Below the pieces are notes generated by a model. That model saw only the letters and a program-made list of their open reading frames with translations. It did no database searches and was not told where the DNA came from. A stretch of DNA of 46,849 nucleotides from Pseudomonadota bacterium (GTDB taxonomy: Bacteria > Desulfobacterota > Desulfobulbia > Desulfobulbales > Desulfocapsaceae). The first letter of the stretch is position 1; each line of letters opens with the position of its first letter. This document shows, piece by piece, positions 1 through 46,849 of this stretch. The translations under genes and the position numbers were made by a program. The stretch is from contig JAHJLI010000031.1 of assembly GCA_018821785.1 (NCBI GenBank), positions 1 to 46,849 of the forward strand, written 5' to 3'.

Positions 1-603
1 AAACAGACTGGTGGTTCCGGGCAGTTTGGCCGGGTCGGTGGATATCTGGAACCAATCGAGGAAGGTGGTGATTATGAATTCGTCGACAGTATTGTCGGTG
101 GCGTCATTCCCCGTGAGTTTATCAGCTCCTGCGACAAAGGTTTCAGGAAGAGTCTTGAGAAGGGCTCACTCTGCGGCGCGACCATTACCGGGGTACGCTG
201 TGTTATCAATGATGGCGCCTATCATGCGGTCGATTCCTCTGATATCGCCTTCCAGCTAGCAGCAATCGGGGCCTTTAAGGAAGGATATCTTAAGGCAAAG
301 CCGATAATCCTTGAACCTATCATGAAGGTGGCCGTGGAGGGACCAACCGAATTCCAGGGCTCGGTCATGGGGTCTATCAACCAGCGCCGCGGTATGATTA
401 TCGGAACCAACGAGGAAGGTACATACTCGGTGGTGGAGGCTGAGGTGCCTCTTTCCGAGATGTTTGGTTATTCGACGGCTCTCCGGTCCCTGACCCAGGG
501 AAAGGCAGAATTTACCATGGAGTTCGCGAGCTTCAAACCGGTACCAAAGAGTGTGAGCGAACAACTGATCAAAGCCTATCAGGATGAGCGAAAGAACGCT
601 TGA
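1..603 (+). CDS. fusA: Elongation factor G, C-terminal part (5' end outside window)
   Basis: The frame is open from base 1 to the TGA at 601-603, giving about 200 residues with no start inside the window. The sequence matches domains IV and V of the ribosomal translocase EF-G: a GSGQFG stretch at the start, [10 protein letters not shown], then the domain V run with [41 protein letters not shown] and a final [11 protein letters not shown] is a cytoplasmic GTPase that moves tRNA and mRNA through the ribosome; the G domain lies upstream of the window. Many genomes carry more than one EF-G paralogue, and the fragment cannot show whether this is the main one. The next gene follows on the same strand after 111 bp. 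Family assignment is secure; paralogue identity is not. Confidence 0.93.
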
Positions 604-714
604 AATTGACAGCATTATTGACTACAACAAGAAAAACATACTGGGCACTGGCTGTCCGGTTTGATACCTGCATCAGCCATGCAGGGAATAAGGAATCGAA
701 AAAGGTGAACTGCC

Positions 715-1413
715 ATGGGAAATGACGAGTTTGTAGTAAGTAATCCTCTCCGGGCACTTGGACTGGAGAACAAGTCGGGGAGTGGGGTCCAGGCCATGAT
801 GGGATTGGTTATGGCCAGAGCCGGGCTTGGCAAGACCGCAATTTTGGTGCAATTTGCACTCGATTGCATGTTGCTGGGTAACAAGGTGCTGCATGTTGCC
901 ATCGGCGAGGGGGTAGATAAAACCCGCACATGGTATGATGATATTCTCTCTTTGCTGACCGATGGGGAAAAAATCGGGTCTATTCCGGAAATCATGAAAA
1001 ACCGGATGATCATGACCTTCAAGGAGAGTTCCTTCAGTAAAGCCCTTCTAGAAGAGCGCTTGGACGATCTGGTAAAACAAAATATCTACAAACCCGAGTG
1101 CCTGATTATTGACGGTTATGATTTTGCCAATAATGACAAGGCGTCTCTTGAGGGGTTGCGAAGTTTCATGAATGATCGAGGCCTTAAGATGATATGGTTT
1201 TCGGCAGTCAGCCATCGTGAGGACAAGCGGGTGAGTCTTGACGGGGTGCCTGCTCCTTGCCATGAGGTAGACAGCCTCTTTGAAACCGTACTGTTGATCA
1301 AGCCGATGGGTGATGCCATGAAGCTGGATATCCTGAAATGCGATTCCTGTAAGCTCGATCCTGGTACCACCCTGATGCTTGATCCTTCCACAATGCTTAT
1401 TAAAAAAGGCTAA
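715..1413 (+). CDS. RecA/KaiC-like P-loop ATPase, function unknown
   Basis: This 232-residue protein has a P-loop at residues 34-41 (ARAGLGKT, an alanine replacing the usual first glycine of Walker A). A hydrophobic strand ending in Asp, ECLIIDGYD near residues 128-137, is a good Walker B. The spacing and the surrounding strands resemble the RecA/DnaB/KaiC ATPase core, but no DNA-binding or hexamerisation domain is visible, so it is a compact single-domain ATPase. The ATG has an AGGTGA ribosome-binding site 6 bp upstream. It follows the EF-G gene on the same strand and is closed by a strong terminator at 1458-1491, so it may share a transcript with EF-G. I cannot name a function. Confidence 0.8.
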   Translation: MGNDEFVVSNPLRALGLENKSGSGVQAMMGLVMARAGLGKTAILVQFALDCMLLGNKVLHVAIGEGVDKTRTWYDDILSLLTDGEKIGSIPEIMKNRMIMTFKESSFSKALLEERLDDLVKQNIYKPECLIIDGYDFANNDKASLEGLRSFMNDRGLKMIWFSAVSHREDKRVSLDGVPAPCHEVDSLFETVLLIKPMGDAMKLDILKCDSCKLDPGTTLMLDPSTMLIKKG

Positions 1414-1457
1414 AAGTGAAAGTTGCCGACACAGGCAATGATCCGGAGTTGAAAAAA

Positions 1458-1491
1458 GCGGGATGCCGAGTAGGCATCCCGCTTTTTTTTT
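1458..1491 (+). terminator. Rho-independent terminator after the P-loop ATPase
   Basis: A perfect 10-bp GC-rich stem (GCGGGATGCC / GGCATCCCGC) with a 5-nt loop is followed by nine T residues. It lies 45 bp after the stop codon at 1413. Confidence 0.93.
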
Positions 1492-1613
1492 AGGAGACGT
1501 CAGGAAATTGTTTTACATGTATTGGTCATGCCCTAACGGCTTATTCTGCCGTTTCCGGCATTGGGTTGGCCAAGTTATTATTTGATGGCGGAGTTTTTCG
1601 TGCAGGTGAGAAA

Positions 1614-2408
1614 ATGCAATTGAGACCTTGTATTGATCTCCATGGTGGAGTGGTAAAACAGATTGTCGGCTCGACTCTTGTTGACGATCATCCGGAGGTG
1701 GTTGAGACTAATTTCGTTACCGAGAAACCACCCTCCTGGTTTACTGCCCTTTATCGTGCAGATAATCTGACTGGTGGTCATATTATTAAGCTCGGGCCCG
1801 GAAACGATCTCGCCGCCGAGGAAGCGCTTGACGCCTGGCCGGGTGGAATGCAGCTTGGTGGAGGAATATCCGCCGAAAATGCCGGCCAATGGCTTGATAA
1901 AGGTGCCTCCGAAGTAATCGTCACCTCGTATGTTTTCCGTGATGGCTTTATTGATATGGACCGGCTGGACAAATTGGTTGCGGCGGTTGGCAGGAAGAGA
2001 CTTGTTCTTGATCTCAGCTGCCGCAAGAAAGAAGAGCAATACTACATAGTGACGGATCGCTGGCAAAAATTTACCAGCATCGCCATAGGTCCCGCGGTAT
2101 TGGAGAAACTTGCAAAGTCTTGCAGCGAATTTCTCATTCATGCAGCTGACGTGGAAGGGAAGTGTGCCGGTATTGAAAAAACACTCGTTGAAAAGTTGGC
2201 GCTATGGACCCCAATTCCCACAACCTATGCCGGTGGCATCAGGGATATCTCGGACCTGCAGCTGATATGGGAAGCTGGAAAGGGAAGACTTGATTGCACC
2301 GTTGGCAGTTCTCTCGATATCTTCGGTGGTAAAACTCTTACCTATAGAGAGGCGGTTCAGTTTTGTCGCGCCACGGAAGAGGTTGGTCTCCCTATGTTCG
2401 ATCCTTGA
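1614..2408 (+). CDS. hisA: Phosphoribosylformimino-AICAR ribotide isomerase, eukaryote-like type
   Basis: HisA performs the Amadori rearrangement of ProFAR to PRFAR in histidine biosynthesis. The 264-residue TIM barrel starts RPCIDLHGGVVKQIVG, which carries the N-terminal catalytic Asp. It has QLGGGIS in the middle and TTYAGGIRDISDL with VGSSLDIFGG in the C-terminal phosphate-binding half. The inserts and the TPIPTTYAGGI segment resemble the fungal/plant HIS6 branch rather than standard bacterial HisA. The frame is open from a TTG at 1566, but the ATG at 1614 is preferred because AGGTGAG lies just upstream and the protein then begins directly at the first barrel strand. No other his gene is nearby. 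Confidence 0.88.
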   Translation: MQLRPCIDLHGGVVKQIVGSTLVDDHPEVVETNFVTEKPPSWFTALYRADNLTGGHIIKLGPGNDLAAEEALDAWPGGMQLGGGISAENAGQWLDKGASEVIVTSYVFRDGFIDMDRLDKLVAAVGRKRLVLDLSCRKKEEQYYIVTDRWQKFTSIAIGPAVLEKLAKSCSEFLIHAADVEGKCAGIEKTLVEKLALWTPIPTTYAGGIRDISDLQLIWEAGKGRLDCTVGSSLDIFGGKTLTYREAVQFCRATEEVGLPMFDP

Positions 2409-2467
2409 CCTTCATCTCAACTTCCGATACAATACCTTGGCAATACTAGATTTTCCTGTTGTCTGTT

Positions 2468-2542
2468 AACTTACCCGGTGAACGGGATAAGTAACTTAAC
2501 GAAATTGGTTTTTAAAAAACAAGAAACGAATTTCTAAGGTAC
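2468..2542 (-). repeat. Dispersed 52-bp palindromic repeat, copy 1
   Basis: The 52-bp core is at 2491-2542 and the CCCG/CGGG tail hairpin is at about 2473-2487. Read on the minus strand, it starts GTACCTTAGAAATTCG and ends CGTTAAGTTAC, with a T-rich loop between the arms. It lies between hisA and the HDOD gene, ending 22 bp before the HDOD start. The core length is identical to that of copies 2-4. Confidence 0.85.
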
Positions 2543-2564
2543 TCAATGAATATTTAGAAAATGT

Positions 2565-3428
2565 ATGGCATCTCACAAGGAAAGACAGCGAAGAGAGATT
2601 GAAAAATTCATTGAAAGAATGCCGAGTCTGTCAACAACAGTCGGCAAGGTAATGGAAATTTGCAGCCGAACCGACGCGTCTCCCAATGAACTGAACAAGG
2701 TAATTTCGCTTGATCCGGTCCTGGCTGGCCAAGTTCTAAAACTCATTAACTCCGCTTACTATTCCCTGGTAAATAAAGTCACATCATTAACCAGGGCAAT
2801 TACAATGCTGGGGATGAATACAGTAAAAAATATGGTACTCAGCACGGCAATTATTCGAACCGTTGCTGGAACAAAGAAATCCAGGGCCCTGCCAACCACC
2901 AAATTCTGGGCCCATTCAATTGGCGTTGGTGTAAGTGCCAAACTCCTTGGAGAAGCAAAGGGGTTCCCCGCCATGGAAAGGGAAGAGTTGTTTATTGCCG
3001 GTTTGCTCCACGATCTCGGCAAGGTACCTTTTGGCGATGACTATATCGAGGCCTTGAATATTGCAAAATTCGAACAGTTGCCGCTCTATGAAGTAGAGCT
3101 TGATGTCATGGGTATTAACCACCAGGAGGTGGGGTTGATGATCGCCGATAAATGGAAACTGAACGATGTTATAACCTCCTGTATAGGCACTCACCATGAA
3201 ATTGACAAAATGGCGGGAGACGACGCCGGCCAGAAGGTGGCCTTGGTAGCCCTCGGCAACATGTATACCAATATTTTTGACCACGGTTATGCCGGTGATC
3301 CTTTCCCCAGGGAGGAGGATGTCGAGCTTCTTAGAAGATCGGTAGACCTGACGCCTGACGAATTTTGCGGGATCGGCGAGAGAGTGATTGAGGAAATTCG
3401 CAAGGCTGAAGTCTTTTTAAAGTTATAA
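2565..3428 (+). CDS. HDOD domain protein
   Basis: The 287-residue cytoplasmic protein is almost entirely an HDOD domain. It has the N-terminal helical part (MPSLSTTVGKVMEIC, SLDPVLAGQVLKLINSAYYS, ITSLTRAITMLG-like) and a degenerate HD motif GLLHDLGKVPFG near residues 146-157, followed by NHQEVGLMIADKW and THHEID. HDOD proteins are regulatory relatives of HD-domain phosphohydrolases and are often involved in signalling. Here HD, NHQEVG and THH are all retained, so weak metal binding is possible. No GGDEF, EAL or receiver domain is attached. The start follows palindromic repeat copy 1 closely. The specific role is unknown. Confidence 0.85.
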   Translation: MASHKERQRREIEKFIERMPSLSTTVGKVMEICSRTDASPNELNKVISLDPVLAGQVLKLINSAYYSLVNKVTSLTRAITMLGMNTVKNMVLSTAIIRTVAGTKKSRALPTTKFWAHSIGVGVSAKLLGEAKGFPAMEREELFIAGLLHDLGKVPFGDDYIEALNIAKFEQLPLYEVELDVMGINHQEVGLMIADKWKLNDVITSCIGTHHEIDKMAGDDAGQKVALVALGNMYTNIFDHGYAGDPFPREEDVELLRRSVDLTPDEFCGIGERVIEEIRKAEVFLKL

Positions 3429-3508
3429 TTCCGAATATATCTTCTGAATATTACATGCAAAAATTGCAGACGTGCAAATAAACACATCAGAAATCAACAG
3501 GAGCTGAT

Positions 3509-4426
3509 ATGAAAGTTCGCTTTTGGGGTGTACGGGGATCAATTCCCAGTCCCGGGCCGGAAACCCAGAAGTATGGCGGCAACACAGCCTGCATTGAGAT
3601 GCGTGTGGGATCTGATGACCGACTCATTATCATTGACGCCGGCTCAGGTATTCGTTCCCTCGGCAACTATATAATGGTGAACGACCTGCCTAAAGGACCG
3701 ATCAAAGCCGATATTTTCCTTTCCCATACGCACTGGGATCATATCATGGGCTATCCGTTTTTTACCCCGATTTACATTCCAGGGACCACTTTAAGGGTGT
3801 ATGGCCCGGTCTCTTTTGAGGAGGATCCTTTGGAAGAAGTAGTGGGAGGTCAGATGAAATACCGCTATTTTCCAATCAATCTCGGCGAGCTTGCTTCGGA
3901 AATTGAATATATCCGGTTAAAGGAGGCTCCCTCCATCGACCTTGGAAACGGCCTGCTCCTCTCGACTAAGCTGCTCAACCATCCCATCACCGCCTTGGGG
4001 TACCGTTTCACCCACAATAGTAAGGTGGTCTGTACCTGCTACGATACCGAACCATTTCGCAATTTGTTTATCACCGACCCTGCCAACCCTGATTATGACG
4101 AGGCTATGGCCATTGAAGGGGAGGAAGTGGCAGTCGAGCAAAATCTTACTGTCGAAAATTTTTTTGCCGGGGCCGACCTGCTTATCCATGATGCCCAATA
4201 TTTGGCCGCTGAGTTTGGGGCACGAATAAACTGGGGACACACGTCGATCGAATATGCAATTGCCGCCGCCAACCGGGCGGGAGTGAAAAAACTGGCGCTT
4301 TTTCATCATGATCCAGACCGCTCAGATGCGACCCTGGACAAGTTGTCCTCACTCTATTGTGAACCGGGAAAATTTGGGGACACCGAGGTGTTTTTTGCCA
4401 GAGAGGGAATGGAGATACTTCTGTAA
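3509..4426 (+). CDS. MBL-fold metallo-hydrolase
   Basis: The 305-residue metallo-beta-lactamase-fold protein begins MKVRFWGVRGSIPSPG with YGGNTAC, typical of the phosphodiesterase-like (PhnP/RNase Z-related) branch. The zinc motif HTHWDH is at residues 73-78. Further metal ligands are plausible at LNHP, CYDTEP, IHDAQY and the terminal LFHHDP. Such enzymes hydrolyse phosphodiester or cyclic nucleotide bonds, but the substrate cannot be read from sequence. The ATG has AGGAG upstream (AACAGGAGCTGAT). Its stop lies one base from the end of the convergent exonuclease gene, so the two 3' ends abut with no terminator between them. Confidence 0.88.
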   Translation: MKVRFWGVRGSIPSPGPETQKYGGNTACIEMRVGSDDRLIIIDAGSGIRSLGNYIMVNDLPKGPIKADIFLSHTHWDHIMGYPFFTPIYIPGTTLRVYGPVSFEEDPLEEVVGGQMKYRYFPINLGELASEIEYIRLKEAPSIDLGNGLLLSTKLLNHPITALGYRFTHNSKVVCTCYDTEPFRNLFITDPANPDYDEAMAIEGEEVAVEQNLTVENFFAGADLLIHDAQYLAAEFGARINWGHTSIEYAIAAANRAGVKKLALFHHDPDRSDATLDKLSSLYCEPGKFGDTEVFFAREGMEILL

Positions 4427-4427
4427 T

Positions 4428-5261
4428 TCACCAGGAAGAAAGGGACCGTCTTACCCGTTCGATACAGTCATAATCGGCGTGAAATGGCATGGCCGGTGGA
4501 GTGGGAAAAGGCAGGAAGAGATGCTCGGAAAATGGGCTGCCCATAACGTTACGGTTGTAGGCTTCGATTGCCAGGCGTTCGAGATTGACGGTGTCCTCAA
4601 TGTTATAGGCCAGAAGCGTGTGCAGTGCCTTTTCGTCGTTATAATCCCTGTAACGCTGCCAGAGCAGCACGGCAAAATAGCCATCGACCCCATCCAGGCT
4701 GCCGCGGTTCATGCCTAGCTTTTTCTCACATCCTTTTAACCCACCCTTGAATCCAAGCCGAGCCAGGACATATCTTAAATCGATTTGCGCATGGTTCAGT
4801 TTAATTCTGAAAAATCTCTCCAGGACTGGAACGTCAAAGCTCTTGCCGTTGTAACTGACAATAACCTGATATCTGTGTATGGCGTCGACAAAATCATGGA
4901 GATTGATGCCATTGACGTAGGTAAATACCTGCCTGCCGTCATAGAGGGAAATGGTGGTTATCTCGGCAGAGTCGTCAAGTCCGGTGGTTTCGATATCAAG
5001 ATAAGCTGTACGTGCACGGAAGTGGGGGAAAATTCGCCAAACCTCGGAGCTGTCAAGGCGTTTGGTGAAAAAGCTGGGATCGTCTTCTAGGGCAGTTGTT
5101 GAGCTCTTCAGGGTTAGCATGGCATCGACACGGGTGATGGCGGAGAGACGGATGGGAGGCGGGTTCCGCCACTTGTCCCAAGTGGTGATACCCGCCTCCC
5201 AGAGTTTTGTCTCAATCTTGCGGCCGATGCCGGGAATATGAGAGAAGGTGTGCTGCAGCAT
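4428..5261 (-). CDS. YprB-type ribonuclease H-like 3'-5' exonuclease
   Basis: The 277-residue protein has a short helix-hairpin-helix-like N-terminus (IPGIGRKIETKLWEAGI, residues 9-25). A DEDD exonuclease core follows: YLDIETTGL with Asp89 and Glu91, then VSYNGKSFDVPVLE, DLRYVLARLG and AYNIEDTVNLERL, giving the four expected acidic residues. This is the YprB_RNaseH-like family, predicted nucleases acting on DNA or RNA. It lies downstream of the DEAD-box helicase on the same strand, separated from it by palindromic repeat copy 2, so a shared RNA-processing role is possible but unproven. Confidence 0.85.
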   Translation of the reverse strand: MLQHTFSHIPGIGRKIETKLWEAGITTWDKWRNPPPIRLSAITRVDAMLTLKSSTTALEDDPSFFTKRLDSSEVWRIFPHFRARTAYLDIETTGLDDSAEITTISLYDGRQVFTYVNGINLHDFVDAIHRYQVIVSYNGKSFDVPVLERFFRIKLNHAQIDLRYVLARLGFKGGLKGCEKKLGMNRGSLDGVDGYFAVLLWQRYRDYNDEKALHTLLAYNIEDTVNLERLAIEAYNRNVMGSPFSEHLFLPFPTPPAMPFHADYDCIERVRRSLSSW

Positions 5262-5275
5262 TGCTTCCTTGTTTC

Positions 5276-5347
5276 GTACCTTAGAAATTGGTTTCTTGTT
5301 TTTTAAAAACCAATTCCGTGAAGGTACTTTTCCCGCTTATTGGGGTT
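5276..5347 (+). repeat. Dispersed 52-bp palindromic repeat, copy 2
   Basis: The core at 5276-5327 runs from GTACCTTAGAAATTGG to CCAATTCCGTGAAGGTAC, the most symmetrical copy. The tail CCCGCTTATTGGGG is at 5332-5345. It lies between the helicase stop (5355) and the exonuclease start (5261); on the minus strand the tail comes first and the core ends 14 bp before the exonuclease ATG. Confidence 0.9.
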
Positions 5348-5354
5348 AGCATCC

Positions 5355-7172
5355 TTAGATGACGGGAGCGCTATAAACGGGTTTTTTCCTGGCCTTTGCC
5401 GTTGAAGCCTTTGCAGTTGAACCGGCATTGTATCGCTCACGCTCAGGCTTCTGGCGTCTGGCAGGAGGCTGGGGAGTTTCAATGCCCGCGCCAATTCTCT
5501 GAATTCTCATGGTCTTGCTGCCGACACGGCTCTTTTGTAATACGTGTAAGATATCATCCGGCATACCGACGGGCAGGTCAACGGTGCTGTAGGAATCGTA
5601 GATAGAAATTCGTCCAATATGTCGGCTGTTGATATCGGCCTCATTGGCAATGGCACCGACTATGTTTGCCGGCTTAATGCCCTGCTCGCTGCCGAGTTCA
5701 ATCCGGAACCGTTCCATCCCTTCCTCGGGTGGCAGCTGGATGTTCGAGGATCTCGATCCGGCTCCGGTTCGGGCTTTAGGTCTGGGGCCGGCAGAATAGC
5801 GTTGTTCCCGAACAGAAGTCTCGGGGACTTTCTGCTCTTCGAGCAGCAGCGGTCTGCTGCCCTGAGCAAGCAGGGCGAGCGCTGCCGCCAGTTGCTCGGG
5901 CTTGACAGTATTTTCCTGCAGATATTCGTTTACCAGGGTTTGGTAAATGGAGGTGTCGCTCTTCAGGGCGGTGGTGATTTTTTCCTTGAAATTGTCGATT
6001 CGTTTTTTGTTTATGGCTGTAGTCGAGGGCAAGTCGGCCATCTGGATTTTCTGTCTGGTGGTCTGTTCGATCGACTTGAGCATGGATCGTTCCCGGCCAT
6101 TGATAAAAAGAATAGCCTCTCCGCTTCGGCCTGCTCTTCCGGTTCGGCCGATGCGGTGAATATATGCCTCGGCATCAAAAGGAATATCGTAATTGATAAC
6201 ATGACTGATGCGCTCGACGTCAAGGCCGCGGGCGGCGACATCGGTGGCGACAAGGATGTCTATCTTTTTGGACTTCAACTGCTCGACAGTACGCAGCCGC
6301 TGGCTTTGTTGGATATCACCATTAAGCGGAGCGACAGAGTACCCGAGCGCTGCCAGCTGCTCGGCGAGTTCTACTGTCTGAATTTTGGTGCGGACGAAAA
6401 TGAGCATGCCGTCAAAGGTCTCAGCTTCGAGAATTCTGCTCAAGGTATTCAATTTTGCCGCCAGGCCATTGGTGATAAGGCATCTTTGGTTGACGGTCTG
6501 GGCGGAAACGGTCTTGCTTCTGATGGTTACCTCGACCGGGTTGCTCAGGTATTTTTGGGCGATGTCACGAATGGTTTTGGGCATGGTAGCGGAAAAAAGA
6601 GCGGTCTGCTTTCTGCCGGGCAGTTGCTCAAGAATCCATTTGACGTCCTCAAGAAAGCCCATCTTCAGCATCTCGTCGGCTTCGTCCAGTATCAGGCTGT
6701 GAATAGTCTCCGTCTTCAATGTGCCACGGCGGATGTGATCCATGACCCGGCCGGGAGTGCCGACCACCACCTGGACGCCGCGTTGCAACTGCTTGAGTTG
6801 GATTGTATAATCCTGGCCGCCGAAAATCGGCAGAACCCGGAGATCTCTCATGTGTTTGCCGTAGGTTTCAAAGGCTTCTGCCACCTGGATGGCGAGTTCC
6901 CGAGTGGGAGCGAGAACGAGGATCTGTGGACTTCTGGTTTTGTCGGGCTGGAGCCTGGTGAGCAGCGGCAGAGCGAATGCGGCAGTTTTTCCGGTGCCGG
7001 TCTGGGCTTGTCCGACCACATCTTTTCCCGCCAGCATATGAGGAATCATTTCCTGTTGGATAGGGGTGGGGATTTCGTATCCGGCGTCGTTGATAGCCTT
7101 AAGAAGAGGGGCGGCAAGGCCCATGTCGGAGAAGGAAAGCGTTGGGGTCTCAGTTTCATGGAGCGAAGACAT
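5355..7172 (-). CDS. deaD: DEAD-box RNA helicase with DbpA-type RNA-binding domain
   Basis: This ATP-dependent RNA helicase is probably involved in ribosome assembly or mRNA unwinding. The 604-residue form shows all core motifs in order: Q-motif region PTPIQQEMIP, motif I AQTGTGKT, PTRELA, TPGR, motif II DEAD, motif III SAT, ATDVAARGLD and motif VI HRIGRTGRAGR. A C-terminal DbpA/CsdA-type RNA-binding domain follows (IVGAIANEADI...GRISIYDSYSTVDLP), then a basic tail rich in Lys, Arg and Ala. The frame extends to 7229, but the ATG at 7172 is preferred because AAAGGTATT precedes it and the protein then begins like family members (SFSDMGLA). A leader of up to about 500 bp without a convincing gene lies upstream. 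Confidence 0.93.
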   Translation of the reverse strand: MSSLHETETPTLSFSDMGLAAPLLKAINDAGYEIPTPIQQEMIPHMLAGKDVVGQAQTGTGKTAAFALPLLTRLQPDKTRSPQILVLAPTRELAIQVAEAFETYGKHMRDLRVLPIFGGQDYTIQLKQLQRGVQVVVGTPGRVMDHIRRGTLKTETIHSLILDEADEMLKMGFLEDVKWILEQLPGRKQTALFSATMPKTIRDIAQKYLSNPVEVTIRSKTVSAQTVNQRCLITNGLAAKLNTLSRILEAETFDGMLIFVRTKIQTVELAEQLAALGYSVAPLNGDIQQSQRLRTVEQLKSKKIDILVATDVAARGLDVERISHVINYDIPFDAEAYIHRIGRTGRAGRSGEAILFINGRERSMLKSIEQTTRQKIQMADLPSTTAINKKRIDNFKEKITTALKSDTSIYQTLVNEYLQENTVKPEQLAAALALLAQGSRPLLLEEQKVPETSVREQRYSAGPRPKARTGAGSRSSNIQLPPEEGMERFRIELGSEQGIKPANIVGAIANEADINSRHIGRISIYDSYSTVDLPVGMPDDILHVLQKSRVGSKTMRIQRIGAGIETPQPPARRQKPERERYNAGSTAKASTAKARKKPVYSAPVI

Positions 7173-7699
7173 AGTAATACCTTTACAGAAGGGGTTGATT
7201 CCAAAGAAGAACTTAGAAACCGTCGGCAAACAACTTGACCATTTATACTGATCGTAACGGCTTCTTGTTGCCGTCCCGCTCTTTTAATTTGGTTAAGCTA
7301 TTCTTAGACAACGGCCTATTGTGCAAAGCCTGCCCGGGAAAGAAACATCGGTCGTAAATCAAAGAGAATAACTCCTGATTCTCAGCGGCCGATGAGCATG
7401 TGTCCGTCCAGTTTTGCGCAATTAACCCAATTCCGTAAATCAGGATTGGTACCGTCAAGAAGACTATTTTGCCAAATGCTGCAAAATCGCGATTTGAAGG
7501 TACGCATTCCATGTACTGGTCTGACACTCACGATGAAGAGCAGCCTTAATACCAGGATGGGCAATAATATGCAATCTATTTATGCAGGTGATTTTACGTT
7601 ATTCGGTGATTTGTACATCATAATAAGAGGCGGTGTCCGGTTTCTGCCCTTCTCGAAACCGGACCATGGGTGGATTATAAAAAAAATACGAGAACACTC
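7173..7699. other. Gene-free leader region upstream of deaD
   Basis: No convincing gene is present. The region holds a small hairpin near the helicase (ACGGC / GCCGT around 7258-7274) and a GTACC...GGTAC inverted repeat at 7449-7503. A perfect 10-bp hairpin is at 7635-7664. Long untranslated leaders are known for cold-regulated DEAD-box genes; whether this is one is inference. Confidence 0.4.
7635..7664 (-). terminator. Hairpin downstream of the flavin reductase gene
   Basis: A perfect 10-bp inverted repeat (GTCCGGTTTC / GAAACCGGAC) with a 10-nt loop lies 36 bp after the stop of the minus-strand gene at 7700. No real T tract follows on the minus strand, so termination is plausible rather than certain. 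Confidence 0.5.
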
Positions 7700-8200
7700 C
7701 TATAAGATCGCATAACAGGCGAGAATCTCCCCGAAGTAAAGGGTATGGTAATCTTTTTTTGGATACAACTTTTCCATATCGGCGTCGAGAAAGGTGCTGT
7801 CCATTGCCGATTTATAGACGATTCGGCATTCGTAGTGATTGCCGGGAATATCGATTATCGGGGACTGCACCAGCTGTGCTGCCTTCTGCTGCAGGCCGCA
7901 TTCCTTGAATTTGTCGATATCACGGCCGGATTTGGTGCCGCAGGTCATGACCGCATCATGGAAGGTATTGGGAGCAGGCACAGTGACGGTAAAGTTGTCG
8001 GTTTTTTCCAGCAGGGAAAAAGTGTGGCGCGAATCCCGTACGGCGATCATAAAGACCGGTCGTTGCCAGATGTAGCCGATGGTGGCCCAGCCGATGGTCA
8101 TGGTGTTGACTTTGCCGTCGGCAAGAACGGTGAGAAAAGCTCCTTTCTTGATTCTTTCCATCATCTGGTCGGCATTTTCCAGGTATCCTGTAGTGTGCAT
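7700..8200 (-). CDS. Flavin reductase-like FMN-binding protein
   Basis: The 166-residue protein fits the flavin-reductase-like split-barrel family. It has KKGAFLTVLADGKVNTMTIGWATIGYIWQRPVFMIAVRDSRHT at the N-terminus, which forms the FMN site, then NFTVTVP and MTCGTKSGRDIDKF. Members bind FMN and act as NAD(P)H:flavin oxidoreductases or ferric reductases, often in anaerobes. The substrate is not evident. It has a GAAGGA ribosome-binding site, and ArfB lies 46 bp upstream on the same strand, so the two are probably co-transcribed. Confidence 0.85.
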   Translation of the reverse strand: MHTTGYLENADQMMERIKKGAFLTVLADGKVNTMTIGWATIGYIWQRPVFMIAVRDSRHTFSLLEKTDNFTVTVPAPNTFHDAVMTCGTKSGRDIDKFKECGLQQKAAQLVQSPIIDIPGNHYECRIVYKSAMDSTFLDADMEKLYPKKDYHTLYFGEILACYAIL

Positions 8201-8246
8201 GGTGTCGTCCTTCTGTTAAAATGGTGGGTTGAGCGGGGGAGGCGGG

Positions 8247-8666
8247 TCAGGAATCGCTGACCTTCTTCCGCATGGACTTGATTCTGCCTCTCCTGGTCTT
8301 GCTTTCGACCCTTTTTTGTCTGGCACCCACCGACGGGCGGGTTGGCGTTCGCTTTTTTTCAGTGACGGTGACATGGCGGATGATCCTCGCCAAACGTTCA
8401 AGAGCATCTGTACGGTTTTTCTCTTGGGTCCGGTACTGTTGGGCCTTGATGACGAGAATGCCGTCGCCGCTCAAACGCTGGTCGCTCATGGCCAGGAGTC
8501 GTTCCTTGTAGATGTCCGGCAGGGATGAGGCACGGATGTCAAAACGCAGGTGAATGGCGCTGGCAACCTTGTTGACGTTCTGGCCTCCTGCTCCCTGAGC
8601 CCGAATGGCGATGAGGGTGATTTCATGGTCTTGAAGAGAAATCTTCCTGTTAATGATAAGCACCAC
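8247..8666 (-). CDS. arfB: Alternative ribosome-rescue factor / peptidyl-tRNA hydrolase ArfB
   Basis: The 139-residue protein has the class I release-factor signature: RAQGAGGQNVNKV with the catalytic GGQ at residues 27-29. The strongly basic C-terminal tail (KKRTPTRPSVGARQKRVESK, then RRGRIKSMRKK) is the part that in ArfB/YaeJ enters the empty mRNA channel of stalled ribosomes. It lacks the codon-recognition domain of RF1/RF2, and its length fits ArfB. It hydrolyses peptidyl-tRNA on non-stop ribosomes. It is the first gene of a probable two-gene unit with the flavin reductase. Confidence 0.92.
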   Translation of the reverse strand: MVLIINRKISLQDHEITLIAIRAQGAGGQNVNKVASAIHLRFDIRASSLPDIYKERLLAMSDQRLSGDGILVIKAQQYRTQEKNRTDALERLARIIRHVTVTEKKRTPTRPSVGARQKRVESKTRRGRIKSMRKKVSDS

Positions 8667-8729
8667 GGCGACAAAACTCCAAAGGGTCGTTAAAATTATC
8701 GGGATATGCTTTCAGTTAATTGAATAATG

Positions 8730-8759
8730 TTACATATCCTGCTATGGTACCTGTATAAT
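8730..8759 (+). promoter_or_regulatory. Sigma-70-like promoter for the zinc-ribbon protease
   Basis: A perfect TATAAT at 8754-8759 lies 18 bp after TTACAT at 8730-8735 and about 50 bp upstream of the protease ATG at 8810. No competing gene overlaps it. Confidence 0.5.
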
Positions 8760-8809
8760 GCGGCCTTGTCGAGTAATCACGTTAAAAAAACAACCTGCTG
8801 GGAAGAGAT

Positions 8810-9946
8810 ATGCGCTGCCCAAAGTGTAATAACGAACAGAAGAATACAGTTGAATGCGACGTCTGCGGGGTGATTTTCGCGAAATACCAGAAAATCCTTG
8901 ATCGGCGCAAAGAGGAAGAGGCACTTAAGGCTCTTCCAGACGCAAAATCAGGCCTGGGGTTGAAGTTTCTCCAGGTGCTTCTTCTCGTGGTGGTCGTTGC
9001 TGGAACTACCTACTATTTCACCGGAAAACAGTCGACTCTGCCATTTGCTCAGCCACAGGTTGAAGTTGCTCCGGTTACCAAGGCACCTTCAGTTCCTGGC
9101 GAAACTCCGGAGGCAAGGGTGTCCAGGCCGCAACCTGTTGTAAGCTCTCAGCCGGCAGTTATGAAGGGCAATACTATCGAACGGGCGAGGGATGCTACTG
9201 TATCAATTGAAACACCATGGGGAACCGGATCCGGTTTTTTTGTCAATAAAAATTATATTGTCACTAATCGCCATGTGGTTTCCTTCGACGAAAAGAAACT
9301 TGCCGCGTTACGCGACAAGGTGGAAAAGGATCTGAGGTTTTTCGAACTGGAGCAACAGAAGCTCAATGAATGGAAGGAAAGATATCGGCAAATGCCCAAT
9401 AGCCCTTCGCGAAGTCAGCTGGCCATGATTATTGAACGGCATGAGCAAGAACTGCAAAAGGTTCAGCCCATGCTCCAGGAAAATGAACGGAAACTGGCAA
9501 AGGTGGACCGAAAAATTCAGCCCTCTGATATCAAGATAATACTCTCCGACGGCAGTTCGCAGTCCGCCAATTATCTCCTGGTCAGTTCTGTCTATGATCT
9601 GGCCCTGATGTCGTTATACGCCGGTGAACAGACCTTTATCGAGAAACCTCCGGCCGGCTCAAACTTGCACCAGGGTGACAAGGTTTATGCCATCGGCAGT
9701 CCTGTGGGGCTCAGGCATACTGTGACTGCCGGGATTTTTTCCGGCTATCGGGCGCAGGGTCAAGATGGTCAGATATACATACAGACCGATGCGGCCATTA
9801 ATCCTGGCAATAGCGGCGGACCGATCATCGACGACAATGGTTACGTACGTGGCGTGACAACCATGATTCTCCAGAATACCGAAGGCATAGGTTTTGCCAT
9901 TCCCATAGAGAAGGTGTTCGAGGAGTTTAGCTCGTCATTATATTGA
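8810..9946 (+). CDS. Membrane-anchored HtrA-like serine protease with N-terminal zinc ribbon
   Basis: The 378-residue protein has three parts. Residues 1-28 form a zinc ribbon (CPKC...CDVC). Residues about 52-72 are one transmembrane helix (FLQVLLLVVVVAGTTYYF), followed by a Pro-rich linker. The rest is an S1C trypsin-like domain with His155 (VTNRHVV), Asp263 (VYDLALM) and Ser335 (NPGNSGGP). About 80 residues of charged heptad-like sequence, predicted coiled coil, are inserted between His155 and Asp263. There is no PDZ domain. The predicted topology is ribbon in the cytoplasm and protease in the periplasm, suggesting envelope quality control or signalling. The ATG at 8810 has GGAAGAG upstream. 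Confidence 0.9.
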   Translation: MRCPKCNNEQKNTVECDVCGVIFAKYQKILDRRKEEEALKALPDAKSGLGLKFLQVLLLVVVVAGTTYYFTGKQSTLPFAQPQVEVAPVTKAPSVPGETPEARVSRPQPVVSSQPAVMKGNTIERARDATVSIETPWGTGSGFFVNKNYIVTNRHVVSFDEKKLAALRDKVEKDLRFFELEQQKLNEWKERYRQMPNSPSRSQLAMIIERHEQELQKVQPMLQENERKLAKVDRKIQPSDIKIILSDGSSQSANYLLVSSVYDLALMSLYAGEQTFIEKPPAGSNLHQGDKVYAIGSPVGLRHTVTAGIFSGYRAQGQDGQIYIQTDAAINPGNSGGPIIDDNGYVRGVTTMILQNTEGIGFAIPIEKVFEEFSSSLY

Positions 9947-9967
9947 TGCCCGTGCTGCTGGTCCTTT

Positions 9968-11209
9968 TCAACGTACCGATGATCCGGCAACCCAGCCCGT
10001 TGCGAAGGCGGCCTGGAGATTGTAACCGCCGGTGTCGGCCTGGAGATCGAGCAACTCACCCACGATAAAGAGTCCTCCCACCAGTTTTGATTCCATCGTC
10101 CGGGGATCAATTTCTTTCAGACTTACGCCGCCGGCGGTAATGATTGCTTCGTTGAAGGAGCGGTAGCCGCTGATATCAATGCGGAAGTCTTTCAGCCACT
10201 GTACAACACGTCTGCGCGTTTTTCCGGGGAAGTGCCTGGTGTCTTGATCTTCCGGCACATTGCAGATTTCCATGCAGACGGGAATCATCTCGCGGGGCAG
10301 GAGGCCACGGAGTATTCCGGCAATCGGTTCACCGCCTCGGCTAGTGAGATCACGGAGCAGCCGGCCATCCAGCTTGTCGCAACTCAGGGCCGGTTTCAGG
10401 TCCAGGGCCAGGGCCACTTTTTGGCCACGGTTGAGGGCGTCCACCACCTTTCCGCTGAGACTGAGAACGACAGGTCCGCTCAGGCCGAAGCCGGTAAAGG
10501 ACAGTTCGCCGAAGTCCTGACTTTTGCGCTTGCCGTCGATGGAGAGTCGCACCTCTATATTGCGCAAATCGAGTCCTGCCATTTGGTGGACTCTCGAATC
10601 GGTAGTGACTAAAGGAACCAGAGCCGGTCGTGTTGGCACGATGGTGTGGCCGAGACCTGCTGCCAGCCGGTATCCGTCACCGCTAGAACCGGTTCGCGGA
10701 TAGGATTTTCCGCCTGTTGCGAGGATGACGCTTTGGCAGGGTAACTCCTCGCCCTCACAGCGCACTCCGAAAACTCTGCCGTCCCGGACCAGGATGTCTG
10801 TGGCCGCCGCGCCATGGCGCATGGTCACCTGAATGTGCTTCAGCCAATTGTTAAAGACTCTGACGACATCGAGGGCTCGCCCGCTGGCGGGAAAAATGCG
10901 GCCGCCGCGTTCGGTTACCAGCGGCAAATCTCTGCTCTCGAAAAAGGCGATGAGTTCAGGAGTGAAGAACTGCTGAAAACACTGGCGGAGAAAGTTGCCG
11001 TTTTTGCCGAAATGACCAATGAAGTCGGGGAGAGCGGCGCTGTTGCCAAGGTTGCAGCGACCCTTGCCGCTGATACCGATCTTTCTGCCGGTACGCTCCA
11101 TTTTTTCCAGAAGCACGACTTCCCCGCCCCGCTCGGCGGCGCGACCCGCAGCCATCATGCCTGCAGCGCCACCGCCGATGACGATGGTTCTGCCAATTTT
11201 TTCAGTCAT
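9968..11209 (-). CDS. HI0933/YhiN-type FAD-dependent oxidoreductase
   Basis: The 413-residue flavoprotein begins IVIGGGAAGMMAAGRAAERG, a Rossmann FAD-binding loop, followed by ISGKGRCNLGN, which is diagnostic of the HI0933/BaiN family. ILATGGKSYPRTGSSGDGY and a C-terminal GELLDLQADTGGYNLQAAFATG complete the FAD site. Some members act on bile-acid intermediates or aminoacetone, but most have no assigned reaction. The gene is convergent with the upstream protease gene (21-bp gap) and divergent from the FKBP gene. Confidence 0.9.
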   Translation of the reverse strand: MTEKIGRTIVIGGGAAGMMAAGRAAERGGEVVLLEKMERTGRKIGISGKGRCNLGNSAALPDFIGHFGKNGNFLRQCFQQFFTPELIAFFESRDLPLVTERGGRIFPASGRALDVVRVFNNWLKHIQVTMRHGAAATDILVRDGRVFGVRCEGEELPCQSVILATGGKSYPRTGSSGDGYRLAAGLGHTIVPTRPALVPLVTTDSRVHQMAGLDLRNIEVRLSIDGKRKSQDFGELSFTGFGLSGPVVLSLSGKVVDALNRGQKVALALDLKPALSCDKLDGRLLRDLTSRGGEPIAGILRGLLPREMIPVCMEICNVPEDQDTRHFPGKTRRRVVQWLKDFRIDISGYRSFNEAIITAGGVSLKEIDPRTMESKLVGGLFIVGELLDLQADTGGYNLQAAFATGWVAGSSVR

Positions 11210-11577
11210 GCACTTCCTTCACAAAAGAATATGAAATAATCCAAGTAAATGATGATATGTAGTTTTTAACCAGCCTTCCCGAGGGGGCTTTTATTTGGGA
11301 AAACCTTTTGCAAACTACTACAGTGTCAAAAAAAGAAAAAGGCCTAAGAGACGGCAGCGTCAATCCAGGTTGTCGTAACCTTTCGGTCGCCGGGCACGAG
11401 TATGGTTTTTTCCGTTGAATAATCATCCATCATGTTTAATAGTACGCCTGTTCGGCGTTGCTGCCGGAGCTTCATTTTTGCTAAGGGCAGTTATGGTTTG
11501 TGTCTTGACCGCTGCAAGAATGAGGAATAACACTCTGAAATATATAATAAAAGAGCCATATGGCTTGAAGGAGAATC
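11210..11577. other. Intergenic region between divergent flavoprotein and FKBP genes
   Basis: No gene is supported. It must hold the two divergent promoters. The FKBP side has the TTGACC/TAACAC candidate and an AAGGAG ribosome-binding site at 11568-11573. Confidence 0.5.
11505..11533 (+). promoter_or_regulatory. Candidate promoter for the FKBP gene
   Basis: TTGACC at 11505-11510 and TAACAC at 11528-11533 are separated by 17 bp, and the start codon lies 45 bp downstream. The -10 box is a weak match. Confidence 0.35.
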
Positions 11578-12012
11578 ATGACACAGGTAATGAGAGGCTA
11601 TAACGTCAAGGTGCATTATACTGGAAAACTCGTTGACGGAACGGTTTTTGACAGCTCCGCCGACAGTGAGCCACTCAGTTTTGCGGTGGGCAGTGGCCAG
11701 GTTATCGTCGGCTTTGATGAGGCGGTTATAGGTATGGAGGTCGGTGAGTCGAAAGTCGTTCATATCCCGGTTGAGAAGGCGTATGGAGTGCGAAACGAGG
11801 ACTTGGTCATGCAAGTACCTATCGAGCAGGTTCCACCGGATTTGAATCCGGAAATCGGCTTGCGATTAGAGATGGGTGGTGTTAACGGAGAACTCATGCG
11901 GGTTGTTGTGACCGAGATTTCCGACACCCATATAACCCTCGATGCCAATCCGCCGCTGGCAGGGAAAGAGCTCATTTTCACCATCGAGCTGGTTGAGAGT
12001 GCCTTGCCATGA
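11578..12012 (+). CDS. SlyD-like FKBP peptidyl-prolyl cis-trans isomerase
   Basis: The 144-residue protein opens with the FKBP signature VKVHYTGKLVDGTVFDSS and the GSGQVIVGFDEAVIGM helix. The insert-in-flap chaperone region (VPIEQVPPDLNPEIGLRLEM...) lies in the middle, and the FKBP fold closes with ANPPLAGKELIFTIEL. This arrangement is the SlyD/FkpB-type cytoplasmic isomerase-chaperone. The His- and Cys-rich metal-binding tail of E. coli SlyD is absent. The ribosome-binding site is a strong AAGGAG. The 3' end is convergent with the GT4 gene. Confidence 0.93.
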   Translation: MTQVMRGYNVKVHYTGKLVDGTVFDSSADSEPLSFAVGSGQVIVGFDEAVIGMEVGESKVVHIPVEKAYGVRNEDLVMQVPIEQVPPDLNPEIGLRLEMGGVNGELMRVVVTEISDTHITLDANPPLAGKELIFTIELVESALP

Positions 12013-12061
12013 ACCGAGTCGCGACGACATTGTCCCGAGAGCCTGACCGGATTCGGCAGGC

Positions 12062-13165
12062 TCATCCACCCTCCGGCAGGACAAGCCGGTAAGCCTCTAA
12101 AGTTTTTCCGGCGATCTGTCGCCAATCGAACTGTTCTTCGACCATCTTTCTTGAGTTATGGCCCATGGTATTGAAATCTCCTGCCAGCAGTGTATTAATC
12201 TGTTTTGCGAGATCTACCGGATCGGCCGGGGCGCAGAGGTAACCGTTGATTCCTTCCTTGATCAGCTCGGGTATGCCACCCACCCTGGTGCCGACCAGGG
12301 GGAGCCCTGCGGCCATTGCCTCAAGGCCGGAGATGCTGGTTGCCTCCATGAGGGAAGGGAGGACGGAAAAGTTGGCAGCACTATAGTAATCGACAATTTC
12401 CCCATGGCTTTTGTTGCCAAGAAAGAGGGCACGCTTGCCGCAATGACGGGTAAATTCAGCCTGAACTGCAGCCCTTTCCGGGCCGTCGCCGATAATGATG
12501 AAGTGGATTTCCGGGTTTTGCAGAAATTGCGTGGCGCGGGCCAGGTAGATGACACCGTTTTTATCGACCAGCCGTCTGGTGACGATGGCGACGATGTCGT
12601 CTTGACCCAGGCCAAGGTGATCACGGATTACCCGGCGTTTGTCATGGTTGTGAACGAATTTTGCCGCATCCACCCCATTAGCGATAAAGCGCTGTGGTGC
12701 TCTTATGGGGAAAGGAACGTGGAGGAGTTCGGGACTTGGGGCAAGAAAGAGATCGACTTTGCGGAAATGTCGTTTCATCATGAACATTCTTCGCCAGCCG
12801 CCTTTTTTAATCCGCTTCAGATACCCCGAAGTGTGGTTTGTGTAGGCGAGAGGAATATGGCCAATATTGTACCATTCGAGAGGCCCCATACCGTGGATGT
12901 GAATTATATCCGGCTGGAATTTCGGGAGGAGTTTTTTAACAAAATTCCGCAGCTGAAGGCCATAGACCAATGCCATATATCTGAGGGCGACCCGATACAC
13001 CTCCCAGCCATCTTCGGAGCTATGCTCAGTTTCGTCGCCGCGTCGCCTGGTTATCACCGCCACCCTGTGGCCTGCCTTGGCAAAGGCCTTCGACAGCTCA
13101 TAAACATGGGCCGAAATGCCACCCGGAACAGGTGGGTAATCGATAGAAACTATAAGGATATTCAT
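12062..13165 (-). CDS. Glycosyltransferase family 4
   Basis: A GT-B retaining glycosyltransferase of about 367 residues. The N-terminal half starts MNILIVSIDYPPVPGGISAHVYELSKAF, the usual acceptor-side loop. The C-terminal half has the donor site with VTRRLVDKNGV, IIGDGPER and the E-x7-E motif EATSISGLEAMAAGLP. GT4 enzymes transfer sugars from nucleotide or phospho-donors in LPS, glycolipid or exopolysaccharide synthesis; the sugar is not predictable. The frame stays open to an ATG at 13228, but the internal ATG at 13165 matches the family N-terminus and has GGAAG just upstream. No other glycan gene is adjacent. Confidence 0.9.
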   Translation of the reverse strand: MNILIVSIDYPPVPGGISAHVYELSKAFAKAGHRVAVITRRRGDETEHSSEDGWEVYRVALRYMALVYGLQLRNFVKKLLPKFQPDIIHIHGMGPLEWYNIGHIPLAYTNHTSGYLKRIKKGGWRRMFMMKRHFRKVDLFLAPSPELLHVPFPIRAPQRFIANGVDAAKFVHNHDKRRVIRDHLGLGQDDIVAIVTRRLVDKNGVIYLARATQFLQNPEIHFIIIGDGPERAAVQAEFTRHCGKRALFLGNKSHGEIVDYYSAANFSVLPSLMEATSISGLEAMAAGLPLVGTRVGGIPELIKEGINGYLCAPADPVDLAKQINTLLAGDFNTMGHNSRKMVEEQFDWRQIAGKTLEAYRLVLPEGG

Positions 13166-13228
13166 TTTCTTCCGCTCAGGAATTGGTCTGCGGAGATTTT
13201 GCGGCAAAGCATCCACTGCATCTTTCAT

Positions 13229-13497
13229 TGAATAACTCTCTGTATTGGTGACAATATTTCAATAAACTGGTAACAATCGTGATTGTTGTTTATTCATAAT
13301 ATTGTGTGAAGTTTTATAAAAACGATGCTGCATTTTTTCGACAACAATCTTAATCGAGCAAAAATCAAGCAACAACTATAACACCTACTGGTCACTTGAA
13401 AACTGAACTTTGCATTATAAATGTTTCATATAATAGTGCTCATTTGTTTTTCAACGCATGGGAAGCTTTTTTAATTCGTTCTAATTATTACTTATTC
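13229..13497. other. AT-rich intergenic region before the rhamnosidase
   Basis: An AT-rich stretch with no supported gene separates divergent genes and probably contains both promoters. A TTG-initiated extension of the rhamnosidase frame to 13396 exists but adds residues unlike a signal peptide. No good Shine-Dalgarno sequence precedes the ATG at 13498. Confidence 0.4.
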
Positions 13498-16200
13498 ATG
13501 AAAGCTACAATACGCCTTGTTTTTCTTCTTGCTGTTTTAGTTTCGACATATAACGCGAATGTTTTCGCAGCTTCCGAAGCAGGTAACCTGCGATGCGAAT
13601 ACCTTGTGAATCCAATCGGCATCGATGCGCCAAAACCCAGGTTGACCTGGCTGATGATTGATGACAAACGCGCAGCTGCCCAAAGTGCCTACGAACTAAT
13701 CGTGGGAACCGATTCCTCGAAGGTCGGTTCCGGAGTTGGAGATAAATGGACAACCGGGAAAGTTGCCTCCTCTGCTATGCTTGTTGAATATAACGGGTCT
13801 CCATTGGAGCCTTTTACGCGTTATTTCTGGAGCGTTAAGATTTGGGATGCAACAGGAATTCCTTCTTCTGTTTCTGTTCCGGCAAGTTTTGAAACAGGAA
13901 AGATGAAGATGGAGAACTGGAGAGGGACATGGATCACTGACACACATGATATCAAGTTGAAACCGGCTCCGTATTTTCGTACCGAGTTCAATGCAAATAA
14001 GAAGGTTGTTTCAGCCAGGGCGTATATTGCCGTTGCCGGATTGTTTGAGTTGTATGTGAATGGTGCAAAAATTGGAAATCACCGGCTCGATCCGATGTAT
14101 ACACGGTTTGATCGCCGTACACTTTACCTCACACATGATATCACCAAATCGCTGAAGGAGGGGAAAAATGCTGTCGGCGTTTTGCTGGGAAACGGTTGGT
14201 ATAATCACCAGTCAACAGCTGTATGGTATTTTGATGAGGCTCCATGGCGGGCACGCCCCAGTTTTTGTATGGACATCCAGCTCACCTATTCAGATGGCTC
14301 GCAGGAGACCATCACATCAGATACCGACTGGAAAACAGCTTTGAGTCCTGTTATTTCTAACAGCATTTATACCGGCGAACATGTAGATGGCAGGTTGGCA
14401 CAGGTGGGATGGAATAGCCCCGGATTTGACGACTCGAAATGGAAAGATTCAATTCCTGTCGGTCCGCCATCCGCCAATATTGTTGCTCAAATGCTTCAGC
14501 CGATCCGCGATGTTGAGGTGATTCCTGCTAAAAAGATGAAGAAAATAAACGATTCACATTATGTCTTTGATCTGGAAAGGAATATTTCCGGCGTAAGTCA
14601 ACTCAAAGTGAGTGGTCAGGCAGGAACAATCATCCGGGTAAAACATGGGGAGCGCCTCCTTGCAGATGGAATGGTCGATCAATCGAATATAGATGCCCAT
14701 TACCGTCCTACCGATCAGCTGGATCCGTTTGGAACAGATATATATACGCTGAAGGGAATAGGGGTGGAAATCTTTAAACCTTCCTTTAATTATAAGGGTT
14801 TTCAGTATGTTGAGGTGACCAGTGATCAGCCGGTTGACCTTAAGCTGGAAAGTCTGACCGGGTTTTTTATGCACAGCGATGTGGCTATTGCCGGCCATAT
14901 ACAATCCTCAGATTCAATATTGAATAAGATATGGAAGGCGACCAATAATTCTTATTTGTCGAATTTGTTCGGATATCCGACCGATTGTCCGCAGCGCGAA
15001 AAGAACGGCTGGACAGGTGATGCGCATACTGCTGTTGAGACTGGTCTCTATAATTTCGACGGTATCACGGTTTATGAAAAATGGATGGCTGATCACCGGG
15101 ACGAGCAGCAACCAAATGGTGTTCTTCCCGCTATCATTCCGACAAGTGGTTGGGGTTACACCTGGGCAAATGGTCCCGACTGGACCAGCACAATTGCGAT
15201 AATTCCCTGGAATATATATCTTTTTTACGGCGACACGAAGGTGCTACGCGATTGTTATGAGAACATCCGCCGATATGTCGATCATATTACCAAGATTAGT
15301 CCTTCGGGGTTAACAGATTGGGGTTTAGGAGACTGGATTCCAGTTAAGTCTGTCTCATCCAAAGAGTTGACATCTTCCCTCTTCTATTATACAGACGCTT
15401 CCATCCTTGCAAAAACAGCCAATCTGTTGGGTAAGAAAGCTGATTCTGAAAAGTACAATGCACTGGCATTAAAGATTAAAGAGGCTATTAACGCTAAATA
15501 CCTGAACCGAGAGACCGGGATTTATGCAAGTGGTTTCCAGACAGAATTGAGTGCACCACTTCATTGGGGAATTGTACCCGAAGTGTTGAGAATCAAGGTG
15601 GCAGAAAATCTGGCAAAACGTGTGATTGCTGACGGAAAACACATAGATGTTGGTTTGCTTGGGTCAAAAACGATTCTGAATGCATTAAGTGCCAATGGCT
15701 ATGCCGATCTGGCATACGAAGTGGCTTTGCAGAAAACATTTCCTTCGTGGGGATGGTGGATCGTAAATGGGGCAACAACTTTGTATGAAAACTGGCCGAT
15801 AGATTCGAAGTCGGACAGCTCTCTGAACCATATCATGTTGGGAGAGATCGGGGCATGGTTTTACAAATCACTTGGAGGCATGTATACAGACGAAAAACAG
15901 CCTGGTTTTAAAAATATAATCTTTAAACCCGATTTTGTGAAAGGGCTTAACAGCTTCGAAGCAAACCACCTTGGGCCTTATGGAATGATTATCTCCTCCT
16001 GGAAAAGAACCGGTAAGAAGATCGAGTACAAAGTAACGATTCCTCCAAACAGTAATGCTGAATTGTTTTTGAAAGGAGATAAGATTTTAGAAGGTGGAAA
16101 GGCATTGTCTGTAAATGAGTCGATAAAAGTAATAAAACAGGATAATGGTTTGAATGAATTGAATCTTAAATCCGGGAGTTATTTGTTTTCGATCAAGTAA
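13498..16200 (+). CDS. Secreted alpha-L-rhamnosidase, GH78
   Basis: The 900-residue protein has a signal peptide (KATIRLVFLLAVLVSTYNANVFA) and GH78 domains in order. These are an N-terminal Ig-like part (LRCEYLVNPIGIDAPKPRLTW), the beta-sandwich rhamnosidase N domain (AYIAVAGLFELYVNGAKIG, TRFDRRTLYLTHDIT) and the (alpha/alpha)6 catalytic barrel with DCPQREKNGWTGDA and GDWIPVK. A C-terminal beta domain follows. It should release terminal alpha-L-rhamnose from glycans outside the cytoplasm by inversion. It stands alone: no transporter or rhamnose catabolic gene is nearby. Base composition is visibly AT-richer than the flanks, no Shine-Dalgarno is apparent, and the sequence style resembles Bacteroidetes enzymes. 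Acquisition by transfer is likely. Confidence 0.92.
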   Translation: MKATIRLVFLLAVLVSTYNANVFAASEAGNLRCEYLVNPIGIDAPKPRLTWLMIDDKRAAAQSAYELIVGTDSSKVGSGVGDKWTTGKVASSAMLVEYNGSPLEPFTRYFWSVKIWDATGIPSSVSVPASFETGKMKMENWRGTWITDTHDIKLKPAPYFRTEFNANKKVVSARAYIAVAGLFELYVNGAKIGNHRLDPMYTRFDRRTLYLTHDITKSLKEGKNAVGVLLGNGWYNHQSTAVWYFDEAPWRARPSFCMDIQLTYSDGSQETITSDTDWKTALSPVISNSIYTGEHVDGRLAQVGWNSPGFDDSKWKDSIPVGPPSANIVAQMLQPIRDVEVIPAKKMKKINDSHYVFDLERNISGVSQLKVSGQAGTIIRVKHGERLLADGMVDQSNIDAHYRPTDQLDPFGTDIYTLKGIGVEIFKPSFNYKGFQYVEVTSDQPVDLKLESLTGFFMHSDVAIAGHIQSSDSILNKIWKATNNSYLSNLFGYPTDCPQREKNGWTGDAHTAVETGLYNFDGITVYEKWMADHRDEQQPNGVLPAIIPTSGWGYTWANGPDWTSTIAIIPWNIYLFYGDTKVLRDCYENIRRYVDHITKISPSGLTDWGLGDWIPVKSVSSKELTSSLFYYTDASILAKTANLLGKKADSEKYNALALKIKEAINAKYLNRETGIYASGFQTELSAPLHWGIVPEVLRIKVAENLAKRVIADGKHIDVGLLGSKTILNALSANGYADLAYEVALQKTFPSWGWWIVNGATTLYENWPIDSKSDSSLNHIMLGEIGAWFYKSLGGMYTDEKQPGFKNIIFKPDFVKGLNSFEANHLGPYGMIISSWKRTGKKIEYKVTIPPNSNAELFLKGDKILEGGKALSVNESIKVIKQDNGLNELNLKSGSYLFSIK

Positions 16201-16382
16201 ATTTGGAGAGGTTGAGACAGAGAAGGGGAGAAGATTCGAAAACGATAATGCTGTAAATTTAAAATATTGACGGTAACAGTTTAGTCCCCATCCAAAAGAA
16301 TTCACAAAAGGTCAGCTTGGATCTTTATAGAAAGCAACTAAAACGCTGCTGGAGTATCCCCATCAACCTTCGCAAGTATCAA

Positions 16383-18080
16383 ATGCAGACCGAAACATTT
16401 TTAAACAGGCGTTTCAAGCAAACCTTATCGGTGGCATCTCTTAAAGTCTCTTTTTTAATGCTGTTGTATTTCTTTGTTTTTTTTATAATTCCTTTTTGCC
16501 TCCGCCTGGCGACAGAGCAACAAACCGGCTTAAAAGAAATTGTTATTGCCTTCTGCGTTTCAGCTGGAATGGCTGCTCTTTGTGAATTGTTCCCAAAAAG
16601 CCGGCGAATACATCTGATGCACTTCCTAGGACTATTCCTCTTTCTAGGCAGCCTGACAGCATCGATTTTCACCATCTCAATTGCCTCAGATGTGAACCGC
16701 TTCACGATATCTGCAATACTTGACACAAACCCAAGCGAAGCTCTTGATTTCATGAGCACTTTTTTGGACTATAAAGCTGGTATTATTCTTGTTTTGCTTA
16801 CAATACCATTTTGTTTCTTAATGATCTTCAGGGGATCCTTTTCTCACCCACGATCACTCTCCAGATTTATTATTTTCTCGTTAATCTTTTTGCTCCCTTA
16901 TCCTTTGATGGCCATCAGAAATATGAAGTCTCAGGTAGTCTGGAAATCTCTTGACTATCCAATCTTCATCTACATCCCTTTTCAGCCTTACTCTGCACTC
17001 ATTGATGCTCTTAAATACAAGAGGAAACTCTCCGCCATTGGCGGGCATCAAGACATGCCTGGTATCAGGAAAAGCAACAAAGCAGTTCCAGAGACGATCG
17101 TAGTCATTTTAGGCGAAAGCCTTACACGTCATCGTATGGGAATCTATGGTTATTGTCGTGACACAACCCCTTTCCTAGAAAGGGAAAAGGACAATCTGAT
17201 TATTTTTAGCGATTTCATTTCCAGCTTTCCGCATACCATTCCTGCAGTGCACGCAATGCTCACCCCAAAGGAAGATTCTAATTACACAATAATTGACGCC
17301 TTTCAAAAGGTTGGCATCCCGGTTTGGTGGATTTCGAACCAACCCCGAATCGGGGTCTTTGAAAGTGATCTATCTGTCCTAACTGAATCTGCAGAACAAC
17401 ATAGATGGACCAATCCCAACAGTGGCGGTAATTTAATGAGTATTGCTCGTTCTTATGATAGCAATCTTTTGCCAGCATTTGAGGAGGCGCTATCCTACAA
17501 AGGCCAGAAGATTATTTTTTTACATATGCTTGGCAGCCATCATTCCTACGACCAGCGTTATCCCCAAGGGTTTTCGACAAACAGGCTGCTTCAAGCTCTG
17601 CCGCATCTACCCGGCAATATTGCCTCGCAAGTGCAGGCATATGATATGTCTGTCTTGTATTCTGATGAGATTGCCCATGAAATATTGAAGCTTTTGCAGA
17701 AGAGGGATGCCCTGCTGATCTTTACCAGTGACCATGGAGATGAAGTATATCAATTTGCCAATTTTCTCGGGCATGGTGGCGATGTATTGACCCCTGCAAT
17801 GACAGACGTTCCTTTTATTGTCTGGTTCTCGGAACAGGTAGGCCATCAACAAGAGGTTATTAAACGTCTCCGAAATGCCCAAAATGTACACGCCACTTTA
17901 AATAGTTTTTTCTACATTCTTGCCGACTTGGGGGGCCTTGAAATACCGACACTTGATCAGCATAACAACCCACTATCAGCAGTTTTTTATGAAAAAGAAA
18001 GATATGTCAGAAACATGAAGTATCGTGACATTCGGAAAGCTTTCTCCCTTGATTGCCCAGACTATTGGTGTTGTCATTGA
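16383..18080 (+). CDS. Phosphoethanolamine transferase-like membrane enzyme (EptA/CptA family)
   Basis: A protein of about 565 residues. The N-terminal half has five predicted transmembrane helices (for example FLMLLYFFVFFIIPFCL and FIIFSLIFLLPYPLMAI). The periplasmic C-terminal half is an alkaline-phosphatase/sulfatase-fold domain with the metal ligand in ILGESLTRHRMGIYGY, the probable Thr nucleophile in SFPHTIPAVHAM, and SDHGDE plus LGHGGD. This fits transferases that place phosphoethanolamine on lipid A core or glycans. The frame opens at a TTG at 16317; ATG 16383 is the first good start, though its ribosome-binding site is weak. It is AT-rich like the preceding rhamnosidase. Confidence 0.87.
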   Translation: MQTETFLNRRFKQTLSVASLKVSFLMLLYFFVFFIIPFCLRLATEQQTGLKEIVIAFCVSAGMAALCELFPKSRRIHLMHFLGLFLFLGSLTASIFTISIASDVNRFTISAILDTNPSEALDFMSTFLDYKAGIILVLLTIPFCFLMIFRGSFSHPRSLSRFIIFSLIFLLPYPLMAIRNMKSQVVWKSLDYPIFIYIPFQPYSALIDALKYKRKLSAIGGHQDMPGIRKSNKAVPETIVVILGESLTRHRMGIYGYCRDTTPFLEREKDNLIIFSDFISSFPHTIPAVHAMLTPKEDSNYTIIDAFQKVGIPVWWISNQPRIGVFESDLSVLTESAEQHRWTNPNSGGNLMSIARSYDSNLLPAFEEALSYKGQKIIFLHMLGSHHSYDQRYPQGFSTNRLLQALPHLPGNIASQVQAYDMSVLYSDEIAHEILKLLQKRDALLIFTSDHGDEVYQFANFLGHGGDVLTPAMTDVPFIVWFSEQVGHQQEVIKRLRNAQNVHATLNSFFYILADLGGLEIPTLDQHNNPLSAVFYEKERYVRNMKYRDIRKAFSLDCPDYWCCH

Positions 18081-18398
18081 GGGAGAAGCTCAGCACCCAT
18101 GAAAGGATAAAGAAATCTTTCCTGGAAAAACTAAACTTGGAAGAGTTCTAAGGGTCAGGCATGACTTATGGGTATTTGATTAAGCTGGATATTACCAATC
18201 TGGCTCATTGCTAAATCGATCTCCATCACCGCGAATGGAAATCTCCGTTTTCCACTTGACAATACTTGTCATGGATGACCCCATGTTCTCAGAATATCTT
18301 CCGGTCGGTGGCATACAGACCGGAGCAGTATTTTCGCAGGTTGAAATTGGCTACGTGGAGAATGCGCATCGATATTTTACCTTGTATTTTGCATGAAA
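18081..18398. other. Intergenic region between convergent genes, with inverted repeat
   Basis: No supported gene. It contains an inverted repeat, CCGGTC / GACCGG, near 18300-18323. The open frames seen here lack ribosome-binding sites and family features. Confidence 0.4.
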
Positions 18399-19283
18399 CT
18401 AATATTCGGCCAGTTTCCGAGCAACGCCGCCCCTGGCAGTCAGGAAGCCCTTGACTGCACCACTGATGATTATTAACAGGCAACCGGCCAGCTGCATGGG
18501 GTTGAGGGACTCTCCGAAGATTATCCAGCCGAGGATGACCACGAAAATCGGCTCGAAATAGGCGAGGGTTCCGAAGGTTGCCGCCGGCAGTTTTTCCAGG
18601 GCGATAACTGCAAAGAGAATTCCGAGAAATCCTGGGAAGAAACCGGCTCCCACCAGCCAAAACCATTTGTCGCCTGAGATTTCGGGAATGTCGCTGACAA
18701 AAAAAGGAACCATACACAGGGCACCGGTCAGCAGCTGGTAGTAGGTTCGGGTGTAGAAATGGACGGTACTATTTATTGTCCTGTTGATGAGGATAAATGC
18801 CGAATAGCAGACCAGGGAAAGGGACGCCAAGCCGAGCCCCAGAAGGTGGTTGGTTCCGGATGAAAAATCGATTTTAAATTCCATCATCATGGCAAACCCG
18901 AAAAGGGCCATGCAGATCAGGACAACGCTCTGGAGATTAAGTCTTTCATTCATGAAGAAATGGGCAAATACTGAGGCCACCAGTGGGGCCAGATACACAA
19001 TCATTATGGCGTTGGCCATGGTGGTCAGGTACATCGCCTGGATATAGAAAACGATAAACCCGGCCAGCATCAGGCCGTTGACAAGGACCGGCCAGGTCGG
19101 CCAGGTGAGGAGCAAGCGCAGTCTCCCGGTAAAGGCCAGAAGGACCGTGAGAAATCCGGCACCGAGAAACAGTCTGAAAAAGGTGATGACCTCGCCATCA
19201 AGTCCAATCTTTCGTGAAAAAACTCCCATCGTCCCCATAAACAGGCCGGCGAAGATTGCTGAAAAAATACCAACTATATTCAT
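18399..19283 (-). CDS. EamA/DMT-family inner-membrane transporter
   Basis: The 294-residue protein has ten hydrophobic segments and the two EamA repeats expected of drug/metabolite exporters: IFAGLFMGTMGVFSRKIGLDGEVITFFRLFLGAGFL in the first half and GILFAVIALEKLPAATFGTLAYFEPIFVVILGWIIFGE in the second. The longer open frame to 19415 adds 44 polar residues; ATG 19283 is preferred because AGGGAAGAG precedes it and the length then matches the family. The substrate is unknown. The radical SAM gene ends about 170 bp upstream on the same strand. Confidence 0.9.
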   Translation of the reverse strand: MNIVGIFSAIFAGLFMGTMGVFSRKIGLDGEVITFFRLFLGAGFLTVLLAFTGRLRLLLTWPTWPVLVNGLMLAGFIVFYIQAMYLTTMANAIMIVYLAPLVASVFAHFFMNERLNLQSVVLICMALFGFAMMMEFKIDFSSGTNHLLGLGLASLSLVCYSAFILINRTINSTVHFYTRTYYQLLTGALCMVPFFVSDIPEISGDKWFWLVGAGFFPGFLGILFAVIALEKLPAATFGTLAYFEPIFVVILGWIIFGESLNPMQLAGCLLIIISGAVKGFLTARGGVARKLAEY

Positions 19284-19453
19284 CTCTTCCCTTAATAGAT
19301 CTTTTTTGTTGAAACCGGGTATCCGTTTTGGCGCTGGTGGTGCAATGTGATTCGATCTTTCCCCATGAAGAGGGAAAGCATCTTCGATGTTTTGGGCCAG
19401 CTTCACAAGATTCAAAGAATCGGTAAAGTAACGCCAGCCCCGTCTCTCTGCAA

Positions 19454-20959
19454 CTATTTCATGAATGCTGCATGGTTTGAAGTGAAAATCGGTGGGTCTC
19501 TTCTCAGGATATGGGCGATCTTCGCCGATCTTTTAAAGACTGTGTCGAGATAGCGCCGAATTTCCGCTCTGTTCCAGCCGAGCGGGTGGGTGAAGCTGCG
19601 ATATATAGACAGATCGCCGGTGTAAAAATCAGTCACCGGCAAGGATGCGGTGGCGTCACTGCAAATGGGCAGGTTGAAGATGGCCAGATTAAGAAAACCT
19701 ATGGCCTGGTGATGCTCCTCGACAAAACTCCGGGTGCGTTCGGCCTCTGCAAGGGTTTCCGAAGGAGTGCCGAAAAGCAGGTAGACATAGCTTGCGATAC
19801 CGGTTTCATGAAGATTCTCAAGGACCTTTACGGCCTGTCGTAGATCAGTCCCCTTGTTCATGCTGTTAAGGACCTTCTGGTCGCCGGATTCAAGGCCCAG
19901 CTTCAGCATAACGCAGCCGGATGCCCGCAAGCGCCTGCAAAAATCCCGGTCGGCAAGAAGGGCGTCGATACGGACGAAACCATACCAGGGAGCACCTGGT
20001 GGGTGTTCGCTGAGGGCGCGGAGGGTGCTCGGGCTTATGGCGTTATCCAGGAGATGGATAAGAACCGGTGCTGTTTCTTTTGTAAGGTGTTGCAGGTCGG
20101 TAGTCGTAGTTGTTGGTGGCACCTGGCGATAGGGGTTATTCTCACTGGTTTCCGGGCAGAAGTTGCATTTCTTCCAGAAACAGCCGGAAGAAGTGGCGTA
20201 CGGCAGAATAAAGCCCGGTGCAAGGTAGGGATTGTCGCGCAGAGCTGCATAGGACGGCTGAACATGACCCGGTTTTTGTTCAGTGCCTAGGAGCCTGAGT
20301 AATGGTTTTTCCCCTTGTCCGGCGATAAAATGATGAACCAGGTTGGAAAAGGGGTTGTGCCACCCAGGGTTGCTCAGCCAGGTGGTGACAAGGCCGCCGC
20401 CGAGGATGATGGTTTTTTCAGGATGATGGGCGCGGAGATAACCGATCATGGCGAAGGTGCACAGTGCCTGGCTGAGATAGCTGAGAGAAAAGCCGATGTG
20501 GGAGTAATTTCCCTGTTGCAAAAGTTCGTCGAGCCTCTTGCTGAAATAAGGGAAAAAGATATTTGCCCGGAAATCTTTGGCGGCTTGTCGCAGGTCGAAG
20601 CTGTTTATCGGTGATCTGTTGTTGTCCTGGTAGTTGGCCAACGACAGCTGCAGGTTGAAGTTGCTGCCGGCAATTTCCAGAACCCTGTTGATGTCAGCCA
20701 CCGCTCTCGCGTAGCGGTCAAATTTTCGGTAGCTGTCAAGATTTTGCAGGGTGGCTATATTGTTGTCGAGGTGCTTGAAGGCGCGGGCCGACCAAGTGTC
20801 TGCGGCTCCTGGGGTGGTGCGGAATATGTGCTGTAATCCCTCAATATTCATATCGCAAATTGTGCATGAATGGCCATGTGCTACAAGTGCTGCTGAGAGG
20901 TAGGGAAGTGCGGCAGGTGGTTCGCACCCTTTGCTCAAGGGGGGGTGTATGATCAGCAT
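19454..20959 (-). CDS. B12-binding-type radical SAM protein
   Basis: The 501-residue protein starts with a cobalamin-binding-like fold (MLIIHPPLSKGCEPPAALPYLSAALVAHGH, then CTICDMN). The radical SAM barrel follows, with cysteines 260, 265 and 268 in SGCFWKKCNFC. The spacing CX4CX2C differs from the canonical CX3CX2C but is known in some sub-families. LKLGLESGDQKVLNSMNKG is the usual SAM-site strand. The B12 domain lacks an obvious DxHxxG motif, so cobalamin binding may be lost or base-off. The substrate is unknown, and there is no peptide or lipid partner nearby. The B12-type radical SAM assignment is good; the reaction is not assignable. Confidence 0.85.
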   Translation of the reverse strand: MLIIHPPLSKGCEPPAALPYLSAALVAHGHSCTICDMNIEGLQHIFRTTPGAADTWSARAFKHLDNNIATLQNLDSYRKFDRYARAVADINRVLEIAGSNFNLQLSLANYQDNNRSPINSFDLRQAAKDFRANIFFPYFSKRLDELLQQGNYSHIGFSLSYLSQALCTFAMIGYLRAHHPEKTIILGGGLVTTWLSNPGWHNPFSNLVHHFIAGQGEKPLLRLLGTEQKPGHVQPSYAALRDNPYLAPGFILPYATSSGCFWKKCNFCPETSENNPYRQVPPTTTTTDLQHLTKETAPVLIHLLDNAISPSTLRALSEHPPGAPWYGFVRIDALLADRDFCRRLRASGCVMLKLGLESGDQKVLNSMNKGTDLRQAVKVLENLHETGIASYVYLLFGTPSETLAEAERTRSFVEEHHQAIGFLNLAIFNLPICSDATASLPVTDFYTGDLSIYRSFTHPLGWNRAEIRRYLDTVFKRSAKIAHILRRDPPIFTSNHAAFMK

Positions 20960-21090
20960 GCGGTTTTCATCCGGGAAAATGGGTTAATGTCTGGCATCTT
21001 TAATGAGGTGTACTATATTGTGGAGCAATTAAGTGTAGTCCCGGTTTGGGAATGATCAACAAAAAACACCAATGGAGATGGAAAAAGCTT

Positions 21091-22002
21091 ATGACAACAT
21101 TATGTAAGAGATTCGCACCGATTTTTTTGATGCTTATCGCCTTTGCCCTCATTGAAGGTGGGCTGACAGCCGATTATGCCGATGCACGCTCCAGGTCGGG
21201 GGGGAGATCCTTCAGCTCAAGCCCCAGCAAAGCTCCGGTGAGTTCTCCGGCAGGCTCCCCTGCAGTCGGCGGCGGCTTTGGCCGTGGTTTGGCGGGTGGC
21301 CTTCTCGGCGGCGCTATAGGCGGGATGCTATTCGGCTCAATGTTCGGGGCGGGAGGCTCCGGCATGGGGATTCTGCCACTGTTGATTCTCGGCGGAATTG
21401 CATATTTTCTCTATAAAAGATTCGCTAAGGCCCGACCGGGCAGCGGCTATGAGCCGCCGAATCAGTACGCCCGACAGGGAGATTCTCCGTCAAGCATCTT
21501 CGGCGGCGGTAACGATTACGCCCGGCCGCCGCAACCGCCTATTATCGGCGAGAATCTGGTGGGTGATGGCATAAGCCAGCTCAGGCAAACCGACAAGAGT
21601 TTTGACCCGACCTATTTCACCGAAGTGGCCTCAGACGTCTTTTTTAAGGTGCAGGCTGGATGGATGCGTCGAGATCTAGCTTCCTATCGCCACCTCATCG
21701 GCGAGCAACTGGCAGGAGAGTACGAGGAACATTTTGCCGAAATGCGCAGCAAAGGGCATATCAATAAACTGGAGTCCATTGCCGTTCGTGGAGTGGAGAT
21801 CATTCAGGCCGGTAGCGACGGTCGCGAAGATTTCGTCACTGTACTGTTTACCGCCAATCTTCTCGATTTCACTGTGGATGACAAGACTGGTGCACTGATT
21901 TCCGGCAGCATGACCGAGCCGGTCAAGTTCAAAGAGGAGTGGACTTGGGCAAGACCGACCGGTACCCAGAACTGGAAGCTTGAAGGCATAAAAGAAGGCT
22001 GA
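21091..22002 (+). CDS. Tim44-like domain membrane protein
   Basis: The protein of about 303 residues has a signal or anchor segment (CKRFAPIFLMLIAFALIEGG) and a Gly/Ser-rich stretch. A hydrophobic glycine-zipper segment (GGAIGGMLFGSMF, MGILPLLILGGIAYFLYKRF) is followed by a soluble C-terminal Tim44-like domain (FKVQAGWMRRDLASYRHLIGEQLAGEYEEH...). Bacterial Tim44-like proteins are membrane-associated with little functional characterisation. Alternative starts are ATG 21052 and TTG 21046; ATG 21091 gives the cleanest signal segment, but its ribosome-binding site is weak, so the start is uncertain. A strong terminator follows. Confidence 0.85.
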   Translation: MTTLCKRFAPIFLMLIAFALIEGGLTADYADARSRSGGRSFSSSPSKAPVSSPAGSPAVGGGFGRGLAGGLLGGAIGGMLFGSMFGAGGSGMGILPLLILGGIAYFLYKRFAKARPGSGYEPPNQYARQGDSPSSIFGGGNDYARPPQPPIIGENLVGDGISQLRQTDKSFDPTYFTEVASDVFFKVQAGWMRRDLASYRHLIGEQLAGEYEEHFAEMRSKGHINKLESIAVRGVEIIQAGSDGREDFVTVLFTANLLDFTVDDKTGALISGSMTEPVKFKEEWTWARPTGTQNWKLEGIKEG

Positions 22003-22008
22003 TCCCTG

Positions 22009-22073
22009 CACCGCCGGCCCAAGGCACTTATCCCGTTTACCGGGGATATTCTTGTGCCGGCGGTGTTTTTTTT
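22009..22073 (+). terminator. Terminator after the Tim44-like gene, containing the repeat tail
   Basis: An outer 10-bp stem CACCGCCGGC / GCCGGCGGTG is followed by eight T residues. Its interior holds a second hairpin at 22026-22045 (ATCCCG TTTA CCGGGG). That 20-mer matches 19 of 20 bases of the tail of dispersed repeat copy 3. Confidence 0.88.
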
Positions 22074-22084
22074 GAGAGGAATGT

Positions 22085-22726
22085 GTGGATTTAAGTCAAT
22101 TTCGGCGGGAATATTTGAAGGGTGGGCTGTCACGCGCTGATCTCAACAACGACCCAATAATGCAGTTTTCGGCTTGGTTCGAACAGGCCAGGAAGACCGA
22201 AATCGCCGATCCGACGGCGATGGTTCTGGCGACAGTCGGCAACGGTGGCAGGCCCAGCCAGCGGACCGTGCTTCTTAAATATTTCGATCAAAAAGGTTTT
22301 GTTTTCTTCACCAATTTTGAAAGTCGCAAGGCTTTGGAAATTAAAGGCAATTCGCAGGTTAGTCTGCTCTTTGTCTGGCTTGAATTGGAACGGCAGGTGA
22401 TGATCAACGGGGTGGCAAGTAAAATCTCGGTCGCCGAATCGGCCAGGTATTTTATGTCCAGGCCGAAGGAAAGCCAGATGGCGGCCTGGGTATCAAGCCA
22501 AAGTCATCCACTGACATCAAAGCAGATCCTGATGCAGAAGTTTCAGGAAATGAAAACCAAAATCGGTGAAGGCAAGGTGCCGCTGCCATCTTTCTGGGGT
22601 GGTTACCGCGTCGAACCCTTGGAAATTGAGTTCTGGCAGGGTGGTCAAAATCGCCTGCACGACCGTTTCCATTATGCCAAAGATGAAGGGGCGGCCAATT
22701 GGACCATTAACCGGCTCGCCCCTTGA
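22085..22726 (+). CDS. pdxH: Pyridoxamine/pyridoxine 5'-phosphate oxidase
   Basis: PdxH is an FMN enzyme that oxidises PNP or PMP to pyridoxal 5'-phosphate, the last step of PLP supply or salvage. The 213-residue protein has all family blocks: the N-terminal FRREYLKGGLSRADLNNDP, PSQRTVLLKYFDQKGFVFFTN (FMN phosphate site), SRKALEIKGN, ARYFMSRPKESQMAAWVSSQS, and the C-terminal SFWGGYRVEPLEIEFWQG with RLHDRF. It starts at GTG 22085 with GAGAGG upstream. The oxidase uses O2, so the organism meets at least some oxygen or uses another acceptor. The gene is convergent with rtcB. Confidence 0.95.
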   Translation: MDLSQFRREYLKGGLSRADLNNDPIMQFSAWFEQARKTEIADPTAMVLATVGNGGRPSQRTVLLKYFDQKGFVFFTNFESRKALEIKGNSQVSLLFVWLELERQVMINGVASKISVAESARYFMSRPKESQMAAWVSSQSHPLTSKQILMQKFQEMKTKIGEGKVPLPSFWGGYRVEPLEIEFWQGGQNRLHDRFHYAKDEGAANWTINRLAP

Positions 22727-22765
22727 GCTGGTATCACTTTTTATCCTCTCCGCTTGCGGGCCTTT

Positions 22766-23941
22766 TCACCCCTTGACCACCGCCAACGGCCTCAGCGTGG
22801 TAATGACCTCAATTAGATCCTGCTGATTGTTGATGACTTCCGTGATGTCCTTATAGGCCCCTGCAGCTTCCTCCAGGTCTCTTTTGTGGCGTAGGGAGTG
22901 GAGGATGCCCTGCCGTTCCAGGCGACCGACTTCGGTTTTCATATCGAGCTCGCGCTGGGCCTGTTTTCGGCCAAGTTTTCGTCCGGCGCCGTGCGAGCAG
23001 GAGGAGAAACTTTCCGGGTTGCCCAGGCCTCTGACAACATAGCTGACGCTGCCCTGGGATCCTGGGATGAGGCCAATCTCGCCAGCCGAAGCCTTGGTCG
23101 CGCCTTTGCGGTGGACGATTACTTCACGGCCGAAATGATTCTCAATGGCCGCGTAGTTATGGGCCACGTCGAAGGGTGTCGAAAACGACACCGACGGTTC
23201 AAGTTCTGACAGGATCTCCCTGACGCGTCCAAGCATTGCCCGCCTGTTGGCTGCAGCAAATTGTACACAGTAGTCCATTTCTCTTAGATACCGTTGACCG
23301 TCTTCGGAGCCTTGCGGCAGGTAATCGAGCTGCCATTTGCCGGGGATGATGCCTCCATGCGCCTTGTTGTGTTTTGCGGCCAGCTGGTTGTAGTGTTTGG
23401 CAACCTGAAAGCCGATATTCCTGCTGCCGGAGTGGATCATGATCCACAACAGGCCGTCGTCACTCTGCTGCAGTTCGATGAAATGGTTACCTCCGCCCAG
23501 GGTACCGAGTTGGAGGACCCCGCTGTCATATTCGCGGATGACCACCGGCAGGTCTTTTCCCGAAGTTTTATTTGCAAATTCCGGCATCCGGCCGCTGGAT
23601 TGCGGCTTTTTGTGATGCTGGAAGCCAAGTGGAATTGTCTGCCGCACCGCCTGGAGAACCTTTTTCATCTGCCCTTTTTCCAGGGTCGGCAGTGAGGTTT
23701 GCAGAGCACACACCCCGCAGCCGATATCGACGCCCACGGCATTGGGGATGACCACGCCTTCGGTTGCGGCGACGCCGCCAATGGGCATGCCGTAACCAAC
23801 ATGGGCGTCGGGCATGATCGCCACATGGTGAAAAAGAAAGGGCAGGTTGGCAAGATTTTTTGCCTGGCTCAGGGTGTCGCTGTCAATATCTTTGAGCCAC
23901 AGCTTGATTGGTTTTTTTTCTGTTGAAATTGTTTCTATCAT
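22766..23941 (-). CDS. rtcB: RNA-splicing ligase RtcB
   Basis: RtcB is a GTP- and Mn-dependent ligase that joins RNA 2',3'-cyclic phosphate or 3'-phosphate ends to 5'-OH ends. The 391-residue protein has the metal-binding blocks IMPDAHVGYGMPIGGV, NAVGVDIGCGVCAL, GTLGGGNHFIE and MIHSGSRNIG, the nucleotide loop SCSHGAGRKLGR, and the C-terminal GAYKDITEVI. It is shorter than some RtcB proteins but complete in motifs. There is no adjacent rtcA or rtcR, so it is not in the E. coli-type regulated operon. Its role may be tRNA or rRNA repair. Confidence 0.95.
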   Translation of the reverse strand: MIETISTEKKPIKLWLKDIDSDTLSQAKNLANLPFLFHHVAIMPDAHVGYGMPIGGVAATEGVVIPNAVGVDIGCGVCALQTSLPTLEKGQMKKVLQAVRQTIPLGFQHHKKPQSSGRMPEFANKTSGKDLPVVIREYDSGVLQLGTLGGGNHFIELQQSDDGLLWIMIHSGSRNIGFQVAKHYNQLAAKHNKAHGGIIPGKWQLDYLPQGSEDGQRYLREMDYCVQFAAANRRAMLGRVREILSELEPSVSFSTPFDVAHNYAAIENHFGREVIVHRKGATKASAGEIGLIPGSQGSVSYVVRGLGNPESFSSCSHGAGRKLGRKQAQRELDMKTEVGRLERQGILHSLRHKRDLEEAAGAYKDITEVINNQQDLIEVITTLRPLAVVKG

Positions 23942-24502
23942 GGCAGCAGGCGATTGAAAGTGTAATTTTAAATGCTGTACCTGTTACAGAACATGATAGA
24001 TGATGAAGAGTGGAAAATCCAGGTAGATTCCAACCATTTGTCAAACTCTATACATGGGGAATTCTACCTTGCCATCAATCGCAGCCGTATGCAGGTTGGC
24101 ATTCTCCCGAAAATATGCATCATTTTGAATCTTTTTCCATTGTCACAGCCAAGTCTAGCGATCCTCCATTCAAAAGAAGTATCTCCATCCTGTCTGCACA
24201 GAACATTGCGTAACTACCTGTGAATATGTTAAGATGTCTCATTTTTAGCTGGTCTTATTAAAACTGACAGGCATCTTGATAATGTCAAAAACCACCAACA
24301 GAGGAGGGTGCAGCCGGGACAAATAATAAAAACTCATTCATGATAAAGATTGGGATGACTGGAAATTGGTTTATCTGACTCGGCACCAAAGAGGTGGAGA
24401 AACTATTCTTTAATTTGCACTTTAGTACCAACGAAGATCGTTTCTTGTTTTTTATAAACAAATTTCGTTAAAGTACTTATCCCGTTTATCGGGGTTTGAT
24501 GA
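23942..24502. other. Intergenic region between rtcB and the LCIB-like gene
   Basis: A stretch of about 560 bp between divergent genes, AT-rich, with no supported gene. It carries palindromic repeat copy 3 at its right end and presumably both promoters. I see no recognisable riboswitch. Confidence 0.4.
24425..24497 (+). repeat. Dispersed 52-bp palindromic repeat, copy 3
   Basis: The 52-bp core at 24425-24476 runs from GTACCAACGAAGATCG to AATTTCGTTAAAGTAC. It is followed by the perfect tail hairpin ATCCCG TTTATCGGGG ending near 24495. The tail abuts the GTG/ATG start region of the LCIB-like gene. Confidence 0.88.
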
Positions 24503-24538
24503 GTGTCCAATGACCAACCAAAAATGAGAGTGATCACT

Positions 24539-25717
24539 ATGCAAACATCGAGAAACCCCGGTATTGTCCGCGATATCGGTGAATACAAGATTCAGGGCCT
24601 GGCAATTCCCTATCCGGAATTTGTTCCCAGATTGTACAATCTTTGCCTTTCTCTTGGCTTTAAAAAAGGTTTCATCATGCCTTCCAGGGCATTTTGTTCC
24701 GATGAGAACCAGGGCTTCCCTATTATTCTGATAACCAAACATTTTGGCACATTTCCCTTTAATCATGGTCGCGTTGGTGGAATTGTCGCTGCCGACCGTC
24801 ATGGCCCGCATGCTCATCACGGTGAGGATTCGGTCATCGTTCAGGCCAGCCATGTAGGGTATGATCCGAAGACTGGAATTTACGGAACCTGTGAACGGCC
24901 CAAGACCGAAGGCAACTGTCTTACGCCCTCATGCGGCAAGATCTCCCATACTATTGAACCCTATCTTGAACAATACCGGTTCGCACAAAAACGCATTTTT
25001 CTCCATCTCGATGCTCAGGGCAGACATCTTATTACAGCCAAGGACTCCTTTATTGATTTCGCCTCAAAACCAGTGACCGACGGCCTGGTACTTGACCTAA
25101 GGGAAATTGCCAAGATCAATGATGATGGCAAGATCATCCCGGTAGCTACCCACAGCACCTCTCATTCTTATAAAGTTTCCGAGAGTTTCCGCGAGCGGTT
25201 GGCACAGCAAGATTATGTTTGGAAAGGTGGCAGCGGCAAGGCAATGGGAGATCTTTTAACCGCTGATCTCTTCTATTTTCGTGAAGATCTCCATGAGATC
25301 GACGAGTCGATTCTGTTGGAGAGGAACCTTATCGAATTCATGCCGATCATTGTCACTCACAAAAGCCCGCCGATGAAGGCTGCAAAAATCAATATCCAGA
25401 TGGAATTTGCCAGGACGGTGGAAACAATCCGTCGAGGCACAGAGTACAACGGCAAGAATCTCCTCTTTATTGCCGGTTTGAATGTTGATATTTCGTCCTA
25501 TGATGCATTTCCGTCGACCACCTATTTTGTGCCATGGGCCGCCCATATTCAGCTGAAAGATTCAACCTCAGAGGAATATATCCACCCCCTGGAACAGGAA
25601 GAGATATTTAAGAAGCTTATGGAGCAAAGTACAGTCAATCCGGATCAGGCAGACTTGAAAGAACAGATCAGCAAGATGATTTCTGCCCCCCGCTTCGACA
25701 TTCGCACGCCGCGATAA
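24539..25717 (+). CDS. LCIB/C-like putative beta-carbonic anhydrase
   Basis: The 392-residue cytoplasmic protein has no signal peptide. A segment aligns by eye with the algal LCIB/LCIC carbonic anhydrase family: AFCSDEN (Cys53, Asp55), then KHFGTFPFNHGRVGGI, QASHVGYD (His105) and LTPSCGKI (Cys132). Cys-x-Asp, His and Cys are the expected beta-type zinc ligands and catalytic Asp. The C-terminal 240 residues (YRFAQKRIF... to the end) are longer than I can account for. If active, it interconverts CO2 and bicarbonate. The frame also opens at GTG 24503; ATG 24539 has a GAGAGTGA-like site upstream. I recognised this from motif order only, so the assignment is moderate. Confidence 0.62.
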   Translation: MQTSRNPGIVRDIGEYKIQGLAIPYPEFVPRLYNLCLSLGFKKGFIMPSRAFCSDENQGFPIILITKHFGTFPFNHGRVGGIVAADRHGPHAHHGEDSVIVQASHVGYDPKTGIYGTCERPKTEGNCLTPSCGKISHTIEPYLEQYRFAQKRIFLHLDAQGRHLITAKDSFIDFASKPVTDGLVLDLREIAKINDDGKIIPVATHSTSHSYKVSESFRERLAQQDYVWKGGSGKAMGDLLTADLFYFREDLHEIDESILLERNLIEFMPIIVTHKSPPMKAAKINIQMEFARTVETIRRGTEYNGKNLLFIAGLNVDISSYDAFPSTTYFVPWAAHIQLKDSTSEEYIHPLEQEEIFKKLMEQSTVNPDQADLKEQISKMISAPRFDIRTPR

Positions 25718-25737
25718 GCATTTGTCAGTCGATATCA

Positions 25738-25784
25738 TTGCCGCCTGCGCCTCACAGGCATGTTTCGGCACAGGCGGCAATTTT
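25738..25784. terminator. Bidirectional-type terminator between LCIB-like and LysR genes
   Basis: A perfect 10-bp stem (TTGCCGCCTG / CAGGCGGCAA) has a 23-nt apical region that itself can pair weakly. It is followed by TTTT on the plus strand. It separates two convergent genes. Confidence 0.75.
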
Positions 25785-25815
25785 CTGGTCGATGGCCTGC
25801 GATACTGTTTCCGAT

Positions 25816-26778
25816 CTATCTGCTGTCGATAATCAGATTAAAGCGTTGCAGGGTTTTGCTGCTGCGGGCCATCTGCTCAAAATGTTTTAGAAAGAGCCGC
25901 TCCCGCAATGTCGGAATTTTGCCTTGAAGCTGAATAACTGAAATCCGGTTTTTCGCCTGTGACGAGTTCCTTCGCAGAACCACAACCTGGCCGGATCGTA
26001 TGTCGTTCCAGGCCAGGTGGCTTACAATTATCCCCAATCCCAAGTGGTGTTTGATCGCATTCACCACGGCCTGATGACTGGAGACAGACAACACAATCTC
26101 GAGTGATGGCGCTATTTTTTTGAAATGGTGGAGAAACCAGTTGTTCAGAGCATGGGCATCCCGCTGTTGGGAGATAAAATGCAGACCAAGAAGACCTGAA
26201 AAACTCTGATCGTCTACGAGTTGTTTTTGTTGATACTGGCGAGAGCATGCCAGGACGACCTCTTCTTCGATTATCGGTCGTATATTGAAGGCGCTGAGAT
26301 TGCCGACTGCCTGCTCTTTGGTGGGAAAGGTATCGACAAAGGCGAAATCGAGATCACCCGAGTCGACCATGGCTATGAGGCTTGCAGGCGGCTGGAGTTC
26401 GATATTGAACACCACTTTATCATGGGTGGTACGAAAGGCCGCAATGACGTGGGGCAAGTAGGTACTGCCGAATTCAACCGGGGCACCGAAGCGGATAAGC
26501 CCTGCCGGTTCGGTCCGTTCCTCCTGCATCAGCTCAATGCCTGCCTGCAGTTCCTCGATAAGGGGTTGGGCCAGGGTGAACAGGCGTCGACCCGCAGGGG
26601 TCGGCACCAGTCGTTTATGCTGGCGCACGAATACCGGCAAACGAAGTTCCTGCTCAAGCCGTTTAAGCTGTTGACTGACCGCGGAAGGGGTGATGCAGAG
26701 GGTCTGAGCCGCCGCAGTAATGCTTTGTTGCAGGAAGACATGATAGAAGACTTTCAGTCGGTTGAGATCTGGCAGCAT
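25816..26778 (-). CDS. LysR-family transcriptional regulator
   Basis: The 320-residue protein has the N-terminal winged HTH (LKVFYHVFLQQSITAAAQTL, then PSAVSQQLKRLEQELRLPVFVR and LVPTPAGRRL, residues about 6-65). A LysR substrate-binding domain follows (IRFGAPVEFGSTYLPHVIAAF... and VNAIKHHLGLGIIVS). It is divergent from the acyl-CoA synthetase gene with an 87-bp gap, the classic arrangement for control of the divergent gene and of itself. The co-inducer is unknown; a short acid or CoA-pathway intermediate would fit the target. Confidence 0.93.
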   Translation of the reverse strand: MLPDLNRLKVFYHVFLQQSITAAAQTLCITPSAVSQQLKRLEQELRLPVFVRQHKRLVPTPAGRRLFTLAQPLIEELQAGIELMQEERTEPAGLIRFGAPVEFGSTYLPHVIAAFRTTHDKVVFNIELQPPASLIAMVDSGDLDFAFVDTFPTKEQAVGNLSAFNIRPIIEEEVVLACSRQYQQKQLVDDQSFSGLLGLHFISQQRDAHALNNWFLHHFKKIAPSLEIVLSVSSHQAVVNAIKHHLGLGIIVSHLAWNDIRSGQVVVLRRNSSQAKNRISVIQLQGKIPTLRERLFLKHFEQMARSSKTLQRFNLIIDSR

Positions 26779-26779
26779 T

Positions 26780-26820
26780 AGTTAAACTTACTCTAAAATG
26801 AAATTAATGTAAATTTACTC
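26780..26820. promoter_or_regulatory. Candidate LysR operator between divergent genes
   Basis: The gap holds a perfect 10-bp palindrome GTAAATTTAC at 26809-26818 and a related half-site GTTAAACTTAC starting at 26781, about 28 bp apart. Each is followed by TC. This fits the two-site, AT-rich layout of LysR operators, but a binding test is needed. Confidence 0.4.
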
Positions 26821-26865
26821 ATCGCTGTAAGCCGGGTATATGTAGATTTAGGGAGAGTATCTCTC

Positions 26866-29337
26866 TTGTTAACCAAGAATAAAGGGAATAAGAAAACAGC
26901 GATGACAACTCAACAGAGTGGAAGTACTTCCCCTGTCCAGTTAAGGATAGATTTTTCGGCTATTACCAATCTTTTCAAAAATGCCAAAGAACAAGGCCGA
27001 CAAACCCTTTTTGAGCATGAAACCTATGAATTGCTGCGTAATAGTGGTGCGGAAACACCGCCACGCACCAATTTTCTGCTGAAAGGAAGCCGTCTTTCGG
27101 ATGAAGAGTTGATGGCAATGCCCGGATCAAAAGTGGTAATGAAAATCGTCTCGCCGGCCATTATTCACAAGACCGAGGTAGGTGGAGTGAAGATGATCGA
27201 AAAATTGGCAGAGAAGATCCGTTCGACCTGGCGGCGGATGATGTACGAGGTGCCGGAGAATTATGCCCGACTGATTGAGAGAGATCCCGGCCATGCGCCT
27301 GAAATTTATCGCCATTTGTCGGGTGAACATCTGTTGCAGTCGATTTCCAGAGATATCCAGGGGGTACTGATGGTTCAGTTCATGCCTCCCGATTCCGAGG
27401 CCTTCGGCAATGAAATGATCGTCGGTATCCGCAACACCCGTGAGTTTGGGATGATCATCAGCGCAGGTCTTGGCGGCACCGATACCGAGCTGTATGCCGA
27501 GCGCTTCCGTAAAGGACAGGCGGTTGTCGCCGCCTCCACCGTTATGACTGATGGCCTGTCATTTTTTGAACTGTTTCGTAAAACCATATCGTACCGCAAG
27601 CTGGCCGGTCTCACCAGGGGGCAGCGGCGTATTGTGACTGATGAGCAGATCGTGGAGTGCTTTTGTTCTATGATTGAACTGGCCAATTACTATTCTCCCC
27701 TCAACCCCGACTCGCCTTTTGTCATCGAAGAACTGGAAATAAATCCCTTTGCCTTCACCGATTTTTTGATGGTTCCTCTTGACGGCATGTGCCGTTTTTC
27801 AACGCCTGGTGCTCTGCCTGCGGCAAGGCCTTACCAAAAGATAGGCAAGTTATTGAAGCCTGCGAAAATCGGCATCATCGGAGTTTCTACGACCCGGGAA
27901 AATTATGGCAGGGTCATTCTCAACAACATTCTGGCCAACGGTTACGAAAAAGAAAACATCCGCATAATCAAGTCGGGAATTGAGAGTTTTGAAGGCATCA
28001 CCTGTGTTCCTGATCTCCAGGCTCTTGAGTGGAGACTCGATCTTTTTGTCGTAGCAGTTGGTTCCGACCAGGTTGCTACGATTGTTGATGAAATTATCAA
28101 AACAAATGTTGCCGAGGCGGTCATGCTCATTGCCGGAGGTATGGGCGAGACCGGCGAAAGTCTTATTCGCGCTTCAGAATTGATGGGTAAAATTAAAGCG
28201 GCTCATGCGATCGGGGATGGTGGCCCAGTGTTTCTTGGTGCCAATTGTCTCGGGGTTATCTCTCACCCGGGAAAATACGACACCTTATTTATTCCCGAGG
28301 TGAAACTTCCCAAGCAGCGCGGTAACCGAAAGCGTAATGCCGCCTTCATCAGCCAATCCGGGGCCTTTATGATTACCCGGTTGAGCAAGCTTCCGGAGAT
28401 TGACCCGGCGTATATGATTTCGGTCGGTAACCAGAACGACCTGACCTTAGGCGATATTCTTCGTTATCTGAAAGATGATCCGGCGATAGACGTCATTGGT
28501 GTGTACGCCGAAGGGTTTCAGGATTTTGACGGTCTCGCCTTTGCCAAAGCAGTGCATGGCGCCGTTGTCGGCGGCAAGGATGTGATTTTCTACAAGGCCG
28601 GTCGCACCCCCGAAGGGAAAACCGCTTCCTCGGGCCATACTGCGTCGCTCGCCGGCGATTATATGGTTTGTGAATCCTGTATACGTCAAGCCGGCGGGAT
28701 TGTAACCGAAACTTTTTCTCAGTTTGAAGATTTGCTGATGCTTTCGCAGCGCTTACATAATAAAAAAATACATGGCAATCGCCTGGCAGCTGTGAGCGGC
28801 GCAGGTTTTGAGGCAGTGGGGATGGCCGATAATATCCAGTCCGATGATTATCAAATGCAAATGGCTGTGTTTAACACAGTGACGGTTCTGAAACTGAAAC
28901 AGGTATTGAAAGAAAAGGGTTTAGATGTCTTGGTGGAAGTCAAAAACCCCTTAGATATCAACCCGGGTGCTGATGATGAGGTGCATATTAAAGTCGTTGA
29001 TACCCTTACATGCGACCCACATGTCGACGCGGTGGTTATAGGTCTTGACCCTCTTTCTCCCGTCATGCGAACCCTGTCAGATACTGAGTCGGCCAGGTAC
29101 TCTTTTAATAATCCCGGAAGTATTGCCAGGGAAATGCCAAGGCTTGTCGCAGAGCGGGATAAGCCTGTGGTCGGCGTGGTTGATGGAGGGCGGTTGTATG
29201 ACCCGCTGGTTGACCACCTGGCGGCAGGCGGCATGACTGTCTTCCGATCCTCAGACAGTGCTATTCGCGCTCTTTCGAGGTATATCGAAGGACGGTTATG
29301 TGCTGAACAATTGCGAGAAAAGCACAAGCTTCGGTAA
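26866..29337 (+). CDS. NDP-forming acyl-CoA synthetase (acetate-CoA ligase family), single-chain
   Basis: The 823-residue protein fuses an N-terminal ATP-grasp part (FEHETYELLRNSGAETPP, VVMKIVSPAIIHKTEVGGV, IVGIRNTREFGMIISAGLGGTDTE, VIEELEINPF) to a CoA-binding Rossmann domain (KIGIIGVSTTRENYGRVILNNI). A succinyl-CoA-ligase-like part follows (AFISQSGAFM, SVGNQNDLTLGDILRYL, SGHTASLAG with the phospho-histidine at residue 591). Such enzymes make ATP from acyl-CoA or activate short acids. The beta-then-alpha domain order differs from many alpha-beta fusions. The TTG at 26866 has a strong GGGAGAG site; ATG 26902 is the alternative. The gene is probably controlled by the divergent LysR regulator. 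Confidence 0.88.
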   Translation: MLTKNKGNKKTAMTTQQSGSTSPVQLRIDFSAITNLFKNAKEQGRQTLFEHETYELLRNSGAETPPRTNFLLKGSRLSDEELMAMPGSKVVMKIVSPAIIHKTEVGGVKMIEKLAEKIRSTWRRMMYEVPENYARLIERDPGHAPEIYRHLSGEHLLQSISRDIQGVLMVQFMPPDSEAFGNEMIVGIRNTREFGMIISAGLGGTDTELYAERFRKGQAVVAASTVMTDGLSFFELFRKTISYRKLAGLTRGQRRIVTDEQIVECFCSMIELANYYSPLNPDSPFVIEELEINPFAFTDFLMVPLDGMCRFSTPGALPAARPYQKIGKLLKPAKIGIIGVSTTRENYGRVILNNILANGYEKENIRIIKSGIESFEGITCVPDLQALEWRLDLFVVAVGSDQVATIVDEIIKTNVAEAVMLIAGGMGETGESLIRASELMGKIKAAHAIGDGGPVFLGANCLGVISHPGKYDTLFIPEVKLPKQRGNRKRNAAFISQSGAFMITRLSKLPEIDPAYMISVGNQNDLTLGDILRYLKDDPAIDVIGVYAEGFQDFDGLAFAKAVHGAVVGGKDVIFYKAGRTPEGKTASSGHTASLAGDYMVCESCIRQAGGIVTETFSQFEDLLMLSQRLHNKKIHGNRLAAVSGAGFEAVGMADNIQSDDYQMQMAVFNTVTVLKLKQVLKEKGLDVLVEVKNPLDINPGADDEVHIKVVDTLTCDPHVDAVVIGLDPLSPVMRTLSDTESARYSFNNPGSIAREMPRLVAERDKPVVGVVDGGRLYDPLVDHLAAGGMTVFRSSDSAIRALSRYIEGRLCAEQLREKHKLR

Positions 29338-29765
29338 ATGAATTTCTGGAGTGCCATATTGATTTTTCCCCGCTCGCGCCTTATTATTCTTGTAAATTTT
29401 CCAATGCGGCAATGCTCAATATGTTTCACGGGAACTGCCCCCTTTGCTTATCCTCTTTGCTTTGCTTTGCAGTCTGTTGTAAGATAGGAGGAGATGTCGA
29501 AAATCGGGGTGATGTTTGTGCACACCGGGTGCCTTTGGAGTGTTCTAATCCCGACAAACGGGATTATTAACGATAACTCAAAGAATTAAGGCACTTAAAG
29601 AAAATCATTATAAAAACAGATTCAAGATATTTTCTCAAAGAGAATAATGGATTGAGTTCGGCAAGAAGTTGTTCTTGTTTTCCTCGGTATTGGGGCAGGG
29701 CATTCGAACTACCCTGTTGTGGCCTTTAATAATTTAAAATAATTCAGCAACCAGGGAGGGAATCG
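29338..29765. other. Intergenic region upstream of the 36-residue repeat protein
   Basis: No gene is supported. It carries a degenerate remnant of the dispersed repeat at about 29547-29597 and ends with a strong GGGAGGG ribosome-binding site. A promoter should lie in the AT-rich 29590-29640 stretch but no clear -35/-10 pair stands out. Confidence 0.4.
29547..29597 (-). repeat. Degenerate remnant of the dispersed palindromic repeat
   Basis: On the minus strand it reads GTGCCTTA...CGTTAATAATCCCGTTTGTCGGGATT in two parts. The left end and the tail hairpin match the family, but the centre has lost about 20 bp. Confidence 0.45.
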
Positions 29766-32099
29766 ATGAAAAAAATGATACTGTCTGCCGCCGTTCTGCT
29801 GGCTTTTAACGTGTCAGATGGATTTGCGGCCTCAAAAGTTGAAGGTGTTGCGGCAAACAACGCAGAAGTTTCGCAAGCCGCCAATGTGGCAATCGGCGAA
29901 GACAACAAGGCAAGTCTCGGCTCGCTGAATATAAAAAATTCCCAGACCAAAGGCGTGGTGATCAATAACGCCAATGTGAAACAAGCCGCCAACGTCGCAA
30001 TCGGCAAAGGCAATGCGGCTAACATGGGTTCGACTCAGATACAGGACTCCAAGGTCACAGGAGCGGTGGTCAACAACGCCAATGTTCAGCAGGCCGCCAA
30101 CGTCGCTATTGGTAAAAACAACACTGCCAACATGGGTTCGACTCAATTGAAGGGCTCCGATGTCAAGGGGGCGGTTATCAACACCGGCAAGGTCTCACAA
30201 GCTGCTAATGTGGCAATAGGCGAGAACAATACCGCCAGTCTCGGTTCGACCCAGATAAAGGATTCAACAATTAAGGGAGCTGTAATTAATGCCGCCAACG
30301 TCTCACAGGCCGCCAACGTCGCCATTGGCAAGGATAATACTGCCAATCTCGGTTCGACCCAGGTGCAGGGTTCGACTGTGAAAGGGGCTGTCATTAACGC
30401 CAGCAATACCACACAGGCAGCCAACGTAGCTATCGGTCAGGGCAATACCGCTAATCTCGGTTCAACCCAGCTGAAAGACTCGGATATCAAGGGGGCAGTG
30501 ATCAATGTCGGCAATACTACCCAGGCAGCCAACGTTGCTATCGGCAAGGATAATACTGCCAATCTCGGTTCGACTCAGCTTCAGGGTTCCTCTGTGAAAG
30601 GGGCGGTAATCAACGTCGGCAATACCTCCCAGGCGGCCAACGTTGCTATCGGTCAGGGTAATACTGCCAATCTTGGTTCGACTCAGCTCAAAGACTCTGA
30701 TATCAAGGGTGCAGTGATCAATGTCGGAAATACTGCTCAGGCAGCTAACGTCGCCATCGGCAAAGATAACACCGCCAACCTCGGTTCGACTCAGCTTCAG
30801 GGTTCTTCTGTAAAAGGGGCGGTGATTAATGTCGGCAATACCGCCCAGGCCGCCAACGTTGCTATCGGCCAGGGGAATACTGCAAACCTCGGTTCGACTC
30901 AGCTCAAAGACTCTGATATCAAGGGTGCAGTGATCAATGTCGGCAATACTGCCCAGGCCGCCAACGTCGCCATCGGCAAGGATAACACTGCAAACCTCGG
31001 TTCGACTCAGCTTCAGGGTTCTTCGGTAAAAGGGGCGGTGATCAACGTTGGTAATACCGCCCAGGCAGCCAACGTTGCTATTGGTCATGGGAATAACGCC
31101 AACCTCGGGTCAACCCAGCTTCAGGGATCAGACGTTAAGGGTGCTGTGGTCAACGTCGGCAATACCTACGCCGCAGCCAATGTTGCTATCGGCAAGGATA
31201 ACACTGCCAATCTCGGTTCTACCCAGTTGAAGGATTCGAGCGTCAAGGGGGCTGTCGTTAATATCGGAAACACTGCCGGAGCCGCCAATGTGGCTATCGG
31301 CAAAGGTACCACAGCCAACCTCGGGTCGACCCAGATCCAGGGCTCAGATGTTAAGGGGGCAGTAATTAACGTCGGGAACACTGCGGGAGCCGCTAACGTG
31401 GCTATTGGCAAGGACAGCACCGCCAACCTTGGTTCGACCCAGATTCGTGGGTCAAGCGTCAAGGGGACCGTCCTTAACGTCGGGAACACTGCGGGAGCCG
31501 CCAACGTGGCTATCGGCAAGGACAGCACCGCCAACCTTGGTTCGACTCAGATTCGTGGGTCAAACGTCAAGGGGGCCGTCCTTAACGTCGGGAACACTGC
31601 GGGAGCTGCCAACGTGGCAATTGGTAAAGGTACCAGTGCCAACATGAGCTCAGTGCAGATCAAGAACAGCACGGTCAAAGGCGCAGTCATTAACCAGGCC
31701 AATATCGGTGCTGCCGCCAACGTTGCCATAGGGAAGAACAGCGACGCCAACATGGGTTCGGTACAGATCAAGAACGGCTCACTCAAAGGCGCTGCCATTA
31801 ACCAGGCCAATATCGGCGCTGCCGCCAACGTCGCCATTGGCAGCAACAGCAATGCCAATATGGGATCCATCCAGGTGAAGGACGGCTCGGTTAAGGGCGG
31901 CTTGGTCAATCAGGCCAATATCGGCGCTGCCGCCAACGTCGCCTTGGGCAGGGGAGCGAGTGCCAATATGGGCTCTATCCAGGTGAAGGATTCCACCGTG
32001 GGCGGAGGCATTGTTAACGCCGGTACGGTAGGCCTGTCGGCGAACGTGGCCATCGGTTCCGGATCGACTTCGAACAGCGCCTCAGTCAGTTCTGATTAA
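29766..32099 (+). CDS. Secreted protein built of exact 36-residue repeats (predicted beta-solenoid/fibre)
   Basis: The 777-residue protein has a signal peptide (MKKMILSAAVLLAFNVSDGFAA), then only repeats. N-V-A-I/L-G occurs 21 times at exactly 36-residue spacing from residue 40, the last unit being cut after 18 residues. The consensus has two halves, NVAIGKDNTANLGSTQ and KGAVINVGNTAQAA, rich in Asn, Gly, Ala, Val and Thr. Alternating hydrophobic residues and Asn/Gly turns suggest a stacked beta-solenoid or amyloid-like fibre. There is no Cys or Trp, no autotransporter barrel, LPXTG or Ig domain. It partly recalls YadA-head, curlin and FapC repeats but I cannot place it in a named family. The ribosome-binding site is strong (GGGAGGG). 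Confidence 0.85.
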   Translation: MKKMILSAAVLLAFNVSDGFAASKVEGVAANNAEVSQAANVAIGEDNKASLGSLNIKNSQTKGVVINNANVKQAANVAIGKGNAANMGSTQIQDSKVTGAVVNNANVQQAANVAIGKNNTANMGSTQLKGSDVKGAVINTGKVSQAANVAIGENNTASLGSTQIKDSTIKGAVINAANVSQAANVAIGKDNTANLGSTQVQGSTVKGAVINASNTTQAANVAIGQGNTANLGSTQLKDSDIKGAVINVGNTTQAANVAIGKDNTANLGSTQLQGSSVKGAVINVGNTSQAANVAIGQGNTANLGSTQLKDSDIKGAVINVGNTAQAANVAIGKDNTANLGSTQLQGSSVKGAVINVGNTAQAANVAIGQGNTANLGSTQLKDSDIKGAVINVGNTAQAANVAIGKDNTANLGSTQLQGSSVKGAVINVGNTAQAANVAIGHGNNANLGSTQLQGSDVKGAVVNVGNTYAAANVAIGKDNTANLGSTQLKDSSVKGAVVNIGNTAGAANVAIGKGTTANLGSTQIQGSDVKGAVINVGNTAGAANVAIGKDSTANLGSTQIRGSSVKGTVLNVGNTAGAANVAIGKDSTANLGSTQIRGSNVKGAVLNVGNTAGAANVAIGKGTSANMSSVQIKNSTVKGAVINQANIGAAANVAIGKNSDANMGSVQIKNGSLKGAAINQANIGAAANVAIGSNSNANMGSIQVKDGSVKGGLVNQANIGAAANVALGRGASANMGSIQVKDSTVGGGIVNAGTVGLSANVAIGSGSTSNSASVSSD

Positions 32100-32264
32100 G
32101 CATCCCAGGTGGCGGCAGCCTTTCTTGGTCATAAAACACAGGCCGCCGACCACCCGGACCCCTTTCCCGGCGGAGATTGGTTCTTCCGCCGGGCCATCAC
32201 CTGCAAGCCGCTGGTCCTGACCAAGGCCGTCAGAGGGGAGGCCCTGCTGGCCAACCGTCCATAA
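32100..32264 (+). other. Open frame continuing 54 codons after the repeat-protein stop
   Basis: In the same frame as the repeat protein, the codons after TAA 32097-32099 stay open to TAA 32262-32264, with strongly GC-rich third positions. The translation (for example GHKTQAADHPDPFPGGDWFF) is unlike the repeats. It has no ATG; a GTG at 32109 lacks a ribosome-binding site. It could be a gene remnant or chance. It overlaps a 9-bp hairpin CCCGGCGGA / TCCGCCGGG at 32166-32193, a possible terminator without a T tract. Confidence 0.25.
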
Positions 32265-32297
32265 CCATGGTGGGCACTTGGCGGCTATGCGCTTCTC

Positions 32298-32750
32298 TCA
32301 GAAGCTTTCTTCCAATTTCTCGCTAGAGCGTTTGTTGATGTTTTTAGCGCTACCTTTTCCGGTGGTATTGCCAGGATTGTCGACGTAAGTGTTTAAGATG
32401 GAGTTTTGGATTGCTCCGGCAGAAGTATCGATTTTATTAACGGTGCGGGGCTTGAGGATTGAATTGCCAATTATCCCGGAAGGTGGGTTGCTAGTGTTAG
32501 CAGAGTTGGAATCGATTATTGTTTTTCCGATAGTTCCGGATGTGTTCCCCAGTTTGTCAGTACGGGTGTTTATTCTTGCACTCCCTATGGTCCCCTTGGT
32601 ATTTCCGTATTGGTCAGTATGCATCTTCACTTTCTTGCCATCAATAGTTCCAGTGGTGTTTCCTTTATCGTCGGTGCTGATGTTTGATTGAGCAAAAACG
32701 GTGGAGAGAGAAAGCATGACAATAAGTGCGGTAATGATCTGTGTTTTCAT
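32298..32750 (-). CDS. Small secreted protein with 19-residue GNTxGTI repeats
   Basis: The 150-residue protein has a signal peptide (MKTQIITALIVMLSLSTVFA) and then a Gly/Asn/Thr-rich mature part. A repeat of about 19 residues, D-x-x-G-N-T-x-G-T-I-G, is exact for the first three units (Gly at 30, 49, 68) and degenerates afterwards. The Lys/Arg-rich C-terminus (NINKRSSEKLEESF) lacks an anchor. AGGAG precedes the ATG. It is convergent with the 36-residue repeat protein, and both are exported, cysteine-free, Asn/Gly/Thr repeat proteins, so a shared surface role is tempting but only inferred. I recognise no named family. Confidence 0.75.
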   Translation of the reverse strand: MKTQIITALIVMLSLSTVFAQSNISTDDKGNTTGTIDGKKVKMHTDQYGNTKGTIGSARINTRTDKLGNTSGTIGKTIIDSNSANTSNPPSGIIGNSILKPRTVNKIDTSAGAIQNSILNTYVDNPGNTTGKGSAKNINKRSSEKLEESF

Positions 32751-33192
32751 ATTTTTTGACTCCTGGTTTGTTTAGATCTCAAACACTCTATGCCCCTGCC
32801 ACGGAGAGGCTGTTTCCCCCAGGCAGAAGGCTATCGCTTGTCACTCTTAAAAGGTGGTTTTGGAAAATTGTTTCTGATAGTCAGCAGATCTCCCACCGCT
32901 GATGTTACCTCCTCTCATCGATTTTCACAAATACTATACAATTTCTTCTCCTTTTTCTGGCCAACGATTTTGGCGTGATCCAACCAAATAAATACCGCGC
33001 CGGAAAAAGCAGCCTCCATAAAGGGACCGATTGAAAATACCTATTAAAATGAGTGCAACGCTTTAAGGATTTTGTTCCTCCGAAATTCGTTTCTTGTTTT
33101 TTATTAACAAATTTCGTGAAGGTACTTTTCCCGTTTACAGAAGCGAGAAAGATGTGGCAGTCCTTGTTTCGATTCTCCCAGGAGCCACTCGT
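32751..33192. other. Intergenic region with palindromic repeat copy 4
   Basis: About 440 bp between two minus-strand genes. It holds repeat copy 4 at 33074-33137 and the promoter region of the 19-residue repeat protein. No gene is supported. Confidence 0.4.
33074..33137 (+). repeat. Dispersed 52-bp palindromic repeat, copy 4
   Basis: The core at 33074-33125 runs from GTTCCTCCGAAATTCG to AATTTCGTGAAGGTAC. The tail is truncated to CCCGTTTAC. It lies about 55 bp beyond the histidine-kinase stop, in the spacer before the minus-strand 19-residue repeat protein gene. Confidence 0.88.
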
Positions 33193-35649
33193 TCACACTC
33201 GTTTGCCGTCCAGGATTTTTCTGATAAGCTTGGCGACATTCTGCTTGGCCAGAGGTTTCATGGCGAACCCCTTAATGCCCAAGGACCGTGCCTGCTCTTC
33301 TGAGATAAGGCTGCTGTAACCTGTACAGAGAATGATCGGCATATCGGGTCGCAATTGCAATATGCGCCGGGAAAGGTCGACGCCGGTCATGCACGGCATG
33401 GTCTGATCGGTAATGACTATATCGAAAAGATCTGGCTGATTCTGGAAGGAGGCAAGGGCCTCTGTGCCGCTCCATCTGGGAGTTACATGGTAACCCAGCC
33501 GTTCAAGCATGAGTTTGCCCATCTCGAGAAGAATCTCTTCATCATCAACTAAAAGAATACGTTCCTTGCCGTGCGGGGCAGGTTCTGTGGGGTCATTTTT
33601 TTCCAAGGCATGCTCTTCTATTGTCGGCAGGGTAATTGTAAAAATCGTACCTTCACCGAGTTTACTGTCGCAACTGATAGAACCTCCGTAGCTCTGGACA
33701 ATTCCATGTACCATGGAAAGACCCATGCCGGTTCCCTTGCCGACCTCTTTTGTGGTGAAGTAGGGGTCAAAGATCTTCTCACGGATCTCGGGAGCAATCC
33801 CTACCCCTGTATCCTTGATAGACAGTTGCAGGAAACTTCCTGAAGGCAAATTTGCTTCGTTGCAGAGGTCATCATGGGAAAGGGTTATCTTGTGTAAAGA
33901 AATGGTGAGGGTTCCCCCCTCTATTTCCATGGCGTGGAAGGCATTGGTGCAGAGGTTCATGATGATCTGATGAATCTGGGACGGATCTGCCAGAACGACA
34001 CCGGCGTCCTGATCTATATCTTGTTCTATGGTAATTGTTGTCGGTATTGAAGATCGAAGTAGTTTGACCGCTTCCTTGATGATTGTTATAGGCTGAACAG
34101 GGAATTTAAGGGACTTGGCCTGGCGGCTGAAGGCGAGTATTTGTTTAACCAGCTCTTTAGCCCTGTTTGCGGCCTGGAGGACTTGGTCTATGTCATGGAG
34201 CAATGATGAGTCTGCCGGACAATCATCATGGATCATTTCGGCATAGCCGATGATGGCACCAAGTATATTATTGAAGTCATGGGCAATCCCTCCCGCCAGG
34301 GTGCCGATGGCCTCCATTTTTTGCGCCTGTTGCAGCTGTGTCTCGAGTTTTTGCCGCTGTTCTTCGGCAAGCTTACGCTCGGTAATTTCATGAAGCAGAT
34401 CGGCGTTTGCCTGAAGGAGGGAGAGCGTCCGCTCTTTGATACGCTGCTCGAGTTGGTCGTTGAGATTTTTCAAGGCAGCTTCGGCCCTCTGACGCTCTTG
34501 AAGTTCGCTCTGGATTTTTGCATAGGCGCCGGCAAGTTCATTGGCGTGTTGCTGCTGTTCAGCCTGTTGGCTTTGCAGCTCGCCGGCCATGCTGTTAAAG
34601 ACCTCCATTACTTGACATAACTCATCTTTTCTCTCTGGAATTTCATGGCGAAATGCCAGATCGCCCCGGCTCAATCGCAAAGCCCCTTTGCGCAGCAGTT
34701 CGACTGGGACGAGGAATTCCTTTCGCAGTACTGTTCTAAATGTGACCGCCGAAATGGTTATGAGCAGGATGAGGCCTAAGGGGATGGAAATTAGGGCTTT
34801 GTTGCTAATTCTATGCGCTTCTTCTTCCGGCAATTCAGCGATGACAATCCAACGGGTTGACTTGATCTTGGTCGAGACGATTTTTACTTTGCCACCGTTT
34901 AAGTCTTCACCATCGCCGAAATATTCATTGTCGATAGCTTGTCGGATGTCGTCGAACTGCAGTCTGCTGCTGATGTTTCGATTGGACAGGACAAACTGAG
35001 AATTCCTGTGGGCAATGATCTGGCCATCCAGGTTGGTGACATAGACAGAACCTCTGTTTCCGAAGGTGATTTCGGCGACCTTTTGCCACAGACCATCCAT
35101 TTTAATTTGGGCGACTACCACACCACTCTGTTGAGTAGGCATGGCAAAAATGAGATAGGATTCATCCTTAGGAGAAGTTTGGATACGCGAATAGTGTTTT
35201 TTCCCAGATCTGGCTTCACGAAACCATTGGGATTGCCTGACGGTGAACTGATTGGCAAGTATCGGCTCATTCTGGGCAGCGCTCACCAGCGTGTTGCCGT
35301 TTGCATCGAGAAAGGCGATTTCCAGAAAAGCAGAATTTTTCTGCAAGAATTTTTGAATGGAAGCGGGTTGCGCCAGCATTTCATCTACGCCGAACTGGCT
35401 CAACCAAAAAAGGATATTTTCGTTTTTTTCGAGATAGCCTGCCACTTGATTGCCGGCATTATGGGCAGCCTCAGCCTGCCGCTCTTGCCAGAAAAGGTTC
35501 TCGTGTTTGTAGACAAACAACAGAATGCCGGCGGCAATAATGGTGGCCATGAACACGAAGATCACCGCAATGATCGCCAGGATTCGATTGTATAATGATG
35601 ACGATCGAGGAGTCCTTGGTATTTCGTTTATGTTCTGGTCTTCGTTCAT
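33193..35649 (-). CDS. Cache-type hybrid histidine kinase with receiver domain
   Basis: The 818-residue inner-membrane sensor kinase has these parts in order: TM1 about 22-47; a periplasmic Cache-like sensor about 55-280; TM2 about 285-306; HAMP (VELLRKGALRLSRGDLAFRHE); coiled coil about 355-445; HisKA with His457 in GGIAHDFNNILG; an HATPase_c domain with GTGMGLSMVHGIV and GGSISCDS; and a C-terminal receiver with the phospho-acceptor Asp748 in ITDQTMP. Its start overlaps the stop of the solute-binding protein gene by 4 bp (ATGA), so the two are translationally coupled. No separate DNA-binding response regulator is adjacent. Confidence 0.93.
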   Translation of the reverse strand: MNEDQNINEIPRTPRSSSLYNRILAIIAVIFVFMATIIAAGILLFVYKHENLFWQERQAEAAHNAGNQVAGYLEKNENILFWLSQFGVDEMLAQPASIQKFLQKNSAFLEIAFLDANGNTLVSAAQNEPILANQFTVRQSQWFREARSGKKHYSRIQTSPKDESYLIFAMPTQQSGVVVAQIKMDGLWQKVAEITFGNRGSVYVTNLDGQIIAHRNSQFVLSNRNISSRLQFDDIRQAIDNEYFGDGEDLNGGKVKIVSTKIKSTRWIVIAELPEEEAHRISNKALISIPLGLILLITISAVTFRTVLRKEFLVPVELLRKGALRLSRGDLAFRHEIPERKDELCQVMEVFNSMAGELQSQQAEQQQHANELAGAYAKIQSELQERQRAEAALKNLNDQLEQRIKERTLSLLQANADLLHEITERKLAEEQRQKLETQLQQAQKMEAIGTLAGGIAHDFNNILGAIIGYAEMIHDDCPADSSLLHDIDQVLQAANRAKELVKQILAFSRQAKSLKFPVQPITIIKEAVKLLRSSIPTTITIEQDIDQDAGVVLADPSQIHQIIMNLCTNAFHAMEIEGGTLTISLHKITLSHDDLCNEANLPSGSFLQLSIKDTGVGIAPEIREKIFDPYFTTKEVGKGTGMGLSMVHGIVQSYGGSISCDSKLGEGTIFTITLPTIEEHALEKNDPTEPAPHGKERILLVDDEEILLEMGKLMLERLGYHVTPRWSGTEALASFQNQPDLFDIVITDQTMPCMTGVDLSRRILQLRPDMPIILCTGYSSLISEEQARSLGIKGFAMKPLAKQNVAKLIRKILDGKRV

Positions 35650-36752
35650 TTAATTTGAGGGTATGCCGCAAGAAATTTCTGCCACGTTGCATCGAGTAGC
35701 CGCTGTCCTTCCGGGCTGAGGGCCTCGATGATTTCGGCCTTCATGAGCATTGAATCAGTCGGATAAATTGCAGTGTTTGCTAGAATCCGCGGGTGCACGA
35801 ATGGTCGCGCCGCCTCGTTGGTGCTGGCATAATATTTCTGGTTGACAATTTCTGCACTAATTTTAGGTCGAAGAAGAAAATCAATGAACAGCTCGGCGGT
35901 ATTCTGGTTGCGACTGCTTGCCGGCACCACAAACGTATCACCCCAGAGCAGGAGACCTTCTTCGGGGAGGATATATTCAACGGAGAGGCCCTTTTTCTGA
36001 CTCTCCAGTAAATCTCCTGAAAAACCGACGGCAATAAGAACTTTGCCGCTCATCATTGTCGCCATGCCAAAATCCGGATAGTAACAATACAAATAGGTTG
36101 GATCGAGTCGTAATTGCAGTAATTTGGCAAGTGCCGCTTCGACCTCGTCAGGATTTTCTGAATTTGCGGAATACCCGAGTGCTTTCAATGTCAGGCCAAT
36201 CGCTTCACGCGGGTAACTGGCGGAGACAGCGACCCTGCCGGTATATTGCTTATCCCAGAGGTCGGCCCAGCTGTGCACTGGAGCGTGTTCAATGCCGATA
36301 TTGATGAGAAGACCGGTTGTCCCCCATGAATAAGGGACTGAGAAGCGATTGTCCGGATCATAGGCCAGGCCGCGGAAATTGGGGGAGATATATTTGAAGT
36401 TGAGAAGATTCTCGTAATTGAGTGGTTTCAGCAGGCTCTTTTGGGTGAGCATAGATATGAACCTGCCGTCGATTATCGCCACATCGTAGACATTGCCGGC
36501 CCGAATATTCACAATTGCTTCTTCTTGCGAATTGAAGACCTGATAGCTGATTTTAACCCCTGTTTCAAAGGTAAAAGCATCGAGTACCGATTGAGGAATA
36601 TCCCCCTCCCAGTTGTAAATGATAATCTCGTCAGCGAGCAGGTTCCCAGGCGGGGGTGCAGCAGATATGTTCGATGATGGGGGCCATTGAATTCCCAGGA
36701 ATAGCAGGAAAAACAACAACAGTCTCAGTGGGGTAACATTCTGTAATGGCAT
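35646..36752 (-). CDS. PotD-like periplasmic solute-binding protein
   Basis: The 368-residue exported protein begins with a signal peptide (LRLLLFFLLFLGIQWPPSSNISA). The body fits polyamine/organic-cation binding proteins of the PotD/PotF type: EIIIYNWEGDIPQSVLDAFTFETGVKISYQVFNSQEEA, FSVPYSWGTTGLLIN and the final ALSPEGQRLLDATWQKFLAAYP. No ATPase or permease gene lies beside it. Its stop overlaps the hybrid kinase start, so it probably presents its ligand to the kinase sensor rather than to a transporter. The ligand class (polyamine-like) is inference from the fold branch. Confidence 0.88.
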   Translation of the reverse strand: MPLQNVTPLRLLLFFLLFLGIQWPPSSNISAAPPPGNLLADEIIIYNWEGDIPQSVLDAFTFETGVKISYQVFNSQEEAIVNIRAGNVYDVAIIDGRFISMLTQKSLLKPLNYENLLNFKYISPNFRGLAYDPDNRFSVPYSWGTTGLLINIGIEHAPVHSWADLWDKQYTGRVAVSASYPREAIGLTLKALGYSANSENPDEVEAALAKLLQLRLDPTYLYCYYPDFGMATMMSGKVLIAVGFSGDLLESQKKGLSVEYILPEEGLLLWGDTFVVPASSRNQNTAELFIDFLLRPKISAEIVNQKYYASTNEAARPFVHPRILANTAIYPTDSMLMKAEIIEALSPEGQRLLDATWQKFLAAYPQIK

Positions 36753-37157
36753 AATATTCTACCAATAGCTAAGAGTGATATGCTGAGGCTAAACAATTTG
36801 CTTTAAAACAACGATAAACCCGCCATATCTGAGGGTCCCTCAATAGTATTAGGATTATCACTTGTGCTACAGAAAAATGCAAGGCCAGGCCGAAAAAATC
36901 CCAATATCAAAAAACTGGCCCTTCTGAAAACTTGTCCGGAAGGGCGAAAAGCTGTACTCTGCCGGATCAAGCTGGTCTGTTGAGATTTGAGGTGATTCTG
37001 GGCTTATGTGGTTATCATTCTCCCAGTTTGGCTAAAGGCACTGTCCTTTGACCCATATGCCGGGTGATAGGCGTGAAAAATAAGGATGAAATTGCGGACT
37101 TCTCACAATTTGCTTCATCAAAGTGGCAATGGCTAAAAAAAATATGAGGAAGGTGTG
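36753..37157. other. Intergenic region between divergent genes
   Basis: About 400 bp between the solute-binding protein and methyltransferase genes. It holds a hairpin that reads as a terminator toward the solute-binding protein gene. No gene is supported. Confidence 0.4.
36909..36945 (-). promoter_or_regulatory. Possible attenuator hairpin in the leader of the binding protein-kinase operon
   Basis: On the minus strand a 7-bp stem GCCCTTC / GAAGGGC with a 14-nt loop is followed, after 4 nt, by six T residues (complement of 36909-36914). No gene ends just before it on that strand, so it lies in the leader about 155 bp before the start codon. It resembles an intrinsic terminator placed for attenuation. 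Confidence 0.35.
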
Positions 37158-38315
37158 ATGCTATTGCAAACAATAAAAAATTATTTAAAAAGGTTTCTAT
37201 GGTCAATCGATAGAATCAACGGTATCGGCCATATAAAAAGAAGAAAAATCAACTGTATACCTGAGGTAAAAAAGAACCTCATCATATCAGGTTGGATTGT
37301 TGATTCAAAAGCATTTGCTACTATTAGCAGTCTTTGTATAGAAATTAACGGTAAAAATTATCTTTCATTATCTGGGCTTATCCGAACCGATGTGTCATTT
37401 GCTTTTAAAAATATCAAATGCGGAACTTGTGGTTTTCTTTGCGTAATCCCAAAGGAAGAGTTTCAGGTTGGTGAAATTTATACAATAAAACTTCGGATAG
37501 AAACAAAGGAATGCAAAAAGAAAGGTGTCAATACATCGGTCAGGTTTAAGATAAGCAATGATGAATTTAATGGGGAAAACATTATTACTACTGAGGACCA
37601 GGAATATTCCCAATATATAAGCGATACTTTGTCTTTTAAATATATTTCAGGAACCGGAATCGAAATTGGCGCTTTGCATGCCCCAATGTCCTTTGATAAA
37701 GAAAAAGCACAAGTCTTGTACGTTGACAGGCTTTCTCGACAAGAGCTTTACTTGCAATATCCGGAATTCAGGAAATTTGATATTGTGAATGCAGATATAA
37801 TTGACAATGGTGCCGACCTTTCCACAATAACTGACAGCTCTTTTGATTTTTGCATTTCAAATCATGTCCTTGAACATATTGAAAATCCTTTGAAGGCATT
37901 AATGAATTGGTTGAGAGTAATTAAACCTGGAGGATTACTCTATCTTTCTGTACCCCTTCCGAACAATGAGCATGACAAAAATCGTCAGGCAACAAGCATT
38001 TCTCACATTATTAAAGATTATGATTTATTGCTCACTGATAGCAAAGTCTTTGAGAAACAACGCTATGAGCATTTTCGGGAATTTGTCAAAAGCGCAATCA
38101 GGAGTGAACAGACGAACGACCATTGTGTTGAAGACAAAATCAATGAACTCATTGCCATTAATTATAGTATACATTTCCATGTCTTTACCGAAGAAACCCT
38201 TTTGCAGATGATTGATTTTGTCTCTAACATGATGAGTATTAAAATTGTAGAGTTTGTAAAGAGCGAACCGGAAGAGTTTATTCTCATCATTCGAAAGCTT
38301 GATAGAGGGGCTTGA
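37158..38315 (+). CDS. SAM-dependent methyltransferase with N-terminal beta-sandwich domain
   Basis: The 385-residue protein has two parts. Residues about 30-125 (LIISGWIVDSK, LSGLIRTDVSFAF, CGFLCVIPKEEFQVGEIYTIKL) match a beta-sandwich module often fused to glycan-acting transferases. Residues about 165-385 are a class I methyltransferase: GTGIEIGALHAP, VLYVDRLS, DFCISNHVLEHIENPLKALMNWLRVIKPGGLLYLSVP. The substrate is unknown; a surface sugar is likely. ATG 37158 has GAGGAAGGT upstream; GTG 37155 is an alternative. It is AT-rich compared with its neighbours, suggesting transfer together with the glycan genes downstream. Confidence 0.82.
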   Translation: MLLQTIKNYLKRFLWSIDRINGIGHIKRRKINCIPEVKKNLIISGWIVDSKAFATISSLCIEINGKNYLSLSGLIRTDVSFAFKNIKCGTCGFLCVIPKEEFQVGEIYTIKLRIETKECKKKGVNTSVRFKISNDEFNGENIITTEDQEYSQYISDTLSFKYISGTGIEIGALHAPMSFDKEKAQVLYVDRLSRQELYLQYPEFRKFDIVNADIIDNGADLSTITDSSFDFCISNHVLEHIENPLKALMNWLRVIKPGGLLYLSVPLPNNEHDKNRQATSISHIIKDYDLLLTDSKVFEKQRYEHFREFVKSAIRSEQTNDHCVEDKINELIAINYSIHFHVFTEETLLQMIDFVSNMMSIKIVEFVKSEPEEFILIIRKLDRGA

Positions 38316-38462
38316 AAAAAGATGTATCGTATTGATTTAAAATAAAAAACTCCAAGTCAAATTATTCTTGATTTAACTGGGACTGCCATCGAGGGGCGTC
38401 CTGAAAAAGCAATAACGTATCAACCACTTCAACCGGTGATAGAAGGGTGGGGGGAGAGATGT

Positions 38463-39437
38463 ATGCATGGATTCATTAGGGTGATGTTGTTTGGGTATGC
38501 GTTGTGCTCTGCAATGTTAACGATTTCTGATTCGGCGGCCGCTGAGAGCTCGAATCGAGAACAAGTGGTGATGAAAAATCTTCAAGAGGGTGGGCCGGAA
38601 CTGATTGACACCGCAGGACAGCAATCTGTTACCCAGAAAGGGTTTGTTGTCGAGAAAGCCTTCACTGATCCGATCACCGGGATGAATTTTGTACTGGTGG
38701 AGGGAGGATGTTTTCAAATGGGTAATACCTTGGGTGGCGGGGATAACTTAGGGTCAATTCTTCCTGCCAAGTTGTTCTGGTATTTTAATATGGGTGGTAC
38801 TGGAAGCAATGTGGACATTGACGAGAAACCAGTACACGAGGTTTGTGTGGATAGCTTCTATTTAGGAAAGTATGAGGTGACACAAAAAGAATATCAGGAG
38901 ATTGTCGGTAATAATCCGTCGGCATTTCCAGGTGACCTGAGTCCTGTTGAGCAAGTCAGTTGGAACGATACCCAGGTTTTTATCACCAAATTAGCTAATC
39001 GGTCCGGCTTGCACTATCGTTTGCCGACGGAGGCGGAATGGGAATATGCAGCACGGTCGGGAGGGAAACAGGAGAAGTATGCTGGGGGCGATGATATTGG
39101 TTCATTGGCCTGGTATGACCAAAAATTCGAAAGTCCTCACACGGTTGGAAAAAAACTTCCCAACGGACTTGGCCTCTTCGATATGTCGGGCAATGTCTGG
39201 GAATGGTGCCAGGATTGGTACGATAAGGACTATTACAGCCAAAGTCCGAAGTCGAATCCGATCGGACCTGAATCTGGCTCTTACCGTGTGGTGCGTGGCG
39301 GCAGTTTTGATAATTATCCGAGGCTCGCACGGACAGCAAACAGACTGAGTGTTGTTCCGGACACTCGCAAGAATTCCATTGGCTTCCGATTGGCTCTCTC
39401 GATACAGGAGGCAAAAATCAGCCAAGGAGCAAAGTGA
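38463..39437 (+). CDS. Secreted FGE-like (SUMF1-fold) protein lacking catalytic cysteines
   Basis: The 324-residue protein has a signal peptide (MHGFIRVMLFGYALCSAMLTISDSAAA) and one formylglycine-generating-enzyme-fold domain. Motifs are GMNFVLVEGGCFQMGNT, DSFYLGKYEVTQKEYQEIVG, SWNDTQVFI, YRLPTEAEWEYAARSG, GLFDMSGNVWEWCQDWY, VVRGGSFDN and IGFRLAL. True FGEs need a Cys pair after RGGS; here the segment is DNYPRLARTANRLS with no Cys, so sulfatase activation is unlikely. Related domains bind ligands or act in protein maturation. The ATG at 38463 follows a G-rich GGGGGGAGAG site. Confidence 0.87.
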   Translation: MHGFIRVMLFGYALCSAMLTISDSAAAESSNREQVVMKNLQEGGPELIDTAGQQSVTQKGFVVEKAFTDPITGMNFVLVEGGCFQMGNTLGGGDNLGSILPAKLFWYFNMGGTGSNVDIDEKPVHEVCVDSFYLGKYEVTQKEYQEIVGNNPSAFPGDLSPVEQVSWNDTQVFITKLANRSGLHYRLPTEAEWEYAARSGGKQEKYAGGDDIGSLAWYDQKFESPHTVGKKLPNGLGLFDMSGNVWEWCQDWYDKDYYSQSPKSNPIGPESGSYRVVRGGSFDNYPRLARTANRLSVVPDTRKNSIGFRLALSIQEAKISQGAK

Positions 39438-39456
39438 CAAGACTTTTTCAAAAAAT

Positions 39457-39496
39457 ACTGCAACTGGTTTTCTGAGAATAGTATTGTTGTTGCAGT
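39457..39496. terminator. Inverted repeat between convergent genes
   Basis: An 8-bp stem (ACTGCAAC / GTTGCAGT) with a 24-nt loop lies in the 73-bp gap between two convergent genes. The loop is long and T tracts are short, so it is a weak terminator at best. Confidence 0.35.
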
Positions 39497-39510
39497 TGAA
39501 ACAATCAATT

Positions 39511-41400
39511 TTACAGATGCAGATTCAACATCGGCAACGTGCCGTAAACTGCATAGCCAATGCAATTAACAGTGTAAACAGCCAGAGCTAATTTTTGAAT
39601 CACCAGCACAGGAGTTTTAGCTGAGCTCAAGCTGAGGGTGACTGCAAGCATGGGGATGACCGCAAATAAATACCGCCCTTGTGCTCCATAGCCGACCATC
39701 CACGAATGAGCTAAGGAGAGTATAAATACCAACAGTGCTGCCGCTATTGAATAAAGAACAATGAGAGCATAGCCCAGGCCAGATCGCCAGATACCGACGA
39801 AGAGCAGAAATATAACAGTGCCAAACGCAATAATGCCTGATATCCAATAAAATGCATTGGAGCTGCGCACGTTCATGTAACCGTAGAGACCGATAAAAGA
39901 CATGACACTCGATGATAAAAAGTGATGCTTTGTCAGGAGGTCAGTGATTGGTTCACCAAGATCCATCAAGTAAAGACGGAACGGATTGTATCCAGTTTCA
40001 AGAATCTGCTGTTTTGAGAATTCGTTTGTAATAGACTCTTCTACGACAGCCTCGACTGCTTCGGATTTCTTGAAATTATTAACACTTTGTTCTTTGAGCT
40101 CGAACAGGCCCACCACGATCAAGATACACAGAGAAATGAGGATAACCCTTAGCAGCACTTTCGGAATGTTTTTATATTCTTGGTTTGCAGGTTTAAGCAA
40201 GGGGATTAGCCCAAGAATGAACACAACGAATATTGCGTAGTGAAGGCGGGTTAAGAGAACGAGAACACATAAAAAGAAAAAAATGATAATGGGTGGGTTG
40301 AGCCTTGGTTTAACCCAGAAGAAATATTCGAGGTGTTCTCGCTCGCGTATGTAATAATAACCGAGCATCATGGACGCAAACAATGATATTGCATCGCCAT
40401 TGAAATAAGAAAATATGTACCATATCTGAGGGGTTAGTCCGAGAAGAAGGAGGAAATAGAGGTTTTTACGAGAACCGCCGGAAAATATCAAGATCAGCGT
40501 TGTTAAAAGAAGAAAATTGAACAGCCTATATCTTTGAAAATCTTCTTCTAATGGGATCTTAAGGAAAGCTGTCACTTTTTCCGCCAGGAAATATACGATG
40601 TCCGGGTGGTTGAGATAAGAAAAGTTCCATCCCGGCATAAGAGCTGCTTTCATAGCCGGCTGATCCACTGCAATTTTAAACCAATGGTCCTTGTAAAATT
40701 TGCTTGCGATAACATGACCGTGTTCATCCGGATGAATATTATATTGAGAAAAAAGAGCAACCAACAGGCATTGGAAAAGGAAGATACCTATCACGACATA
40801 GAGTAGGCGAGGAACGCCGCGACGTCCTAATGTCGCCATCACCCTTATCAACCCTAGGACGATTAAAGCCAGCACAGCAGTAGTTCCTGGCCGCCAGTCT
40901 CCACGCGATGAAGCTTTCTCCGGAATACATGATTGTGGGATTACAATATGTGGGTCGGTACCCAAAACTTGAAGATGGAGCTCTTTGTCGACTTGCGAGA
41001 TTACTGAAAGATGCTGACCGATCTCTAGACACTCTGGTAGCAGGCTGCGGCTGTCAGTCGGAGATACCCTTGTTAATTGGAGAGATCGAATGACAAGCTT
41101 TGTTACATTTGAAGCTGGATCGAGCCGTATCTGTTTGGTAGCCGCAGGCAACCTGAAGCGAAGGGTCTTGTTTTCCCCTCCTTTGAGGAGAACTTCGCGT
41201 TTGTTTTCTTCGTTAAATCCATGTCTTGTGTCAAAAAACACCTGAACGGAAGTCGTGTCCTCGGATATGATACGAACACTTAATTCAAGCACATTATTTT
41301 TTTGCGTAGAATAGATGGACAGGATCGCAAAAACAGCGAAGAATGGCAGTATGTATCGAAGGGAAAAAAGTCTGTATTTACTTGGATTCTTCAAAGTCAT
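39511..41400 (-). CDS. Polytopic membrane protein, glycosyltransferase-like (DUF2142 type)
   Basis: The 629-residue protein begins with TM1 (LRYILPFFAVFAILSI), then a periplasmic beta-rich stretch (about 30-170), then about ten more transmembrane helices. The first loop after TM3 has YNIHPDEHGHVIASKFYKDHWF; an acidic pair in this first loop is the usual catalytic element of GT-C glycosyltransferases. I read it as a DUF2142/GT-C-like enzyme that uses a lipid-linked sugar. It is the last gene of the minus-strand glycan operon and follows the methyltransferase after 91 bp. Family placement is moderate. Confidence 0.72.
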   Translation of the reverse strand: MTLKNPSKYRLFSLRYILPFFAVFAILSIYSTQKNNVLELSVRIISEDTTSVQVFFDTRHGFNEENKREVLLKGGENKTLRFRLPAATKQIRLDPASNVTKLVIRSLQLTRVSPTDSRSLLPECLEIGQHLSVISQVDKELHLQVLGTDPHIVIPQSCIPEKASSRGDWRPGTTAVLALIVLGLIRVMATLGRRGVPRLLYVVIGIFLFQCLLVALFSQYNIHPDEHGHVIASKFYKDHWFKIAVDQPAMKAALMPGWNFSYLNHPDIVYFLAEKVTAFLKIPLEEDFQRYRLFNFLLLTTLILIFSGGSRKNLYFLLLLGLTPQIWYIFSYFNGDAISLFASMMLGYYYIREREHLEYFFWVKPRLNPPIIIFFFLCVLVLLTRLHYAIFVVFILGLIPLLKPANQEYKNIPKVLLRVILISLCILIVVGLFELKEQSVNNFKKSEAVEAVVEESITNEFSKQQILETGYNPFRLYLMDLGEPITDLLTKHHFLSSSVMSFIGLYGYMNVRSSNAFYWISGIIAFGTVIFLLFVGIWRSGLGYALIVLYSIAAALLVFILSLAHSWMVGYGAQGRYLFAVIPMLAVTLSLSSAKTPVLVIQKLALAVYTVNCIGYAVYGTLPMLNLHL

Positions 41401-41491
41401 TATATGGATGCGATTGAATTTTTGTGGAAGTGGTCACTGCAAACCGTGTTTCTTAGAGGAAAATGTTTGGATGCTTTTTTGCGAAGATTTT

Positions 41492-42247
41492 TTATGGGGT
41501 GATATGATCATTTTTTTGGGCCACTAAGAAAACAGAACTGCCAAAAGGCATGGTCAGTCCAGATATGATCATTTCGTTTTCTATACGATTGAGTTGGAAG
41601 AGAATAGAATTGATCCAGCTCGGAATTTTTTTCAGATCGGTTTGCGATTTCTTCCCTGAAATAATCCATTCAAACAGCTTTTTTACCAGGATTAATAGGA
41701 AAAGATGGGGCAAACGATATGAAGCATTTTTTATCTGAAAACCGGTGTTTGTGAGTAGCAATGCAACTTCTTTTTTCCTATACCTTTTCGTTGTATGTAC
41801 AGCCAGATCATGGTTTCTGAAAAGCATCGGAAACGCTGGAAGATTGATGAGGCAGATGCCATTGGGTTTCAATGCAAGATAAAAGTTACCAATGATCTTT
41901 TGAACATCCTTCATTGATGCGTGACACAAGACATCCAAACAAATTACGATGTCGTAAAGATCAGACGATGGGCTCCAGCTGTTTAAATCCTGTTGAGAAA
42001 CATCTTCAATTTTATCATTTTTACATAACAAGATAGCCTCTTCTGAAAAATCAATACCTGCAACTTTTCCATACCGTCCAGCAATTTGCAACATTCCACC
42101 GGTACCGCAGCCGGCATCGAATATCCTCAAGTCCTTTTTTCCAATAAGGTTTTTCTGGATAATTTTCTCGACCAGATCATGAAGACCTTTGTACCACCAG
42201 TGATCTTGTTCCAACTTGTGCATGAGTGCATACTCTTTAATATTCAC
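41492..42247 (-). CDS. Class I SAM-dependent methyltransferase
   Basis: The 251-residue protein opens MNIKEYALMHKLEQDHWWYKGLHDLVEKII, typical of methyltransferases in glycan clusters. Motif I DAGCGTGGMLQIAGRYG, IDFSEEAI, and YDIVICLDVLCHASMKDVQKIIGNFYLALKPNGICLINLPAF complete the SAM fold. It starts at a GTG that overlaps the stop of the GT2 gene by 4 bp (GTGA), indicating translational coupling. The probable role is methylation of a lipid-linked or nucleotide sugar in the same pathway. The substrate is not predictable. Confidence 0.86.
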   Translation of the reverse strand: MNIKEYALMHKLEQDHWWYKGLHDLVEKIIQKNLIGKKDLRIFDAGCGTGGMLQIAGRYGKVAGIDFSEEAILLCKNDKIEDVSQQDLNSWSPSSDLYDIVICLDVLCHASMKDVQKIIGNFYLALKPNGICLINLPAFPMLFRNHDLAVHTTKRYRKKEVALLLTNTGFQIKNASYRLPHLFLLILVKKLFEWIISGKKSQTDLKKIPSWINSILFQLNRIENEMIISGLTMPFGSSVFLVAQKNDHITP

Positions 42248-43179
42248 TTAATTTCTCCATTCTTGTTTGATGGAATGCGTTTCTTTATGGTCCACTGAGG
42301 CATTTTATTGCTGATCATGTAATGTTTTCCCAGATATTCGCTGATCAAACCGAGAAACATCAATTGAATGCCCGAAAAAAAGGTAATTGCCACCATGATG
42401 GAGGCCCATCCTGATTGAGTAACAGGGTTGAGCAACCGGTCCAAAACAAAATAGATGATTAACAGTAAGCTGACAGAGGATACAGCAATCCCGACTACCG
42501 TGAATACCCGTAATGGTTTAACGGAATAATTGATAAACATATTGAGCCAGAGGGAGACCAGTTTTTTCACAGTATAGTTTGATTTGCCTTCCTCTCGACT
42601 GCAGTGCTGCACGAGAACCGACGAGATGTTGTCGGTGACCCTCAGGATCAACCCATCAACATAGGGAAACGGTCCCTGATACTTGATGATTTCGTCTACC
42701 ACTTCCCGGCGAATAGCCTTGAAACTCGACAAATAGAGATCCTTGGGTTTTTTGAGCAGCCAGGTCGCCGTGATATCATTGAACCGGCTTCCAATATTAC
42801 GAAACAAATGGTGTTTTTTTTCCTCATAGCGAGAATAGACTACATCGAAACCCTTTTCCAAGGCTTCAACAAGATGGATAATCTCTTTCGGTGGGTTTTG
42901 AAAATCGTCGTCAATGATAACAGCGCAATCCCCGGTGATGTGGTTCAGTGCACACATGACTGCGTTGTGTTCCCCAAAATTGCGCCTGAGGGAGATGAAT
43001 TGCACGCGCTGATTCTCCCCGGCTAAGGCTTCGCACACGGTTTCACTGTTGTCTTTACTGCCGTCGTTGACCAGAACAAATTCAAGTTCGTATTCTAGAA
43101 GTTCGCGCTCGACTGTGGAAACGAGGCGGGCAATTGTCGATGCGCCGTTATAAACTGGGATGCAAATAGAAATTTTCAT
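42244..43179 (-). CDS. Family 2 glycosyltransferase, GtrB/DPM1-like
   Basis: The 311-residue protein has an N-terminal GT-A domain (ISICIPVYNGASTIARLV, FVLVNDGSKDNSETV, ISLRRNFGEHNAVMCALNH, IDDDFQNPPKEI) and two C-terminal transmembrane helices (VFTVVGIAVSSVSLLLIIYFVL and ASIMVAITFFSGIQLMFLGLI). This matches enzymes that load a sugar onto undecaprenyl phosphate on the cytoplasmic face. The frame opens at 43236; ATG 43179 is preferred because GAAGGAAG precedes it. It pairs naturally with the membrane glycosyltransferase-like product at the end of the operon. Confidence 0.9.
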   Translation of the reverse strand: MKISICIPVYNGASTIARLVSTVERELLEYELEFVLVNDGSKDNSETVCEALAGENQRVQFISLRRNFGEHNAVMCALNHITGDCAVIIDDDFQNPPKEIIHLVEALEKGFDVVYSRYEEKKHHLFRNIGSRFNDITATWLLKKPKDLYLSSFKAIRREVVDEIIKYQGPFPYVDGLILRVTDNISSVLVQHCSREEGKSNYTVKKLVSLWLNMFINYSVKPLRVFTVVGIAVSSVSLLLIIYFVLDRLLNPVTQSGWASIMVAITFFSGIQLMFLGLISEYLGKHYMISNKMPQWTIKKRIPSNKNGEIK

Positions 43180-43213
43180 AACTTCCTTCATTGTCGATGA
43201 AGCAATGAGTGAT

Positions 43214-44371
43214 TCAGGGCCTATGGAGCGAATCACACCACTGCCTGATAGTGGTGCTTACTGTATTGGCCTGTTCATCGGTCAGTCCAGGATGCATGGG
43301 CAGGCTCAATATTTCAGGGAACAATTTCTCGGTTATCGGCAAGTCGACGTGTGGAATCCTGTTTTGATATGCCGGTTGGAGGTGGACTGGTTTTGGGTAA
43401 TGAATGGCTGTAGACACATTATGATCGGCAAGAAATGTCTGGAGGCTGTAACGCTTGTCCGATCTGAGTACATACTGATGGTACACATGTTGTGTCCCGG
43501 CGATTGACGGCGGTACTGTTATGCCTGAGTCAGCCAGGGCCTGGTCGTAGAGCGCCGCCACCTCTCTGCGTCTATTGTTCTCCGGGTCCAGCGCTCCTAG
43601 GCGTACCCTGAGCAGTGCCGCCTGGAGTTCATCCAGACGAGAGTTAAGCCCTGGTTCATGGCTGATGTAGCGTTCTTTCCAGCCGTACTGCCGAAGGACA
43701 GCGGCTCTTGCTATCAGATCTCCGTCAGAACCGACCAAGGCACCACCATCGCCGAAAGCACCCAGATTTTTGGTGGGATAGAAACTGAAGGCGGCTAAGT
43801 CGCCCCATGTCCCGACTTTGCGACCGTCGATGTCGGCACCATGAGCTTGGGCACAATCTTCAATTACATATAGGCCATGTGTGCGGGCAAGAGATACGAT
43901 GGTTTCCATGTCAGCAGGTTGGCCGTAGATGTGCACCGGTATGACCGCTTTGATCTTTGCACCGGCGAGTCCAGCAAAACCTCCGGATTTGGCAATGGCT
44001 ATCGCTTGTTCCAGACTTGCCGGATCCATGGTCATACGCTGAGGGTCTATATCAACCAAGACCGGTATTGCTCCTGCCAGCTCAATAGCCGCAACGGTAG
44101 CCACCGCCGTATGCGAGACAGTAATTACAGCGTCACCCGGGCCAATGCCCAGGGTGCGTAGAGCCAAATGCAGAGCCTCGGTACCGCTTCCAACCCCCAC
44201 AGTTTTCATGTTGGATCCAAGATAGGCAGCAAACTCCTTCTCGAAATTGCTGCATTCCTGACCCAGGATATAATAGCCGCTGGCCAAAACACGAAGCATG
44301 GCCTGGTCTAAAGCGTCTTTTTGGGCAAGATAGCCGGCAAGTGGGTCAGTCTGGGGTATTCGAATATCCAT
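43214..44371 (-). CDS. DegT/DnrJ/EryC1-family sugar aminotransferase
   Basis: The 385-residue PLP enzyme has VGSGTEALHLALRTLGIG, HIYGQPADM, VIEDCAQAHGA and the Schiff-base lysine Lys201 in SFYPTKNLGAFGDGG, followed by YGWKERY and the GLNSRLDELQAALLR loop. It transfers an amino group to a keto-deoxy sugar on a nucleotide, in the style of TylB or FdtB. It lies directly downstream of the SDR that would provide a keto intermediate. Its 3' end overlaps the longer GT2 frame but not the preferred start (34-bp gap). Confidence 0.92.
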   Translation of the reverse strand: MDIRIPQTDPLAGYLAQKDALDQAMLRVLASGYYILGQECSNFEKEFAAYLGSNMKTVGVGSGTEALHLALRTLGIGPGDAVITVSHTAVATVAAIELAGAIPVLVDIDPQRMTMDPASLEQAIAIAKSGGFAGLAGAKIKAVIPVHIYGQPADMETIVSLARTHGLYVIEDCAQAHGADIDGRKVGTWGDLAAFSFYPTKNLGAFGDGGALVGSDGDLIARAAVLRQYGWKERYISHEPGLNSRLDELQAALLRVRLGALDPENNRRREVAALYDQALADSGITVPPSIAGTQHVYHQYVLRSDKRYSLQTFLADHNVSTAIHYPKPVHLQPAYQNRIPHVDLPITEKLFPEILSLPMHPGLTDEQANTVSTTIRQWCDSLHRP

Positions 44372-44388
44372 GGTTGAGTCAGTTGTTG

Positions 44389-45369
44389 TTAAAGATATTT
44401 ATCAAGATGCTCACGAAAAAAAGCCATGGTGCGGGAAAGACCCTCAGTGAGTGAGGTTGTGGGCTGCCATCCCAGGGTTGTGCTGATCAAAGAGTAATCG
44501 GAATAATAATCGCCGATATCAATTTTTTTCCGTTGAGCTGGAAATTCTTTTGTTTCATACTGCCCCTGGCCGTGGACATGAATAAGCATTTCAGCCAAAT
44601 CCTGAAGGGTGATCGCGGGTTCTCCACCAAGGTTGAAAACCTGGCCCCAGGCTTCTTCCTTTGAGGCACACATGAGCAAAGCCTCCACTGCATCGTCAAT
44701 ATATGTAAAATCCCTCAACTGCTCACCGCCCCATACCTCAAAAGGTGTGCCTTCCAGAAGTAGTCGGATCCAGACCCCGACAAATGTTTGGCGAGCATCC
44801 TTAATGCGCATTCTTGGGCCATAGGTATTGGTCAGGCGTAACGCGCAGGAACGTATGTTGTAAACATTATTATAGAGAATATGATACCATTCTCCTGCCA
44901 TCTTGTTTATGCCGTTCACATCTACAGGACGCAGTGGGTGCGATTCGTTCACCGGAAGATAATCAGGCCGGCCATATATCTGCCGGGTGCTTGCAAAAAC
45001 CACCCTGATGTTTGGATTTTTAAGTCGACAGGCTTCCAGGATGGACAAATGGGCTCGACAGTTGATTTCCAAATCTGTTTGTGGATCCTTCATTGAATCC
45101 ATATGGCTCGTTTGGCCGGCCAGGTTAAAGAGCACATCCTGGCCTTGAATGAGATAATTCATGCTGTGCTGGTCGCGAACATCAGAGAAATTAACCTTTA
45201 CTCTGTGTTCCAGCCCGTGAATGTTGAAAAGGTTGCCCCCATATTCCGGAATGAGACTGTCAATTAAGGTCACTTGGGCACCTAGCTCAACCAGCCGGTA
45301 AGCCAAGTTGGAGCCGATGAATCCAAGTCCTCCTGTGATCAGAACCTTTGAACCATGAAAATCAATCAT
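44389..45369 (-). CDS. NAD-dependent epimerase/dehydratase (SDR) with Asn in place of catalytic Tyr
   Basis: The 326-residue extended SDR has the NAD loop GGLGFIGSNLAYRL (residues 13-26), then LFNLAGQTSH, VVFASTRQIYG and LRLTNTYGPRMR. The YxxxK position reads NGINK: Asn152 replaces Tyr while Lys156 is kept. It is otherwise like nucleotide-sugar epimerases and 4,6-dehydratases. Ser127 or Thr128 are in place. It is the first gene of the minus-strand glycan operon and the aminotransferase follows after 17 bp. The reaction might be altered by the Tyr-to-Asn change; a fully inactive protein is less likely given the intact fold. Confidence 0.87.
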   Translation of the reverse strand: MIDFHGSKVLITGGLGFIGSNLAYRLVELGAQVTLIDSLIPEYGGNLFNIHGLEHRVKVNFSDVRDQHSMNYLIQGQDVLFNLAGQTSHMDSMKDPQTDLEINCRAHLSILEACRLKNPNIRVVFASTRQIYGRPDYLPVNESHPLRPVDVNGINKMAGEWYHILYNNVYNIRSCALRLTNTYGPRMRIKDARQTFVGVWIRLLLEGTPFEVWGGEQLRDFTYIDDAVEALLMCASKEEAWGQVFNLGGEPAITLQDLAEMLIHVHGQGQYETKEFPAQRKKIDIGDYYSDYSLISTTLGWQPTTSLTEGLSRTMAFFREHLDKYL

Positions 45370-45550
45370 TGATGTGCTGTTGGTGATAAGATATTACTTT
45401 GATTATGTCCAAACTTCCAAGAATTAAACGACTCAGGTTTTGGTGTTTTCAGTGCGGGCAGTGAACCTGCCTTAGCGAAACTATTGCACTATGCAGTTAC
45501 AAGACAGCTATTATGAAGTCAAGTTTTTTCCTCTTTATCCGAGGTGCCGT

Positions 45551-46345
45551 ATGCAATTTGGTGCTATGAATTTCCCGGTACTGCCGGTGTTGGATGAAAT
45601 AGATAGCTTTGCCAGGTTGGGCTTTGATTATCTGGAATTGGCCATGGATCCACCCATGGCCCATCACAGCAATCTTTCCGCCGAGAAGAAAGAGATCTCC
45701 AAGGCTCTGAAGAAGAACGGCCTTGGGCTGGTCTGCCACCTTCCCACCTTTTTGACTACCGCCGATCTTACAGACAGCCTTCGCCGGGCATCGGTTGCGG
45801 AGATGCTGCTTTCTCTGCATGTGGCGGCTGAGCTTGGAGCCAAGAAGGTTGTTTTACACCCCAGCATGGTTGGCGGTATGGGGGCCTTTGTTCTAGCGAA
45901 GGTTAAGGGTTATGCCTTTGATTTTCTGTCGGAGATGGTTGTTGTCTCCCGGCGCCTTGATGTAGCCATCTGTCTGGAAAATATGTTTCCCCGCAACCTG
46001 CTGGGTGTTGAGCCGGATGATTTCGAAGAGTTTTTTCGAGTCTTCCCAAGTCTGAAGCTGACCCTTGACACCGGGCATGCCAATATCACCGATCCGAAGG
46101 GAGGATGTTTGAAAAAGCTGGTCAAGCGATTTGGCAAGCAGATAGGCCATCTTCATTTTAGTGACAATCAAGGGAAGCGGGATGATCATCTGGCGGTTGG
46201 CGAAGGCACAGTCAATTTCCCAGAATTGGTACGGAGCTTGAAGGCCATAGGCTACGATGACACTCTGACCCTGGAGGTGTTCGATCAAGATCGAGGCAAG
46301 CTTGTTGCCAGCCGGGAACAACTTAAGATCCTGTTCTCTTATTGA
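45551..46345 (+). CDS. Sugar-phosphate isomerase/epimerase-like TIM barrel (AP endonuclease 2 fold)
   Basis: The 264-residue protein starts MQFGAMNFPVLPVLDEIDSFARLGFDYLELAMDPP and continues with VCHLPTFLTTADL, VAAELGAKKVVLHPSM, ICLENMFPR, LTLDTGHANI, IGHLHFSDNQGKRDDHLAVGEG and LTLEVFD. The His, Glu and Asp ligands fit the xylose-isomerase-like TIM barrel metal site. Members isomerise sugars, inosose or related substrates, or act as endonuclease IV. The frame opens at 45491; ATG 45551 is preferred because GAGGTG precedes it. It is divergent from the glycan operon. The exact substrate is unknown. Confidence 0.85.
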   Translation: MQFGAMNFPVLPVLDEIDSFARLGFDYLELAMDPPMAHHSNLSAEKKEISKALKKNGLGLVCHLPTFLTTADLTDSLRRASVAEMLLSLHVAAELGAKKVVLHPSMVGGMGAFVLAKVKGYAFDFLSEMVVVSRRLDVAICLENMFPRNLLGVEPDDFEEFFRVFPSLKLTLDTGHANITDPKGGCLKKLVKRFGKQIGHLHFSDNQGKRDDHLAVGEGTVNFPELVRSLKAIGYDDTLTLEVFDQDRGKLVASREQLKILFSY

Positions 46346-46360
46346 AAAGGCCTTTGTTTT

Positions 46361-46849
46361 TTAAGTCTTTTTGTGGAGAGCCTGGCGGACCTTGGCAGCC
46401 AGTTCGGTTTTTGAAAAGGGCTTCTGGATGAAAAACATCCCATCGTCAAGCACCCCGTGCTGCGAGATAACATCGGCGGTATAGCCTGACATGAACAGGC
46501 ATTTCATTTCCGGTTGGCTTGCCAACAGCCGCTGTGCCAAATCGCGGCCATTCATTAGAGGCATGATGACATCGGTCAGGAGTAGATGGATCTTGTCGTC
46601 GAATGCACCTGCCAGTCGGATGGCCTCACCTGGAGTATTTGCCGCCAGAACTGAGTAGCCGAGACGCTCGAGCATCATTGAGGTCATTTTCAGGATTGAC
46701 GGCTCATCCTCGACCAGCAGAACGCACTCCTGCCCACTCAGGGATGGCTCTTTGTCACCGTCCTTCTGCGGCAACTCGGATTTGTCCTTGTGCCGCGGCA
46801 GATAGATTGTGAAAGTTGAGCCTTTTCCCGGTTCACTGACGGCGAAAAT
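46361..46849 (-). CDS. Hybrid histidine kinase, C-terminal part (start outside window)
   Basis: The minus-strand frame is open from the window edge at 46849 to its stop at 46361. The first 25 codons read FAVSEPGKGSTFTIYLPRH, the last strand of an HATPase_c domain. A receiver domain follows (CVLLVEDEPSILKMTSMMLERLGYSVL, LLLTDVIMPLMNGRDLA with the phospho-acceptor Asp, FMSGYTAD, FIQKPFSKTELAAKVRQAL). The kinase and sensor parts lie beyond the window. The gene is convergent with the TIM-barrel gene. An internal TTG at 46774 could give the impression of a free-standing receiver protein, but the frame continues upstream into kinase sequence. Confidence 0.9.
   Translation of the reverse strand: MFAVSEPGKGSTFTIYLPRHKDKSELPQKDGDKEPSLSGQECVLLVEDEPSILKMTSMMLERLGYSVLAANTPGEAIRLAGAFDDKIHLLLTDVIMPLMNGRDLAQRLLASQPEMKCLFMSGYTADVISQHGVLDDGMFFIQKPFSKTELAAKVRQALHKKT

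Follow-up and report, generated by a model that had tools for sequence, protein, structure and literature searches.

A REP-like or PATE-like palindromic repeat that appears to be mobile in a Desulfocapsaceae genome

Four similar palindromes lie dispersed in the window (the whole stretch of DNA analysed, 46,849 nucleotides), which raises the question of what they are and how they came to be there. A sequence-only reading had offered two possibilities, a mobile family of the MITE/REP type and a recurrent cis-acting RNA element. The first was supported and the second was not. In our assessment, each repeat is a copy of a mobile but non-autonomous DNA element of ~73 bp, moved by an enzyme supplied in trans and acting on the folded strand (probability about 0.8). 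The element seems to be a REP-like or PATE-like mobile palindrome, not a cis-acting RNA.

Unit, ends and copies in the window

The positions and 52-bp length first assigned to the four cores were correct (Table 1), and all four copies lie between genes according to the ORF list and a home-made gene caller. Their nhmmer E values, 3e-21 to 2e-18, place them beyond chance. The length of exactly 52 bp, accurate for these copies, proved to be only the usual one in the family. Three copies indeed retain the tail hairpin, namely copies 1 and 3 and also copy 2, where one pair is G-T; it is lost in copy 4. The arm differences ascribed to copy 2 are compensatory: GG..CC replaces the consensus CG..CG, and the arms can still pair. 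At the same arm position, copy 1 carries a C.C mismatch, and the 5′ arm of hairpin 1 is partly decayed in copy 3.

The tail hairpin and a TTA end are parts of the element, and the unit is thus larger than the earlier description. It comprises the 52-bp core, which forms hairpin 1, followed by a TTAT linker, hairpin 2 and the TTA end, and is located on the 3′ side of a TTTA-like target: 5′-(TTTA)/G-hairpin 1-TTAT-hairpin 2-TTA/-3′. The hairpins are marked by a conserved outer stem, an asymmetric internal loop, a TTCTTGTTTTTT-type loop and a variable inner stem. Since RNAalifold found no base pair in alignment A1 (45 of 56 nhmmer hits, E < 1e-10), model R1 was built without structure; the hairpins were assigned by hand thereafter.

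Table 1. Copies of the element and related pieces in the window
Feature	Position	Strand	Details
Copy 1	2470–2542	−	Hairpin 1 2491–2542; hairpin 2 (CCCG..CGGG) about 2474–2486; model R3 match 2467–2548, 77.8 bits
Copy 2	5276–5348	+	Hairpin 1 5276–5327, linker, hairpin 2 about 5332–5345, TTA 5346–5348; R3 81.6 bits
Copy 3	24425–24497	+	Hairpin 1 24425–24476; hairpin 2 intact; TTTA before; R3 58.9 bits
Copy 4	33074–33146	+	Hairpin 1 33074–33125; hairpin 2 decayed; R3 50.2 bits
Solo right end (AAGGCACTTATCCCGTTTACCGGGG)	22021–22046	+	nhmmer E 0.0024, model positions 57–82; in loop of terminator-like hairpin CACCGCCGGC..GCCGGCGGTG
Weak copy, family B	1489–1591	+	nhmmer E 5.4e-8; TTAG, hairpin, TTAT, hairpin
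Weak copy, family B	7213–7319	+	nhmmer E 3.8e-6

The ends were analysed using 102 matches in the element's own genome, taken from 597 kb that had been selected for containing known copies, not at random; 81 were kept for the left end, 76 for the right end and, under stricter rules, 67 for both. The left tetranucleotide was TTAG in 49 of 81 copies, which makes the target a preference, and T preceded it in 65. Among the 76 located right ends, 40 read TTA plus one more base. That base was G in 24 of the 40, an excess indicating that part of the target may be TTAG. The GT[AG]G tag of GTAG-superfamily REPs is not that of this element: GTAG occurred at 1 of 81 left and 2 of 76 right ends, and CGTC at none of either. 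The very ends of family A carry no terminal inverted repeats, as the element starts TACC.. and finishes ..GGGG before TTA. Left and right tetranucleotides agreed in 16 of 67 copies, against a shuffled mean of 16.3; thus, no target duplication was seen. Tandem copies sharing one common TTAG were present in G022, G006, G206 and G005. Insertion 3′ of a short target without duplication is also the pattern of PATEs, with the qualification that the target here is a preference and that empty sites place the junction only to about 4 bp. Integron attC sites contain GTTRRRY boxes; an attC reading was dropped because these boxes are absent at the left end.

A second family, B, has a different sequence and the same layout. 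Its ends were counted in 28 of 32 copies: the right end was TTA plus one base in 17 (G 7, C 5, T 3, A 2), and left and right tetranucleotides agreed in 6 of 28, a count made with no control. The two ends of family B, each GCCGTTA-like, are imperfect inverted repeats. At L020 and L033, family A is joined to the right end of family B with one common TTAG.

The end data bear on whether the repeats are classical MITEs moved by a DDE transposase, for example of the IS5 type. MITEs of DDE elements, such as ERIC, RUP and NEMIS, are short, palindromic, non-autonomous and intergenic, as is the present element, and IS5-type enzymes produce YTAR duplications. The TTAG on both sides resembles a 4-bp duplication, and the G excess at the right end of family A and the inverted ends of family B point the same way. 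However, family A lacks matching terminal repeats (TACC versus CCCC), its left-right agreement copy by copy is not above chance, and the base after the right TTA varies in family B. A DDE-moved MITE is scarcely probable on this evidence, and a strict MITE, with terminal inverted repeats and target duplication, does not describe family A.

Copy number, spread and insertion sites

The search for further family members, advised by the sequence-only reading, yielded at least 149 copies in the element's own genome (149 of 150 scored candidates; a first look had given 3,048 candidates). Of the 102 sampled, 98 were intergenic, as is typical of the high-copy palindromes known as REPs. The element was present in 27 of the 57 genomes of the relatives search, its own included, and absent there from G002, G009, G010 and G013, all of the same genus. 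It also occurred in 11 of 197 other genomes drawn from the phylum. Copies in G101 and G246 were weak. G005, which is 97% complete, held 16 copies in 280 kb, of which 4 of 14 stretches had been picked around known copies; the arms were perfect in 7 of the 15 copies measured. The consensus had no match at E 1e-5 in phage and plasmid records, and an exact 25-base pattern found nothing in viral contigs.

Orthologous intergenic regions were compared, and empty sites were found. Both flanks of 13 own sites were located in a relative. Nine of these sites were at least 40 bp shorter in the sister genome, and a tenth was also seen empty. Against insertion at empty sites, L038 and its ortholog in G008 both contain an element, in opposite orientations. 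The mobile reading is supported by the high copy number, patchy distribution, empty sites, target preference and tandems with one common TTAG.

Compensatory change between lineages and near-free decay within the genome

Covariation was evaluated using alignment A3, which has 23 copies and represents 22 genomes; two are own copies and the other 21 come from the 28 loci L092–L119. Excluded were L110, L113, L114, L116 and L117 for insertions or strong divergence, and L118 and L119 as second copies of a genome. In total, 12 pairs and 49 cells were altered on both sides, compared with shuffled means of 6.0 and 15.5; none of 500 shuffles reached either value, and slid versions gave at most 5 pairs and 9 cells. 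Covariation of the arms, which had been named as a check, is thus strong in both hairpins between genomes.

Within the own genome, divergence was 0.053 in stems versus 0.047 at unpaired positions, indicating near-neutral decay. Single changes that still paired numbered 23 of 84 (27.4%), with 27.1% expected, and double changes numbered 6, with 2.1 expected. Pairing in place was slightly above chance (90.5% of cells versus 89.9% in shuffles, with 4 of 500 shuffles reaching the observed value). Between lineages, compensatory change preserves the paired arms, whereas the copies within the own genome decay almost freely. Based on this combination, the hairpin structure seems to be needed for movement rather than for function in place.

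Template switching at quasi-palindromes can correct palindromes, and such correction in a passive repeat could produce covariation with no selection on a recognised structure. The data from G005 agree with this idea: across 15 of its 16 copies, 5′ arms differed by 4.5 of 15 bases between copies and were mismatched at 0.93 of 15 within copies, nearly half being perfect. The inversion of the inner loop between subfamilies A and C points in the same direction. In the own genome, however, mismatches have been left without correction (1.74 of 11 within copies versus 1.95 between, for 68 copies whose register was not hand-checked), and the internal loop and loop motif are conserved across subfamilies. 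In the arm comparison of the two genomes, L407:4088 was out of register. We regard template switching as an improbable source of the covariation.

Another alternative is a cis-acting RNA, that is, a 5′ UTR regulator, processing site or terminator copied to many genes. Its strong, covarying hairpins and the slight excess of pairing in place would suit such a role, as would its positions relative to genes. Among 59 copies with the left side towards a gene start, 17 were within 30 bp of it, and 19 of 81 copies lay on stop codons. In the window, the left, target-side end of copy 1 (2542) faces an ATG at 2565, in place of which the home-made caller prefers a start at 2619, and the gene at 4428–5261 (−) starts 15 bp from the beginning of copy 2. 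Against this role stand the near-neutral loss of pairing in the own genome and the empty sites in sister genomes. Moreover, the orientation seen in copies 1, 2 and 4, tail then core, did not hold as a rule (35 versus 26 among 61 copies between same-direction genes, p 0.31), and Rfam 15 gave no match at gathering score in the window and five further loci. The Pfam families shown for neighbouring genes (25 of 277 families, from 133 of 152 neighbours within 300 bp) were general, the most frequent being response regulators with 11. A regulatory RNA is, on balance, very unlikely.

The mobilising enzyme and relation to known repeats

For the mobile element that we favour, an enzyme supplied in trans would fold one strand and recognise the hairpins by the stem and loop features described above. 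By analogy with IS200/IS605-type HUH transposases at hairpin ends, it may cut after TTA at both ends. We infer that the mover is a hairpin-processing single-strand transposase. Counting against this mechanism, hairpin 1 abuts the target, which leaves no room for an IS608-type guide between the two, and a bias of the copies relative to the replication strand was not significant (37 versus 25, p 0.16).

According to the survey PMC3733652, most REPs belong to two superfamilies, one tagged GTAG with RAYT partners and one tagged CGTC with no partner listed. If the system were a typical REP one, the element would be moved by a RAYT resident in the genome (TnpA-REP, Pfam Y1_Tnp), with TTAG replacing the GTAG tag. 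The layout is REP-like in its high copy number, intergenic palindromes, tetranucleotide at the 5′ foot and clusters. The own genome has six Y1_Tnp matches, and a search of 18 element-bearing genomes found one or more in 15. Two of the six own Y1 loci contain a copy, and the chance of two or more among six at the genome's minimum density is 0.07. The copy at L058 is whole and lies 0.52 kb away from the Y1 open frame, an open frame of 155 codons being located between them; the one at L060 is truncated and lies 0.1 kb from a Y1 fragment.

The wider survey argues against a RAYT. It covered 63 Y1_Tnp loci, which are the best matches of each search in draft genomes rather than all Y1 genes, and up to 1.5 kb per side. 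The covariance model found a copy at only one of them, L058, and not as a flanking pair; nhmmer on 36 of the 63 found that copy and the truncated one, with family B at 0 of 36. Among these 63 loci, no RAYT gene had the element on both sides, and no parental IS combining the element's ends with a Y1 transposase was seen. Three of the six own Y1 genes have other terminal repeats by eye, e.g. GGGACACTTCCC. Finally, G005, for all its intact copies, has no Y1_Tnp match at E 0.001, nor do G101 and G246. It is doubtful that a RAYT moves the element, and a strict REP, with a GTAG or CGTC tag and a repeat-flanked RAYT gene, did not fit what was inspected.

Neither an autonomous relative nor the moving enzyme was found among the 63 Y1 loci and the neighbour genes. 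No common neighbour that might be a partner was apparent in the Pfam families shown, of which the small share means that a rare transposase would escape notice, nor among 10 neighbours in low-copy genomes or at L184. Genes carried between split halves of the element were also considered and rejected: on inspection, partial copies (e.g. L228:8041, L236:7668) formed no gene-spanning pairs.

Compared with known systems, the element resembles GTAG-superfamily REPs, BIMEs and REPINs and their RAYTs, as PMC3733652, PMC6006769 and PMC8266576 describe them, in being a high-copy, intergenic, imperfect palindrome with an internal bulge, a tetranucleotide at its 5′ foot, clusters and a patchy distribution. 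It differs in its (T)TTA/G tag, which is not GTAG or GTGG, its two dissimilar hairpins per ~73-bp unit, and its own TTA right end, shared in tandem. CGTC REPs are likewise a palindromic class with no transposase association in the table of PMC3733652; their tag is different, and the element has a longer unit and a second hairpin. With IS200/IS605 ends and PATEs, their ends-only derivatives (PMC7290912; ISDra2, PMC2806898), the element shares hairpin ends without terminal inverted repeats and insertion on the 3′ side of a short, fixed target that is not duplicated. It departs from them in the direct contact of hairpin 1 with the target and in the strong difference between its two hairpins, and no parent IS with such ends was found at the 63 Y1 loci.

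We tentatively propose that these repeats represent a third superfamily of mobile hairpin elements, spread across the phylum (TTTA/G..TTA/), with at least two families, A and B, of one layout and an undescribed enzyme that is not a Y1/RAYT. Beside the GTAG and CGTC REPs, the element is a further repeat class, found in Desulfobacterota and marked by a distinct end sequence, by two hairpins per unit and by numerous intact copies. In it, the structure that movement requires seems to be separate from any role at the site of insertion, and a hairpin-processing enzyme that cuts after TTA becomes a well-defined object to search for. G005, which is rich in intact copies and in which no Y1 gene was detected, would be an obvious genome in which to begin.

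Copies and anatomy of the repeat

The four 52-bp palindromic cores that the sequence-only reading had located in the window were each found in place. They belong to family A, a repeat of ~73 bp in which the core forms hairpin 1 and the tail forms hairpin 2. At least 149 copies occur in the source genome, a 5.47-Mb draft in 315 contigs (149 of 150 scored candidates passed). Family A is a real, non-autonomous mobile repeat with a wide but patchy distribution. It is of the REP/PATE kind and differs by its unusual ends. Earlier reports describe GTAG and CGTC superfamilies of REPs, the former with RAYT partners (PMC3733652, PMC6006769, PMC12306157, PMC8266576). The term TTAG is absent from the main text of the first three of these, and Desulfotalea psychrophila is among the analysed genomes in a table of PMC12306157. 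Among the literature titles covered, which mostly exclude subscription journals, none concerned a TTAG-tagged repeat in this group.

Based on alignments of 45 copies from the source genome and 23 copies from 22 genomes, the consensus, read core then tail, was TTTA / GTACCTTAGAAATTCG TTTCTTGTTTTTTATAAA CGAATTTCGTnAAGGTAC TTAT CCCG TTTAC CGGGG TTA /. The outer stem of hairpin 1 is AGTRCCTT/AAGGYACT, followed inwards by an internal loop that is asymmetric, an inner stem that varies, and a loop of the TTCTTGTTTTTT type. Short and variable, hairpin 2 is in some lineages preceded by an extra hairpin. In subfamily C, the arms are CAGATTATTTTC and the outer stem is often GTGCC/GGCAC. Its loop is mostly that of family A inverted (GTTCATAAAAAACAAG instead of CTTGTTTTTTATGAAC), which suggests that the inner hairpin has been flipped. 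A further type, from genome G098, has hairpin 1 followed by AGCTGAAGCAATGCTTC-like sequence, with no TTAT and hairpin 2. Family B, a ~106-bp repeat, has the same TTAG-hairpin-TTAT-hairpin-TTA layout as family A, with at least 40 or 41 matches each in G000 (the source genome), G001, and G004; its hairpin 2 looks like an inverted relative of its hairpin 1.

Table. Positions of repeats and compared sites. L numbers are sequence stretches; G numbers are genomes.
Feature	Stretch	Position	Observation
Family A core	window	2491-2542	
Family A core	window	5276-5327	
Family A core	window	24425-24476	
Family A core	window	33074-33125	
Solo family A right end	window	22021-22046	inside loop of terminator-like hairpin
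Family B copy	window	1489-1591	
Family B copy	window	7213-7319	
Family B copy	L033	1965-2076	
Family B copy	L020	2051-2161	
Family B copy	L151		
Subfamily C	L220	18598-18680	
Subfamily C	L386-L402		
Further type, G098	L350	3598	
Further type, G098	L345	55	
Compared site	L224	4254	shorter gap
Compared site	L220	1084	shorter gap, but not in G006; stop codon (TAG or TAA) at left end, common to sister genomes
Compared site	L220	3136	shorter gap
Compared site	L220	4895	shorter gap
Compared site	L220	18598	shorter gap
Compared site	L228	6879	shorter gap, but not in G006
Compared site	L228	8041	shorter gap
Compared site	L228	10069	shorter gap
Compared site	L228	18463	shorter gap; stop codon (TAG or TAA) at left end, common to sister genomes
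Compared site	L220	16985	empty in G001, another element close by there
Compared site	L222	3137	both flanks present in a relative
Compared site	L222	4054	both flanks present in a relative
Orthologous site	L038	678-743	intergenic site in G008 (L100/L053) also occupied, element in opposite orientation

Ends and insertion sites

Three 20-kb regions of the source genome were set against relatives. Thirteen sites of the source genome had both flanks in a relative's locus (flank identity 69-93%). At nine, the gap was shorter by at least 40 bp in at least one relative. When joined flanks were compared with empty sites, the score summed over eight comparisons was best at zero offset (789.0), followed by 788.0 at -3 and 786.5 at +1, the right cut having been placed one base late in some comparisons. 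As these scores are nearly equal and the best offset in single cases ranged from -7 to +3, the junction is fixed to about 4 bp only.

The left end was TTAG in 49 of the 81 family A copies in which it was located, and T immediately preceded the left tetranucleotide in 65. The right end was TTA plus one base in 40/76 located ends of family A (TTAG 24, TTAA 10, TTAT 4, TTAC 2) and in 17/28 of family B (TTAG 7, TTAC 5, TTAT 3, TTAA 2). A TTAG target duplication predicts that left and right ends match copy by copy; they did so in 16 of 67 family A copies versus 16.3 after shuffling, with no excess agreement. Most simply, the right TTA would be the element's own and the left TTTA the target. This alone is insufficient to account for the excess of G behind family A's right TTA. 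According to PMC7290912 and PMC2806898, IS200/IS605 elements likewise insert 3' of a short target without duplicating it. Tandem family A copies with one common TTAG occurred in G022, G006, G206, and G005, a pattern that insertion of a new copy at the TTA end of an existing one would produce. In L020 and L033, family A is similarly joined to family B at the latter's right end.

Using a home-made gene caller, 19 of 81 copies lay exactly on a gene stop codon (11 sense TAG, 9 antisense TAA, one both), compared with 32 of the 385 TTAG sites in non-coding sequence (Fisher p 0.0003). In some cases, the insertion may itself have provided the stop codon.

Distribution and pairing of the arms

The relatives search gave family A matches in 27 of 57 genomes, the source genome included; four members of that genome's genus (G002, G009, G010, and G013) had none, G002 being only 56% complete. 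A phylum-wide draw gave matches in 12 of 198, again including the source genome (at least 23 in G098, 14 in G206). With the queries used, collections of phages, plasmids, and viral contigs gave no match. An exact pattern matched 30 stretches from genomes with a name, of which 29 were labelled Desulfobulbaceae, Desulfocapsaceae, or other delta-proteobacteria and one Chloroflexi; the host of the window thus probably belongs to Desulfobulbales. The Chloroflexi stretch (L184; MGMJ01000095.1, Chloroflexi bacterium GWC2_73_18) holds a full copy. Because its sequence is locally AT-rich in a stretch of 68% G+C, horizontal transfer, misbinning, and a chimera are indistinguishable as its origin.

Between genomes, 94.7% of cells paired, and 12 pairs and 49 cells had changed on both sides. 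Shuffled means were 6.0 and 15.5, neither value was reached in 500 shuffles, and slid versions of the structure gave no more than 5 pairs and 9 cells. Within the source genome, the substitution pattern is close to neutral: stems had diverged by 0.053 and unpaired columns by 0.047, and 23 of 84 single changes kept pairing (27.4% versus 27.1% expected). Pairing there was 90.5% versus 89.9% shuffled (reached by 4 of 500 shuffles), with 6 double changes versus 2.1 expected; copies in place are at most weakly constrained. Between G005 copies, the 5' arms differed at 4.5 of 15 bases, but the two arms of a copy were mismatched at 0.93 of 15, and 7 of 15 copies had perfectly complementary arms. Taken together, these data indicate that selection or palindrome correction works on lineages more than on fixed copies of the source genome. 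The inner stems of the G005 copies (L406-L419) are nearly private.

Candidate mobiliser

Y1_Tnp, the Pfam domain of RAYT and IS200/IS605-type transposases, was matched in 50 of the 57 genomes of the relatives search. Two of six Y1 loci in the source genome hold a copy, above the approximately 0.5 expected (chance 0.07), so that a RAYT may have a role. It is nevertheless less likely than not that a RAYT moves family A: the covariance model placed a copy at just one of 63 Y1 loci (L058), and G005, in which 280 kb contained 16 copies (known copies had guided the choice of 4 of the 14 stretches), had no Y1_Tnp match at E 0.001. At L058, the copy and the Y1 open frame are 0.52 kb apart and separated by a further open frame of 155 codons; at L060, a truncated copy lies 0.1 kb from a Y1 fragment. 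The neighbouring genes scanned had no common transposase among the 25 of 277 families listed. The ends point to a putative HUH-type single-strand mechanism that would move family A. In L057, a resident RAYT-type gene lies between inverted repeats resembling GGGACACTTCCC, a REP-like end of another kind.
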